A stretch of 64,000 nt of DNA from Isoetes taiwanensis. Taxonomy: Eukaryota > Streptophyta > Lycopodiopsida > Isoetales > Isoetaceae. Within the stretch, counting starts at the first letter, position 1, and every line of letters begins with the position of its first letter. Position numbers and translations under genes: made by a program. The notes under the pieces were generated by a model, which had not been told where the DNA came from, searched no databases, and saw nothing but the letters and a program-made list of their open reading frames with translations. Below are positions 1 to 64,000 of this stretch, one piece after another. The stretch lies in contig JAJEKV010000026.1 in NCBI GenBank assembly GCA_021234155.1, positions 18,047,556 through 18,111,555 of the forward strand, written 5' to 3'.

Positions 1-360
1 TTAAAATATGTCAAATTGATATTAAATGGCCCGAACACAGCGCAAAATTCACAGCGCCTTGTGGCCGAACATTGCCAAATTTTGGCCGCATATTACGGCC
101 ATAAAATTACGGCGCTTAACCTGATGAAGGCTTATGGCGATTTATGTGATATATACCGATGTAGTATCGTCGGGGAAAAGCATCAAATAATGTCGTCGAT
201 GCGTTAAAATGCGACTTTGTATATGTCCGGGCAAAATCTTTTAAAATTGATGCGGCGATTTTTACGACAAAAATGCTGTTCTCTTGTAGTGGATTTATTT
301 TTTCCGCGAATGTAAAACAATACAATACATTCCCAAAGTTGAGCAACAAACAATATTCGA
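1..360. other. Unassigned AT-rich segment
   Basis: The stretch has no recognisable domain. A 63-codon open frame (16-207, +) is probably chance. No repeat or RNA gene is visible. It could be the edge of a transposable element running off the window. Confidence 0.3.
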
Positions 361-1250
361 GTGGTGGTCGCTTTGCTTAAGAAATAGCCTCAAAAAACCA
401 TACTTCCTTAAAAGAAATAGCTGTAAAACTTCGCCCTTGAGAGAAAACCACCTTACGTAAAAGCGGCCACTTAAAAGAAACTACACCTACTTAAAGAAAC
501 CACACCTCAAAAACCATACTTACTTTAAAAATAGCTTGAAAAACTATACCTAGTTAGTACATAAAGCCACGCAAAAAAATCATATTTCCTTAAAATAGCT
601 TCTTAAACACTACATCTAGTTATAAACTACACCACTTGAGAAAACCATACTTCATTAAAAAACTGACCATAAAAACTACGCAGCTTATAAACCACACTTC
701 AAAAACCATACTTCTTTAAAAATAGCTATTTAAAACTACACCCACTTATCAGCGACACCTCAAAACAACACCTCGATTAAAAATCATACCGCCAGGAAAA
801 CCATACTTCCTTAAAAACGACCGCTTAGAAACTACGCAAAACATAAACCACGCTTCAAAAACCATACTTCTTTAAAAACAGCTATTTAAAACTACACTTA
901 CTTATAAAAGCACCTCAAAACAACACCTCGATTAAAAAATCCATACCACTTGAGGAAAACTATACTTCCTTAAAAAAGCAACCACTTAAAAGCTATACCT
1001 CCTTATAAGCCACACTTCCAAAACTATACTTCCATAAAAGCTTTGACCAAAACTACACCTAGTTACATAAGCTACACCTCAAAACAACACCTTCTTAAAA
1101 CAACACCCCCTCAAAAACAAGCAACACTTCTTTTAAAAGACTTGTTACCTCAAAAATTCACACCTTCAAAAAAAACTATGGCTCTCCATGAAAACTACAC
1201 GCCTCCTTAATAAACCACACCTCCACATAACCACATGTAGATTTTTGGAA
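360..1250. repeat. Degenerate short tandem repeat, period about 55-60 bp
   Basis: The phrase 'aaccatacttccttaaaa' recurs with small changes at about 398, 800 and 961, with variants near 520, 645, 700 and 860. Each is followed by 'actacacc...ttataaaccacacctc'-like text. Spacing varies because of indels, so this is an old, decayed minisatellite-type array. It is A/C-rich on the plus strand and has no coding potential. It abuts the GC-rich satellite on its right. Confidence 0.75.
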
Positions 1251-2049
1251 CAAGCGACGTAATGGTCTTTTTGTTGCGATGATGAGTGTGGTCGAATGGG
1301 GTAGTAGTGTTAGGGTCCGAACATACCACCTAGAGTTCAAACAAGCCTCTTAGGCTCAAGCATTTATCTGAATCAAACATGCCCCGATTATCAAACATGT
1401 ACAACAAAAGAAATAAAAATGGTTTAACCAGCGTCGGCTATAACGAAATCCGTCCATCACGTGTGTCGCATCGCGGCGATAGCAATTGAAACTCATTTTC
1501 TTAGTTGGTGAACATGAGTAGTCTCCCAGCCAGAAATTGGTCCCGGGGCAATGTCGGCGATCACAGGAATCCATTTCGCGAGCCGAATCGCTGATTCAGG
1601 GGAAGTGAAATCATGCATCCCGCGATCACGGAGCCTTGGGGAAGGAAGTCGGAGACAGCGGCTTCGGGGGATTTTAGGATCTCCTCACGGCGTCAACACC
1701 CCCTCCGCGTCAAGTCCGCGGTATAGGTCCAGCCGAGTCGACAAGGAGGGCCTCAAAGCGTAAACCACAATGGGTTGCAGTTCTAGAAGGGGACTGCGTT
1801 TGGGGGCGAGACTTGTCTGTTACGCAGGACGGCGAGAAGGCTGCAACCCGAGAATACGAACAAGAGGCCCGGCCAGACCCGGAGTTTGGGCTGTCCTCCT
1901 CCGATGTAAGCAGAGTAAGAAGTCGAGCTTTTGGAGTGGCAAGACATTCATAAATTAGCAATTAATGCGGTATGCGAAAATAAATTCGATTTTTGCCATT
2001 TGGTTCCTAATCCATCTCAACCTACTGACCCAATTTGAAAATTTTTGAG

Positions 2050-2600
2050 GAGAAGAGTCTAGGTCAAAGGTTAGCCCAAAGGTCAAAGGAATGGAGTTTG
2101 TGGGATCGTTATTACCAGAGGTTGACCTTGGCTCATTTGGGCGTTATATACTTAGTCTAAGATTACATTGAGAATATAAGCATCATAACTATTAGAATGA
2201 AGATAAATGATTAAGGAAAAGCATCATAACTACTAGAATGAAGATAAATGATTGAGAAAAGCAAAGACTAGTCTGCGGGTTGGGGGTTAGATTTGGTTGC
2301 TTCGCGATGATAGTTGTGTTTTGATTATCAAGGCATATGGATAGAGAGAATGCCCTTGTTCAACTGGTTGCTCCCTAAAGCTATTTGACATGGATGGCAT
2401 AATTAACCTTAATGAACTGAATTCGGGGCAAGCAACTTCGAGGAGGAGTTTAGGGTCGGCTAAAATCAACATAATGTCGAGAACCGCAGTTACAGGAGTC
2501 CCGACCAAATCACGACAAGGAGAGAGCCTCCGAAGCGTAAAAACCACAGTGACTTGCAGTTCTAGAAGGTTTTGATTTGGGGGCGAGTTTTTGGTCTTAA
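2050..2600 (+). repeat. Left variant satellite segment
   Basis: After 'aggtcaaaggttagc' the normal monomer is replaced by about 500 bp not found in the inner monomers. It contains a doubled 'actagaatgaagataaatga' phrase and 'gctatttgacatggatggca', then returns to satellite sequence ('ttctagaagg', 'gggggcgag'). The same segment is at 22320-22830. The monomer still measures 1087 bp between landmarks, so this is a substitution of part of the unit rather than an added insertion. Confidence 0.9.
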
Positions 2601-3394
2601 ACCCGCGAACTTGGTCCCTAGAGGCAATGTCGGCATTCACGAGTCCATTGGCGAGCTTAAATCCTTGATTCGAGGGAGAATTAAGCCCGTCAGATCCCGA
2701 GGGCCTTGGGGAGGAGAGAACCGAGGAACTGGCGGCTTCGAGAGAGGGGGATTTTTAGGGTCAGTGCTCTGCCGTCAACACCCCACTCCCACGTCAGATC
2801 CGCGGTGCAGGTCGCCCGAATCACGACAAGGAGAGAGGGCCTCCAAAGCGTAAACCACAGGTTGCGAGGTTCTAGAAGGGTTTGCGTTTTGGGGCGAGAC
2901 TTAGTCATTGCGCAGGACCTGGCGGCTGCAGCGCGAATCTGAGCAAAGGAGGAACTGGCCGGGCCGGAGTTTGGGCCTGTCCTCCTCCGATGTAGCAAGA
3001 GTAGAAGTCGGTAACTTTTGCGATGGCAAGACATTCATAAATTACGCCAATTAATGCATTGTACAAAAATAAATTCTGATTTTTGCCAGCTGGATTCCTA
3101 ATCCATCTCCAGCACACAGCCCAATTTTTTGAAATTTTGAGGAGTCTAAGAGTCAAAAGGTTAGCATTAGAGCGGTCGGGGCAGCCCGTTCGCGAGGGCA
3201 ACCGAGCGGCACCCTTCCCAAGTCAAGCCGAGGCCAGGGACCTTGCGGGGATCCCTCACAAGGGGGAGAGTCCGGACCCAGAGGCGGGATCAAAAGTTCC
3301 CGAGCAGCCCTTCACGGCAGCGCTCCCGAGGGGGCTGCGCTAATGACCACCCTCCGGGCCGGTTCCCCTATCCGATGTTGAGAAATGGGCTTTC

Positions 3395-3470
3395 TATGAT
3401 TGGGTGGACGAGGCAGGATGTCGAACCAGGACCTCTTGCTTGCAAGCCAAGTACTCTACCAGGCTACCCG
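3395..3470 (-). ncRNA. tRNA-like head of SINE, copy 1 (not a functional tRNA)
   Basis: Read on the minus strand this shows a D-arm-like 'ctggtagagtac', an anticodon-arm-like stem and loop with TGC in the anticodon position, and a B-box-like 'ggtcctggttcga'. The acceptor stem does not close convincingly, so it is a tRNA relic rather than a gene. Confidence 0.55.
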
Positions 3471-3764
3471 GCACTTTGATGGGCTTAGGTACTCTTCCAG
3501 CGAGTCATTCTTCATGTGTGCCCATTACACATACTCCAACATTCCTTAATGTTTACACCAATCCATTCCAGCCTTCACCACAATCCACATGCTCCCCTCC
3601 CTCGGGCAACTCCACCAACTGCGGGAGTTAGCGGGCTTTCCAGCAGCCAAGCTTTGCTCATTCTCACTTCCCTACACCCTTTGGGGACTATCCGGTGCTG
3701 TTAAGCACCCTCTACTTCAGGACCATGGCTGCGATGCCATGTTGAAATGAGCTTTCTATGATTG

Positions 3765-3840
3765 GGTGGACGAAATTTCGAACCAGGACCTCTTGCTTGC
3801 AAGCCAAGTACTCTACCAGCGGCTACCGGCCTTTTGATGG
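3765..3840 (-). ncRNA. tRNA-like head of SINE, copy 2 (not a functional tRNA)
   Basis: This has the same layout as copy 1, with a better A-box-like stretch ('gtagccgctggtagag' on the minus strand), a TGC anticodon position and B-box 'ggttcgaa'. Both internal RNA polymerase III promoter boxes can be seen. The body beyond the tRNA part matches copy 1. Confidence 0.6.
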
Positions 3841-6800
3841 GCTTAGGTGCTCTTCCGCTGAGTCATTCTTCATGTGTGCCCATTACACATACTCCAACAT
3901 CGTAGTTGGATCTCGTTGAGGCCTCTTAGGAGGGGCCGAATTCGAGGATGGTCAGGAGAGAACTTGTCAAGCAGGAAGACAGGCATGGAAACGCAGTGTC
4001 TTGTCGTTCGGGCACCCGGAGAGGAGCTCGAGAATAGCAAATCGACCCTGCCAAATAGATCGAATGGCGAAATTACCCTGAGGAGCAAGTTACAGGAGTG
4101 GGTTTGCAAAGAAACCTCCATGCTCACGGCGATCCATCCCATCTTGGAGGCCAATTGACTACGGGTCTTGATGGAAGTGAGCTACTTTGAAGCTTCTTGG
4201 AGTCCGGGTGGTCTTAAGCCCGCGGAACTTGGTCCCAAGGCAGTAATGGGCGATTGAGTCTGGTAGGCTGAGCCAAATCAGGTGGGAGGAGAGGGAGGTA
4301 AGCCCGTCCCAGTCCCGAGGGCCTTGGGGAGAGAGGAAGTCGAGACAGCGGCTTCGGAGGGATTTTGGGAGTCCGTGCTCTGCCGTCCAGCACCCCACTC
4401 CCGCACGTCAAGTCCACAGCACAAAGTCCATGAATCGACAAAGGAGAGGGCCTCCAACATGTAAACCACAGTAGGTTGCGAGGTTCTAGAAGGGTTTGCG
4501 TTTTGGGGGCGAGACTTGGTCTGTGCACTTAGGACTGGCCCGGCTGCAGCCGAGAATCTGAGCAAGGGAACGGAGGCGGAGTTTGGGCCTGTCCTCCTCC
4601 CGATGTGGCAAGTATTAGAAATTAGAGCTTTTCTTGATGTAGAACATTCATAAGTCGCCAATTAATGCATTATACGAAACCAAATTTTCCTTTTTGCCAG
4701 CTGGATTCCTAATCCTTACAGACCAATTTTTAAATTTTCGGAGAAGGTCTGGAGTCAAAGGGTTAGCATTAGAGCCCGATTCGAGGGGCAGCCCGGGTTG
4801 CGGCCAGAGGCTGGCACCCTTCCCCAAGTCCAAGCGAGGCCAGGACCTTTGCGGGGGATCCCTCACAAGGAGGGAGAGTCAGTTAGAGGCAGGATCAAAA
4901 AGTTCGAGGCAGCCCTTCAGCTCCCGAGGCTGCGTAGCTGAACCACCCTCCGGAGCCGGTTCCCCTATCCGGCCAGATTGGATCTCCGTTCGGGGAGCCC
5001 CTCTTCGGGGAAGGCCCAAAGATTCAGATGATCCGGGAGAACTTGTCAAACCCCGGAAGATCACGAGAATTGACCCCTTGTAGAAACCTTGATGTCTTGT
5101 CGTTGAGCCGCAGGAGGCTCCAAAATAGCCGTCGACCCTGCCAAATGCGATGGGAATAAATGAGGTATTACCTAGGGAGCAAGTTACAAGGTCGGTTTGC
5201 AAAGAAACACTCCAGCCCTCCCACGTGATTATCCATCCATCTTAGGCCAATTATTTCTGAGTGTGATGGAAATTAATGGCTACTTTGGTAAGCCTTCTTG
5301 GAAGTGGTGGTCTTCTGGCCTGAAACTTAGTCCCCAAGGCAATGTCGGCGTTCGAGTCCATTGGCCGAGCCAAATCAGCGATTCGGAGGGAGGTCGCCCG
5401 TCCGTCCCGAGGCCTTGGGGAGAGAATTAGGAATTGGCGGCTTCGGGGATTTTAGGGTCGGGTATACTGCCGTCAACACCCCCTCCCGTCAAATCCGCGC
5501 AAAGGTCCATGAATACGACAAGGAGAGGGCCTCAAAACGTAAACCACGTAGGTTGCGGCGGGTTCTAGAAGGTTTGCGTTTTGGGGGCAGAGACTTGTCT
5601 GATGCACTTAAGGACCTGGCCGAGAAGGCTGCAGCTGAGAATCTGAACAGGGAACTGGCCAGCCGGGCGGAGTTGGGCACTGTCCCTCCTCCCGATGTGG
5701 CAGAAGTAGAAGTCGGTAGCTTTGCGGTGTAGGAACATTCATAAATTCATAATTAATGCATTGTCTGAGAAAATAAATTCCTGATTTTTTACCCGTGGAT
5801 TAAGTATTAATCCATCTCCAGCACCACGGGCAATTTTGAAATTACCGGAGGAGTCTACTTAGGTCAAAGGAGGTTAGCATTAGAGCGGTCCGGGGCAGCC
5901 CGTTCTGCGAGGGCAACGGTGACACCCTCCCAAGTCCAGCGAGGGGCAGGGACCTTTGGGATCCCTCACAAGAGGGAGAGTCCAGGACCCAAGAGGCCCG
6001 AGGATCAAAAATTTCGAGGCAACCCCTTCTGGCAAGCGCTCCCGGGGGCTGCGCTGGCAAACCACCCTCCCGAGCCGAGTTCCCTATCCGACCGTTGGGT
6101 CCGCCGTTCGAGATTCCTGCCGGGAAGGCCCAAAAGATTCAAGACCGGTCAGGAGAACTTGTCAAACTGCTAGCGTCTGAGGCACTGGCAGAAACCTTGA
6201 TGTCTTGTCGTTCGGGCAGGGAGGATCGGAATAGCCGTGACCCTGCCAAATCGTCGAATGGCCGAAATTACCCTATGGAGGCAAGTTACAGGTCGGGTTT
6301 TGCAAAGAAAGAAACACTCTCCGCCTCCACGGTATCGCATCCATCTTAGGCCAATTGACTACAGGTATGTGATGGAAGTGACTACTGGCTTCTTGGAAGT
6401 GGGTGATGTCTAGCCAGGAACTTGGTCCCGAGGGCAATGTCGGCGTTACGAGTCCATTTGGCGAGCCAAATCCGCGATTCGGAGGGAGGTGGCCCGTAAA
6501 GTACGAGGGCAGGGAGGCCAGGGCAGCAGCTTCGGGGGATTTTTAGGGTCCGTGCTCTGCCCGTCCAACACCCCACTCCCGCGTCAAGTCCGCGGCACAA
6601 GGTCGCGAATCTGACAAGGGAGAGGGCCTCCAAAAGCGTAAACCACAGTAGGTTTGCGGAGTTCCTAGAAGGGTTTGCGTTTTGGGGGCGAGACTTGTCT
6701 GTTACGCAGGACCACAGCGAGCTTCACAACCCGAGAATGTCGGAGCAAAGGGAACTGGCCAGATGAGTTTGGAAGCTGCTCCTGCCTCCCGATGTGGCAA

Positions 6801-9800
6801 GTAGAAGTCGGAAGCACTACGTGGCAAGACATTCATAAATTACTTAATTAATGCATTGTACGAAAATAAATTCGATTTTTGCCAGCTGGATTGGTAATCC
6901 ATCTCCAGCACCTGAGACCAATTTTTCGAAATTTTGGGAGAAGGTCTAGGTCAAAGGTTAGCATTAGAGCGGTCGGGCAGCCCGTTGCGGGGAGCAGCCG
7001 AGCTGGCACCCTTCCCCAAAGTCAAAGCGAGGCGGGACCTTTGGGGGATCCCTCCCGCGAGAGGGGAGAGTCCAGGGACCCAAAGAGGCGGATCCAAAAA
7101 GTTCCCGAGGCAGCCCTTCCTGGCAGCTCCCGGGGGGAGGCTGCGCTAATGAGCCACCCTCCCGGAGCCCGGTTCCCTATCCGACCCGTTGGATCCCTCC
7201 GTTAAAGGGAGCCCCTCTTCGGGGAAGGCCCAAAGATTCCAGATGGTCAGGAGAACAATCAAACAGATCCTGAAATTGACCTTGTAGAAACCTTGATTAA
7301 TGTATGGATTATTTTCCGGGGAGGATCGGAATGGCAAATCGACCCTGCCAAATCTCGTCGGAATGGCGAGAATTACCCTATGGAGCAAGTTACAAGGGTC
7401 GGTTTGCGAAAGAAAACACTCAACCCTCCCATGACGGTATCCATCCATCTTAGGCCAATTATTTCTGAGAGTGTGATGGAAGTGAGCTACTTTGGCTTCC
7501 TAGCGGAAGTGGTGGTCTTCTGGCCACGGAACTTGCGAAGTCCCGAGGAGCAATGTCGGCGTTCTGAGTCCATTGAGAGCCAAATCCTTGAGATTCGAGG
7601 AGGGAATTCGCCCACGTCCAGTCCCGGGCCTTGGGAGAGAACCGGAGACAGCGGCTTCGGGGATTTTAGGGTCCGTGCTCTGCAGTCAACACCCCCACTC
7701 CCGCGTCAAGTCCGGCACAAGGTCCGCCCGAATCTGACAAAGGAGAGGCCTCCAAAACGTAAACCACATTGGAGTTTGCGAGGTTCTAGAAGGGTTTAGC
7801 GTTTTGGGGGCGAGACTTGGTCTGTTACGCAGGACCTGGCGGCTGCAGCCAGAGAATGCAGACAAGGGGAACTGGCGGAGGCGGAGTTGGGCCTGTCCTC
7901 CTCACGATGTGGCAAGTAGAAGTCGGTACTGCGATGTAGGAACATTCATAAATTAGCAATTAATTACATTATGCGAAAATAAATTCTGATTTTTGCCAGC
8001 TGGATTAAGTAATCCATCTCGGCTTACCACCGGACCAATTTTGAAATTTTTGAAGGTCTAGGTCAAAGGGTTAGCATTAGAGCGGTCCCGGAGCAGCCCG
8101 TTGGGGCAGCGGTGGCACCCCTCCCAAGTCAGAGCAGGCCAAGGACCTTGCAGGGATCCCTCACAGAGAGTCCGGACCCAAAGGCCCGAGGATCAAAAAG
8201 TTCAGAGGCGGCGCTTCCTGGCTCCCGAGCTGCAGCTAATGAACCACCCTCGGGCCGGTTCCTATCCGACCCCGTTGGATCCCTCCGTTCAGGGAGCCCC
8301 TCGCCGGGAAGGCCAAGATTCCAAGATCAGTCGGAGAACTTGTCAAACCCGGCGTCACGAGGCGGCCTTGTAGAAACGCCTTGATGTCTTGTCGTTGAGA
8401 CGCAGGGGAGGAGGCTCAAAATGGCAAATCGACCCTGCCAAATCGTCGAATAGAAATTACCTAGAACAGAGTTACAAAGGTCGGTTTTGCAAAGAGAAAG
8501 AAACGCCCTCCACGACAGTATCCGCATCCACATCTTAGGCCAATTGACTCTGAGAGTGTAGCTGATGGAAGTAGAGCTACTTTTGGCTTCTTGGAAGTCG
8601 GGTGTAGTCTTCTAACCCGCGAAGCAATGCAAGGCAGTATTCGGCGTTCTGAGTCCATTGGCGAGCCAAATCGCCCGATTCGAATTACCGTCCGTCCCAG
8701 GGCCTTGGGAGAGAAGTCGGGGCAGCGACTTCGGGGGATTTTAGGAGTCCGTGCTCTGCAGAAGTGGCACCCCACTCCGCGTCAAGAATCCGCGGTATGA
8801 GTCCAGCGAATCTGACAAGGAGGGGCCTCCAAACAATGGGTTGCGGAGTTCCTAGAAGGGTTTTGCGCGTTTGGGGGCGAGACTTGTCTGTTACGCAGGA
8901 CTGGCCAGGCTACAACGGCGAGAATCACGAACGGGGAACTGAGCCCGGAGTTTAGGCCTGTCCTCCCCTCGATGTAGCAAGTAGAAGTGGTAGCTTTGCA
9001 GTAGCAAGACATTCATAAATTATAGGTAATGCATTATGCGAAAATAGAATTCGATTTTTGCCGGTGGATTAAGTAATCCATCTCTCCCGACACCATGAGA
9101 CCAATTTTGAAATTTACGGAGAAGGTCTAGGTCAAAGGGTTAGCATTACAGAGCGGTCAGGCAGCCGTTGCAGAACCTTGGTGGCTGCCCAAGTCAAAGC
9201 GAGGCGGGACCTTGCGAGGGGGATCCCTCACAAGAGGGAGAGTGGACCCCAAGAGGCGAGGATCAAAAAGTTCGAGGCAGCCCTTCGGCAGCTCCCCGGG
9301 GAAGGCTACTGCGCTAATGACCACCCTCGGGCCGGTTCCCTATCCGACCACGTTTGGAACCCTCCGTTAAAGGGCCCTGCCGGGAAGGCCCAAAAGATTC
9401 CAGAACAAATTAAGGAGAACCATCCAAACGCGGGCGTCCCCGAAGTCGGCCTTGGCAGAAGCCGCGCGCGCGCGGTGTCAGCAGCCGTTCGGGCACGGGG
9501 AGAGGATCGAATGGCAATCGACCCACGCCGTCGTCCGAATGGCGAAGTACCCTATGGAGCAAGTTACAAGGCCGGTTTGCAAAGAAGAAACACTCCGCCC
9601 TCCGCGGCGGTATCCGCATCCACATCTTAGGCCAATTGACTACGAGTGTGATGGAAGTGAGCTACTTTGAAGCGCTTCTTGGAGGTGAGGTGGTCTTCTA
9701 GCCACCGGAACTTGGTCCCCAGGGCAATGTCGGCGTTGATTGCAAGGTCCATTGGCGAGCCAAATCCACCTGATTCGGAGAGGAGGTCGCCGATCGATCC

Positions 9801-12800
9801 CAGAGCCTTAGGAGAGAAGTCCGGGGCAAGCAGCTTCGAGAGGATTTTAAGTCCGTGCTCTGCCCGGGTCAACACCCCACTCCCGCGTCAAGAATCCGCG
9901 GCACAAGGTCCGCCGAATACGACAGGAAGGGCCTCAGCATGTAAACACATTGGGTTGCCGGAGTTCTAGAAGGGTTTTGCGTTTTGGGGGCCGAGACAAT
10001 CTGTTACGCAGGACGGCGAGGCTGCGACCCGAGGAATCTGAACATAAGGGGAACTGGCGGGCGGAGTTTGGGCCTGGTATCCTCCTCCCGATGTGGCAAG
10101 TAGAAGTCGAGCACTGCGGTGGCAAGACATTCCATAAGTGCACTTAATTAATGCATTGTCACGAAAATAAATTCTGATTTTTGCCAGCTGGATTAAAGTG
10201 ATAATCCATCTCCGGCACCGCAGACCAATTTTAGAGGTACTGGGAGGAATGGATGGGACCGTGGGCCGGGGCAGCGGGTTGCAGGGGCAGCGAGCTGGCA
10301 CCCCCTTCCCAGAATCCAAAGCGAGGCCAGGACCTTGCGAGGATCCCTCACAAGAGGGGAGAGTCGGACCCCAGAGGCGGGATCCAAAAGTTCCCGAGGC
10401 AGCCCTTGCAGCTCCCGGGCTGCTGCGCTAATGAAACCACCTCCCGGGAGCCGGTTCCCCATCCGGCCAGATTTGGATCCTCTCCGTTAAAGGGAGCCTC
10501 TTCGGGAAGGCCCAAAAGATTCCAGATCGGTCAGGAGAACTTGTCAAACAGCGGGCGTCTGATCGGCCTTACATGAAGCACTTGATGTGTCTTGTCGTTG
10601 GTGCAAGGAGGAGATGGGAATGGCAAATCGACCCTGCCAAATGCGTCGAATGGCGAAATTACCCTATGGAGCAAGTTACAAGTCGGTTTTGCAAAGAAAG
10701 AAACACTCCGCCCTCCAGCCGGTATCCACGTCACATCTTAAGGCCAATTGACTACGAGTGTGATGGAAGTGAGCTACTTTGAAGCTTCTTGGAGGTGAGG
10801 GTGGTCTTACGGAACTTGGTCCCCAGGGCGGTATGGGCGTTGAGTCCATTGTAGGAGCCAAATCATGATTAGGAGGAGAGGGAGGTCGCCCGTGGAGTCC
10901 CGGGGCAGGGGAGAGGAAGTCCGGGGCAAGAGCAGCTTAGGATTTTTAGAATTAAGATTGCTCTGCCCGTCCCAACACCCCCACTCCCGTCAGAATCCGC
11001 GGCACAAAGTCCTTGAGAATCTGACAAGGAGGGCCTCCAAGCAGTAAACCACTGTGGGTTGCGAGGTTCTAGAAGGGTTTGCGTTTTTGGGGCGGGGCTT
11101 GTCTGTTGCACTGGGACTGGCGAAAAAGCTACGGTAGAGAATCTCACGGAGCAAAGAGGCCAGCCAGACGGAGTTTGGAAGCCTGTCTCTCAGATGTAGC
11201 AAGAGTAGAAGTCGAGAGCTGCGATGGCAAGACATTCCATAAATTCGCAATTAATGCATTGTCTGAAAATGATTCGATTTTTTGACTGGATTAAAATATC
11301 TCGGCTACAGACCAATTTTGAGAAATTTTTGGAGGTCTAGGTCAAAGGGTTAGCATTAGAGAGCGGTCGGGGCAGCCCGTTGCGAGAACAGCGAGCTGGC
11401 ACCCTTCCCAAGTCCAAGCGAGGCCAGGACGGGATCCTGCACAAGAGGAGAGTCCGGACCCAAGGCGGGATCAGGCCGAGGCAGCCCTTCACGGCAGCTC
11501 CCGAGCTGCATGTAGCCACCCTCCCGAGGCCCGGTTCCCCTATCCGACCGTTGGATCCTTGTTCGGGGATTCCTCTTCAGGGAAGGCCCAAAGATTCCAG
11601 ATCGGTCGGAGAACTTGTCAAACAGCGGAAATCACGAGGTCGGCCTTGTAGAAACCCTTGATGTCTTGTCGTTCGGGCACGGGGAGGAGATCGAATAGCA
11701 AATCGACCACCAAATCGTCGGAATGCGTGAGAGTACCTATGGAGCAAGTTACAAGGTGGGTTTGCAAAGAAACACTCAGCCCTCCGCGACGGTTATCCGC
11801 ATCCACATCAGGCCAATTGACTACGGGTGTGATGGAAGTGAGCTACTTTTGGCTTCTTGGGAGTCGGGTGGTCGCCACGGCCGGAACTTGGTCCCCGAGG
11901 GCAATGTCTCGACGTTAAGGTCCATTGCAGAGCCAAATCCGCGATTCGAGGAGAGGGAAGTGGCGAATCCATCCCGAGGAGCCTTGGAGAGAGAATTAGA
12001 GGCAAGCGGCTTAGGATTTTTAGGGTGGTGCTCTTGCCGTCAACACCCCCACTCCCGTCAGAATCCGCAGTGCCAAGGTCCCATCGAATCTGACAAGAGA
12101 GGGCCACCTCCCAAAGCGTAAACCACGTGGGTTACCCGAGGGTTCTAAGGGTTTTGCGTTTTGGGGGCGAGATGATCTCTGTTGCACTTGGGACGGCCGG
12201 TACTTGGCCAGGAATCACAGACAAAGAGGCCGGCCGAGGCGGAGTTGAGCCTGTCCTCCTCCCGATGTAGTAGTAGAAGTCGAGCTTTGCCCGATGTAAG
12301 ACGTTTAAATTCGCAATTAATGCATTGTCTACGAAATAGAAATTCCTGATTTTTGCCGGCTGGATTCCTAATCCGACCGGCCTACGGACAATTTTGAGGT
12401 ACCGGAGAAGGTCTAGGTCAAAGGAGTTAGCATTAAGAGCGGTCAGGCAGCCCGTTCGCGAGGGGGCAACCGAGCTGGCACCACCCAAGTCAAACGAGGC
12501 CAGGACCTTGCAGGGGATCCCTCACAAGAGGGAAGTCCAGGACAGGCCGAGGATCCAAAAAGTTCGTGGCTCCCATTTTACCGCTGTAACCACCCTCCCG
12601 GAGCCGGTTCCACTATCCGACCGTTGGATCCTCCGTTCAGGGGCCCCTCTTCAGGAAGGCCCAAAGATTCAGTCGGTCCAGAACTTGTCAAACCCAGCGT
12701 CGAGTCGGCCTTGTAGAAACGCGCTTGATGTCTTGTCGTTCGGGCGCGAGGAGGGATCGGAATAGCAAAATCGACCACTGCCAAATGCGTCGGAATGGCG

Positions 12801-15800
12801 AAATTACCCTATGGAGCAAGTTACAAGGTGGGTTTGCAAAGAAACACTCCGCCCTCCACGGCCGGTATCCATCCACATCTTAGGCCAATTGACTCTGGCG
12901 AGTGTGATGGAAGTGAACTACTTTGAAGCTTCTTGGAAGTCGGTGGTCTTACGGCCGCAGGCAGTGGTCAGGGCAATGTCGGCGTTAAAGTCCATTGGCG
13001 AGCCAAATCAGCGATTCGGAGAGGTAGCCCGTCAGGTCCCCGAGAGCCTTAGGGGAGAGTCGGGCTGGCGGCTTAGGGATTTTAGGGTCATTGCCGTCAA
13101 CACACTCCCGCGTCAAGTCGCGAGCGCAAGGTCGCCAGTCGACAGAGAGGGAGCCTCCAAAGCGTAAACCGTGGGTTGCGAGGGTTCCTAGAAGGGTTTT
13201 GCGTTTTGGGGGAGGCGGGGCTGTGCATTGCGCAGGACCTGGCCGGCGCAGCCCGAGAATCACGGGCAAGGGAACTGTGAGGCCCGGAGTTTGGAGGCCT
13301 CATCTCCCTCCTCCCCGTGTGGCAGAGTAGAGTCGATGGCAAGACATTCTTAAAGTCGCAATTAATGCATTGTGCGAAAATAAATTCTGATTTTTTGCCC
13401 GGCTGGATTCCTAATCCATTTCGACACCTGAGACCAATTTTGAGAAATTTTTGGAGAGGTCTAGGTCAAAGGTTAGCATTAAGTGGTCGGGCAGCCGTTG
13501 GGGGCAATAGAGCTGGCACCCTTCCCCAGGTAAGCGGGCCCGAGGAACCTTGCAGGGGATCCTCACAAGGGGAGAGTCGGACCCCAAGAGGCGGGATCCA
13601 AAAAGTTCAGAGGCAGCCCCTTCTGTGGCTCAGGCACTTGCAGCTAATGACCACCCTCCCGGGGCCGGTTCCCTATCCCGGTAGTTGGATCCTCCGTTCC
13701 GGGGAGCCCTCTTGGGAAGGCCCAGATTGAATCCCGGTCGGAGAACTTGTCAAACCCGAAATCACGAGTCGGCCTTGTAGAAACCTTGATGTCTTCGTTC
13801 AGACGCAGGGAGAGCTCAGGAGCCCTTAAAATCGACCACAGCAAATCGTCAGGAATAAAGAAATTACCCTATCAAACAAGTTACAAGGTCGGTTTTGCAA
13901 AGAAAGAAACACTCCGCCCTCTCCCTGACGGTATCCCGCATCCACATGTGGCCAATTGACTCTGAGTATGATGGAAGTAAGTACTGGCTTCTTGGAGGTG
14001 GGGTGGAGGTCTTCTGGCCACGGAGAACTTGGTCCCCAGGCAATGTCGACGGTCCCGAGTCCATTGGCCCGAGAGCCAAATGGTTGGGAGAGGGAGGTGG
14101 CCCGTCCCGTCCCAGGGGCCAGGGAGAGGGAAGTCGGGGCAGCGACTTAGGAGGATTTTTAGGAGTCAGCGCTCTGCCTCAACACCCCTCCCGCGTCAAG
14201 TCACGGTATGAGTCCGCCCGAATCTGACAAAGAAGGAGGCCTCCAAAGCGTAAACCACTGTGGGTTGCGAGGTTCTAAAAGGGTTTGCGTTTTGGGGGCA
14301 GTGCATTGCACTTGGGACTGGTACACATGAAGAATACGAACAGAGGCCCGGCCGGAGGCGGAGTTTGAGCCTGTCCTCCTCCCACGATGCTTAAGTAGAA
14401 GTCGGTAGCTTTTGTAAAGACATTCATAAATTACTTAATTAATGCATTATGCGAAAATAAATTCTGATTTTTTTGCAATTTGGATTAGTAATCCATCTCC
14501 GACACCGCAGACCAATTTTTTGAAATTTTTTAGGAGAAGGTCTAGGTCAAAGGGTTAGCATTAGAATGGTCGGGCAGCCGTTGCAGGCAACAGGCTGGCA
14601 CCCTCCCCAAGTCCAAGCGAGGCCGGGGACCTTGCGGGGATCCCTCACAAAGAGGGAGAGTCCAGGACCCAAGAGGCGGGATCAAAAAAGTTCGAGGCAG
14701 CCCTTCTGGCAGCGGCCCCCGGGAGCTGCGCTAATGACCACCCTCCGGGGCGGTTCCCCTATCCAGGCCGTTGGATCCTCCGTTAAGGGCCCCTCTTGGG
14801 AAGGCCAAAAAGATTCGAGATGGTCAGGGAGAACTTGTCAAACCCCATGGGCGTCTGAGAGTCGACCTTGTAGAAACCCATGATGTGTCTTGTCGTTAGA
14901 AGACAAGGCTCGGAATGGCAAATCGACCACCCAAATCGTCGTCGGGTGAGAATTACCTATGGAGCAAGTTACAAGGTCGGTTTGCAAAAGAAAAACACTC
15001 CGCCCTCCACGGCGGTATCCATCCCGCATCACATCTTGGGGCCAATTGACTCAGTGTGATGGAAGTGAAGCTACTTTGGCTTCTTGGAGGTGGGGTGGTC
15101 TTACGGCCCGCGGAACTTGGTCCCGGGGGCAATGTCGGCGTTAAGGTCCATTGGCGAGCAAATCCGCGATTCCCAGGAGAGGGAGGTGCCCGTCCGTCCC
15201 GAGGCCTTGGGGAGAGAAGTGAGGGCAAGCGACTTCGGGGGATTTTAGGGTCCGTGCTCTGCCGTCAACACCCCCGCTCCCGTCAGAGTCCGCGGCACAA
15301 GGTCCGCCGAATCGACAAGGAGGGGCCTCCAAAAGCGTAAACCACGTGGGTTGCGGGTTCTAGAAGGGTTTTGCGTTTTGGGGGCGAGGCTTGATTGTTG
15401 CACTTGGGACCTGGCCGAAGCTGCAGCCGAGAATCACGGGCAAGGGAGGGCGGCGGGGCGGAGTTTGGGCCTGTCCTCCTCCCGATGTAGCAAAGTAGAA
15501 GTCGAGCACTGCGGTGGCAAGACATTCATAAATTAGCCAATTAATGCATTATGCGAAAATAAATTCTGATTTTTTGCCCAGCTGGATTAAGTAATCCATC
15601 TCAGCACCTGAGACCAATTTTGAAATTTTGGGAGAAGGTCTAGGTCAAAGGGTTAGCATTAGAGCGGTCGGGGCAGCGGGTTCGAGGAACCCGGGCACCC
15701 TTCCCCAAGTCCAAGCGAGGCCGAGGGACCTTGCGGGGGATCCCTCACAAGAGGGAGAGTCCAGGACCCAAAGAGGGGGATCAAAAATTTCCCGAGGCAG

Positions 15801-18800
15801 CCCTTCTGGCGGCTCCCGGGCTGCGTAATGACCACCCTCCCGGGGCCGGTTCCCCTATCCGACCGTTGGATCCCTTGTTCGGGGGATTCCTCTTGGGGGA
15901 AGGCCCAAAGATTCCAGATCGGTCGGAGAACTTGTCAAACCCATGGGCGTCCCCGAAGTCGGCCTTGTAGAAACCGCGATGTCTTGTCGTTGAACGCAGG
16001 GGAGGATCGGAATGGCAAATGCGACCACTGCCAAATGCGTCGGAATGGCGAAATTACCCTATGGAGCAAGTTACAAAGTCGGTTTTGCAAAGAAAAAAAA
16101 CACTCACGCCCTCCGCGGCGGTATCCAGCATCCACATCTTAGGCCAATTGACTACGAGTGTGATGGAAGTGAGCTACTTTGGCTTCTTGGAGGTCGGGTG
16201 GTCTTCTACTCCCGCGGAACTTGGTCCCCGAGGGGCAATGTCGGCGTTACGAGTCCATTGGCGAGCCAAATCATGATTCCGGAGGGGAGGTCGCCCGTCC
16301 GTCCCGGGGGCCTTGGGAGAGAGGAAATCAGGGGCAAGCGACTTCGGGGGATTTTAGGGTCCGTGCTCTGCCGTCAACACCCCCCTCCCACGTCAAGTCA
16401 CGGCGCAAGGTCCCATCGAATCGACAAGGAGGGGGCCTCCAAAGCGTAAACCACGTGGGTTGCGAGGTTCTAGAAGGGTTTCGCGTTTTGGGGGCGAGAC
16501 TCTGTACATTACACTTGGGACCTGTGCCGAAGAAGCAAATGAGAATCGAACAAGGGAACTGGCGGGGCCGGAGTTTGGGCCTGTCCTCCTCCCCGATGTG
16601 GCAAGTAGAAGTCGAGCTTTTGCGATGGCAAGACATTCATAAATTACATAATTAATGCATTATGCGAAAATAAATTCTGATTTTTGCCAGCTGGATTCTA
16701 AATCCATTTCAACACCGAGACCAATTTTGAAATTTTTTGGAGAAAGGTCTAGGTCAAAGGGTTAGCATTAGAGCGGTCGGGGCAGCCCGTTGCGGGCAAA
16801 CCGAGCTGGCACCCTTCCCAAAGTCAAGCGAGGCGGGGACCTTGCGGGGATCCCTCACAAGAGGGGAGAGTCCGGACCCCAAGAGGCGGGATCCAAAAAG
16901 TTCCCGAGGCGCCCCCCCGGGGGGCTGCGCGCTAATGACCACCCCCGGGCCGGTTCCCCTATCCGGCCAGTTGGATCCTCCGATTCGGGGCCCCTCTTGG
17001 GAAGGCCCAAAAGATTCCAGATCGGTCCAAGAGAACTTGTCAAACCGCGGGCGCCCCGAGGTCGGCCTTGTAGAAACCGCAGTGTCTTGTCGTTCGCACG
17101 CGGAGGATCCGAATGGCAAATCGACCACCGCCAAATCGTCCTAATGGCGAAATTACCCTATGGAGCAAGTTACAAGGTCGGTTTTGCAAAAGAAAGAAAC
17201 ACTCCGCCCTCCACGACGAAAGATCCCGCATCCACATCTTAGGCCAATTGACTACGAGTGTGATGGAAGTGAGCTACTTTGGCGCTTCTTGGAGGTCAGG
17301 TGGTCTTCCGGCCCGCAACGCAGGTCCCCGGGGCAATGTCGGCGTTACGAGTCCATTGGCGAGCCAAATCGCGATTCCGGAGAGGGGAGGTCGCCCGTCC
17401 GTCCCCAGGGCCTTGGGGAGAGGAAATTCGGGGCAAGCAGCTTCCGGGGGGATTTTAGGGTCCGTGCTCTGCCGTCAACACCCCCCACTCCACGCGTCAA
17501 GTCACGGCGCAGGTCCCGAATCGACAAGGAGAGGGCCTCCAAACGTAAACCCCGTGGGTTGCCGAGGTTCTAGAAGGGTTTGCGTTTGGGGGCGAGACTT
17601 GGTCTGTTGCACTTGGGACTGGCCGAGAAGCCGCGGCCGAGAATACGGAGCAAGGGGAACCCGACGGAGGCGGAGTTTGGGCCCATCCTCCTCCGATGTG
17701 GCAAGTAGAAGCCGGGGGGCTTTGATGGCAAGACATTCATAAATTACCGCAATTAATGCATTGTACGAAAATAAATTCTGATTTTTTGCCAGCTGGATTC
17801 CTAATCCATTTCCAGCACACGCACCAATTTTCGAAATTTTTTGGAGAAGGTCTAGGTCAAAGGGTTAGCATTAGAGCGGTCGGGGGCAGCCCGCTGCGGC
17901 AACCGCCGAGCTGGCACCCTTCCCCAAGTCAAACGAGGCCAGGACCTTGCGGGGATCCCTCACAAGAGGGGAGAGTCCCACCCCAAGAGGCGGGATCCAA
18001 AAAGTTCCCGAGGCAGCCCTTCCCCGGCGGCTCCCGGGGGCTGACGCTAATGACCACCCTCCGGAGCCGGTTCCCTATCCGACCCGTTGGATCCTCCGTT
18101 CAGGGGGCCCTCTTCGAAGGCCCAAAAGATTCCAGATCGGTCCCGGAGAACTTGTCAAACCCCGGGCGCCCCGGTCGGCCTTGTAGAAACCGCCCATGTC
18201 TTGTCGTTCGGGCACCGGGGAGGCTCCGGAATGGCAAATCGACCCTGCCAAATCGTCCGGAATGGCGAAATTACCCTATCAAACAAGTTACAAGGTCGGT
18301 TTTGCAAAAGAAAGAAACACTCACGCCCTCCACGACAGTATCCCGCATCCACATCTTTGGCCAATTGACTACGAGTGTGATGGAAGTGAGCTACTTTGGC
18401 GCTTCTTGGAGGTCGGGTGGTCTTCTGGCCACGGAACTTGGTCCCCAGGGCAATGTCGACGTTCTGAGTCCATTGGCAGAGCCAAATCGCGATTCCGGAG
18501 AGGGGAGGTCGCCCGTCCCCCCTGTCCCCTTGGGCCTTAGGAAATTCGGGGCAAGCAGCTTCCGGAGGGATTTTAGGGTCCGCGCTCTGCCCTCAACACC
18601 CCCACTCCACGTCAAGTCACGGCGCAAGGTCCCGCCCGAATCTGACAAGGAGAGGGCCTCCAAAACGTAAACCCTGTGGGTTGCCAGGTTCTAAAAGGGT
18701 TTGCGTTTTGGGGGCCGAGACTTGGTCTGTTGCACTTGGGACCTGGCCGAAGCCGCAGCCCGAGAATACACGAGCAAGGGGAACCCGGCGGGCGGAGTTT

Positions 18801-21800
18801 GGGCCTGTCCTCCTCCCGATGTGGCAAGTAGAAGTCGGGGGGCTTTTGCAAAGTGGCAAGACATTCATAAATTCGCAAGTAATGCATTGTCACGAAAATA
18901 AATTCTGATTTTTTGCCGGTGGATTCCTAATCCATTTCCCACACGCACCAATTTTGAAATTTTCGGAGAAGGTCTAGGTCAAAGGGTTAGCATTAGAGCG
19001 GTCGGGGCAGCCGTTGCGGGCAACCGAGCCGGCACCCTTCCCCAAGTCAAACGAGGCGGGGACCTTGCGGGGATCCCGACAAGAGGGGAGAGTCCCACCC
19101 CAAGAGGCGGGATCCAAAAAAAAGTTCCCGAGGCAGCCCTTCTGGCAGCGCTCCCGGGGTCAGCGCTAATGACCACCCTCCGGAGCCCTGTTCCCCTATC
19201 CGTCGTTGGATCCTCCATTCAGGGGCCCCTCTTGGGAAGGCCCAAAAGATTCCGTCGGTCCGGAGAACTTCTCAAACCGCTGAGGCCCCGAGGTCGGCCT
19301 TGTAGAAACCGCGGATGTCTTGTCGTTCGGGCACGGAGAGGAGCCGGAATGGCAAATCGACCCTGCCAAATCGTCCGGAATGGCGAAATTACCCTATCAA
19401 ACAAGTTACAAGGTCGGTTTTGCAAAAGAAAAAAACACTCACGCCCTCCACGATTATCCCGCATCCACATCTTAGGCCAATTGACTACGAGTGTGATGGA
19501 AGTGAGATACTTTGGCGCTTCTTGGAGGTCGGGTGGTCTTCTGGCCACGGAACTTGGTCCCCAGGGCAATGTCCACGTTCTGAGTCCATTGGCAGAGCCA
19601 AATCGCGATTCCCAGAGGGGAGGTCGCCGGTCCGTCCCCGTGGCCTTGGGGAGAGGGAAATTCGGCAAGCAAACGGAGGGGATTTTAGGGTCCGCGCTCG
19701 CTCCTCAACACCCCCACTCCACGCCAAGTCACGGCGCCAAGGTCCCGCCGAATCCGACAAGGAGAGGGGGCCTCCAAAACGTAAACCCCGTGGGTTGCCG
19801 TGTTCTAAAAGGGTTTGCGCTTTGGGGGGCGAGACTTGGTCTCTGCTTGCACTTGGGACCTGGCGAGAAGCCGGCAGCTAAGAGGAACCGGGAACCTGAG
19901 GCGGAGTTTGGGCCTGTCCTCCTCCGATGTGGCAAGTAGAAGCTCTGGGGCTTTTTGCAAAGGCAAGACATTCATAAATTCAAAATTAATGCATTGTACC
20001 TAAAATAAATTCTGATTTTTTGCCACCGATTCCTAATCCATTTCCAAAGACACAACCCAATTTTTCAAATTTTAGGAGAAGGTCTAGGTCAAAGGGTTAG
20101 CATTAGAATCGGTTGGGGCGGCCCGCTGCGGGGCACCGAGCTGGCACCCTTCCCCAAGTCAAACGAGGCCCGGGGACCTTGCGGGGATCCCTCACAAGAG
20201 GGGAGAGTCCCACCCCAAGAGGGGATCCAAAAAAAGTTCCCGAGGCAGCCCTTCCTGGCGCTCCCCCTGGGCCGCGACGCTAATGACCACCCTCCGGGCC
20301 CGGTTCCCCTATCCGGCCGTTGGATCCTCCGTTCGAGGGGCCCCTCTTGGGGAAGGCCCAAAAGATTCCAGATCGGTCCGGAGAACTTGTCAAACCGCTG
20401 GGCGCCCCGAGTCGGCCTTGTAGAAACCGCGATGTCTTGTCGTTCGGGACACCGGGAGGCTCAGGAATGGCAAATCGACCCTGCCAAATCGTCGGAATGG
20501 CGAAATTACCCTATCAAACAAGTTACAAGTCGGTTTTGCAAAAGAAAGAAACTCCACCCTCCCACGACGGTATCCCGCATCCACATCTTAGGCCAATTGA
20601 CTACGAGTGTGATGGAAGTGAGCTACTTTGGCTTCTTGGAGGTCGGGTGGTCTTACGGCCCGAAACTTGGTCCCCAGTGGCAATGTTGGCGTTCGAGTCC
20701 ATTGGCAGAGCCAAATCGCGATTCCCGAGAGGGGAGGTCGCCCGTCCGGCCCCTGGGCCTTGGGGAGAGGGAAATTCGGGGGCAAGCAGCTTCCTGGAGG
20801 GGATTTTAGGGTCCGTGGCCGCCCTCAACACCCCCACTCCACGCCAAAAGTCACGGCGCAAGGTCCCGAATCCCCGACAAGGAGAGGGGGCCTCCAAAAC
20901 GTAAACCCCGTGGGTTGCCGTGTTCTAAAAGGGTTTGCGTTTTGGGGGCAGACTTGGTCCGTTGCACTTGGGACCTGGCCGAGAAGCTGCAGCCGAGAAT
21001 ACGGAGCAAGGGGAACCCGACGAAGTGGGAGTTTGGGCCTGTCCTCCTCCCGGATGTGGCAAGTAGAAGTCCGGGGCTTTGCAGCGTGGCAAGACATTCA
21101 TAAATTCATAATTAATGCATTGTGCGAAAATAAATTCTGATTTTTTGCCACCGGATTCCTAATCCATTTCCGCACATAGACCAATTTTTCAAATTTTTGG
21201 GGAGAAGGTCTAGGTCAAAGGGTTAGCATTAGAGCGGTCGGGGCAGCCCGTTGCGGCAACAGCAAGGGGCACCCTTCCCCAAGTCAAAGCGAGGCGGGGA
21301 CCTTGCGGATCCCTCACAAGAGGGGAGAGTCCGGACCCCAAGAGGCGGGATCCAAAAAGTTCCCCTGAGGCAGCCCTTCTGGCGGCGCTCCCGGGTGCAC
21401 GCTAATGACCACCCTCCCGGCCCGTTCCCCTATCCGGCCGATTGGATCCTCGTTCTCGGGCCCCTCTTCGGGAAGGCCCAAAGATTCCAGATCGGTCGGA
21501 GAACTTGTCAAACCGGGCGGCGCCCTTGAGAGGTCGGCCTTGTAGAAACCGCTGATGTCTTGTCGTTCGAGACGCCGGGGAGGCTCCTAATGGCAAATCG
21601 ACCACCGCCAAATCGTTTGGAATGGCGAAATTACCCTAGGGAGCAAGTTACAAGGTCGGTTTTGCAAAAGAAAGAAACACTCCGCCCTCCACGACAAGGT
21701 ATCGCGCATCCACATCTTAGGCCAATTGACTACTGAGTGTGATGGAAATGAGCTACTTTGGGGAGGTCGGTTTGTCTTCCGCCACGGAACTTGGTCCCGG

Positions 21801-22319
21801 GGGCAATGTCGACGTTAAGAGTCCATTGGCGAGCCAAATCACGATTCCCGGAGGGGGAGGTTGCCCGTCCGTCCCCGGCCTTGGGAGAGGGAAATTGGGG
21901 CAAGCGACTTCGGGGGATTTTAGGGTCCGTGCTTTCTGGCGTCCAACACCCCCACTCCACGTCAAGTCACGGCAAGCTCCCACCGAATCGACAAGAGAGG
22001 CCTCCAAAACGTAAACCACCGCGGGTTGCCGGGTTCTAGAAGGGTTTGCGTTTTGGGGGCCGAGACTTGTCTGTACTTGGGACCTGGCCGGCTGCTGGCC
22101 CAGAAATACGGAGCAAGGGGAACCCGGCGGAGCCGGAGTTTGGGCCCGTCCTCCTCCCGATGTGGCAAGTAGAAGTCGGGGGCTTTTGCGATGGCAAGAC
22201 ATTCATAAATTCGCAATTAATGCATTGTATGAAAATAAATTCTGATTTTTTGCCACTGGATTCCTAATCCATCTCCGGCACACCCAATTTTGAAATTTTT
22301 GGAGAAGGTCTAGGTCAAA

Positions 22320-22840
22320 GGGTTAGCTAAGGTCAAAGGAATGGAGTTTGTGGGATCGTTGTACTTGGGGTTGACCTTGGCTCATTTGGGCGTTATACTT
22401 GGTCTAAGATTGCATTGAGAATATAAGCATCATAACTATTAGAATGAAGATAAATGATTACTGAAAAAGTATCATAACTACTAGAATGAAGATAAATGAT
22501 TCTGAAAAAAGCAAAAGACTAGTGCGGGTTGGGGGTTAGATTTGGTTGCTTGTGATGATGGTTGTGTTTCAGTATCAAGGCATATGGATAGAGAGAATGC
22601 CCTTGTTCAACGGACTGCTCCTTAAAGCTATTTGACATGGATGGCATAATTAACTTGTAATGAACTGGGTCGGGGCAAAAAAGCAACTTCCTGGGAGTTT
22701 AGGGTCCCTTCTCAAGTCAACACCCCCACTCCATGTCAAGACACGGGCGCAAAGGTCCGACCAAAATCGACAAGGAGAGGGCCTCGAAACGTAAACCCCG
22801 TGACTTGCCCGGATTCTAGAAGGGTTTTGTTTTGGTTTTT
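22320..22840 (+). repeat. Right variant satellite segment
   Basis: This matches the left variant segment almost line for line: 'gtttgtgggatcgtt', 'ttgaccttggctcatttggg', the doubled 'agaatgaagataaatgatt', and 'tatggatagagagaatgccc'. It then re-enters satellite sequence ('ttctagaagggttttg'). It ends the regular array on this side. Confidence 0.9.
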
Positions 22841-22897
22841 CTGCTCCTTAAAGCTATTTGACATGGATGGCATAACTAACTTGTAATGAACTGGTTT
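22611..22897 (+). repeat. Short direct duplication within the right variant segment
   Basis: About 60 bp beginning 'ctgctccttaaagctatttg' and ending '...cttgtaatgaactgg' occurs at 22611-22671 and again at 22839-22897. The second copy lies just past the last satellite text and marks a rearrangement at the array edge. Confidence 0.85.
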
Positions 22898-23044
22898 TGT
22901 TTCTCAGAAACAATTGTACCTTGTTGAAAGATTGCTTTCCAAGTGGAAATTTTTTTAATGTGTCCGCTGCCGCCTTTGTTGCCCCCTGGTCAAAGACTTC
23001 GCCTTTTTGATGCACACTCTTTTAGTTATGCATTTTATTGCATT

Positions 23045-23475
23045 TATGGTTCATAAATTCGTAGTTAATGCATGGCATGGAATTAAATTATGGTTTTGGT
23101 CAGCTAGCTTCCATGGTCATCACCGGCCTACAGGGAAAATTTCCAAAATTTTGGGATAAGGTCGAGACCAAAGCGTTGGGGTTAGAACGGTCCCCCGGCC
23201 CGTTGTTGGGCAAGCATGGTGGCACCCTTCCCCAAGTCAAACAAAGGCGAGGAGACGGACCCCAAAAACGTTCTCGAGGCAGCCTGTCCTGGCGCCGCCC
23301 CCTGGGGGGACTGTATGCTAATGAACACCCTCCCGAAGCTCAGTTCCCCTATATATCCGACCGTTGAATCCTCCGTTCAAGGATCCAGCTCCGAACAGGA
23401 CCAAAAAAATCCAAGATCGGTCCGGAGAACACATCAAACCGCTGCGTCTGGGGCGACCGTCCCGAAACAATGATT
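23045..23475 (+). repeat. Strongly diverged edge monomer (partial)
   Basis: The order of motifs follows a satellite monomer ('tcataaattcgtagttaatg', 'gggttagaacggtc', 'gcacccttccccaagtcaaa', 'atgaacaccctcccg', 'ccgaccgttgaatcctccg', 'gatcggtccggagaac'), but with many more substitutions than inner monomers. It stops about where 'cgaaacaatg' replaces 'gtagaaacc'. It has 'cccctatatatccg' where inner monomers have 'cccctatccg'. Confidence 0.88.
23342..23362 (-). promoter_or_regulatory. Pol I promoter-like motif in the edge monomer (tentative)
   Basis: The minus strand reads 'atatataggggaa', close to the TATATA(R)GGGG core known around plant 45S rRNA transcription starts. Inner monomers keep only 'gataggggaacc' at this place. 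It is a short match and may be chance. It is noted because tandem ~1 kb repeats with degenerate promoter copies are typical of rDNA intergenic spacers. Confidence 0.25.
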
Positions 23476-23585
23476 CACTTAGCTCATACAATTTTCGCTG
23501 GTAGTAATAGAATCCGGAATGTGATTGACTGCATGCATGCCTCAGGACTGTTCAAATAAGCCTAGGGACAAACTTTAATGAGCAT

Positions 23586-23730
23586 CACATTAAAAAAAGA
23601 TGCAAAAAAAATAACGTCGCTATAACAAAATACGTCGCAAGGACGTCGCATGCGACGTAAGACCGTATTTATACGTATTTATCTGGTTGAAATAACCTCG
23701 CGATGCGGCGTGGCGTCGCATGCGACGCTC
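23586..23730 (+). repeat. Left subterminal repeat region of CACTA-like element
   Basis: It contains two copies of the CGTCGCATGCGACG palindrome and several single 'acgtcgc' half-sites (23613, 23631). These would be transposase-binding sites by analogy with En/Spm. It is much shorter than the right subterminal region, an asymmetry also known from CACTA elements. Confidence 0.75.
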
Positions 23731-23893
23731 TAATAATATTTTGAACCGTGGCGGTAGGCCGCTTTTCGGAACTTCTTTTTGCCCTACTTCTTGAGGTTCT
23801 TGGGCGTCCGGCGCTTAGTACCCCGATCTACCCAACAACTATTCTAAGGTTAGTATATCATGCTTTTTAGATTGAATAGGTTTTTTGGATTGA

Positions 23894-24640
23894 ATGGTGC
23901 ATGCCCAACCTTCCTCTTTTTTTGGTTTCCTTTCCTTCCTCTTCTTCTTTGTTCTTGATTTTTTTTCTTCCCATTCTTCTCCTTCTTCGATGCTTCATTC
24001 TTTCCTCATTCTTTCTTCCCATATTTCTTCTTTCCTCATTTCTTTCTCATTCTTTCTTCCTCATTCTTTCTCATTTCTTTCTTCCTCATGCTTTCTCATT
24101 CTTTATTCTTCACTCTTTCTCATTCTTCCTCATTCTTTCTCATTTCTTGCTTTCTCATTTCTTTCTCATGCTTTCTTATTTCTTTCTCATTTCTTTCTCA
24201 TGCTTTCTCATTTGTTTCTCATTTCCATTCTTTCTCATGCTTTCTCATTCCTCATTCTTTCCCCTTCTCTTCCCTTCCTTATTCTACATTTTTTTTCATT
24301 TCTTATTCTTCATTATTTCATTTCTTCATTCTTCATTTGTTTCTTATTCTTCACATTTCTTCCTCACTTTCCATTCGATCCTTTTCTTTCCCTTCCCTTA
24401 TTTCTTCCTTCCATTCTATTCCCTTCCCTTCTCTTATTTCCTCTTATTTTTCTTCATTCTTTCTTGTTTCTTCTCTTATTTCTTCTCTATTCTATCCTTA
24501 TTTCTTCCCTTCTATTCTCTTATTTCTTTCTCTTGTTTTATTTCTATCTCTTGTTTTCTATCCCCCCCTTTTTTTTTAAGTCTTTCTTCTTGATCTTTTT
24601 CTTCTTTGTTCTTATTCTTCTAATGCTTTGTTACTTACAT
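23894..24640 (+). repeat. Long polypyrimidine tract (TTCTTTCTCATT-type)
   Basis: About 750 bp are almost pure T/C on the plus strand, built from shifting 'tttctcat', 'cttcctcatt' and 'tcttatttcttc' blocks. The apparent 265-codon open frame across it is a by-product of low complexity, composed almost wholly of F, L and S. It may form triplex (H-DNA) structure. Confidence 0.95.
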
Positions 24641-24918
24641 TGCTATTACTTTCTATTACGATTTGGACCCGCGGGGATCTTGTACCCATAGCGTCCTTAT
24701 TTTGGTAAGTAGTTGATCGTGACTTGCATTTTTTATTTTATAGTTTTTCAAGTAGGTTAAAAAAAATTGATGGAGTGGGGGAGGACGGGTGGAGCCGGTA
24801 GATGTGGCTACGGCAGAGTGGGGGAGGACCAGGTGTTCGGGCCTTAGTTCACGTTTATTGTCAGTTTTAGCTAGAGGTAGCTAGGGCTAGGTTAAGTTAA
24901 CAGTAACTGTATGATTCC

Positions 24919-25170
24919 CTTCACACCCGTGCTAGTTAAAAAAAAATAGGTTAGGCTAACTTAATGTAGTACTAATTAAGCACTAAAAGCTTTGGTAAAA
25001 AAACTTAACTAATTAACTAAATTATTTCAAACATGTCTAGTTAAGTTAGCCAAAGGCATAAAAATTATATGTATAATTAACTAAACTTAAAGTGACCTCT
25101 ATAGTGCTAATTTCTAATTTAGTTAATTTTTAGTTAATTTTGCTAACTAATCCAACAAGGTGTGAAGATA
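24919..25170. mobile_element. Possible MITE inside the CACTA-like element
   Basis: A ~250 bp AT-rich segment is bounded by 'cttcacacc' on the left and 'ggtgtgaag' on the right, an inverted pair. Further in there is another inverted pairing ('tagtta'/'taacta'). The interior is full of 'ttaactaa' repeats. No clear target duplication was found, so the call is tentative. Confidence 0.4.
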
Positions 25171-25496
25171 AGTTTAGGTAGTGTTTTTTGGTTAAAAAGT
25201 TAACTAAATTTAGGGACTATCTGCTAACTAATTAACTAGTATCTGAATGTAAATTGACCGTGGGTCCGAATACCCTAATATAACCTATTTAGTTTTCTTG
25301 TTTCTTCTTCTTTTTTTCTTGCTTTTTTTTTTTTGGATCGGGGGGGGGGGATATAAGGTATTAGTAAGCCATAGAGCTGTTATTATAATAATGATTATAT
25401 GGTGCATACATGTTTGATATTGTCATTATTATGTTGCATTTACTTTGTGCATGCTTGGCTTTTGTATTCATTATTTTGTTTTGTTTGTAGGCATAA

Positions 25497-27028
25497 AATG
25501 GCCTCGATGGAACAAGAGATGTTTAGTGAAATTAGGCGCATCCTCATCAATCAAATATCGCCTGAACAGGCCGGAACGACATATACAAACCCGATGATCG
25601 AATTAACCGTTTTGTAGCATCGGTTGAGAAAAGAATGTCGGTCCGAATTATATGGGAGGTGGCGAGCATGAGTCTGAGTTGGAAGATATGATGAGAAAGA
25701 ACTTAAAGTCTTGGGTTTGCAATCACGAGGCGAATTGAGGATGCTACTTAAGTATAAAGTGCCACTTATGAGCCCCTATCTTTGAGGCATCGTTGGGACG
25801 ATGGGCTAATTCGTGGCGAAGTGCAAAGGTCCGGCGCAAAGATCACAAGATGGCGATGCTTGGTCTCAATGATGAGCAATTGAAGGAGTTAGATAGTCTT
25901 ATCCATGGTGGGAGCTCTATTGGTGCGGGGGCTAGATTATCATTACGTGCTCATGATAAATGTGCTTTGCATTTATTGTGACATTCACATGGATCTTTGT
26001 TGGAGTTATAAAGTGCATTGGTAGTAAACAAAGGCGCGGATATACCAAATCCGGATCTTGGGAACCACGTACTTTAATCAAGATGATTATTATCTTTGGC
26101 ATTGTGTGGAGGCCAAGATAGAGCTGCATCATGGTTGTTGGTGACAAGTATATCCGTTTCAAGAGCCCAAGTCCGGCATTGGCCACACCCCTTGGACTTG
26201 CCCCCGAGGTCTTTTGTGGGGATGAGCTCTGAGGGACCAATGGTAATCTTGCCATTCATGAATGGAGGAACCTTTGCAGAATTACTTGACCATCTTCCAA
26301 GCCAATTCTCTTCTTATAGGAGATGGTCAAATGCAATGCATAGTGCTCCAAGAAGGGCTGATATGAAGATAAGTCGGAGTGGAAAGCCAAAATGAGACTT
26401 CGTGTATAAATGCGTCCCGAAATAGCTCTCGCTCTTGCGAGGAAGGAGTCTATGCCATCCACGCTCCAGGTTGGACACACACAAAAGCTCAATTGCAAAA
26501 GGGTCAAACTCCATTTTGATGACTCCCTTACAAATGTGTGGGTGGCTATTGGTGATTGGGACCGCGGCCCTCAGTTTTTTTGCAAGGAGCGAATGCCCAA
26601 ATTGAAGAGCCGTTATACACTACAAGATGGAGCGGTCGCGATATCCTTGGTGGGAGAAGAGAGTTTTTACATCATCATCAGATGACCAAGCATCATGGGG
26701 GCATGAGATATCTGACATATATTCCATGGGCTACATTTACGAGATGCTCCTTGATTTTGTCCAGGCAATGCGGCTTATGGGGTTGTGTGTTGAGATAAAC
26801 CCAACCGACCGATACTCTAGCACATTGGACATCATCCAACATATGAAGGTCCAAATGATGATGGATAGAGAGCTGGTGCACATGGATCGCCCATCTATTG
26901 CTCGCGTCGTCGATGTATTCAAAACAGCAGGGCTTTCTTCTGATATAGTTGTGAGAGAGAGACGACATATGAAGTGTGGTGATCCACTTGAGATGGCTAA
27001 GCTACTGTTAAACGCTTGCAAGAAGTGA
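25497..27028 (+). pseudogene. Degenerate protein-kinase-like fragment carried in the transposon
   Basis: Several kinase signatures appear in order but in different frames. 'PFMNGGTFAELLDHLPS' (about 26250-26305) fits the hinge and following helix. 'GVYAIHAPGWTH' (26442-26480) resembles the start of the catalytic loop. 'VWVAIGDWDRGPQFF' (26540-26580) has DWD where DFG is usual. 'SDIYSMGYIYEML' (26710-26750) matches subdomain IX, and 'CVEINPTDRYSSTLDIIQHM' (26785-26845) matches the C-lobe end. Frame changes and stops separate these blocks and no full catalytic HRD motif is seen, so it is not an active kinase. A frame from 25498 follows a possible splice acceptor ('tttgtag') and may be its 5' part. 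Its position between transposon ends suggests gene-fragment capture, though an ordinary insertion into a pseudogene cannot be excluded. Confidence 0.65.
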
Positions 27029-27189
27029 TTAATATAATTTTGTCTTCCTATTTGAGGCTTGTTGCAACCAATAAATGTTTTTTATTCAAAATTACTAATG
27101 AAAAAAGTAATTTATTAATCAAAAACATTATTATTAATGGTAAATAAATTATTAATCATAACTTGTAGATAAAGTGTAAGCTATCTGAC

Positions 27190-27480
27190 GCGTCAAACCC
27201 TAGGTTTTGTGTGCTACATCATCAAACCCTAGATTGTAAATGCCATGTGGCACAATCTAGGGTTTGATGATGTGGCACACGCAGCTAGGGTTTGATGACA
27301 TGGCACTTACTATGATGTGGCAATAGGAAGTCGCGACGTGACACAACCTAGGGTTTGATGATGTGCCACACATAGCGTAGGGTTTCATGATGTGGCACTA
27401 AAAATGCCACGATGGGATAATTTAGGGTTGATTGTATGACATGATACATGGCACGATAATATGGCAACCTAGAGTTCGAT
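27190..27480. repeat. 'Tagggtttgatgatgtggcac' repeat cluster with a 27-bp hairpin
   Basis: Five degenerate copies of a 'ctagggtttgatgatgtgg' phrase occur at about 27258, 27287, 27348, 27378 and 27421, plus reverse-strand copies at about 27192 and 27221. Positions 27211-27237 and 27252-27278 form an inverted repeat of 27 bp with a single G:T-type mismatch around a 14-nt loop. The 'tagggttt' core resembles the plant telomere repeat but is not in tandem 7-mers. Confidence 0.85.
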
Positions 27481-27899
27481 ATGCACCCCATACATATATC
27501 ACGAGATACTTTTCTAATATAAATAAGAAGATAAGAATATAAATTTAGGTATTTATTCAAAGACACTTGTTCAAAGCTTTTCTCGCTAATTCTCGTTATG
27601 TTCAAATTAATATATATAGTCATGGCGGAGGCTCAATTCTTAGCGGTTTTCCTCATTGTGGCCCTCTTTACTCACTGATGCAATATTCATGGCGTTATCG
27701 TCCCCCCTCAGCCCCGGTCAAGGCGGTCAAGGCTAGCGATAAGTGCCGGGGCTCATTAGTGGCACATTTCAAACCATGAAAATACTATTTTTCATCTCTC
27801 TTTGTTTGTAAGTATCATTCTATTATTGCAACCAATATCATTCATGGTTATCAAATGTTTCTCTCACAATTTCTTTTGATCTAGGTGTGCTCTTTTTCG

Positions 27900-30063
27900 G
27901 CGATGAATAGAGGTAATCGCAATCGTCTGGGAGAATGAGCAAGACGAAGGTAAGTATTTATATAGTTTTATTATAATGCTTTACCCTCTAATTAGGTATG
28001 TGAGTTTATGCATGGAGTTTTAATTTGTTGTGTAGAGGAAAGGGACGAGTTTAGAGAAAATAGGAGGAGGACTTCACGAGGTAGGGGCAATCGTGCTGAT
28101 GTTCCAAGAGGCAATCGTGCTGATGTTCAAAGACGCCAACCTCCACCTGTCACTACACCAGCAGGTTTGGGTATTAAGATAGCTTTTTATAAAAATAATA
28201 AATAAATGAATTGTTTTTTGCATGATATTTGTGCTTCTCTTTGACTCCTCCTCGCCCCTCCCGCCTTCCTCGCAAAACATGTCTCCCGAGAGACCAAATT
28301 GCAGCATATTTTGCCTCTTTGACACCAACGCCAGTTAGGCAGCCTCCCGCTCCTATTCCCCAACGACATAGTGTTGATTATCGGCCTCCACGTTCTCGCG
28401 AGAATATTGAGAACGCTAGACGTAGTATGGACTCCCGTTCTAGGCAAGACACGGGAATAGATTTTTCTAATGCAAGGAACTTGGAGGAAGATTTCAACAG
28501 GTAAATATATATCCACTACGTACCAAACATTTCTTTGGTTGCAGCATGTTAAAGATGCTCATTCTCTCATTACTTCCCAGGTCAAGAAGTAGTGGAGCAA
28601 CAGACTCACAACGTTCAAGATCGCGACGATCATCACAGGGTTCGGGATCCGAAGAACATGGTCGCTCGCCTGACTTGGAGAGGGAAGGATCCCGACGGCG
28701 TCCACGTGTCAATTGAAGAAGAAGCGTCCATTTAAACTTTGTTTTAGACACGTAAGTCTGCGGGTGATTTGGCCCCGAATATACCCGACTATCATATTAA
28801 TAATAATTTTTTGATGTAAGTTATGTGAACATATTATTTAAGATATCAACCTTAAATATTAGTACTTTGTCATCTAAATTTGTTGTTTTGTTCATTCTCT
28901 TCACTTAGAATACATTGTAAAGTGCTCAAAAGGTTCTTAATCGGGACGGGATATGTATATTGACGGTAGACATAAACACGCTTTTATATACCCACCATTT
29001 ATGCTTCAGGGACGCTCTTCCTAAGAAGGATGATGAGGGAAGTGTCTTTTATACTACTAATCGAGGGGCGGTCACAAATAATATCTCTGGTTTTATGGCC
29101 TCCCCGCGGTATAGGGGAGTGGCACAGGCTTATGACCAACGCGAAATAGAGAGCGTCAAAAATAAAATGAAACGAGTTTCCCGAAATAGAAAAAGCAAAG
29201 GCGTTTAAGCGGAAGAAGCTCACTTCGATGATGGGCGAAGCTTATCACGAAAAAGGAGGTACATGACCTAGTCATAGTCTTGTTTTTATTATTTTGATAT
29301 TGCATTGATCTATCGATTTATGTCAAAGGCACCATGTGGTCAAGGAACTGAAGCAGACTTGCGAAAAAGAAGGAGGCGATTGGTCAAAAGTCCCTAAACC
29401 ACTTAATCTCCACAAGGAAGATATCAAGGTATTTCTTATTTTTTTTGTCATTCGTTCACTTTAACTTGTGATAATGTTGTGTGCCTTGCAATCAGATTGC
29501 ATTCGAACGTGCAAAGGATCCAGAAAGCAAACATAGAGCTCGGACCGACAAAGCAACTAAAAGTGATCGAAAGGCGTCTCATTTGGGCTCCGGCGGTCGA
29601 AAAGGGTTTTTCCATAGATTCGTAAGAGCTATATTAGTTCACATTAATTTTAATAAGAACTTTAAATGTCACTAGCTAATACTCGTTATATTGTCATAGG
29701 AACATCTATACGGGTTTAAACCTAACAAGCAGCACGTACAAGTAGCCACGGAACGTGGAGCTGTTTATCTGTATCAACAGTTATACGACGAGGGAACTCT
29801 CCCACTTCGCGGGAATGCGGGGGTGCGTTGTAGAAAATTATTATAATTCTATGAACTACATTAACGCCATATTCTTTTGGTTTTTATAGGAAGCAGTGGC
29901 GGATATGAATGAAGGTCTAGAGCATGACATGGGGCTCGGGGGCGGCGAGGGATCTGCAAACATTGCTGGAGAGCCATCCAATCGCAACCGTGCGACTGAC
30001 GGTTCGAGGAGTCCTCTAACTACGTACTCGGATGACTACTCCACTGAATCTGAGAGAGATTAG
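27900..30063 (+). CDS. Multi-exon transposon gene (CACTA accessory or ORF1-like, decayed)
   Basis: A run of short exons with consensus splice sites can be followed. An Arg/Gly-rich exon follows 'gtgtag' at 28034. A Pro/Arg-rich exon ends at the donor 'aacag|gtaaat' (28500), and a Ser/Arg-rich exon starts after 'ttcccag' (28580). A charged exon starts after 'gcttcag' (29009). Exons follow near 29330-29429 ('EKEGGDWSKVPKPLNLHKED'), 29496-29620 ('GSGGRKGFFHRF'), 29701-29822 and 29890-30063 (acidic tail ending STESERD). Basic Arg-rich start, conserved middle and acidic Ser-rich end are reminiscent of plant transposase-associated proteins of En/Spm elements, but I cannot assign a Pfam family. A TGA interrupts the first candidate exon (27903-27938), so it may be inactive. 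No DDE-type catalytic domain is visible, so the element may depend on another copy. Confidence 0.5.
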
Positions 30064-30104
30064 CTCTAGGCTAAAAGGGTGGATACTCCTCTTAACGAGT
30101 CTTT

Positions 30105-30290
30105 TGTGATTATTTAAAAATATAAATACAATTCACTTTTGTGATTATTTAAAAATATAAATATAAAAATAATTTTGTGACTATTTAAAAATATGAATAT
30201 AAATATACTTTTGTGATTATTTAAAAATATTTTTATATTTATATTTTTTATATAAATATATTTTTTATTTTTTTTTTATTTTTTTCCCCC
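30105..30290. repeat. AT-rich tandem repeat just after the transposon gene
   Basis: 'ttttgtgattatttaaaaatataa' is repeated four times with a period of about 40-45 bp, then degenerates into an AT tract. It lies between the stop codon and the right subterminal region. Confidence 0.85.
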
Positions 30291-30711
30291 TACACGTCGC
30301 ATGCGACGTATCCACGTGGCTTTTTTTTTGCCACGTGGCTTTTCTATACGCGGATTTTCGAATTTTCCACGTGTATATTCCACGTGTATATTCCACGTGT
30401 CACGTCGCATGCGACGTATACACGTGGCTTTTACGGCACGCGTGGATTTTGTTGATGTTCTACGTGTATATTCCACGTGTATATTCCACGTGTATATTTC
30501 ACGTGTCACGTGGCATGCGACGTCTGCGCGACGTCTGTGCGACGTCTGCGTGACGTCTGCGCGACGCCTGCCAACGTCGCATGCGACGCACGTCGCATGC
30601 GACGTGTCTGCAACGACGTCTGAGCGACGTCTGCGCGACGCCGTCAGACGTCGCGCAGACATCGCGCAGACGTCGCTATTGACGTCGCTAAATGACCCTT
30701 TTCTTGTTGTG
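30290..30711 (-). repeat. Right subterminal repeat region and terminus of CACTA-like element
   Basis: Five copies of the 16-bp palindrome lie here. There are also two clusters of 'ccacgtgtatatt' in 13-bp tandem steps (30367-30400 and 30460-30505), each containing the G-box-like core CACGTG, and a run of 'gcgacgtctg' in both orientations (30517-30680). The terminus is at 30711. The density of palindromes would give strong foldback. Only analogy with En/Spm supports a transposase-binding role. Confidence 0.85.
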
Positions 30712-31327
30712 TTCCATGCCTATGATTAGGTCATACTTCTGCTCCCACTTCGATATTAATACATGGCAAAACTATATTAAAACTGATTCTTTTCCCTGCT
30801 GCGTGCTGATTGCTCCACTTGCCAACACTACTGGCCTAGGCTTTGACTTTAGAGCTTTCAATTTCAATATTTCTACCATTTTTGCGAAGGCAAAATTATG
30901 GGTGCTTCCCATATCTATTGGCACTATGAAGGATTTTGCTTTTACTTCTTTTATTGTCGAGATGACTTGGTACTGACTCTGACATTCTCAGTGTCAATGG
31001 CTGCATGGATACGTCACTTACCCTGGATGTAATCACGAGCTTCCTCGTCGTCATCTTCCGAGGGTGTCTCCCATCCTCCCAGCTCTGCTAGTGCTGCATT
31101 CATCACGAATGGGCAAGTGTGCGTCCGATGTCCCGGCTGAAAACATCTGAAACACAACTGCTTTTCTAATGAAGGGGTTAAATTGTGTCATCAAAATGTC
31201 ACTAGAGCATTGAAAAGTATCTTATATTATAATGTTATTGTGTAAGTGTTGGACCCAGCCCTAAATCCAAAGGCTGAGATTTAAGGTTGAGATTTAATGG
31301 TTGAGATTTGAGCAGAGGGTCCAAAAA
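30712..31327. other. Intergenic, no gene seen
   Basis: Unremarkable AT-rich sequence apart from a small tandem of 'gttgagattta' (about 31278-31310), directly upstream of the ferredoxin fragment. A 94-codon open frame (30692-30976) has no recognisable features. Confidence 0.5.
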
Positions 31328-31330
31328 TAA

Positions 31331-31705
<375 letters not shown>

Positions 31706-32022
31706 GTTTTACCTAGGTCTTTTCTCGGAGGTTTTATTTCTTAAGGTTTTTGCCATTACCCAGTTTGCTACAGAGTTTATTTGTTACCCAATCTTGCAGT
31801 GATGAAGCCTTTAAGGAAGCCTAGAAATATTGTAAGGCTGGTTGGAGCAGGTATGGTCAAAATTTTCTCTACCTCTTTTTTTGGCTTTGCCCACGATTTT
31901 TATATGAGATGGCTAAGAAATTTGAGCTCTCTTGCTACTATAGGATATTGGAAAGAGAAGGTATAATGATGGCTTCGAGGAAATCAGATTATGATGGCTA
32001 CTCATAAATTTGCAGTTGCAGC

Positions 32023-32340
32023 ATGCAATGCCATGAATCCCAGTTCTACACTCCATCAGTCTGTGGGCATATTATCCTTGCCGTAATCCACAAACAGATC
32101 ATTGGTAGTGGACTCCATTTAGATGTAATCGTGGGAAATACCCTGGCAGATATGTATGCTACATGTGGAAAGTTGAAAGAGGCACATGATGTGATCAAGA
32201 ACTTGCCAAAGCGTGATACACCATCTTGGGGAGGCATCATTGCAGGCTATGCTCAATGCAGAGACTTCAAGCCTGCAGAGCAATGCCTCAAGGACATGCA
32301 GAAATAAGAAATTAAGCCAAATGACACGATCATATTCACA
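32023..32340 (+). pseudogene. PPR protein fragment, copy 1
   Basis: The frame shows PPR-type text: 'HKQIIGSGLHLDVIVGNTLA', then 'DMYATCGKLKEAHDVIKNLP', then 'DTPSWGGIIAGYAQ' and 'CLKDMQK', the PLS-class pattern of plant organelle RNA-editing and processing factors. A TAA at 32305 interrupts what should be '...KEGIKPNDT', which continues in the same frame after the stop. No organelle-targeting start or C-terminal E/DYW domain is present. It is a remnant of about 2-3 repeats. Confidence 0.82.
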
Positions 32341-32629
32341 ACTCTGTATGTTCTATTCGAAAAAGGCAACACAAGTAAAGATAGAAGCTGCGACAAATCT
32401 ACCATCAGTTCTGCTCCTGTTTCTTAAAACATACAATTCAATGCAGGGTAGGAACAGAATTGAACTCCATCCCTGAAAAACGTTGATGAAGAGGCCAGAG
32501 AAGAAGAATAGGAGGCCCAGGGGCAGCGCAATGGCGGATGCATGGCTGTGTTTTAGCTCTCTCTTCTGTGAGTAGATCTTTTCTAAGTCTCTTTTATGGT
32601 GTTATTTTTATGATGGGGCAGTTTTCAAT

Positions 32630-32800
32630 GGTCAATAATCTTGGGGGGCCATCATTACAGGCTATGCTCAAATTGGAGACTTCAAACTTGGCCAATGCCT
32701 CAAGGACATGCAGAAAGAAGGAATTAAGCCAAATGACACGATTTCTCCTAGCATTTTTACTGTGTGCACCCATGCAGGTTTAGTGAATAAAGGATGATTA
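32630..32800 (+). pseudogene. PPR protein fragment, copy 2
   Basis: This repeats the last part of copy 1 at the DNA level ('ggctatgctcaa', 'tgcctcaaggacatgcagaa', 'attaagccaaatgacacga'). It continues further into the next repeat ('SIFTVCTHAGLVNKG', then TGA). Here the codon that is a stop in copy 1 reads Glu. A small deletion shifts it against the first copy. The two copies lie about 415 bp apart, suggesting a local duplication of an already truncated PPR gene. Confidence 0.8.
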
Positions 32801-32979
32801 AAACTCTGTATTTACATATGTAGAATAATCATAATTATTAAATTATAATCATATTACTTCTTGGAAAAATGGCCACTGCCTTTTTAACCCTTTTTTTCCT
32901 TTCTACGCTGAGGAAGTTAGATGGCTTCATGTTTGTGCATGTAGATTCTGTGTTTTAGTAAAAATGAAGAAGCAATATT

Positions 32980-33483
32980 ATGCCTTTGGCATCTTTTACT
33001 ATATATTTTGGTTTGTTGCAGGCTCAATTATCTTCAGCGATCTCTTTTTGCACATTATGCGAGCTGCTACGATGGAAACCACTTGAATATAAGGAGGCAT
33101 ACAGAGGCACGTTAAGATCTTTGAATAAAGAATGTTCCGATGCTCGGGCTATATTTGCAATAGAGACATTTTATGGAAATATTTTACGAAATGCCTGTGC
33201 TCTTAAATCTTGGTTCCCCATTGCCTTTGGAAAAGCCCCTTCTGGTTCATGGACTTTAATTGTCTTGCACGAAGATTATAATATAGATGGATATCATGCA
33301 CATGTTGTGAGTGTTAAACTGTGGAATGCAATCTTAGCCATATTTGGCATTGATGAAAGCCCGATTTGGTGTCAGAGGCTTCATCAATTCAGTATCTTCT
33401 TGCTGAGCCATAGAACCCAATGTTCTTGCTGCAAATGTTACAATAGAGCATTATCTTCTCTAAGGAGCAGAAGGCAAAGATGA
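32980..33483 (+). CDS. Unidentified ORF, possibly one exon
   Basis: This is a 167-codon open frame with ordinary, non-repetitive composition (cysteine- and tryptophan-containing, mixed helix-like). A good splice acceptor ('tttgttgcag') at about 33019 suggests the real exon may begin at 33020. I do not recognise a domain. It follows the PPR remnants and precedes AT-rich noncoding DNA. It could be an exon of a host gene or a fragment. Confidence 0.35.
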   Translation: MPLASFTIYFGLLQAQLSSAISFCTLCELLRWKPLEYKEAYRGTLRSLNKECSDARAIFAIETFYGNILRNACALKSWFPIAFGKAPSGSWTLIVLHEDYNIDGYHAHVVSVKLWNAILAIFGIDESPIWCQRLHQFSIFLLSHRTQCSCCKCYNRALSSLRSRRQR

Positions 33484-35452
33484 GGCATTATTATGCTGCC
33501 CGTTGAAGACCTTGATGCATTGATATTGGTCTCTATTGACGAAGATCTAAAAAATACGATTGGAGGAGTATGGTTCGAGGATTATATGTTTAAGATCACT
33601 ATAAGGATGCTTTGCTCATGAAGCAGCAAGTGCCCAAAGCTGGACGTGTGTTGCTTTTGTTGCATAAAGGTACACGCTTTTTTTGAAGTTTCTTGCAACC
33701 CTCTTTGCTTTTCTCTTTATCTTCTATATTTTTGCATTTGCTTTTTATCTTTGTTTCTATACATAATATTTTAATATTTTGGAACGAGTAGAAGTCCTTC
33801 CAACATTTCATTTAGGGACAAATCTTAGTTTGGATTTTGCCGCTAAAATATTGTGCTTTGATATAAGACATCCATTTTGTTAATTACAACACAAAGGATG
33901 CAACTCTTACCACCTAATACAATGGTCTTTGCAAAACCAATTCCTGGAAAAGAAAAATGCATAAAGCTGGAGTCTACACCAAATATACTAAATGCAAGTT
34001 TTAAAGAAAACCTTAATAAGTTTAGGTAGATTGGATACTTTGTTTCCAAATGATTTTTGATGGGGTTGTAAGCATACCCACATGGCGGATGTACTACGAG
34101 GATTATAAGTTCTGCATGCCACACATGTTAGCTCGAATGCAAATACAAGCTTCATTAGCTACAAATGTCAAAACAACTTCGTTTAACTTATTCATCACCA
34201 ACATCCCTTTCGACAACCTCATTAGAGGTATCCCCATAAGAATCCTCCAATAGAATGAGTACTCTACATCAAACTGCAATTAATGCAGCATTAACAACTT
34301 CATTGCTGTCGTTTTTTCCCTATAACTTTTGATCTACTCATGAAAATGCTGCGGCGTTTGTTGCATTAGATGCAGAATGAAAAGATCTTTCAAGTGATAT
34401 ATGGTTATGATGTATTTCAATACAAGCCATATGTGTTAACCTTAAAAAATATAGTTTTTTGCTCTTTTCTTATATATTTACATCCCAAAAGATATAACAA
34501 TGGGTTGTCATTAGAAAGATCTTGAGGAGACGAATCCATTGCCACAAATAGTGTTCGAATCGGAGTTTTTGATCAAAAGTTATAGTAGAAAAATGTCACT
34601 GCAAAAGTTAGTTAGAACTGCATTAATTACTGCTGCCACATAATACTGGAATAAAATACATTGGAGCTCTTCTCTTATTGGACAGTTTAAAAAGCTGATG
34701 TGGCTTTTTAAGCATCCCTTAATGGGACAAAATGAGATCTCAAATTACCTCTAATGATTTGTGCAAAAAAAAAGCCCTTTTTTTATACTCTTTAAGGGGT
34801 AACCTTTTCACAAAAGGCGCCTTTTTAACCTTTTCACTTTGGCCTTCCGCCCTTTTATAAAAAGCCACTTTGGCCCCTTTTTAGCCCTTTAAACCAACCT
34901 AAAAGGCTCTAAACAAAAGGCACAGAAAGACAACTTTTGCCTTTTCCCCTTCAGCTAGGTTTAAAATGATCAATAGAGGAGCAAAGACTCATAAAAGTTT
35001 TAACATTTCTTTGATAGCTAATTCGTAATGATGGAAGAATGAGAAAGAAGGCTTTCATTTGTGAGAAATAATTATAAGGAGAAACATGCTAAAGAGACAC
35101 CTCAAAATCAATTCCTGGAAAAGAAAAATGCAAATCCCTTTTGACAAAGAGATCCTACAGGATGAAATTGCTCCTTAACTCATCATATACCCACCAAAGC
35201 AAAACACGGGATCTATAATGCGTAATGATGTACTACTTCTTCAATGTGTAATTTTCAAGGTGTCAACAATAAAAATTCAACTGCAGAGTTAATATTGCAC
35301 TCTCTTCCCATTGTTCATATAACTCTACAAGGTTCCCAACTAATCCCTAGCAACGTTTTGCACTGTTATTATTTCTAGATATTTTGTTATAATAAAAGGT
35401 CTTTAAGGTATTTTCAACTTATGCCCAGCAACGCTGGGCACCATTACTAGTA
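33484..35452. other. Noncoding stretch, no gene supported
   Basis: AT-rich, with short chance frames only. A curious patch at 34770-34930 has repeated 'cctttt', 'aaaggc' and 'ggcctttt' blocks. 'gtttaaag' and 'attcctggaaaagaaaaatgca' text repeats at about 33940 and 35110, so an old element may be present. Confidence 0.4.
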
Positions 35453-35700
35453 CACTATGACATTATTGATGACATTTAGATATAGGTGATGCTATAGATG
35501 CCACAAATTGTGTCATTTGTAGCCTCAGTCTTTGTGTCACCCATAGTGTCAGTAACTTTGTTATGACGCTATAGATGCTGGTATTAGCATCAACTATAAT
35601 AGCAGCTTTAGTGTCACAAATTTTGTCAATGTTGTACAACCATAGTATATGCCACATAGATATTGCTATTAGTATCATCAATATTGTTAGATATTGTCCC
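35453..35700. mobile_element. Possible CACTA-type or related element end
   Basis: 'CACTATGACATTATTGATGA' starts at 35453 and is followed by repeated 'tgtca'/'tgaca' and 'tagtgtca' motifs in both orientations up to about 35680, resembling a subterminal repeat region. No partner end was identified, so the assignment is weak. Confidence 0.3.
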
Positions 35701-35910
35701 ATCAGCTGTACTAAGCTTTATATTAATTCATATAATAACACGTGTTAATATATTAACAATATGAAGATGCAATATTTTTTACAACTTCTTGAGAGGTAGA
35801 ACTACTAAGTGGCAGAAATCTTAGAATTCTTGCCCCTTAAACACTTGATACATGGACCCGAGGTCAATAAGTAAGGAATTTTAGACAGTAAGGGGGATTG
35901 CTAAGGTTAT

Positions 35911-36085
35911 TTAGGAATAGAATAGAATAGAATAGAATAGTTTTTTTAATGTCCACGGAGACCAATAGGTCATGGGACCCATACAATGGGCTAGTACAAT
36001 CATTACTACTAGGATTAAAAAACCCCTGCCTCGAAAGGTTTTCAAGGGAAAAACCTTTGCAGTAATGATGATACTAGACAAGCAG
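35911..36085 (-). mobile_element. Detached LINE 3' end with (ATTCT)n tail
   Basis: Read on the minus strand this shares the conserved 3' UTR of the LINE at 36790-38850: 'cctt/cgaaaacc', '...ggggttttttaa', 'gggtccca', 'ggcct/ggtc', ending in 'ttaaaaaaactattctattctattc'. It is a 5'-truncated insertion of which only the tail arrived. The plus strand shows this as an (AATAG)n run at 35919-35940. Confidence 0.78.
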
Positions 36086-36099
36086 AGATAATGATAGGG

Positions 36100-36789
36100 A
36101 CCCCCTTCCATAATCTGCCTTTTACATGGGACTCTACCATCCGGTAGGAGGTAGGGTTTATCTCATATATAAGCATAATTATAAATATTTATATTTGGAG
36201 GCTTTCGATTTAAAAGAGACCATATTTTGGTTGTAAGTCATTCATTATTTAAGTGAAATTTACTTTTTGCATGTAACTATCCCAACAGAAATATACTTCA
36301 GTTTTATCTATATTACAAGTTCTAAAGACTTACTATGATAGATAAAGGCCATATGACCCAAGCTGAGGCACGTCAATGAAGAGGGGTTGTAGATGTCAAA
36401 AGAGCTATGGAAGATCGTATACAAATTAATATGAAGAGAATAAAAAGCTTAAGAATGAATGTCAATAACCAACAGTAAATTAATAAAGAAAGATCAATCA
36501 TGTAAGCTTTAAAGAAGTGTTTGTGAGAGAAACGAGAAGGGAAAGTGTCGATGATGAGTAGGCCAACTTGGAAAATTCAAGAATTAAGCTCATCAAAATT
36601 TTAAGAAAGCATCACGCTAATTGGTGTCAACCAAGAAGCCATAGTACTGCATTGAAAGGGAAAAGAAGAAAAGCGCCACCAATCACGCCCAGGCATACCA
36701 TTTAAGAAGACTATGTTAGTATTGCCTTGGCCATAAGATAAAAATTGGTACCCCATACTATAGTCGAGAAAAATACAATAACAAAAACA
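36100..36789. other. Noncoding stretch, no gene supported
   Basis: AT-rich sequence between two LINE 3' ends. No open frame with recognisable content and no clear repeat. Confidence 0.4.
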
Positions 36790-38850
36790 TTTGATAAACT
36801 TGAAAAAGAATGAGAATGAGAATGAGAATGATTTTTTATCGTCCACTGAGGCCAATCGGCCTATGGGACCCATAAGGAGCGCAGCAAACTTATTACTATC
36901 CGGGTTAAAAAACCCCCGCCCCGAAGGGTTTTCGAGGGAAAAACCGTGGCAGTAATAAGAATGCTGTCAAACTGTACAAGTATACATCAATGTATATATA
37001 CATGTCAAGTGTGTGCCCGAGGACATAGCTGATCTCGCATGTCCATAACCTCCTGAAGGTATGATCCTAGCACCCTTACGGATGCTGTGCTCAATGTCAC
37101 ATGTAACGGTTGGCGGGCCCCCACCAACTCAAAGATAGCGTCCGGAATTTGATCATATCTTTGGGCAACTTTGAAGGGTATGAGATTCATCCTCAATGAC
37201 TCCCATTTGGCAGCATTGACAGAGCCTGTCCTGGCGTGGCTCACCAATCCATCTGCCCGTCTCAATTCGAAGATGATGTGCCCCTGTGCGAATGGAGGCA
37301 ATGAGTCTGCGCCTTTTCATGGGCAAGTGGGTACGCAGGTAGCATTGCGGGCCTCGTTCCAATGTGGGATTTATGTGGCGCTGGTAGTGTGCTGTCTTGA
37401 CATGTTCAAGGGCATTGGCATCCCAAAGCTTGCTGAGGAAGCAAGCATCAAGATATTGCCTCAAGCTATGGTGATCTGCCTCTGTTTGCACATGTATGCA
37501 CCTGTGCTCCTGCACATTCCATCTAGCCAACTATTGGTCTCTTTTCCTCCAAAGAGGCCTTGAGGGCGCCAGCGCCCCATTGCCATGATATAAGCTAGTT
37601 TAGGGAGACGAGCATCGTCCATATTGACCACCTTCTGAAAATAGACAATGTGGCGATCAAGGGCCGCCCTCTGAAGAGGCAAGAATCCTGTCTCCTGCAG
37701 TAGAATTTGATATGGGACTGTGGACTTCACCCCTAGTGCTCGTCATTTCTAAGAAGGCTTTCGACTGCTCCAAGTCATTCCAAGTAGCAAGTGATACTAC
37801 TGGGCCCCATACTTCCACCCCGTATAAAAGGACAGGCCCTACTAAGACCTTGAACAGGTGTGACTGATGGGTCCAATCATACAACTCCGCTCTATGACTA
37901 TTGTTTTGCATTGCATATAGTGCCTTCCAGCCTGCCGTCACTCGTAGCCGTATGGATGTGTCCCAGTGCATAGTAGAAGGAAACTCCACTCCCAAATACT
38001 TGTATGTGGATGCAACTTCCACATTCGCCCTTGGTAACGAAGGAGGGGACCCTACCGACGGCGAAGATGATATGAAAACCACCTTAGTCTTGGCCAGGTT
38101 GACGCCGCATATCGATCGCTTGGCGAATGTGTCGAGGGCATCGAGATGTCGTTGCATGTCCGGGCCGCCGTAAGCTAGGAGGTCCACATCATCGATATAT
38201 TAATTGTCGATGATCCGATAGAGAAGGTGAGTTCCATCGCCCCATTATCGCCAAAGCAGCTCTCCAATTGATCAATGTAAAGCCCAAACAATGTTGGGGA
38301 GAGAGGGCATCCCCGACGGACCCCGATACTACTATCAAATGGCGGGCTTGTCCGCCGCAAATCACCGAGCATCTTTCATATAGCTCGCATTAATCGCATT
38401 CGCAAATCTACAGAACCCCCACCAAGGTGCGCCTTGCCCATAGTTTTTCCCGAGGCACGCGACAAACGCCGCGCCAAAATCCACAAAGCAACAATATAGA
38501 TCCTAGCGGCGGTTCTTGCTGTCTTCAATCAGAGTTCACAACGTGAAAATGTGGTCAATGGTTGAGTGCCGGGGTCTGAATCCTGCCTGGGTGAGGGCCC
38601 GCACCTCTCTTACCTCGCCTTGACCGCCAACTGCCGCCGAGAATCCCAAAGAAGCGGTTTAAACACCGAATCGACCATGATTGTTCGGTGGTGGTTGGGC
38701 GATTATTCACCTGCCTTATAGATGGGAATAACTCTGCTATTGGTCCACTGCAGCGGGAATCCTTTCTGTAATGCCTTGTTGAACAAGGCGGTCAGCACTG
38801 GTATTATGGACGGCCCTGCCCACTTAAGCAATTCTGCCTGCATAAGAGAT
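36790..38850 (-). mobile_element. 5'-truncated non-LTR retrotransposon (LINE), degenerate
   Basis: On the minus strand, from right to left, fragments of a reverse transcriptase appear in order: 'GFPLQWTNSRVIPIYKAGE' (38690-38770), 'QAGFRPRHSTIDHIF' (38545-38590), 'GVRRGCPLSPTLFGLYID' (38270-38325), the catalytic 'YIDDVDLLAYGG' (38165-38200), then 'NLAKTKVVF' and 'YKYLGVEF'. Near the 3' end a CCHC-type knuckle is seen ('CQCCQMGVIEDESHTLQSC', about 37155-37215). The RT reading frame shifts several times and the endonuclease part is missing, so it is inactive. The 3' UTR ends in an (ATTCTC)n microsatellite at 36805-36835 instead of polyA, which is typical of some plant LINE clades. Confidence 0.88.
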
Positions 38851-38859
38851 ATAAGGATA

Positions 38860-39660
38860 ATTGTAGTAGATTAGCCGCTAATAGATAATTGGGAAATAGA
38901 CTTATACAAAAAGAAGAACACATACTGGATAAACGACAAGAAATACCCCTCCGATCCAATGTTAAAACGATTGACGAGCCATTTTGAGACGACGGGCTTC
39001 ATCAACCGAAAGCGAGGAAAAAGAATGGTCGTCGAAATTGAAGGCAATTTCATAGCCTTCGCAATCCGCCACAATAAAAAACTTCATACGTTGATGAGGA
39101 GTTGTTTTACCTTCCTCGACTATCCTCAATATAGCTTCAGGCATAGAAGGATGTAGAACTGACGAAGAGTACGAAGCTCACGAAAGAAAGAAAGTCGTAT
39201 TGATGTTGGTAGAGTCTCATTTGAAAGATGGTACAGTAGGAGACGTTCGCTCGCGAACTTCCACTCTTAGAGCTTCAATCTGCTTGTTAATATTAGAACG
39301 ACCAGATAAAGATGATTGTAAGGCCTGAATCTGGGCATATTGAAGTTGTAGGGCTTGTAGGAGCTGACCATTGACATCTGAAGGCCGAAAGAAGGAAGAG
39401 CCGAAGAAGTGGTGGGCAGCTGGGAAGAGGAAGGAACAACCTAGGTAGTTGAAGGAAAAGATGGAAAAAACTCGGAACCTGGAGGTGGTGGAAATGATGG
39501 CTTAGGTTGTGTAGTGATATTCTCAGGAGGAAAGGAGTTATAGGCACGAGGCCTCCTTGCAGGTGGTGGGGCAGAGTCATATGCAACTTGTTTCCCCTTC
39601 CGCTTGTGAATCGCAGCGCGAGTACTAGCAAATTCCAGCGGCATTGCATTGGGCAACACT
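38860..39660 (-). other. Minus-strand ORF cluster of unknown nature
   Basis: Open frames at 38871-39074, 38962-39144 and 39441-39659 lie on the minus strand. The last encodes a Pro-rich, basic segment ('PPPARRPRAYNSFPP'). Stops and frame changes break the region, so it may be the 5' part of another decayed element or gene. I recognise no domain. Confidence 0.3.
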
Positions 39661-40599
39661 CGCTCTAATCAGGTTTGGAATTATGATTTAGCTTCTTTGC
39701 TCTTTATCTGGTCAAATCTACTAATATTTTCACAGTAAGTGCATGTTGATCTAATAACACTATAAGCTCCTTGCAATTTGTTGATATTAAACTACTAATC
39801 TGAATTATAATCTAAGCCTTGGCTATGTCTATTATGTTAATCTGGATAATCTGGGTAGTTATCTGATCTGAGTAAACAGATCTGATCTGTGTAAATAGGT
39901 CTGGCAATAATTACATGACAATAGCTTTTTCAGAATCTTTCACTAAGTTTTAATGATTCTGCACCTTACTGCTCTGTGGATAATTGTTAGTTATAGAGTT
40001 GTTATGTTGATCTGGATTTATTGCACCAATAGAACATCAGCTTTGTTGTTTTTGTGATCAAAATGCCTGTGGCACATAGATACTGTGATGCATAAGCATG
40101 CTTATAATTTCTCCTTACCATTAGGTTTGTGCAGACCATAACATTCAGGAATCCATGAGATGCAAATGTCATGCTATTTGGGATGAACGTGCTGCCTTTC
40201 AGTTTGCCATCTATAGCTAGTATTGGATATGTTCTAGTATTTTACATAGGTTGAGAAATGTATTTGGCATTTGGAAATACCTTCTACTGTTGGACGAGCT
40301 GATAGTCACTCTTGTGGCAAATTTTCCTTATGGATTCTAATTAACTGGGTGCTGCATGGCACGGTAAAGGGCTGGGTTTCTAGATGGTGACTGTTATCTA
40401 GACAGTGATATACATTGAAATATATTCTGCTCTGACCAGTCTGTAGCAGAATCGATTTCCTTACAGCAGCAAATGGCAGGCGATAATGTCTCAGGGAAAG
40501 TCGACATATGTTTATAAAGCATTTGTCTCTAAGAATCTATTAGTTACATCTGTTTATTAATTGCTAATGGATGTATTGTGAATTCTTTGCTATTTAGTA
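39660..40599. other. Noncoding stretch upstream of the tandem PLE-like units
   Basis: AT-rich with repeated 'gatctg' and 'gataatctgg' words. It may be a diverged extension of the older unit recognised at 40600-40720, but I can align only that part by eye. Confidence 0.4.
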
Positions 40600-40720
40600 G
40601 GATCACAAGTAGTGTGAAGGGGGATGACCCTAAAGGATCCCATGGCACCTGCTACCATGTACAAGACAACCATTCTGATGCTTGTTTTTTGTAATGTTGG
40701 TGCAGGTAACAGGATCCTTT
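40600..40720 (+). repeat. Diverged fragment of an older PLE-like unit ('unit 0')
   Basis: The phrases 'acctgctacc', 'aaccattctgatgcttgt' and 'tggtgcaggtaac' occur in the same order and spacing as at about 43055-43110 in unit A and 61590-61650 in unit B ('aaccattctaatgcttgt', 'tggtgcaggtaac'). Similarity fades outside this core. It indicates a third, older unit left of unit A. Confidence 0.65.
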
Positions 40721-41107
40721 ACTCTCTGTTATGTTTTTCAAATATGTAACGAGTGGATTGGGCATTGATGCGGATAAATTATACGAAGACGAACTCTTGA
40801 AGATTATAAAATGTTCTGTAACATTTGATTTCTGCAATATATTTGTTGTCTTACTTGCTCCAAAGTATGTCAGTTTCTTAGCAAACTTGATTTTAAGTAA
40901 ATGATCAAAGAAATCTATCATTTTGTCTTGATGAATGTAGAAAGCTTTTGGCTTTTATCCTATAATTATTGCTTTCGTACTCAAGTATACACCAAGTCTT
41001 TGCCTAGATCCAGTTTTGCACCTACTGTTTCTAGGATTGCTTATTGTATCTAGATAACTACCCAAATGGCTTTTAACTAGATAAAAGACTGATTTTTTGC
41101 AGTTTAA

Positions 41108-41109
<2 letters not shown>

Positions 41110-41153
<44 letters not shown>
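41110..41153 (+). repeat. T44 homopolymer at the left edge of unit A
   Basis: Uninterrupted run of 44 T. Unit B begins after a short T run (52774-52780) at the equivalent place. The run may represent an expanded element end. Confidence 0.95.
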
Positions 41154-41158
<5 letters not shown>

Positions 41159-41605
41159 CTTCCTTTAATAGCTTTATGTGTCTTTCCAGCAATTCTGTAA
41201 ACGTAAAGTTCCTAATTGTTTTCAACCATTGGTGCTTTTTTCCTTTAAACTTTAACTTATTACAACCTTTTGTTTTTAATATTTCTCTTTTGTTTATCTC
41301 TTTAACCTAATTTTTTCGTCCCAACTAAACCTTTGCGACCAATTGGCTTACTGTCTCCGATCTTGTTAGATTAGGGTTTGTTTCTCTCTGTCACGATTCC
41401 TCCTGATGGACGGAGACGTCTTCTTACGCCCTTGGCCGGCATGTACTGGCAAGATTGCGGTTATGAACTGAATGGCTGGATCTGTGTTTGCAAAAGCAGG
41501 ATAGGGTTCTTCTGTGAGTATTTATACTTCCTTAGGCTAACATGGATGTCCCCTTCTCCGTGTGATGGCGCTGCTATTGCATTAGGCCCTTGATTGCTTC
41601 TGTTT

Positions 41606-41929
41606 ATGGGAAGGAAGAAAGGCGGCTTGAACAAAGCCACCATTCTAAGATTACAGGAAGAGAAGAAGATGGCTGAGAAAAGAAAGAATCTATTTGACTT
41701 TCATAAGCCTGCTAAGGCTAGAAATATCCCTGGTGCCAATGCTTTACCTGTGCTGGAAGGAGAACGCAGCTCTATCTTAGCTGCACAGATGTCGATTCCC
41801 ATAGCTTTGGATCCTGTGGCTAGTGCTCAAATGAGGATTAATTCTGATGTTCTGCTAAACTCTGAAGCCCATGCTGTTCCTGATGGTGCCCTAATGAATT
41901 CGTCTAGGCCAGCTGTCGAACCATCTCAG
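41606..41929 (+). CDS. Unit A 5' exon, basic N-terminal protein region
   Basis: The start at 41606 (MGRKKGGLNKATILRL) is chosen because the protein sequence is conserved with unit B from this point, while in unit A the upstream frame ends with TGA at 41591. Residues 1-35 are Lys/Arg-rich and helical (possible nucleic-acid binding or nuclear localisation). The rest is polar. The exon ends at 'tctcag|gtttta'. The equivalent exon in unit B is nearly identical, which suggests recent duplication or constraint. I know no family for this segment. Its assignment to the RT rests on being in the same tandem unit and strand. Confidence 0.55.
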
Positions 41930-44233
41930 GTTTTATTTTTTTATTTGTTTTCTGGATTTGTCTTCTTTATGCCTACTTATCCTTTGCTCTGTTCTTTAAT
42001 TCTCTCCTGTAATGGCCTTCTTGTTTAAAGTAGTCTAGTTGTTTTTAATTTCTTTCTCTCTAATTTTTTTACGTTGCTTGACTCAGTTTGTTCTTCTTTG
42101 GGCAAGTTACATTTTACTTTTTGTGCCTCTTTCTCACTTGTTTCTTGTGTTCTCTTTGTTATTTATGTATATTTCCTTAGATTTGTACTGATGTCCTTGG
42201 TTTAGTTCTAGTTAATTCCCTTATTCCCCTTGTCCACCCTTAATTCCCTTATTCCCCTTGTGTCATATCTTTTTTCTGTAACTCCAATTGTCTTTAACCT
42301 TGAGTGAACTTCTAGGCTCCTGATCTTATTAACTCAGTTATTCCTTTTCAATGTGAAATAGCTTAGACTCCCATGTTGTTTGGTGCTCCTACTACATTGT
42401 CTTCTTAGTTCATGATTGATCTAATTTAATTCTTATGCTATCCACATTTGTATTTGCTTTGTCTTTGGTTATTGATGAGAGTCAAGTTATGTTTTCTAAT
42501 GTCTTCAAATTCTTGTGATCTCTGCTATTTCTTTGTTCCTTGTTTCCATTTGGTTTCTGTGAATTTCCTGCTACAAGCTCTATTGCTTTTCCCTAGTTTA
42601 ATGGTGGTTTTAATATTATACATCTCTTGACCTTAGTTCCTCTTTCTGTTTCCCTTTTTAGCTTATTTTCTATGACTGATCTCCTAAGCTCCCGGTATTC
42701 TACTGTAGCTATGGTTGTATATTTCTGTAGAGTAGCTTATTTGCCCAGCTTCTTTTATGCTCCTACTTTATTACCTTCTTTATTCTTATATGATCTAAGT
42801 TTGCCAATCTGCTGTCCACTCTCTGATAGGATTGTTGTCTCTCTTGTGATAACATATACTGTTCTTGTGTAGGTGATTATGCCAGGTTGTGTCCACTGTT
42901 TTCTACTCTATATTCTGATTCCTTTTTTGTTGTTGCATGCTTACATATGATACACTTAATATTTACTGGCCTTATTGTTTGTTAGTGATTATTAACTAAG
43001 TGATTGTGGTGAAAGGCGATAAGCTGGTTTTGGTCCATAGCTTACCTGCTACCCGGTTATTGGCAACCATTCTAATGCTTGTCTAATTTCTTGTGGTGCA
43101 GGTAACCGGACTGAACCCTATTTTGATGCGACTTTAAGTTTTTTTACAAAGCGTTTTCCGCTGAACTTAAATATGGGTGATATTCTACAAACTTGTGTTG
43201 AAGGAAAACTTTTCTTTACAAAGCTTTTTCTGCTGAATTTAAATATGGGTGATTTTCCACAAACTTGTGTTGTTGGATAACTCTTCTATATATCCGGTTT
43301 ATGTTTTACTTTGGATATGACATATCTTTACTTCTATGTTGTTACTCTATTCTGTTTTGAAGTTAGTAAACTTGGTTTGATAATTTTTCCTTTATCTTCA
43401 TTGTCTAATTTTGTTTCTCTCCTTTATTATTTTTGAATTATATTGCCTTATTATGTTTATCTAGTCTCTTGTTTTTTATTTTTACTTTGTTCTCTTTCCT
43501 CTTTTCACAACTTTTTGATTTATTTCCTTTTTTCCATTTGTGTTAAAAGCTTTTTGCTCTTGACCCGTTTTATACTTGTTTGTATTCCTGATTCTTGTAC
43601 TTGGCTTTTCCCTTATTTCTTTCAAGTTTCCTGTCTTGTACCTTCACATCTTCTATGATTTATTAGTTTTATTTTTTGGTAACTACTTCTATGTTTTCCC
43701 CTCCATTTGATGTATAGTTTTCTTTCAGTATTTTTGTTTTGTTCTACCTTGTTTCCTTCCCTTTCTCTACCAATTTAGTTTAAGTTTATTCTCTTTTCCT
43801 TGCGCTCTTAGGCTCTTAAATCTTTCTGTTGTGCTTTGCATTCATAGGTCTTCTTTAACTTGCTTTTTCCTTTTTTATCCTTATTTGGTTCTTATGTTAA
43901 CATTTCTTTATGGTTGTTTTTTTCTGATTTTCTATACTTATTTATCCCTCTTATGGCTAGTTCAACTTCTATCCTTTTTCTACTCTTTTGTTTGATCCTT
44001 TTCAAGGCCTGGATAGGTTTTAAGCACCTTAATATATCTAGGGTTGCTCTTGTATAGGCTTTTCATTCCAAATGGAATGTCTGGTCTTAAAAGTCTGAGT
44101 ATCTAGTCTTAGACTTGTTTATTTCAGACTGGGGGTTTTTTTATGTTATTCCAACTTTCAAGTTTAACTTGAAACCTTGATTAGGGTCGTGGTGCTTCCT
44201 ATTTTCATTTGGTTAATATGTTATTCTGTGCAG
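41930..44233 (+). other. Unit A intron, T-rich
   Basis: Bounded by the donor after 41929 and the acceptor 'tattctgtgcag' ending at 44233. Strongly T/C-rich on the coding strand. Duplicated in unit B (53566-53897 and 60815-62825). A conserved block at 43010-43130 ('gtgaaaggcgataagctgg' to 'tggtgcaggtaaccgg') is also found in the older unit 0 and could be a skipped or alternative exon. Relative to unit B, unit A lacks about 32 bp right after 'ccggactgaaccc'. Confidence 0.6.
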
Positions 44234-44647
44234 AATGTTCAGGTGGATAAAATTGACTTGGATTTGAACAATTCTTGGATAAAGGAGTTGATTGCCCTAA
44301 ACTATGATCAATGTGGTATCTCGAGTCACAATTTTGCTGTTCAAACTCTGATAGCATGCATCAAAAACAAGGATGTACATGAATTCATCACTTTTAAAGA
44401 AAGTTGCCTGGTTGATAAGAATAAATCTCCTGTGAGTTACCTTGGCTTTAATGGCTGGTTTTCTGCTTTCCAAAAGATGAAATGTGCAAATTACAAGCTG
44501 AAGTTTTGTAAAACTCTTATTTCTAAAATTAATGGGGACATGGAGGCTCTTCTTTTTGCTAGGACTTGCATGGAAGATGATTTAGGAAAAAAGTTTTTGA
44601 AACTTACTCATTTGGAGAGTGTACATGATTTGAAGTTTCTAACGTGA
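44234..44647 (+). CDS. Unit A second exon, unknown domain
   Basis: An open frame directly follows a good acceptor. It encodes about 137 residues starting NVQVDKIDLDLNNSWIKEL and stops at the edge of an inserted sequence, so its true 3' end may be lost. It is non-repetitive with several cysteines, like a globular domain. Homologous sequence in unit B would lie beyond the insertion at 62.83 kb and is not in the window. Function unknown. Confidence 0.5.
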   Translation, partial: NVQVDKIDLDLNNSWIKELIALNYDQCGISSHNFAVQTLIACIKNKDVHEFITFKESCLVDKNKSPVSYLGFNGWFSAFQKMKCANYKLKFCKTLISKINGDMEALLFARTCMEDDLGKKFLKLTHLESVHDLKFLT

Positions 44648-45115
44648 AAGCTTTGGGCGGGAGACTATAGCTTTCTTATTGCTGCTGAGCACCATGTAGG
44701 TAGTTGTGGCCTATGTTGGTTGATGGAGGGGCAACATGGAGAGCGATTTGACCACCCTCTATAGGGGTAGGCTTGCAGGGTGTATTGCATAGTTGGAAGA
44801 CAGAGTTCTCTCTTATAGTACAGCAATGCAGATGGTATCCCAAGCCAAGTTAACGCGAGGAATGATGATTGCTCCCATAGGACCTCCAACTACTAGCATC
44901 TTTCGGTGGTGGAGCTACAGATGGACACAATTACAGTTATTAGAGGGATCTCGAGCCGTACTTTCATTGGAAAAGAAGGTTGTAATCTTTAGACCTCAAT
45001 CTTGGAGTAAGATGGTGATGTGATAATTCTGCCTATCAGGCCTATTGTGGAGCCTATGTATTTACTTATTATTATCAATAAAAATATAAATATCTTGCCT
45101 ACAAAAAAAAAAAAA
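44648..45115 (+). mobile_element. Retroposed insertion with polyA tail in unit A
   Basis: The segment ends in 'aataaa' (45078-45083) followed by an A13 run (45103-45115), the mark of a retroposed transcript. Its last bases ('aatataaatatcttgc') match the reverse complement of the insertion at 62.85 kb in unit B, so both may be the same LINE family. The 5' boundary is inferred from where the upstream exon frame ends. A convincing target duplication is not visible. Confidence 0.6.
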
Positions 45116-45162
45116 GTTTTCATTCTGATGATGTTGTGCAATTCTTATAGGGTAGTTTTATG

Positions 45163-45720
45163 AAAAAGAGCCTGCTTTCTGAGGGATCTTCTTGATGAAG
45201 TCTTTGATGGTAATATTGACACGGGCAGTGAGGATGCAGATGACCATGATGAGGTTCCCACCTTGACTCTTCAAAATTCCTTTAGGTTTCGCATTATCCC
45301 AGAACAGAATGTTGAGTGTTATGCAGCAGCATGGGGCCATGCAATTTGGAAAAGTCAAAACTTCGGTGCTATTGCACCTATTAATGTTGACACGTGGAAA
45401 GCTTTGACATGTATTACTGATGATGAGATCAGGTCTGCCACTGCAAAGGCTGCAAAACTGGACAAATATCTCACTAAAGCAGAAGTTTCTTTACCTTTCA
45501 AATCAGACTTCTTTGGTCAACCTTGCCTTCACAATACTTCTCTTCATGTTAGTCAGAAAGGCAATATGGCGTATTCCAATGACAAAAGAGATGCTTTCTT
45601 CTTAAAGAAACTTTGGAGGACATATTACCCTTTCCTTACTTGTGCTTGTGAAAAAGATGCTAAGAAAAATGATAAAATTGATTGCAGGAGTGGGATTGTA
45701 TGGATAGATCAGGCCCCGGG
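45163..45720 (+). CDS. Unit A third coding segment, unknown domain
   Basis: The frame is open from after a TGA at about 45160 to 45736. It begins with an acidic run (DEVFDGNIDTGSEDADDHDE), continues as a folded-looking region with several Trp and Cys, and contains 'FLTCACEKDAKKN' near the end. It lies in the same orientation as the RT and upstream of it. A splice acceptor candidate ('aattcttatag') is at 45140-45150. No GIY-YIG or other nuclease motif is apparent. Function unknown. Confidence 0.45.
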
Positions 45721-45736
45721 GGGTTCACCTCTATAA

Positions 45737-47833
45737 AAAGGGCATATGGCATGTGCGTGCATCAAGTCAGGAGAAACCCCTATGTATACAGCTGACCCTC
45801 CATAGAAACCTTTAAATGTAATTATCCCATGGGTAAAGAATCATACCCGATTCCATACTTTTACACCAAGTCTAAGCACTTCTTGCCCTACCCTTAACCT
45901 TATTTTTACGTCCATTATTCATTCATGTATCCTACCCTTTCAAATATTTACATCCAAAAACAATCCAAAATGTTACATCCAATGATCAATTAGGGTTCTT
46001 CCTCACGGCCATTTTAGTTCAATGGTCACTCCAAAAAAATAAGAAAAAGAAATATGTCTGGAATACATAGGGAAGTATATATTTTATATATTTTAATTAA
46101 ATCGATTTTAGGATGACATCATAACAAAATTGATTATTGAATAATGACTTTAAATTAATTATTGGGTAAATAAACGCATCCCTTAAGAACGCAAAGGCAC
46201 TTAGTTCACTTAGCTCACTTGACATTTCACTTTAAAAATGGACCCCCTCATGGCGTGGGATCAAAGATATCAAAATATTAACACTTAAAAAAGAAACAAT
46301 CCACAATCTTAAGCTCAATGATCAATATAGAATACAGAGATCACGGTAATTACGCAATAGTTTAGGCAGCACTTTCAAAAGACGGTTGCCATTATTGCAT
46401 CACAAACTAATATCTTTCTGTTTCAAAAGTTTCTTTCACCATAGCAGGTTGCAACAAAACAAAACAGCTGGTTCAAGCATCAAGGTGTAGTACAAATCAC
46501 AAAGCAAAAGAAGCTTCATCAAGTACAAAGCAAAAGAAGGTTCATCGAGGCGTGGTACAAATCCAAGCTTTTCTTTCTCCTGCACCTCAACATCTAGAAA
46601 TCTAAATGTCCAATTCAATAGACCATTTTAAATACTGAATTGAAATTTGTAGGACCACGATGGTATACCAAGATTCCCAACCAGGATAGCAATACATTAA
46701 ACACGTGTCTGTAAATGCAAATCAGTTTGAAAACAACAAAAGAATCCTCAAAACATCATGATAAACTAGATTTTCATTTAATATTTTAGATCAAATTTTC
46801 TAAAGTGATTCTGTACCTCTTATTATGGTACAGACTGATTTCTGATATGTAAGTTTCCTTTGCAAAGACTTGAAAGGCTCAGCGGGCAAGTAGAGCTACA
46901 ATATGTTCCTAGCATATATGGTAATCATTGTCTTGCATGGCTTGGTAGTTCTCTTAACCATCGTATCTAACATTGAAATGGATGGGAAGGTTAGCCGCGC
47001 ATACGTTGAAATCAGAGCATTCCGTGGAAACACTTGAGGCTGAAGCACAATTCTAAAATGCAGCTCATCAAAGAAAATTTGAAAGACCCTGTTCTACATG
47101 CAAACTGACATTCTGAATCTTGTGCATGCTGCATGTCCGCTTTGATGTCTTAATCGTCGCTTAAAGATCGCTTAAAGATGTTGGAAGGAATAGAGTGCAT
47201 ATCTCAACTGTTTCTCCTGAGCATATCCTGCAAATCATAAAGCTAGAACATCAGACATACTTCTTTGAGCTGGTCGTGCAATGTTAATGTACTTACCATA
47301 ATCTTCCATGAAGTCACGTATACACTGGGCATTTGCTAAAACAGCTGAAATGGCAACTTTACTTTGCCCTTTTCAATGTGAGCAGAGATCATAGTATTCT
47401 ATCATACTACATTCATGTCACGCATCAGCTTAAAATCTGCTAAGGCTTCGTTAAGCATGTCACGACATAAACAAACTTCAATCATGTCATTCCAAGAGAC
47501 GCATTCTTTTCAGGCATACGTCAGAACATATCAAAAGTTTCATCAATTTGTCTTTGACGTGTAACCGCAGTCGCTCAGGTATAATCTGAAACAGTATCCT
47601 CATAGATGATAACTACCCATATTGGGAATAAGCAGCAAGCATTATTACTCCAAAGCAATTTGATTTATCAACTTCTCAAACATTTGTTAAGCCTCCCGGA
47701 AAGCTTCAACTATACATGTGCACAGAAGGTTTCTTAAATATGTATCCATACGTCAGCCCTTTTGGATAAAATAATCATGAATATACTCACCTTTTGAAAG
47801 ATTTTTTGCATGAATAATCATGAATATACTCAC
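45737..47833. other. Intron or insertion between PLE-like exons, noncoding
   Basis: A 'tataaaaag' box at 45732 and AT-rich sequence with no open frame of note. The minus strand here could hold the 3' part of the SET-domain fragment, but I could not recognise further exons. Confidence 0.4.
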
Positions 47834-48367
47834 CTCCATGATTGCCAATAACAGCACACGCTCCCAACCATAAACAATCACCCTCGTTTAAGCATACCTC
47901 AACAGCCAATCTGTCATATGGATTGTCAGCATCAACAAATCCATAGTTCAGCAACAATCTTGAATTTGGCTGTGGACCACACCTGTGTAAATTACAAATT
48001 ATAAGCAGACAAAATAGCAACTTATGTAACTAGCAAACCATTCATTTAGAAGTATGCATGCCCAATATATACAACATTGATGCAGCAAATGGTACAACAT
48101 TGATTGATACAACATTGACTGCACATTATTCATTACACAGTCTGAAGATCATGAACAAATACTCACCACACAAGAATTGGATCCCCAGCTTCATATGGAC
48201 GATCTACTTGCAACTGGACTTCATCCCCCACGGCCTTCAACATTGCTTTGCAGCTACTTTTATATGCCAGTAATGGTGGTCCCAAAGGCACCAACACAAA
48301 GCGCCTTGGTAGACTGACGCCCTGAACATATTTCCCGTCATGAAGATTGTAGGTCACGGCCATTACC
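47834..48367 (-). pseudogene. SET-domain methyltransferase fragment (Rubisco LSMT/SETD3-like), two exons
   Basis: The first exon (48367-48177, minus) is preceded by 'aaatacag' and ends at 'tgtg|gtgagt'. The second (47982-47834) is preceded by 'ttacacag' and ends at 'ggag|gtgagt'. Joined, they read through the C-terminal part of a plant SET domain: 'VDRPYEAGDPILVW' then 'CGPQPNSRLLLNYGFVD' and 'NPYDRLAVEVCLNEGD'. The Asn-Tyr-Gly-Phe segment is the SAM/substrate-proximal hallmark of this family, which methylates lysines of chloroplast or cytosolic proteins. The N-terminal SET part and the Rubis-subs-bind domain are not found nearby, so it is a fragment, antisense to the host element. Confidence 0.78.
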
Positions 48368-49711
48368 CTGTATTTCCATATTTAACAAATAGTACAAAGG
48401 TTCTGCAACCTCCTAAATTTTTCGACAGACAGAAATATTTGGACACGACTTAGACTTATACTAAGGTCATTTGAGTGCGCAAGTGCAAATGAACCACACA
48501 TGACAGAACTGCCACAAAAGCCTGTTTGAAGATCTTAAAACTAAAAGCTTCTGAGGGAATGTCAAAAGGATATTGCTACAAGAAAATGCCCCAACTCAGT
48601 TTTCAACATGGAAACATCAGAAACGTGATGATCTAGAGACATAAGCCATACTATGTCTAGCTCCTGATACTCACGTTTAATACCCTCCAATCTCTCTAGT
48701 CTTAACTGGACTTCCATGAAAGTACTCATCAAGCTCTTCATGCGACCAGACGGTAAAAGCCCTTCCAAGATATTTGCAAAGAAGAGGTACTCCACATCAA
48801 ATAAAGAAAAAATTTTAAGCTTCAAAGCCAGATGAAGATAGCTATCGATCATGGAGGTTGCCATAACTTGCATTATAAATAGGAAAAGGTGCCAGCATGT
48901 TAGTTTTTTGTCTATGCAATAATTGAATGCTCATATCTACACCATCGCAACAAATACAATGAGATTAGCAGATCCAATATTATGCAAAAGCTTAGATCAA
49001 GAGCAAAAGGGATGGCTACCCCTGCCAGAATGGCTCTTCAATGCTCTAACCTAGCTTCTCTAAGAAGGTAAAAAATGCTCTAACCTAGCTTCTCATAGAT
49101 GTTCTTAGATTAAAAGCAGGTTTGAATCCGATTGGGGAAGGCATGCATAGCCTTGGGGGGCAAAAATTGCAATCGACCATTAGACCCGAGTTAAATGATG
49201 CCCATCAAAACCCACGCAAAAGATCAACCTGAAATAGATATTGCCAACAACCGAGGTAATCTCAAGAATGCACGCATGCAAAAATTTCCACAGCTTGATT
49301 TTTAATGCAAACTAGAGCGAAAATGCCCACAAGCGGCGGATGTGTTGCATGACTAAACTCGGTGGTAGATTTTTTATGTGGCGGGGATGAAAAACTTCAA
49401 AACATTACCTCCAAAACACCAAATCCCTTGGCGTTTTTATGGCAGCTTGTTTTAAGGCAAGCAGTTCAAAGCCCTCAAAATAACAAGTAATACTATTATA
49501 GTACATCGAGTCTTAGCGAAGTCTTTGGGGCAGCGAAGAAATCCATCCGGGTTCAAAGCCTAAGTGGAAAATGCATCCCGGACCGTACATCATCCGGCGC
49601 CAAAGCGTATGAAGCGACCCAGCGGTATCACGTACTTTTTTTTTCAAAGAAACCCAGATTCTCTGAAATACATGTGAACCCCCTCCCAGAGATCGGTGAT
49701 TACGGTTTATT
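48368..49711. other. Noncoding stretch between the SET fragment and the next PLE-like exon
   Basis: A minus-strand frame at 48562-48873 is helical and Leu-rich but unrecognised. It could be another exon of the fragment above. A duplicated 'ctctaacctagcttctc' occurs at 49045 and 49080. Nothing else stands out. Confidence 0.4.
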
Positions 49712-50232
49712 TTGAACAATCTTGATTTGGTATTTCCTGGAGCTTCTCCTATGGCAAAGATGGTTGGCCTTACCAAAATGTTACATATTGTTCTTAAATC
49801 AGCTGTCCTTGCATACCTCTCATACCTTGAGGTTAGAAGGGTTTTGATCAACATGACTCTTTTGTACGCAGAGGCACCTGACACTAATCTTAAAGCTGCT
49901 TTTGGTAACACAAAACTAGCTGATATTGCCGAGAAAACTCTTAGGCCTATGGCTTTTAGAATGGAACAAATGGCTAAGAAAAAAACGCCTCTTCATAAGA
50001 TTGAAAGTTCCAACAGCAACATCTCGTCGAACTTTTTTTCTCCTAAGCGACCTCCTAGGGTCACTTTGGATCCTAGACTTTCTGGTGGCAGCAATTTGGC
50101 TGTAATTAAGCAGGCAAAACAGGGTGGCAGTCTTCTTACTAATGATGAGTACTCGGTGACTAAGGGAGGTAACAAAGTTATTAACTTGGATGAGATGGAT
50201 GCTACCAAACTGAATTATAGGGATATCACAAG
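49712..50232 (+). CDS. Unit A exon upstream of the RT domain
   Basis: The open frame encodes a helical segment (MAKMVGLTKMLHIVLKSAVL...), then a basic Ser/Pro-rich linker (about residues 85-125) and a polar stretch ending at the donor 'caag|gttagt' at 50233. The following intron is 332 nt and ends at 'ttttttag' (50564). The phases of this donor and acceptor do not keep the RT frame open, so one indel or an unusual junction must be assumed. Likely the N-terminal part of the RT polypeptide. Confidence 0.5.
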
Positions 50233-50564
50233 GTTAGTTTTTACCTCCTATTTCCTTCGCTACTTTCCTTTTATTGTTATATTCTTTGAGCTTATTATTC
50301 TTTCCGTTTATTGTAATATTCTTTGTGCTTGTTTATCTTTTCTCTTATTACTGTATTTCTCCATTACTCTCCTTTGTCCTCCAAGGGTTTTTATGAAAAG
50401 AGTTTTCCCTTGGAGTGATATAATTGATTCCAAAGAACTTTTATTCCTATGGATAATTGGTTTATCCTTTTTCTACCTTAGTTGGCTTCTGGGCCCCTAT
50501 GGTTCCCTTTTGTTTAAGTTTTTTCCTCTCTTTTTCGTATTCTGAAATCCAGTTAATTTTTTAG

Positions 50565-52619
50565 GATCTGAACCAAATCTCAAGGTCGGTGATTAAAGAC
50601 TGCAATGGTAAAAGACATTTGGTCTCTACCAAAAATAAGTCCAAGAGTAAAGTGGTACACAGTACCTTCTTCTCCAAGTCTTTGGAAAAGTTTAATATTA
50701 GAGACATCTTCAAAGTCGTCCTGTCAGATTCTCTACCTCTAATTGCCAATGAACTTTTGGAAAATACTCTGTTTGGTTGGAGATATGTGGATCAATTAAG
50801 AGATAAATTATACAAGCCATTTGAGGTGTTTGCTGATGGCTTTCCGAAAAAATGTCCTTGCAAAAATCCAAGCTTGGCTAGATTTATTGACCCTGCCATT
50901 GGCCATATTCGTACCATGGATTTGGAAATTATACATTGTCCTAAACTAAGGATTGGCTTATCTTTTGGATTGAATCATATTCCTGATAATGCTCTTTCTG
51001 TTGATAAGTTCTTGGTTGACTTCAAAGCCACCATTGAGTAGTTCTTTTCCATTCATCGATACAGCCTGTTACATCTTTCTGAGCTGGAGATTTTGACCAT
51101 TAAGGACAATTTGTTTAACCTTGCAAAACGCAGAATTACGGCATTCAAAAACAGTCTGGAACATAAAAGGTTCTTATGGGATGATGGTAATGTGAAGAAA
51201 AATGTATTATAGTTACTGAAAAACTTGTACATTTCTGAAGTTGACAAAGCTGGTAATAATCCTTCTTTTATCTGCCAATACCATATTAGGGAAATGGCAT
51301 TCATCAGACTTTCCAGTTCAGACTTTGAGGCCATTTCTACTAGTCCTGCTGATATTAAAGCAAAATGTTCATATGATATTTCTAGCTTCTTGGGATTACA
51401 GTTACCTCTTAGCAACAGATTACCGTATCTCATGGGGATTTTTAAGGCCCACAAAGGTGAATATAGGTGACTGACTAATGCACATGGCACCATCTTTACG
51501 GAAGTCTCAGACTTGATCACTGCTATTTTGAGTAATTTTGTGGAGATTTGGCCTGCAATCTGCCATTGGAACACAGCAGAAATTACACTGTGGATGGGAA
51601 GTAAGGTAAACCCCTGTTGTCTTATTAATTCTTCATTTAACTTTGTCCTCAATCTGCCTTCCAAGATTTTCAATGTGTTCTCCATTGATATTACTAAATG
51701 CTATGAAAATATCCCTCTTGAGGGACATGCGGGTATTGTGGAAGTGATCAATGATGTGGCTTATCTTGTATGGGATTATATGCCCCACAAAGCTCCCCTG
51801 TCTAAATTAGTTGTTACTAGCTTTGCTGGTTCTTACAAAGTCAAGTGGAGAAAGTTTATTGAGGGATCTTCGATTGGCTGGGTAGTTACGAAACATGAAT
51901 TTTGCAAAATCAACAGTTGGCTGCTTTCCCATTGCTTTCTTCAAATGGGTTCTCAGATTTGGAGACAAAAGAAGGGTATTCCCATGGGTTTTTCAAGTAG
52001 TCCTGCCTGGTGGAACTTATATCTGGCCTGGTTTGAACTCAGGTTCATTTCTAGGTTAGCAAAATTGAACAGATTTAATGATATTGCTAGGTTCCAATAT
52101 TCCTCGAGAAATAATGATGATCTTTGTGTTATTAATGGTGGTGATCTCCAACTCTTCTTTTCTCCTGATTCGGACTGTTCTATTTACAATATGACCCTCT
52201 TAGAGATAAAGGATGAAACGGTATACAGGAGAGATTGTAGACTTGGTACCAGTATTAATTTTCTTAATGTCTCCATCCATGTGTTGGGCCCAAATAATGG
52301 GCTGTTCCAATACTCCAGATATGACAAAAGGAGGAAGTTAAACTTCAAAGTTAATAGATTTATCAAAGCTGCTGGGTGTAGACCCTATGGCCAATCTTCT
52401 AAAGTCATCGTTTCTCAGATTTTACCCTTTGTTTATGCACATTCTAGTTGTCTAGCCGCGGCTGAAGACATATCAGATCTTATAAGTGCTTTCTGCAATA
52501 ATGGGTTTCAAAAGATGGACATCATCAAAATTGTCCTGAATACTCTCAAGGTGAACAACTTTCCTGGTTTACCCTTTGACATTGAGGATTTGTCCCGTAT
52601 TCTCAAAAAAATACTGTAA
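50565..52619 (+). pseudogene. Penelope-like reverse transcriptase, frame broken by three stops
   Basis: One continuous frame of about 685 codons is interrupted only by TAG at 51039, TAG at 51210 and TGA at 51468. Order of features: 'KKCPCKNPSLARFI' and 'GHIRTMDLEIIH' (about 50850-50930), a PLE-type 'GLNHIP' segment (50970), 'DKAGNNPSFICQYH' (51243), 'LPYLMGIFKAHKG' (51420), RT motif A 'DITKCYENIP' (Asp at 51687), motif B 'GIPMGFSSSP' (51975), motif C 'RNNDDL' with the Asp pair at 52116-52121, then 'INFLNVSI' and a C-terminal 'YDKRRKLNFKV' region. This order and the post-motif-C FLD-like segment resemble Penelope-like RTs rather than LINE or LTR RTs. The residue before the Asp pair is Asn instead of the usual hydrophobic/aromatic. 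No GIY-YIG endonuclease follows, so it is EN-less or has its nuclease elsewhere. All three stops fit single G-to-A/C-to-T changes. Confidence 0.78.
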
Positions 52620-53241
52620 GTCCATCTCTTTAAGTCTGTTCATGTTTGTTCTTTTTTGTCTTTGACGGGTTGGGTAGGGTCCCTGTGTTGCAACAGGGCC
52701 CTGCCCTCTCTGTTGCAATATTTCTTGTCTTTTTTACTGTTAGGGACCTCCCAAGCTGAGGTAGGAGGAAGGGTTTTTTTATGTTCTTCCTTTAATAGGT
52801 TTATGTGTCTTTCCAGCAATTCTGTAAACGTAAAGTCCCTAATTGTTTTCAACCATTGGTGCTTTTGGGCTCTTTTCCTTTAAGCTTTAACTTATTACAA
52901 CCTTTTGTTTTTAATATTTCTCTTTTGTTTATCTGTTTAACCTAATTTTTTCGTCCCAACTAAACCTTTGCGACCAGTTGGCTTATTGTCTCCGATCTTG
53001 TTAGATTAGGGTTTGTTTCTCTCTGTCACGATTCATCCTGATGGACGGAGACGTCTTCTTACGCCCTTGGGCCGCCATGTACTGGCAAGATTGTGGTTAT
53101 GAACTGAATGGCTGGATCTGTGTTTGCAAAAGCAGGATAGGGTTCTTCTGTGAGTATTTATACTTCCTTAGGCTAACATGGATGTCCCCTTCTCCGTGTG
53201 ATGGCGCTGCTATTGCATTAGACCCTTGGTTGCTTCTGTTT

Positions 53242-53565
53242 ATGGGAAGGAAGAAAGGTGGCTTGAACAAAGCCACCATTCTAAGATTACAAGAAGAGAA
53301 GAAGATGGCTGAGAAAAGAAATAATCTATTTGACTTTCATAAGCCTGCTAAGGCTAGAAATATCCCTGGTGCCAATGCTTTACCTGTGCTGGAAGGAGAA
53401 GGCAGCTCTATCTTAGCTGCGCAGATGTCGATTCCCATAGCTTTGGATCCTGTGGTTAGTGCTCAAATGAGGATTAATTCTGATGTTCTGCTAAACTCTG
53501 AAGCCCCTGCTGTTCCTGATGGTGCCCTAATGAATTCGTCTAGGCCAGCTGTCGAACCATCTCAG
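53242..53565 (+). CDS. Unit B 5' exon, basic N-terminal protein region
   Basis: Nearly identical to 41606-41929 at the protein level, beginning MGRKKGGLNKATILRL and ending at the same donor. In unit B the frame is also open upstream to an ATG at 53041 (MDGDVFLRPWAAMYWQ...), because the TGA of unit A is TGG here and a 1-nt indel is absent. The longer form could therefore be the original start, adding about 67 residues. Only a few amino-acid differences separate the copies (e.g. K/N, R/G, H/P). Confidence 0.55.
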
Positions 53566-53897
53566 GTTTTATTTTTTTATTTGTTTTCTGGATTTGTCTT
53601 CTTTATGCCTACTTATCCTTTGCTCTGTTCTTTAATTCTCTCCTGTAATGGCCTTCTTGTTTAAAGTAGTCTAGTTGTTTTTAGGTGTTCTTCTCTCTAA
53701 TTTTTTCTGTTAGCCAGCTCTAGATTTGTTCTTCTTTGGGCAAGTTACATTTTACTTTTTGTGCCTCTTTCTCACTTGTTTCTTGTGTTCTCTTTGTTAT
53801 TTATGTATATTTCCTTAGATTTGTACTGATGTCCTTGGTTTAGTTCTAGTTAATTCCCTTATTCCCCTTGTCCACACCTCTGATGTGTCATATCTTT

Positions 53898-55981
53898 TTG
53901 GGTTGCCCCTAGGGGGGCAATCCCTTGTTTATGTGGGTTTTTGGCATATTCATGGTATATGCTAGCATATACCTAGAATATGCCAAAAACTGCTAAAAAC
54001 CTGTTGTAAGCTGTAAATGCTAGGTCATCCCCATTTGCCCGGTAATTTCTTTGTGTGCATCTGCGGCTAACCTAAGTTTGGATGCATGGAGGCCATGCGG
54101 GAATGATGCAACTCCTACGATCCGGCATTTGCCTCGTTTCCCAACAGACCGAGTCAGGGTTTTTTCTTGCTTCATTTTCTGCTAACTATTTTCCAGGAGG
54201 TTTGATCGGCGCCAGTTAGCTGTGGTTTCCATGGCTAGCTTGTTTTGTCTCTCCCCTCACGAAGGCTATGGTGGCATTTCCTCTTTGGATAAGTAAGAAT
54301 TCAAGCATCACTATTTTAGTGTTTAACCTAAGAAGGATCATTTAAATGCGGACCTCTAAAGATCGTAGGCTGTCGGGGAGTTGTCGGATCTATTTGCAAC
54401 ATGCCCAAATAGATACCACGGCCCACAATCCTGGATAATTTGGGACGAGAGAACAAAATTTTTTAAAAGCTTTTCGACCTTAGTTTATGACCAGGAGGAA
54501 GAATGGTATTCAATCAAGTCCACGGTTCTTCGAAATCACGAGCTTTTAAGATATTACGTTCCTGTTCTTCAAGATAAATTTTGGTAGTTTTGAGGACCTT
54601 GGTGATTATGGCAGCATCTTTTGGATGAAGATTATGGCAGCATCTTTTGGATAAACCACGGTACACTTTTTCTTGCTAGCTCGAATGTTTTTCTTATATT
54701 CCTTGCATTTGTGACACTTTTAAGGCCCTTATAGAAGGGATCTCTTTGTCAACCCGGACTTGGATATTTGAGGCCTCCATTTTTCTTCTATGTTTGGTTC
54801 TCAACCTTATTTACTTTGTCATTCCACAGCCATGATTGGCAAACCGCATCCAGATCTTATGGATCATTTTGGCATGATTTGTTTTGATGCATTTACGGAA
54901 TATTATATCTGTAGTTTCTAGGCGACCGCCGATGCTTGAAAGATGTTGCGGTTGTCTTGCAAAAATGCATGGAGGTCGTTCGCGGATCTCATTTCTAACT
55001 TTGTAGCAGATGGTTGGGATGGATCTGCGAAACATCAAGATATAAGAAAAAGTAGTTTGTTGTAGTGCAAAAGCACGGAGGACTTTGCGGTGCAGCTCTT
55101 ATTTGATGAGTGCTAGTGTGCCTTACAAATCAGGGAATAAGGCAACAAGGATAGCGATGGGCTGCATGAAGCTTGACAAGAGGAAGAGGCAGTTGTCTCT
55201 AGCTTGTGTATCATATACCAATTTGTAAATAGTGCTTGTGTTATTGTGCTTCTTTGGCGGCGCTGATAGTGTAGTTAAGTAAGTTTCGTTTCCTGTCAAT
55301 TCAAGAGTCATGTATAGATCGAAACATAGACATAGCATACTGGATATTTGTAGTTCACTTAATGATCTGAGGGATTGGAAAAATTGAGATATGGAGTTAT
55401 TATGCCACTAACTGGCTTAAGATGAGGACCATGGGGATTGTGGAAAAATGATAATTTGTCTTTGAGCGTGGGCAAAGGGATGTGGAGAATTAGGGATAGC
55501 CTTTTTATAATAAGCAAATGAGCATTGCAGGTTTTGTTGGGAGAGAAAGCCAAACTATGTTTGGGGGAAAGCCAAATTACGGCATGCCGGAGAGATAAAG
55601 CAACAAATTATGGCAGTGAATGGACAACATTGTTATGTGTTGGTAGCCCATTTAAGATGTCTAGAGGTTAAGAGGCATGCTAGGTGATTAAGCAATTTGG
55701 TGAAAAAAGATGTGTTAGGAAGGAATTTACAAGATATACCAACGTAATGCTATGTGGGATGTTTGTTATGGTTGAGAGGTGGGATTGATGCCGTTCTGGG
55801 ATAATGAAATATAAAGAAGGGGAAGTGAAAAAGTGTTTTCATCAATGTCGGCCAAAATCTTATGCTTTATAGGATGTTAACGTACCATATAGACCTAACT
55901 ATTCCTAAGGATTTTGTATTTAAGTGTCTAGCTGCATTATGTTTGTAAGCTCAATTTTGTCCAATCATAACATATGAATAT
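53898..55981. other. Left part of the insertion, no gene supported
   Basis: Short frames only. A 68-codon frame at 54381-54587 ('NRYHGPQSWIIWDERTKFF') has ordinary composition but no known domain. 'gattatggcagcatcttttg' occurs twice in tandem at 54605-54650. Confidence 0.4.
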
Positions 55982-57645
55982 TTGTTTCTTTTTGTACACT
56001 GGCAGATGCATGGAGTTAATGAGAATACGCAAGCATCCCACTTCTTCATCACCGCTCTGCTACAGGTTTTCCAATCCCTATTAAATTCATGCATTCAAGA
56101 AGCGCAACATATAATTTGCTATTGCTCTGAGACTTTTGAACTCTTGTGTGCAACTCTGGAATTGCCTGATATGCTTAAGGACACAATTAAAGATTCACCA
56201 AGTAACAGGCATGTTGCATACCCCAAGAGAAGGTTGCAGGTTTCATCTTCGCTGCTTAGTCGATCTTATCAGGGTTATGTTGTCCCTCCAAGCCCAGGCA
56301 TCATAAAGGGTGTTTGTCAAAATATTCAACTGGAAAATAATAATACCGTGGCTAATGGCTGTCTTCCAATGTCGGAAGCACCTTCAGAGACTGATAAAAA
56401 ACATGTAGGGCTATCAAGGACAAAATTTACTAGGAAATTGAGAGTTCTTTGCCAGAAAAATAATTGTACATGCTTCAAATATGAGGATCTTGAAAAAGCA
56501 ACATGTAAGTTTTCTTTAGGTACTACTCTCTCTTATCCTAAGCGCGTATGTCTTTAGGACCTAGCTCACTATATGAACATGGTTTTATGTTGCCGGAAAA
56601 ATCTTGTTGGAACCCGGAGGATCTGATAAAGTGTATGGGGGTATATTAAATGATGGGAAGGTAGTGGCTGTTAAATGCTTGAATGAAGGTGCTTGGAGCG
56701 AGCGAAGAGCTCGGCCAGTAGAAATTCTCAATTACTTTAAGCCACCCTAATATTGTGAATTTACTTGGTTCTTGTGTGGATGAAAGAAGCCGATTCTAGT
56801 GTCTGACTTGTCCTCTAATGGGAACCTGGAAGAGAATCTTTATGGTAAGAATTCTTGAAAAGCATTCATTGCATGCTCCACATTGCAACATCGTTTTACT
56901 TCATATTTTGCGGGGGAAAGATCTCAAATTCGGTGTTGCCTTGGGAAGCAAGATTTAGAATTGCGGTGGATCTTTGCCAAAATTTCTGCTATTTGCATGA
57001 CTCTTGTCCACGACCAATTATTCATAGAGTTGTGAAATCGACAAATATTCTTTTTTCAGCAGATTTTCAGGCTCAGGTTGGTAAATATAATCGAGAAATG
57101 CTAAAGATGAACACCACTGATGATGCTAGTGCATTCAGATATCTGACTTTAGACTTGCAAAGTGGGCTCCATCAAATTCATCCCATATTACATGCCCATA
57201 TGTTGTTGGAACTCTAGGGTATAAACACTAATAACCTTTATCTACAAAATGACATCTCACACATACTAATTCATTTGTTTACAATCTCAAATACAGGTAC
57301 CTGAATATTTCATGTTTAGGAAAATAAATGAGAAAACGTACGTATACTCATTTGGTGTAGTGTTGCTGCAGCTTATAACTAGAAGACAACCAATCGATGT
57401 GTCTAAGCCTGAAGGACAAGAGAATTTAGTGGCATGGGTAGGGAAGATTTGCAAATATGTTTCCAGAAGCTGACCCTTCCTAATGTTGGAGTTTCAGAGT
57501 AGACCATTGCTTGAGGCATAAAATATGGGGGAGCTTATTGATCCTCAACTAAAGAGCCAATACAATGGCATTGAAATGAAAAACATGACCGATTCTGCGG
57601 CCGATTGTTTGTTTTTGCCCGACCATCTCGATTTGGTTCTAGAAT
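55982..57645 (+). pseudogene. Receptor-like cytoplasmic kinase pseudogene (RLCK VI-like)
   Basis: Parts of a plant kinase appear in order with frameshifts and stops. The N-terminal ~190-codon frame has 'QASHFFITALLQVFQSLLNS', like the USP-type region of RLCK VI proteins, and ends 'FKYEDLEKATCKFS'. The ATP-site region is 'KVYGGILNDGKVVAVKCLNE' (56630-56690, catalytic Lys kept). 'DLSSNGNLEENLYGK' follows (56805-56848). 'PWEARFRIAVDLCQN' and the catalytic loop 'PIIHRVVKSTNILF' come next (57015-57050), with Val (57029-57031) replacing the catalytic Asp. 'PYVVGTLGY' is in another frame (57200). An exon after 'atacag' at 57297 reads 'VPEYFMFRKINEKTYVYSFG' and 'RQPIDVSKPEGQENLVAW'. Lost Asp and several frame breaks mean no kinase activity. 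It is probably a captured or inserted host gene relic. Confidence 0.8.
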
Positions 57646-57769
57646 AAGCAGGGTAGGCTTACTAAATGAAACAAATTATGCGTTATCAAACAACCTTTTA
57701 TAAAATTCCATCTAAATTGTGAAAATTCACCAAAACATTGTTTTTAGGTGAAATTGTTGGTTGGAGAAC

Positions 57770-58480
57770 AAAATGGCTTGCAATGGCCTGCAACAAAATG
57801 CAGATCGATCCGACGGATCGCGATTCTCGAGCCAGACGAGCATGCAAGAGTTGCATGCGTTGCCTGCGATGCATTGCATGCATTTCGACCTCTCATCGGT
57901 TAGGGGATCGCTATTTCTTCTGCATTAGCCTTGACTTCTCATGGCTTTCTCTTAAGCCCGGCGGTTTTGAGTTATGTTCTATGCTCTCATGCGGAGGGGG
58001 GCTTCCTCTTGCATGGGTTGACCTTCGTGGCATTTCCTATCATTCTTGTTTCTCTTGACCTGACCTTTCTGGCGTATCCCTTCTGGCGTTTCTTATCGTT
58101 CTCGGTTCTCTTCTACCTTGGCTGCGTTGACCTTTCTGGCGCATCCCTTCTGGCGTTTCCTATCTTTCTCGTTATCTCTTCCTATCCTTCTCGTCTAAGC
58201 TTCTACCTCGGCATTCCTCCACTATGGGGCAATTCTTGAGCCTTCATCTCGGATCGGCCGGAAGTTCTCTTCTTCGAGGCGTTGTTGTGTCATGCGAGTC
58301 GCGGCTCGAATCTTGGTCGATCCGGCGGATCGCGATTCTCGAGCGGGACGAACATCCCACAAGAGTTGCATCGTTGCCTGCATGCATTGCATGCATTTGA
58401 ACCTCTCATCGGTTAGGGGATCGCTATTTCTTCACGCATTAAGCCTTGACTTCTCGCCGGCGCTTTCTCTTCGCCAAGCA
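57770..58480 (+). repeat. Direct duplication flanking GC-rich sequence
   Basis: About 180 bp at 57775-57955 and 58305-58480 share 'ggatcgcgattctcgagc', 'aagagttgcat', 'gcattgcatgcattt', 'ctctcatcggttaggggatc' and 'ccttgacttctc'. Between them lie two tandem copies of 'ttctggcg(c/t)atcccttctggcg' (58066-58165). The composition is more GC-rich than the surroundings, and the duplication leads into the LINE-like tail. Confidence 0.85.
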
Positions 58481-58639
58481 GATGTTCGAGGTTATGTTCT
58501 ATGCTCTCCCTCCCTCCCTCCCCCCTTAAGTATTTTGTTTATATATGTTGTTAGCGTGGCCGCGCTTTAATCGACCCTCGCTTTTGAGGTTTTTGTTCTT
58601 CTCTATTGTGTTTGTGGTCTTATGCAGTGCGAGGCGTTG

Positions 58640-58945
58640 CCGCGGCGTTGGTTTCTTTTGGGCGTGGGTTTTGGGAAGTTTAGCGTAGCCCGTTGTCTAA
58701 GCCCTTTGCCTAGGGCCTTGCTCGCTAGGGTTTTCCTCGAAAACCGAAGGGCTGGATTTTTAATCCGTGATAAATACCAGGCGGTACACTAGTAAACATC
58801 TATGATATATTTTTGTATTTTGGGGTCCGGGTGTTATGACCGGATATTCCCTGTATTTTTTTGTTTTGGGTAGCTTGGAGTATCAGACTACCCACTCTCT
58901 ACCATTGTAATTACAACTGGATGAATAGAAAAAGCCCCATCCATT
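58640..58945 (+). mobile_element. LINE-like 3' tail (plus strand)
   Basis: 'gggttttcctcgaaaacc' then 'gggctggatttttaatccg' follows the same order as the minus-strand LINE 3' ends at 36.0 and 36.9 kb ('ttttccctcgaaaaccc', 'gggggttttttaacccgg'). It is followed by T-rich sequence with a small hairpin ('gggtag...ctaccc', 58868-58893). It is probably the remains of a related LINE whose body is lost or merged with the duplicated segment upstream. Confidence 0.5.
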
Positions 58946-60814
58946 CGAAAGAGTTGTGTCATGCAGTGGCGCAATCGAGAATTTGGTGAATCGTTCATTC
59001 GGGTCATATCTCGATGAAATTGGGAATCCGACATCAGAGACATTTGGCATTAGCCATGGTAGGAGTTGATGATGATTTAGCTTCAATTAGCACGGGCCAG
59101 CAGTCGTGAGCACTGAAGAATACCTTGGAGGAAGGTTTTTCCAGCTGTTCCCCTAGCCCCGGAATAACATGTTTATCAAATCCCTATGCCTGGGAACCTG
59201 TGCTATACGACACCATTGTTTTGTATACATAGTTCAATGTACATGATTCGAGTTAAATTCTGCCTTTCTTTGGAAATTGTGATAAATTAGTTGGAGGAGC
59301 ACTTCCGGTTGAAAAGGCTAAGTATCTGAGGATAATCATGGAAATGGGGAGACCAATTTGGCTTCAAAGGCAAAAGCCTTGATAAGAAATGGCATTTTCC
59401 TATTCTGGTATCGTTGGATTAAGGTTTCTTTCTTGAACTGAAACTTAATTGTTAGGAAGAATGCATGGTATTTAAGATGGTTCAAATGTGTCTTTTGTCT
59501 TCTGTTTAATGTGCATCCTTTTTAGCCTCACCGTAGCTTGTGCAATAGCAAGGTTAGACTGCTTTCTTACTTCTAGATCTTAATATGAGTTTAAGGGTCT
59601 CTATTGCGTTCATTTTAAACCATTGGATATTATCTTATATATCCCCTCTACGAAATTTACACATCAAATTTGGGTTGAATTTTTTTGCCAAAGAGTACTA
59701 TAATGGTTGTCACATAGTGGGGCATTGCTCAAGGGTACTATAATGGTTGTCAATGGTTGTCATGTGTGTCAAGGGTACATTGCCTAGTCGTCAACGTCAA
59801 CGGGGAACTCCTGCATTAGAGATTTCAATCTCTCAATTGTACAAGATCTATATAGTCGTCATAGCCATTCGATGACGATTATACATATGTTCATATACTC
59901 GACTTGATATTGTATGTAGCATGGTGTGGTATGTGACAGTCAGGTCATGTGCAAGTAGTATTTGGTTGCTTTGGCTTGGCTTGCTGAGGGGGTATGTGGG
60001 GTATGGGATAAAGCCTTGAAAAGGTTGGGGCCCATTATATAACGATTTTCATGAAGGATCCGCCCTCTTGGTGTGTTGCTTAGCACTAAGAGATTATTGT
60101 GTAACATTTGGCATCACAACCAAGGTTCAATTAGTGGCAGCCACCACCATGTAACTAACTAACTATAACTTTCCCACCATGTTGTGGATCATGTATGTTA
60201 CTACAATTTCAACTTGCACCATCTGCTATATGCCATTTGTGATCCTAATAATTTGGTTCCAATTCAAACATGTATGGAATATATCCAAATACCAAGTGAA
60301 GATCGTAGTTCCACACTATATAGAAATGCTCCATGTCGAATGTTTATTTCCTTATCTAATACATCCACGTGATGTGACTCGTTTAATGGTGCTATAGATG
60401 AAGACCTATAGCTTAAAATATTGCGAGTACTGGGAAGTGATGACATTGCGAGGTTTGGAGTTAGGCTATGCATCAATGTTTCATTCCTCTACAAAACCTG
60501 CTCCTCAGATGTTTGAAGCTCTTCGTGACAAAAAATTGATCAGAGGTCTTCAAGCAGTTCTCTCATTTCTATGCTAACAAAACATGTATTTCCATTCTCT
60601 GCTCTATTACACTTGTCCTTATGCTTCTGCAATACTTCTTCCATGCCGAGCACCAAATATTTCTTCAGGCCAATTCCAATAAAGTCATGGTATCAAGTAT
60701 TCTATTGTCTAGAAGTAGCAATTTGAATTGATTGTCAAAACATGACTTTGGACTATGATTTAAGCCACATCACCCTCCGGCCATGGAGGGCAACCCGCCG
60801 TGCACAGCACCTTG
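58946..60814. other. Right part of the insertion, no gene supported
   Basis: AT-rich noncoding DNA with short chance frames. A small repeat of 'gtactataatggttgtca' lies at 59695-59765. The last 45 bp hold the hairpin and inverse 'ggttgccc' motif described for the insertion. Confidence 0.4.
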
Positions 60815-61959
60815 TTTCTGTAACTCCAATTGTCTTTAACCTTGAGTGAACTTCTAGGCTCCTGATCTTATTAACTCAGTTATTCCTTTTCGCTGTGAAA
60901 TAGCTTAGACTCCCATGTTGTTTGGTGCTCCTACTACATTGTCTTCTTAGTTCATGATTGATCTAATTTAATTCTTATGCTATCCACATTTGTATTTGCT
61001 TTGTCTTTGGTTATTGATGAGAGTCAAGTTATGTTTTCTAATGTCTTCAAATTCTTGTGATCTCTGCTATTTCTTTGTTCCTTGTTTCCACTTGGTTTCT
61101 GTGAATTTCCTGCTACAAGCTCTATTGCTTTTCCCTAGTTTAATGGTGGTTTTAATATTATACATCTCTTGACCTTAGTTCCTCTTTCTGTTTCCCTTTT
61201 TAGCTTATTTTCTATGACTGATCTCCTAAGCTCCCGGTATTCTACTGTAGCTATGGTTGTATATTTCTGTAGAGTAGCTTATTTTCCCAGCTTCTTTTAT
61301 GCTCCTACTTCATTACCTTCTTTATTCTTATATGATCTAAGTTTGCCAGTCTGCTGTCCACTCTCTGATAGGATTGTTGTCTCTCTTGTGATAACATATA
61401 CTGTTCTTGTGTAGGTGATTATGCCAGGTTGTGTCCATTGTTTTCTACTCTATATTCTGATTCCTTTTTTGTTGCTGCATGCTTACATATGATACACTTA
61501 ATATTTACTGGCCTTATTGTTTGTTAGTGGTTATTAACTAAGTGATTGTGGTGAAAGGCGATAAGCTGGTTTTGGTCCATAGCTTACCTGCTACCCGGTT
61601 ATTGGCAACCATTCTAATGCTTGTCTAATTTCTTGTGGTGCAGGTAACCGGACTGAACCCTCCATCTGTTTACTTGGTGTTCTTGGGAGCAAAGATTTTG
61701 ATGCGACTTTAAGTTTCTTTACAAAGCGTTTTCTGCTGAACTTAAATATGGGTGATATTCTACAAACTTGTGTTGAAGGAAAACTTTTCTTTACAAAGCT
61801 TTTTCTGCTGAATTTAAATATGGGTGATTTTCCACAAACTTGTGTTGTTGGATAACTCTTCTATATATCCGGTTTATGTTTTACTTTGGATATGACATAT
61901 CTTTACTTCTATGTTGTTACTCTATTCTGTTTTGAAGTTAGTAAACTTGGTTTAATAAT

Positions 61960-62120
61960 TTTCCCTTTATCTTCATTGTCTATTTATTTTTTTTTATTTT
62001 TTTTTGAAGGATGAGATTAAGTAATATTAATATAGAGTAAGTACAAGAAGAGCGATACTAGGGTGCCCCTGCCCAAACATGGGCGAGCACCCACATATTT
62101 CCCTTTATCTTCATTGTCTA
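61960..62120 (-). mobile_element. 115-bp retroposed insertion with 23-bp target duplication in unit B
   Basis: Positions 61960-61982 and 62098-62120 are identical 23-bp copies, present once in unit A (about 43391-43410). The 115 bp between begin with a T-rich tract, which is an A-rich tail on the minus strand, and contain 'gggtgcccctgcccaaacat', absent from unit A. This is the full signature of target-primed reverse transcription of a short or 5'-truncated LINE/SINE transcript. Confidence 0.93.
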
Positions 62121-62831
62121 ATTTTGTTTCTCTCCTTTATTATTTTTGAATTATATTGCCTTATCATGTTTATCTAGTCTCTTGTTTTTTATTTTTACTT
62201 TGTTCTCTTTCCTCTTTTCACAACTTTTTGATTTATTTCCGTTTTTCCATTTGTCTTAAAAGCTTTTTGTTCTTGACCCGTTTTATACTTGTTTGTATTC
62301 CTGATTCTTGTACTTGGCTTTTCCCTTATTTCTTTCAAGTTTCCTTGTCTTGTACCTTCACATCTATGATTTATTAGTTTTATTTTTTGGTAACTACTTC
62401 TATGTTTTCCCCTCCATTTGATGTATAGTTTTCTTTCAGTATTTTTGTTTTGTTCTACCTTGTTTCCTTCCCTCTCTCTACCAATTTAGTTTAAGTTTAT
62501 TCTCTTTTCCTTGCGCTCTTAGGCTCTTAAATCTTTCTGTTCTGCTTTGCATTCATAAGTCTTCTTTAACTTGCTTTTTCCTTTTTTATCCTTATTTGGT
62601 TCTTGTGTTAACATTTCTTTATGGTTGTTTTTTACTGATTTTCTATACTGGTTCGACTTCTATCCTTTTTCTACTCTTTTGTTTGATCCTTTTCAAGGCC
62701 TGGATAGGTTTTAAGCACCTTAATCTATCTAGGGTTGCTCTTGTATAGGCTTTTCATTCCAAATGGGATGTCTGGTCTTAAAAGTCTGAGTATCTAGTCT
62801 TAGACTTGTTTATTTCAGACTGGTTAAAAAG

Positions 62832-64000
62832 TTTTTTTTTTTTTTTTTTTTTTTGAGAGCAAGATATTTATATTTTATTGATGATATAGTATGTGTATAC
62901 ACATATATTCACAGGTCCAAAGCCAAATAACCTAAACAGTTCATCGCGATTTTTCCTAAAGTGTAGAGAAAAGGCAAAAACACCAGAATAACAGTCCACC
63001 TCAATGAGTGACCTCAATATAGCTGAAGATGATACCCCTTTTAAGTTCCACCACCGAAAGTGCAAGGGACATGAGCATAGAAGTAGAAGCTTCATCCCTC
63101 GCCTTAACTCGGCCCATACTCTATCTACACTCGAGTACTACTGGAAGAATAAAAATCATTTCTGACTTCTTGTACTTAGAGAGTATATTCTCACCGTCTT
63201 CCTATGAGCACAGATATAAAGGCCTCCCCCTAATGGGGTGGTCCTCATCCACCTCCCTCGCCCATGAAGCTCATTCAGATTGCATCTCCCCTCCAGCAAT
63301 GAGAACATGTGGTCCTCATATCCATTGTCTCATGGAATCAATCACTGTGGTAGAGTTATTATTGTGGTGCAGATTCTGAAAGTCTACACCTCCTTCTAGT
63401 TGGGATGGAAGAGGGCTAACATAAAATAGAAAACCTCCCTCCAAGTTGCAAGTGCTACAAATCAGTTCAATCATGGCTAAAACATGAACGGGACCGCACT
63501 GCCACAAAGCATCCAAGCTCTCCACAACTATATAACATTACTCAAGCTAAAGCCTCCCTGCTTGAGAAGCTTCCTTTGTACACCCTTAAGTAACCCCAAA
63601 ATATTTCACACAAGGGTGACTGCTCAAGAACAAAAAACTAAATATATCCCAACTTTATTCAACCATCAGATACACCACTGCAATTATAGCGTCCTTAGAT
63701 GCTAACTAAATAAATCCAGTGCTCTCTTCTTGAGAACCAACCTGTAGCAAATAGAACCATGATATACCCGAAGCTAATCTTAGTGCACCAGTGAACACGG
63801 GTAATAGAATTGCACAAAACCAGCTCATGCTTGCCCCATCTAGATACCAATGTAAAAACACTCTACCTTGAAAGAAAGAACCTTTTCCATGTTTAGATTG
63901 CATCTCATTAGGGATTTTTTGAGATCATAAAAGGGCCTTCTAAGAACTGCTGACTAAGCTATATGAACTACCAATCAAAAAACAGAACTGGTAATCCAGT
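62832..64000 (-). mobile_element. Retroposed sequence with polyA tail cutting unit B (runs off window)
   Basis: A T23 run (62832-62854) follows 'agactggttaaaaag', where unit A continues differently. Read on the minus strand it is a transcript ending 'caataaaatataaatatc' plus polyA. The body to the window end has no recognisable domain. Short minus-strand frames (62868-63095, 63316-63525, 63706-63903) do not resemble LINE proteins. It may be a processed transcript or a long LINE 3' UTR. Confidence 0.65.

Follow-up and report, generated by a model that had tools for sequence, protein, structure and literature searches.

A 64,000-nucleotide stretch of Isoetes taiwanensis DNA (the window) holds what is probably a decayed copy of a Penelope-like element (PLE) family that lacks a recognisable GIY-YIG endonuclease and that would be primed at T-runs. 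The copy carries, in order, exon 1 (within a pseudo-LTR, or pLTR), an exon 2 of ~500 aa and a reverse transcriptase (RT) exon of ~680 aa. The window copy is dead because its RT frame is interrupted by three stops (TAG at 51039, TAG at 51210 and TGA at 51468) and it carries nested insertions. The putative membership of the PLEs is drawn from the architecture, the motifs and a comparison with an approximate reference RT.

Pseudo-LTRs around one interior

Two direct repeats of 3.0 kb each, at 41147-44132 and 52774-62823, enclose an 8.6-kb interior. The pLTRs, exons, introns, 3′ UTR and Box 2 described below all lie on the forward strand. Once its later insertions were removed, the right pLTR was 97.9% identical to the left over 2936 columns (39 transitions, 23 transversions; K2P 0.0215). 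These insertions are one of ~6.9 kb (53880-60810), having a 9-nt inverted end match, GGGTTGCCC, at chance level (E 0.23), and one of ~90 bp (62009-62097). The right pLTR starts with a run of seven T residues (T7, 52774-52780), Box 1, and stops 3 nt before the position of a second T7, that of Box 2. An earlier note on this DNA had described two long head-to-tail units, the second repeating the 5′ exon and ~2.3-kb intron of the first. The repeat is real, but the right copy comprises no more than the 5′ exon and most of intron 1, its end at 62823 lying ~100 bp before the exon 2 position. Together the copies form a pLTR pair that encloses a single interior rather than two long units. Judged from its sequence, the window element is a single insertion having the pLTR layout of PLEs. 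The diverged scrap of a third unit reported on the left is weak (40544-40714 versus 61483-61652, 65% identity, E 5e-8).

Other pLTR pairs were 97.6% identical over 2741 (C64), 97.8% over 3083 (C1049) and 98.0% over 2697 (C1042). Head-to-tail arrays were found at other loci of the genome, and at one array the repeat ends inside the unit. The family thus has the pLTRs and tandem or partial-tandem copies that are a feature of the PLE order.

A predicted three-exon gene and its family

Exon 1 (41606-41929) comprises 108 codons (MGRKKGGLNKATI...) and ends at CAG/GT. It is conserved from the M onward in those relatives in which it was found and is also kept in the downstream pLTR. The predicted intron 1 (41930-44233) is in phase 0 (CAG/GTTTTA ... 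GTGCAG/AAT). Exon 2 (44234-50232, about 500 aa; alignment A2, 12 of 16 loci) is broken here by two insertions, both absent from L031: a forward-strand retroelement-like sequence ending in an A-run (44640-45117) and a ~4-kb segment (45715-49703) with a 10-nt inverted end match, GGGGGTTCAC, at chance level (E 0.05). The exons once proposed separately at 44.2, 45.2 and 49.7 kb represent a single exon interrupted by insertions; in other copies it is one continuous open frame. Intron 2 (50233-50584) has the donor AAG/GTTAGT, a pattern that a regular expression found in 17 of 30 loci; one candidate acceptor is the AG at 50584, which matches the phase of the RT frame, and another is the AG at 50564. 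The intron-like gaps were confirmed and the introns appear to be kept in genomic copies, in agreement with the earlier note. That exons and RT belong to one gene was also upheld: at least 37 of 65 RT matches have a same-strand exon 2 match no more than 6 kb upstream, a lower bound from the scored exon 2 and RT matches listed, and among these the exon 2 to RT spacing is 527-658 bp in 30 of the 37 paired loci. The spliced form would make a protein of ~1,280 aa.

The RT frame reported at 50565-52619 was confirmed, with exon 3 at 50585-52619. It contains CxC (50853), DKA (51243), motif A (51687), GIPMG (from 51972), RNNDD (from 52107), FLN (52260) and YDKR (52320). The CxC, DKA, GIPMG, DD, FLN and DKR motifs, together with direct pLTRs, arrays and kept introns, suggest that PLEs are the best fit, as had been proposed. 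In Pfam scans of the RT exon, each of the 23 members gave no more than a weak RVT_1 match (E ≤ 1; best 2.4e-6). PDB profile searches with the family RT matched no RT, TERT included. The PDB searches overall gave nothing credible, the BURRH rows being weak matches to its helical repeats. In a comparison among 757 pieces an approximate PLE RT scored 59.8 bits. The best real non-family match was a piece of the host TERT locus at 7.8 bits and only E 0.04, and the LINE-like RT of the window gave no match.

The genome-wide search for units revealed a large family, with 65 RT places scored among 4752 candidates in the assembly, window copy included, dispersed over many contigs. No stop was present in 37 of the 48 full-length RT frames, and dN/dS was 0.07-0.33 (13 RT pairs); many open RT genes of the family are thus under purifying selection. 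A 35-nt core of the 3′ UTR was found at 176 genome places (0 for the reversed control). The family also includes a short tandem unit of ~2.8 kb (L058 type) that has no RT yet keeps the 3′ structure. No relatives were found for the window RT among viral contigs, plasmids and phages, for the approximate PLE RT among viral contigs and plasmids, for the RT alignment A1 among viral and prokaryote contigs or for alignment A4 (L059, L060 and nine family members) among viral contigs.

RNA structures and T-run junctions

The 3′ UTR (52616-52773) has GTAAGT at the stop codon, followed by hairpins with a proposed pseudoknot, and ends in GGAGGAAGGG. Its structure, scored as the RNAalifold fold of the same alignment plus the pseudoknot placed by eye, has 30 pairs with 96.4% of cells paired over 23 rows (0 of 500 shuffles). 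The alignment (A3) comprises 23 of 30 rows and omits L007 and L010 (rearranged tails), L012 (near-duplicate), L014 (interrupted), L028 and L030 (partial matches) and L029, in which the structure is missing. When folded alone, the L018 3′ UTR gave a different structure. GTAAG is present near the RT end in 26 of 30 loci and provides the first in-frame stop in 22 of 28. Splicing from GTAAGT, which would join the RT end in-frame to the next exon 1, fits the right pLTR but was dropped because it is not conserved across loci.

Box 2, GGGGGTTTTTTTATG (44131-44145; T7 at 44136-44142), is the site at or just before which three insertions have their right ends. Directly 3′ of it is a covarying hairpin (TTTCAAG/CTTGAAA, 44156-44174). 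In 13 rows (alignment A5, the window plus 12 of 16 loci, L033, L038, L042 and L044 being left out) 98.9% of the hairpin cells were paired and 11 cells were double-changed (each 0 of 500 shuffles), and three pairs had changes on both sides, a measure on which the hairpin failed (71 of 500 shuffles). The measure of further pair types failed in both structures, with 492 and 500 of 500 shuffles scoring as high. Box 2 is absent in L038, and L042 lacks its T-run.

Rfam listed no hammerhead in window positions 40900-63400 (E ≤ 1) or in L005, L018, L023 and L058 (E ≤ 2). No Rfam ribozyme reached its gathering threshold in the window, and only chance-level rows appeared at E ≤ 1 or 2. A U12 match over the L058 3′ UTR (23 bits versus a gathering value of 53, E 0.78) was treated as chance.

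At the left junction of the window copy a T-run (41110-41146) merges with the first T7 of the element, the whole run being 41110-41153. The right flank (62824-62854) is TTAAAAAG, ending at 62831, followed by T23. The left TTTAAAG plus T44 and the right TTAAAAAG plus T23 are possibly an imprecise target duplication, and apart from this loose resemblance no target duplication was readable beyond the T-runs. The T-run in the right flank resembles the A-tail of a different retroelement read in reverse. Just four ends were read on each side. All four left ends were at the Box 1 T-run (T44, T25, T20 and T20), just after the covarying RNA structure, and three of the four right ends were at Box 2 or up to ~13 nt before it, in T-runs of 23, 29 and 12. 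C1042 is the exception, its right end falling within exon 2 instead of at Box 2. By eye, the sequence flanking C920 on the left looks like the end of a further family copy.

Relation to known elements and a proposed mechanism

The strongest competing explanation, which we consider quite possible but lean against, is that the family belongs to the Naiad/Chlamys clade and lost or replaced its nuclease. These elements, described by Craig et al. in 2021, reportedly have an N-terminal GIY-YIG, a CxC linker, an insertion between motifs A and B in the fingers (IFD), pLTRs and a microsatellite bias, and no hammerhead. Our family resembles them in its CxC, pLTRs, microsatellite preference and lack of a hammerhead, and in a possible A-B insertion. 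CPC is invariant in all 23 aligned RTs (alignment A1, the window RT plus 22 of 29 other loci, with stop-bearing or partial matches dropped), and 96 residues, including a conserved W and K, separate motif A from motif B, judged from sequence alone. The junctions lie in T-runs, and an approximate animal PLE RT, used as a genome query, gave 144 scored candidates in a wider RT group (best E 3.4e-19). However, the clade features were compared by description only, and the defining N-terminal GIY-YIG was not found. Pfam scans of 12 exon 2 members and of 23 RT exon members gave no GIY-YIG. With 150 of 263 candidates scored and 121 GIY-YIG matches listed, none lay within 20 kb of the RT at the 65 places, nor was any scored match within 38 kb at the 144 places of the wider group. 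One GIY-YIG locus sampled, L057, contains what looks by eye like a helicase frame, and the RT of the Penelope-like family is absent from it.

Telomere-associated EN(-) PLEs have been reported from Selaginella, rotifers and fungi. That the family is of this known type, merely interstitial here, is possible, but we judge it rather improbable. Like Athena, Coprina and the Selaginella elements, it has no scored GIY-YIG nearby. Parts of PMC9033089 place EN(-) PLEs in Selaginella and conifers, and the Selaginella PLEs are telomere-associated according to an excerpt of PMC12477314. Compared by description, our family differs in being interspersed: 24 of 30 fetched copies are >0.5 Mb from a contig end (exceptions L005, L018-L021 and L027), the junctions read are T-runs and the window has no tandem telomere-like repeats. 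An LTR retrotransposon with 3-kb LTRs would give 97.9% identical direct repeats around an interior, but is very improbable given the absence of TG..CA ends, the introns, the ends in T-runs, the array with a repeat ending inside the unit and the Pfam scans of the exons, which gave no protease, integrase or RNase H. Equally improbable is a tandemly duplicated, non-mobile host RT gene family, which would account for the introns, purifying selection and arrays, but not for dispersal over many contigs, junctions recurring at the same boxes or an RT-less tandem derivative; moreover, the host TERT gene is located elsewhere, apart from the family.

Penelope/Poseidon PLEs are described in parts of PMC11167929 and PMC3846280 as tandem or partial-tandem units giving pLTRs, with the 5′ coding part in the pLTR and AT-rich targets. 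An Adineta Pen5 copy has one spliceosomal intron in its ORF, intron-bearing genes having been moved (PMC3846280, in part), and in PAc of Anolis cDNA initiates internally, at a stem-loop close to where the ORF begins (PMC11167929, in part). Our family shares the tandem or partial-tandem units with pLTRs, kept introns, 5′ coding part in the pLTR and AT-rich targets with PAc and Adineta Pen1-6, and in the mechanism proposed below its cDNA would likewise start internally. It differs in having no GIY-YIG found, pLTRs of ~3 kb versus ~0.2 kb in Adineta (PMC3846280, in part), the ~500-aa exon, T-run junctions, no Rfam hammerhead and, where units meet, a structured RNA of another kind.

For a PLE family without a recognisable GIY-YIG endonuclease, our preferred reading, we propose that a pLTR promoter would drive a transcript running through the downstream pLTR. 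The unspliced transcript would serve as template and the spliced form would encode the protein; introns would persist because the unspliced form is the template. The RT would bind the structured RNA ends. A 3′ end of poly(dA) in a genomic T-run, which in some cases at least is the A-tail of a different element, would pair with the U7 of Box 2, priming cDNA inside the transcript. Synthesis would halt on reaching Box 1, which directly follows the 3′-UTR structure, and the A-rich cDNA end would join the opposite side of the T-run. The source of the primer would be a pre-existing nick or, alternatively, an unrecognised nuclease encoded by exon 2. A bolder version, which we regard as doubtful, is that the lineage swapped endonuclease targeting for telomerase-like poly(dA)/two-U7-box priming, and that the ~110-nt, possibly pseudoknotted RNA adjoining Box 1 is a self-cleaving or template-end ribozyme or recognition RNA through which the 5′ end of each new copy is fixed and short non-autonomous tandem elements are maintained.

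PLE RTs and telomerase are considered to have a common ancestry (PMC3846280). A plant family this large, whose genes are open, in which no GIY-YIG was found and which has T-run junctions and conserved RNA structures next to both termini, would offer a way to ask by what means a telomerase-like RT obtains its primer and template when it has no dedicated cutter. It could also add to EN(+) insertion and telomere attachment a third route of PLE mobility. The word "Penelope" is absent from the main text of two Isoetes genome papers (PMC8566536, PMC10541799), and therefore such repeats may be unannotated there. Retrozymes are described in part of PMC11722881 as small non-autonomous units, tandem in animals, mobilised by the RT of another element and having a structured RNA per unit. 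The L058 units are likewise small, tandem and non-autonomous with a structured RNA, but no hammerhead was found in them and they are ~2.8 kb long.

Layout of the window copy and its family

The probable Penelope-like element (PLE) at 41147-62823 is bounded by two pseudo-LTRs (pLTRs), the left (41147-44132) and the right (52774-62823, later insertions removed) being 97.9% identical over 2936 aligned columns. The right pLTR is interrupted by insertions of ~6.9 kb and ~90 bp, and the 8.6-kb interior between the left pLTR and the start of the right carries the remainder of the gene. The gene order is exon 1 (108 codons, within the pLTR), intron 1 (2.3 kb), exon 2 (~500 aa), intron 2 (~0.35 kb), and exon 3, which encodes the reverse transcriptase (RT), the splice sites being predicted from sequence. 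The donor pattern of intron 2 was present in 17 of the 30 RT loci fetched from the same genome (regular-expression search) and, of two AGs at the window acceptor, the AG at 50584 is in phase. The earlier note had treated the N-terminal stretches as separate exons. Relatives indicate that the three open stretches are one exon, which is a single frame in the relative copy L031. In 16 exon-2 loci (L033-L048, L033 being the L031 copy) this frame spans 447-660 aa and is stop-free in 15.

Genome searches covered an assembly of 1,658,258,908 bases in 1110 contigs. Of 4752 candidates for the window RT, at least 65 gave scored matches, the window locus being one of them; for exon 2, at least 96 of 3755 did so. 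The RT was full-length in 48 of the 65 scored matches and stop-free in 37 of those 48, with dN/dS of 0.07-0.33 across 13 RT pairs. At least 37 of the 65 RT matches had a same-strand exon-2 match no more than 6 kb upstream, and in 30 of the 37 the distance was 527-658 bp; among the matches listed, one RT/exon-2 pair within 8 kb was on opposite strands. The family belongs to a wider RT group, in which two more distant members score 544 and 362 bits against the family profile.

An insertion in exon 2 (45715-49703, ~4 kb) has an inverted end match of 10 nt, GGGGGTTCAC; its minus-strand frames at 47787-48381 resemble a SET/LSMT-type host gene fragment by eye and gave no Pfam match. The ~6.9-kb insertion (53880-60810; inverted end match of 9 nt, GGGTTGCCC) contains a fragment weakly resembling a protein kinase (56849-57217, E 0.04) and is possibly a DNA transposon with a gene piece. 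Intron 2 holds an inverted repeat at 50381-50413, CCAAGGGTTTTTATGAAAAGAGTTTTCCCTTGG, and comparable stretches can be seen in further copies and in the non-autonomous tandem L058.

Reverse transcriptase, exon 2, and endonuclease

Invariant motifs in 23 aligned RTs (the window copy having X at its stops) include CPC, DKA, YR..NAH, DI..C.ENIPL, GIPMGF, the DD pair, FLN, and DKR, and motif A lies 96 residues from motif B. RVT_1 matched all 23 at E <= 1 (best 2.4e-6); the window copy scored 18.6 bits, below the Pfam cut-off of 29.6. Apart from an unverified animal PLE RT that served as reference, the 757 sequences searched with the family profile were six-frame pieces from host TERT loci, from window 1-41000, and from one GIY-YIG locus. 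The reference RT scored 59.8 bits, the best real piece came from a host TERT locus (E 0.04), and the window LINE-like RT was absent from the rows up to E 10 in this set. As a genome query, the reference RT gave at least 144 scored candidates (best E 3.4e-19), mostly not among the 65. These scores point tentatively, with an unverified sequence as the PLE reference, to PLE/TERT rather than LINE affinity. At 37657-38199 (minus strand) lies a fragment of a different RT (RVT_1 E 5e-4), LINE-like by eye.

Pfam GIY-YIG gave at least 121 matches in the genome, from 150 of 263 candidates scored. Among those listed, none came closer than 20 kb to any of the 65 RT matches (nearest 58 kb) or closer than 38 kb to any of the 144 places matched by the reference RT. 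Exon 2 had no credible Pfam match and a PDB search returned none. It contains an invariant H-C-x4-C-x-C plus one further Cys, residues that by their look would be metal-binding, and it may be a strongly diverged nuclease. One of the GIY-YIG matches (L057, C1030:3964600-3970600) has its frame adjoining a helicase-like frame by eye and is probably a different mobile element.

PLEs in plants as such are already known. PMC9033089 and PMC12477314 describe Dryads and PLEs without a GIY-YIG endonuclease in conifers, and the latter type in Selaginella. In the open-licence literature on Isoetes and Penelope, no paper was on such elements by title.

Termini, RNA structures, and a proposed route of copying

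Contigs C64 and C1049 carry the same pLTR-interior-pLTR plan (pLTR pairs 97.6% and 97.8%), and C1042 holds units arrayed head to tail, their pLTR repeats at 98.0%. Left ends were read for the window copy, C64, C1049, and C920. All four lie in T-runs (44, 25, 20, and 20, respectively) and continue into the sequence that every unit has directly after Box 1, the T7 at the start of the right pLTR. The left flank of C920 looks by eye like the end of another family copy. A second T-run, Box 2 (T7, 44136-44142), precedes exon 2 by ~100 bp. The right ends of the window copy, C64, and C1049 either coincide with Box 2 or stop 3 to ~13 nt short of it, and genomic T-runs of 23, 29, and 12 lie beyond; the right end of C1042 is within exon 2, not at Box 2. 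The right T-run in the window appears to be the reversed A-tail of a retroelement; the 3' end of that retroelement and the 3' end of the nested insertion (44640-45117) match at 89% over 54 columns (E 1e-13).

Directly before Box 1, the 3' UTR folds into two hairpins, one long and one terminal, together with a proposed loop-tail pseudoknot. Over 23 rows and 30 pairs, 96.4% of cells are paired, 7 pairs and 29 cells have both sides changed, and covariation is 0.209 (each 0/500 shuffles as high). Further pair types were not above shuffles (492/500), slid controls were 39-56% paired, and the RNAalifold covariation term was only -1.43 kcal/mol. One pair of the pseudoknot reads G-C in 11 rows and A-U in 10. 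Single-sequence folds gave the long hairpin in L001, L005, and L023 and an alternative in L018 (z-scores -2.9 to -5.2). For a 7-bp hairpin directly 3' of Box 2, an alignment of 13 rows shows covariation (0.473), with 98.9% of cells paired and both sides changed in 11 cells (each 0/500 shuffles as high); pairs with double change (3; 71/500) and further types (500/500) show no excess, and slid controls are 3-63% paired. For both structures, kinship among rows alone can lift scores above the shuffles.

We propose that the template would be an unspliced read-through transcript running from one pLTR into the next. Reverse transcription would begin internally, at Box 2, from a poly(dA) primer supplied by a T-run, and would stop at Box 1. 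Such a start loosely resembles internal initiation by PAc of Anolis, for which PMC11167929 describes cDNA starting in an AC-rich stem-loop and a preference for AT-rich DNA.

Tandem and non-autonomous units

The genome has 176 matches (<=2 mismatches) to a 35-nt core from the 3' UTR, and 0 to the reversed control. Among the places listed, three on C936 are spaced 12.98 kb, as are two exon-2 matches there, and neighbouring cores lie 2.8-3.8 kb apart on nine contigs. One of these nine cases is L058 (C919:1583200-1592200), a non-autonomous tandem in which 2.82-kb units, three or more and 97% identical, fill the whole fetched stretch. Each unit has the 3' UTR core and an exon-1-like frame; neither exon 2 nor the RT was matched in them at E 0.01. 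Retention of the 3' UTR structure by non-autonomous units such as L058 argues that it acts in cis.

A splice-donor-like GTAAG stands at the RT end (window 52616-52621) in 26 of the 30 RT loci; no conserved partner acceptor was found for it, and it occurs also in L058 and in some loci whose stop codon lies elsewhere. Left of the element, 2592-22327 is a long array of ~1.1-kb repeats, four scanned frames of which had no Pfam match; its GC is 0.50-0.58 and its copies are ~73-82% alike.
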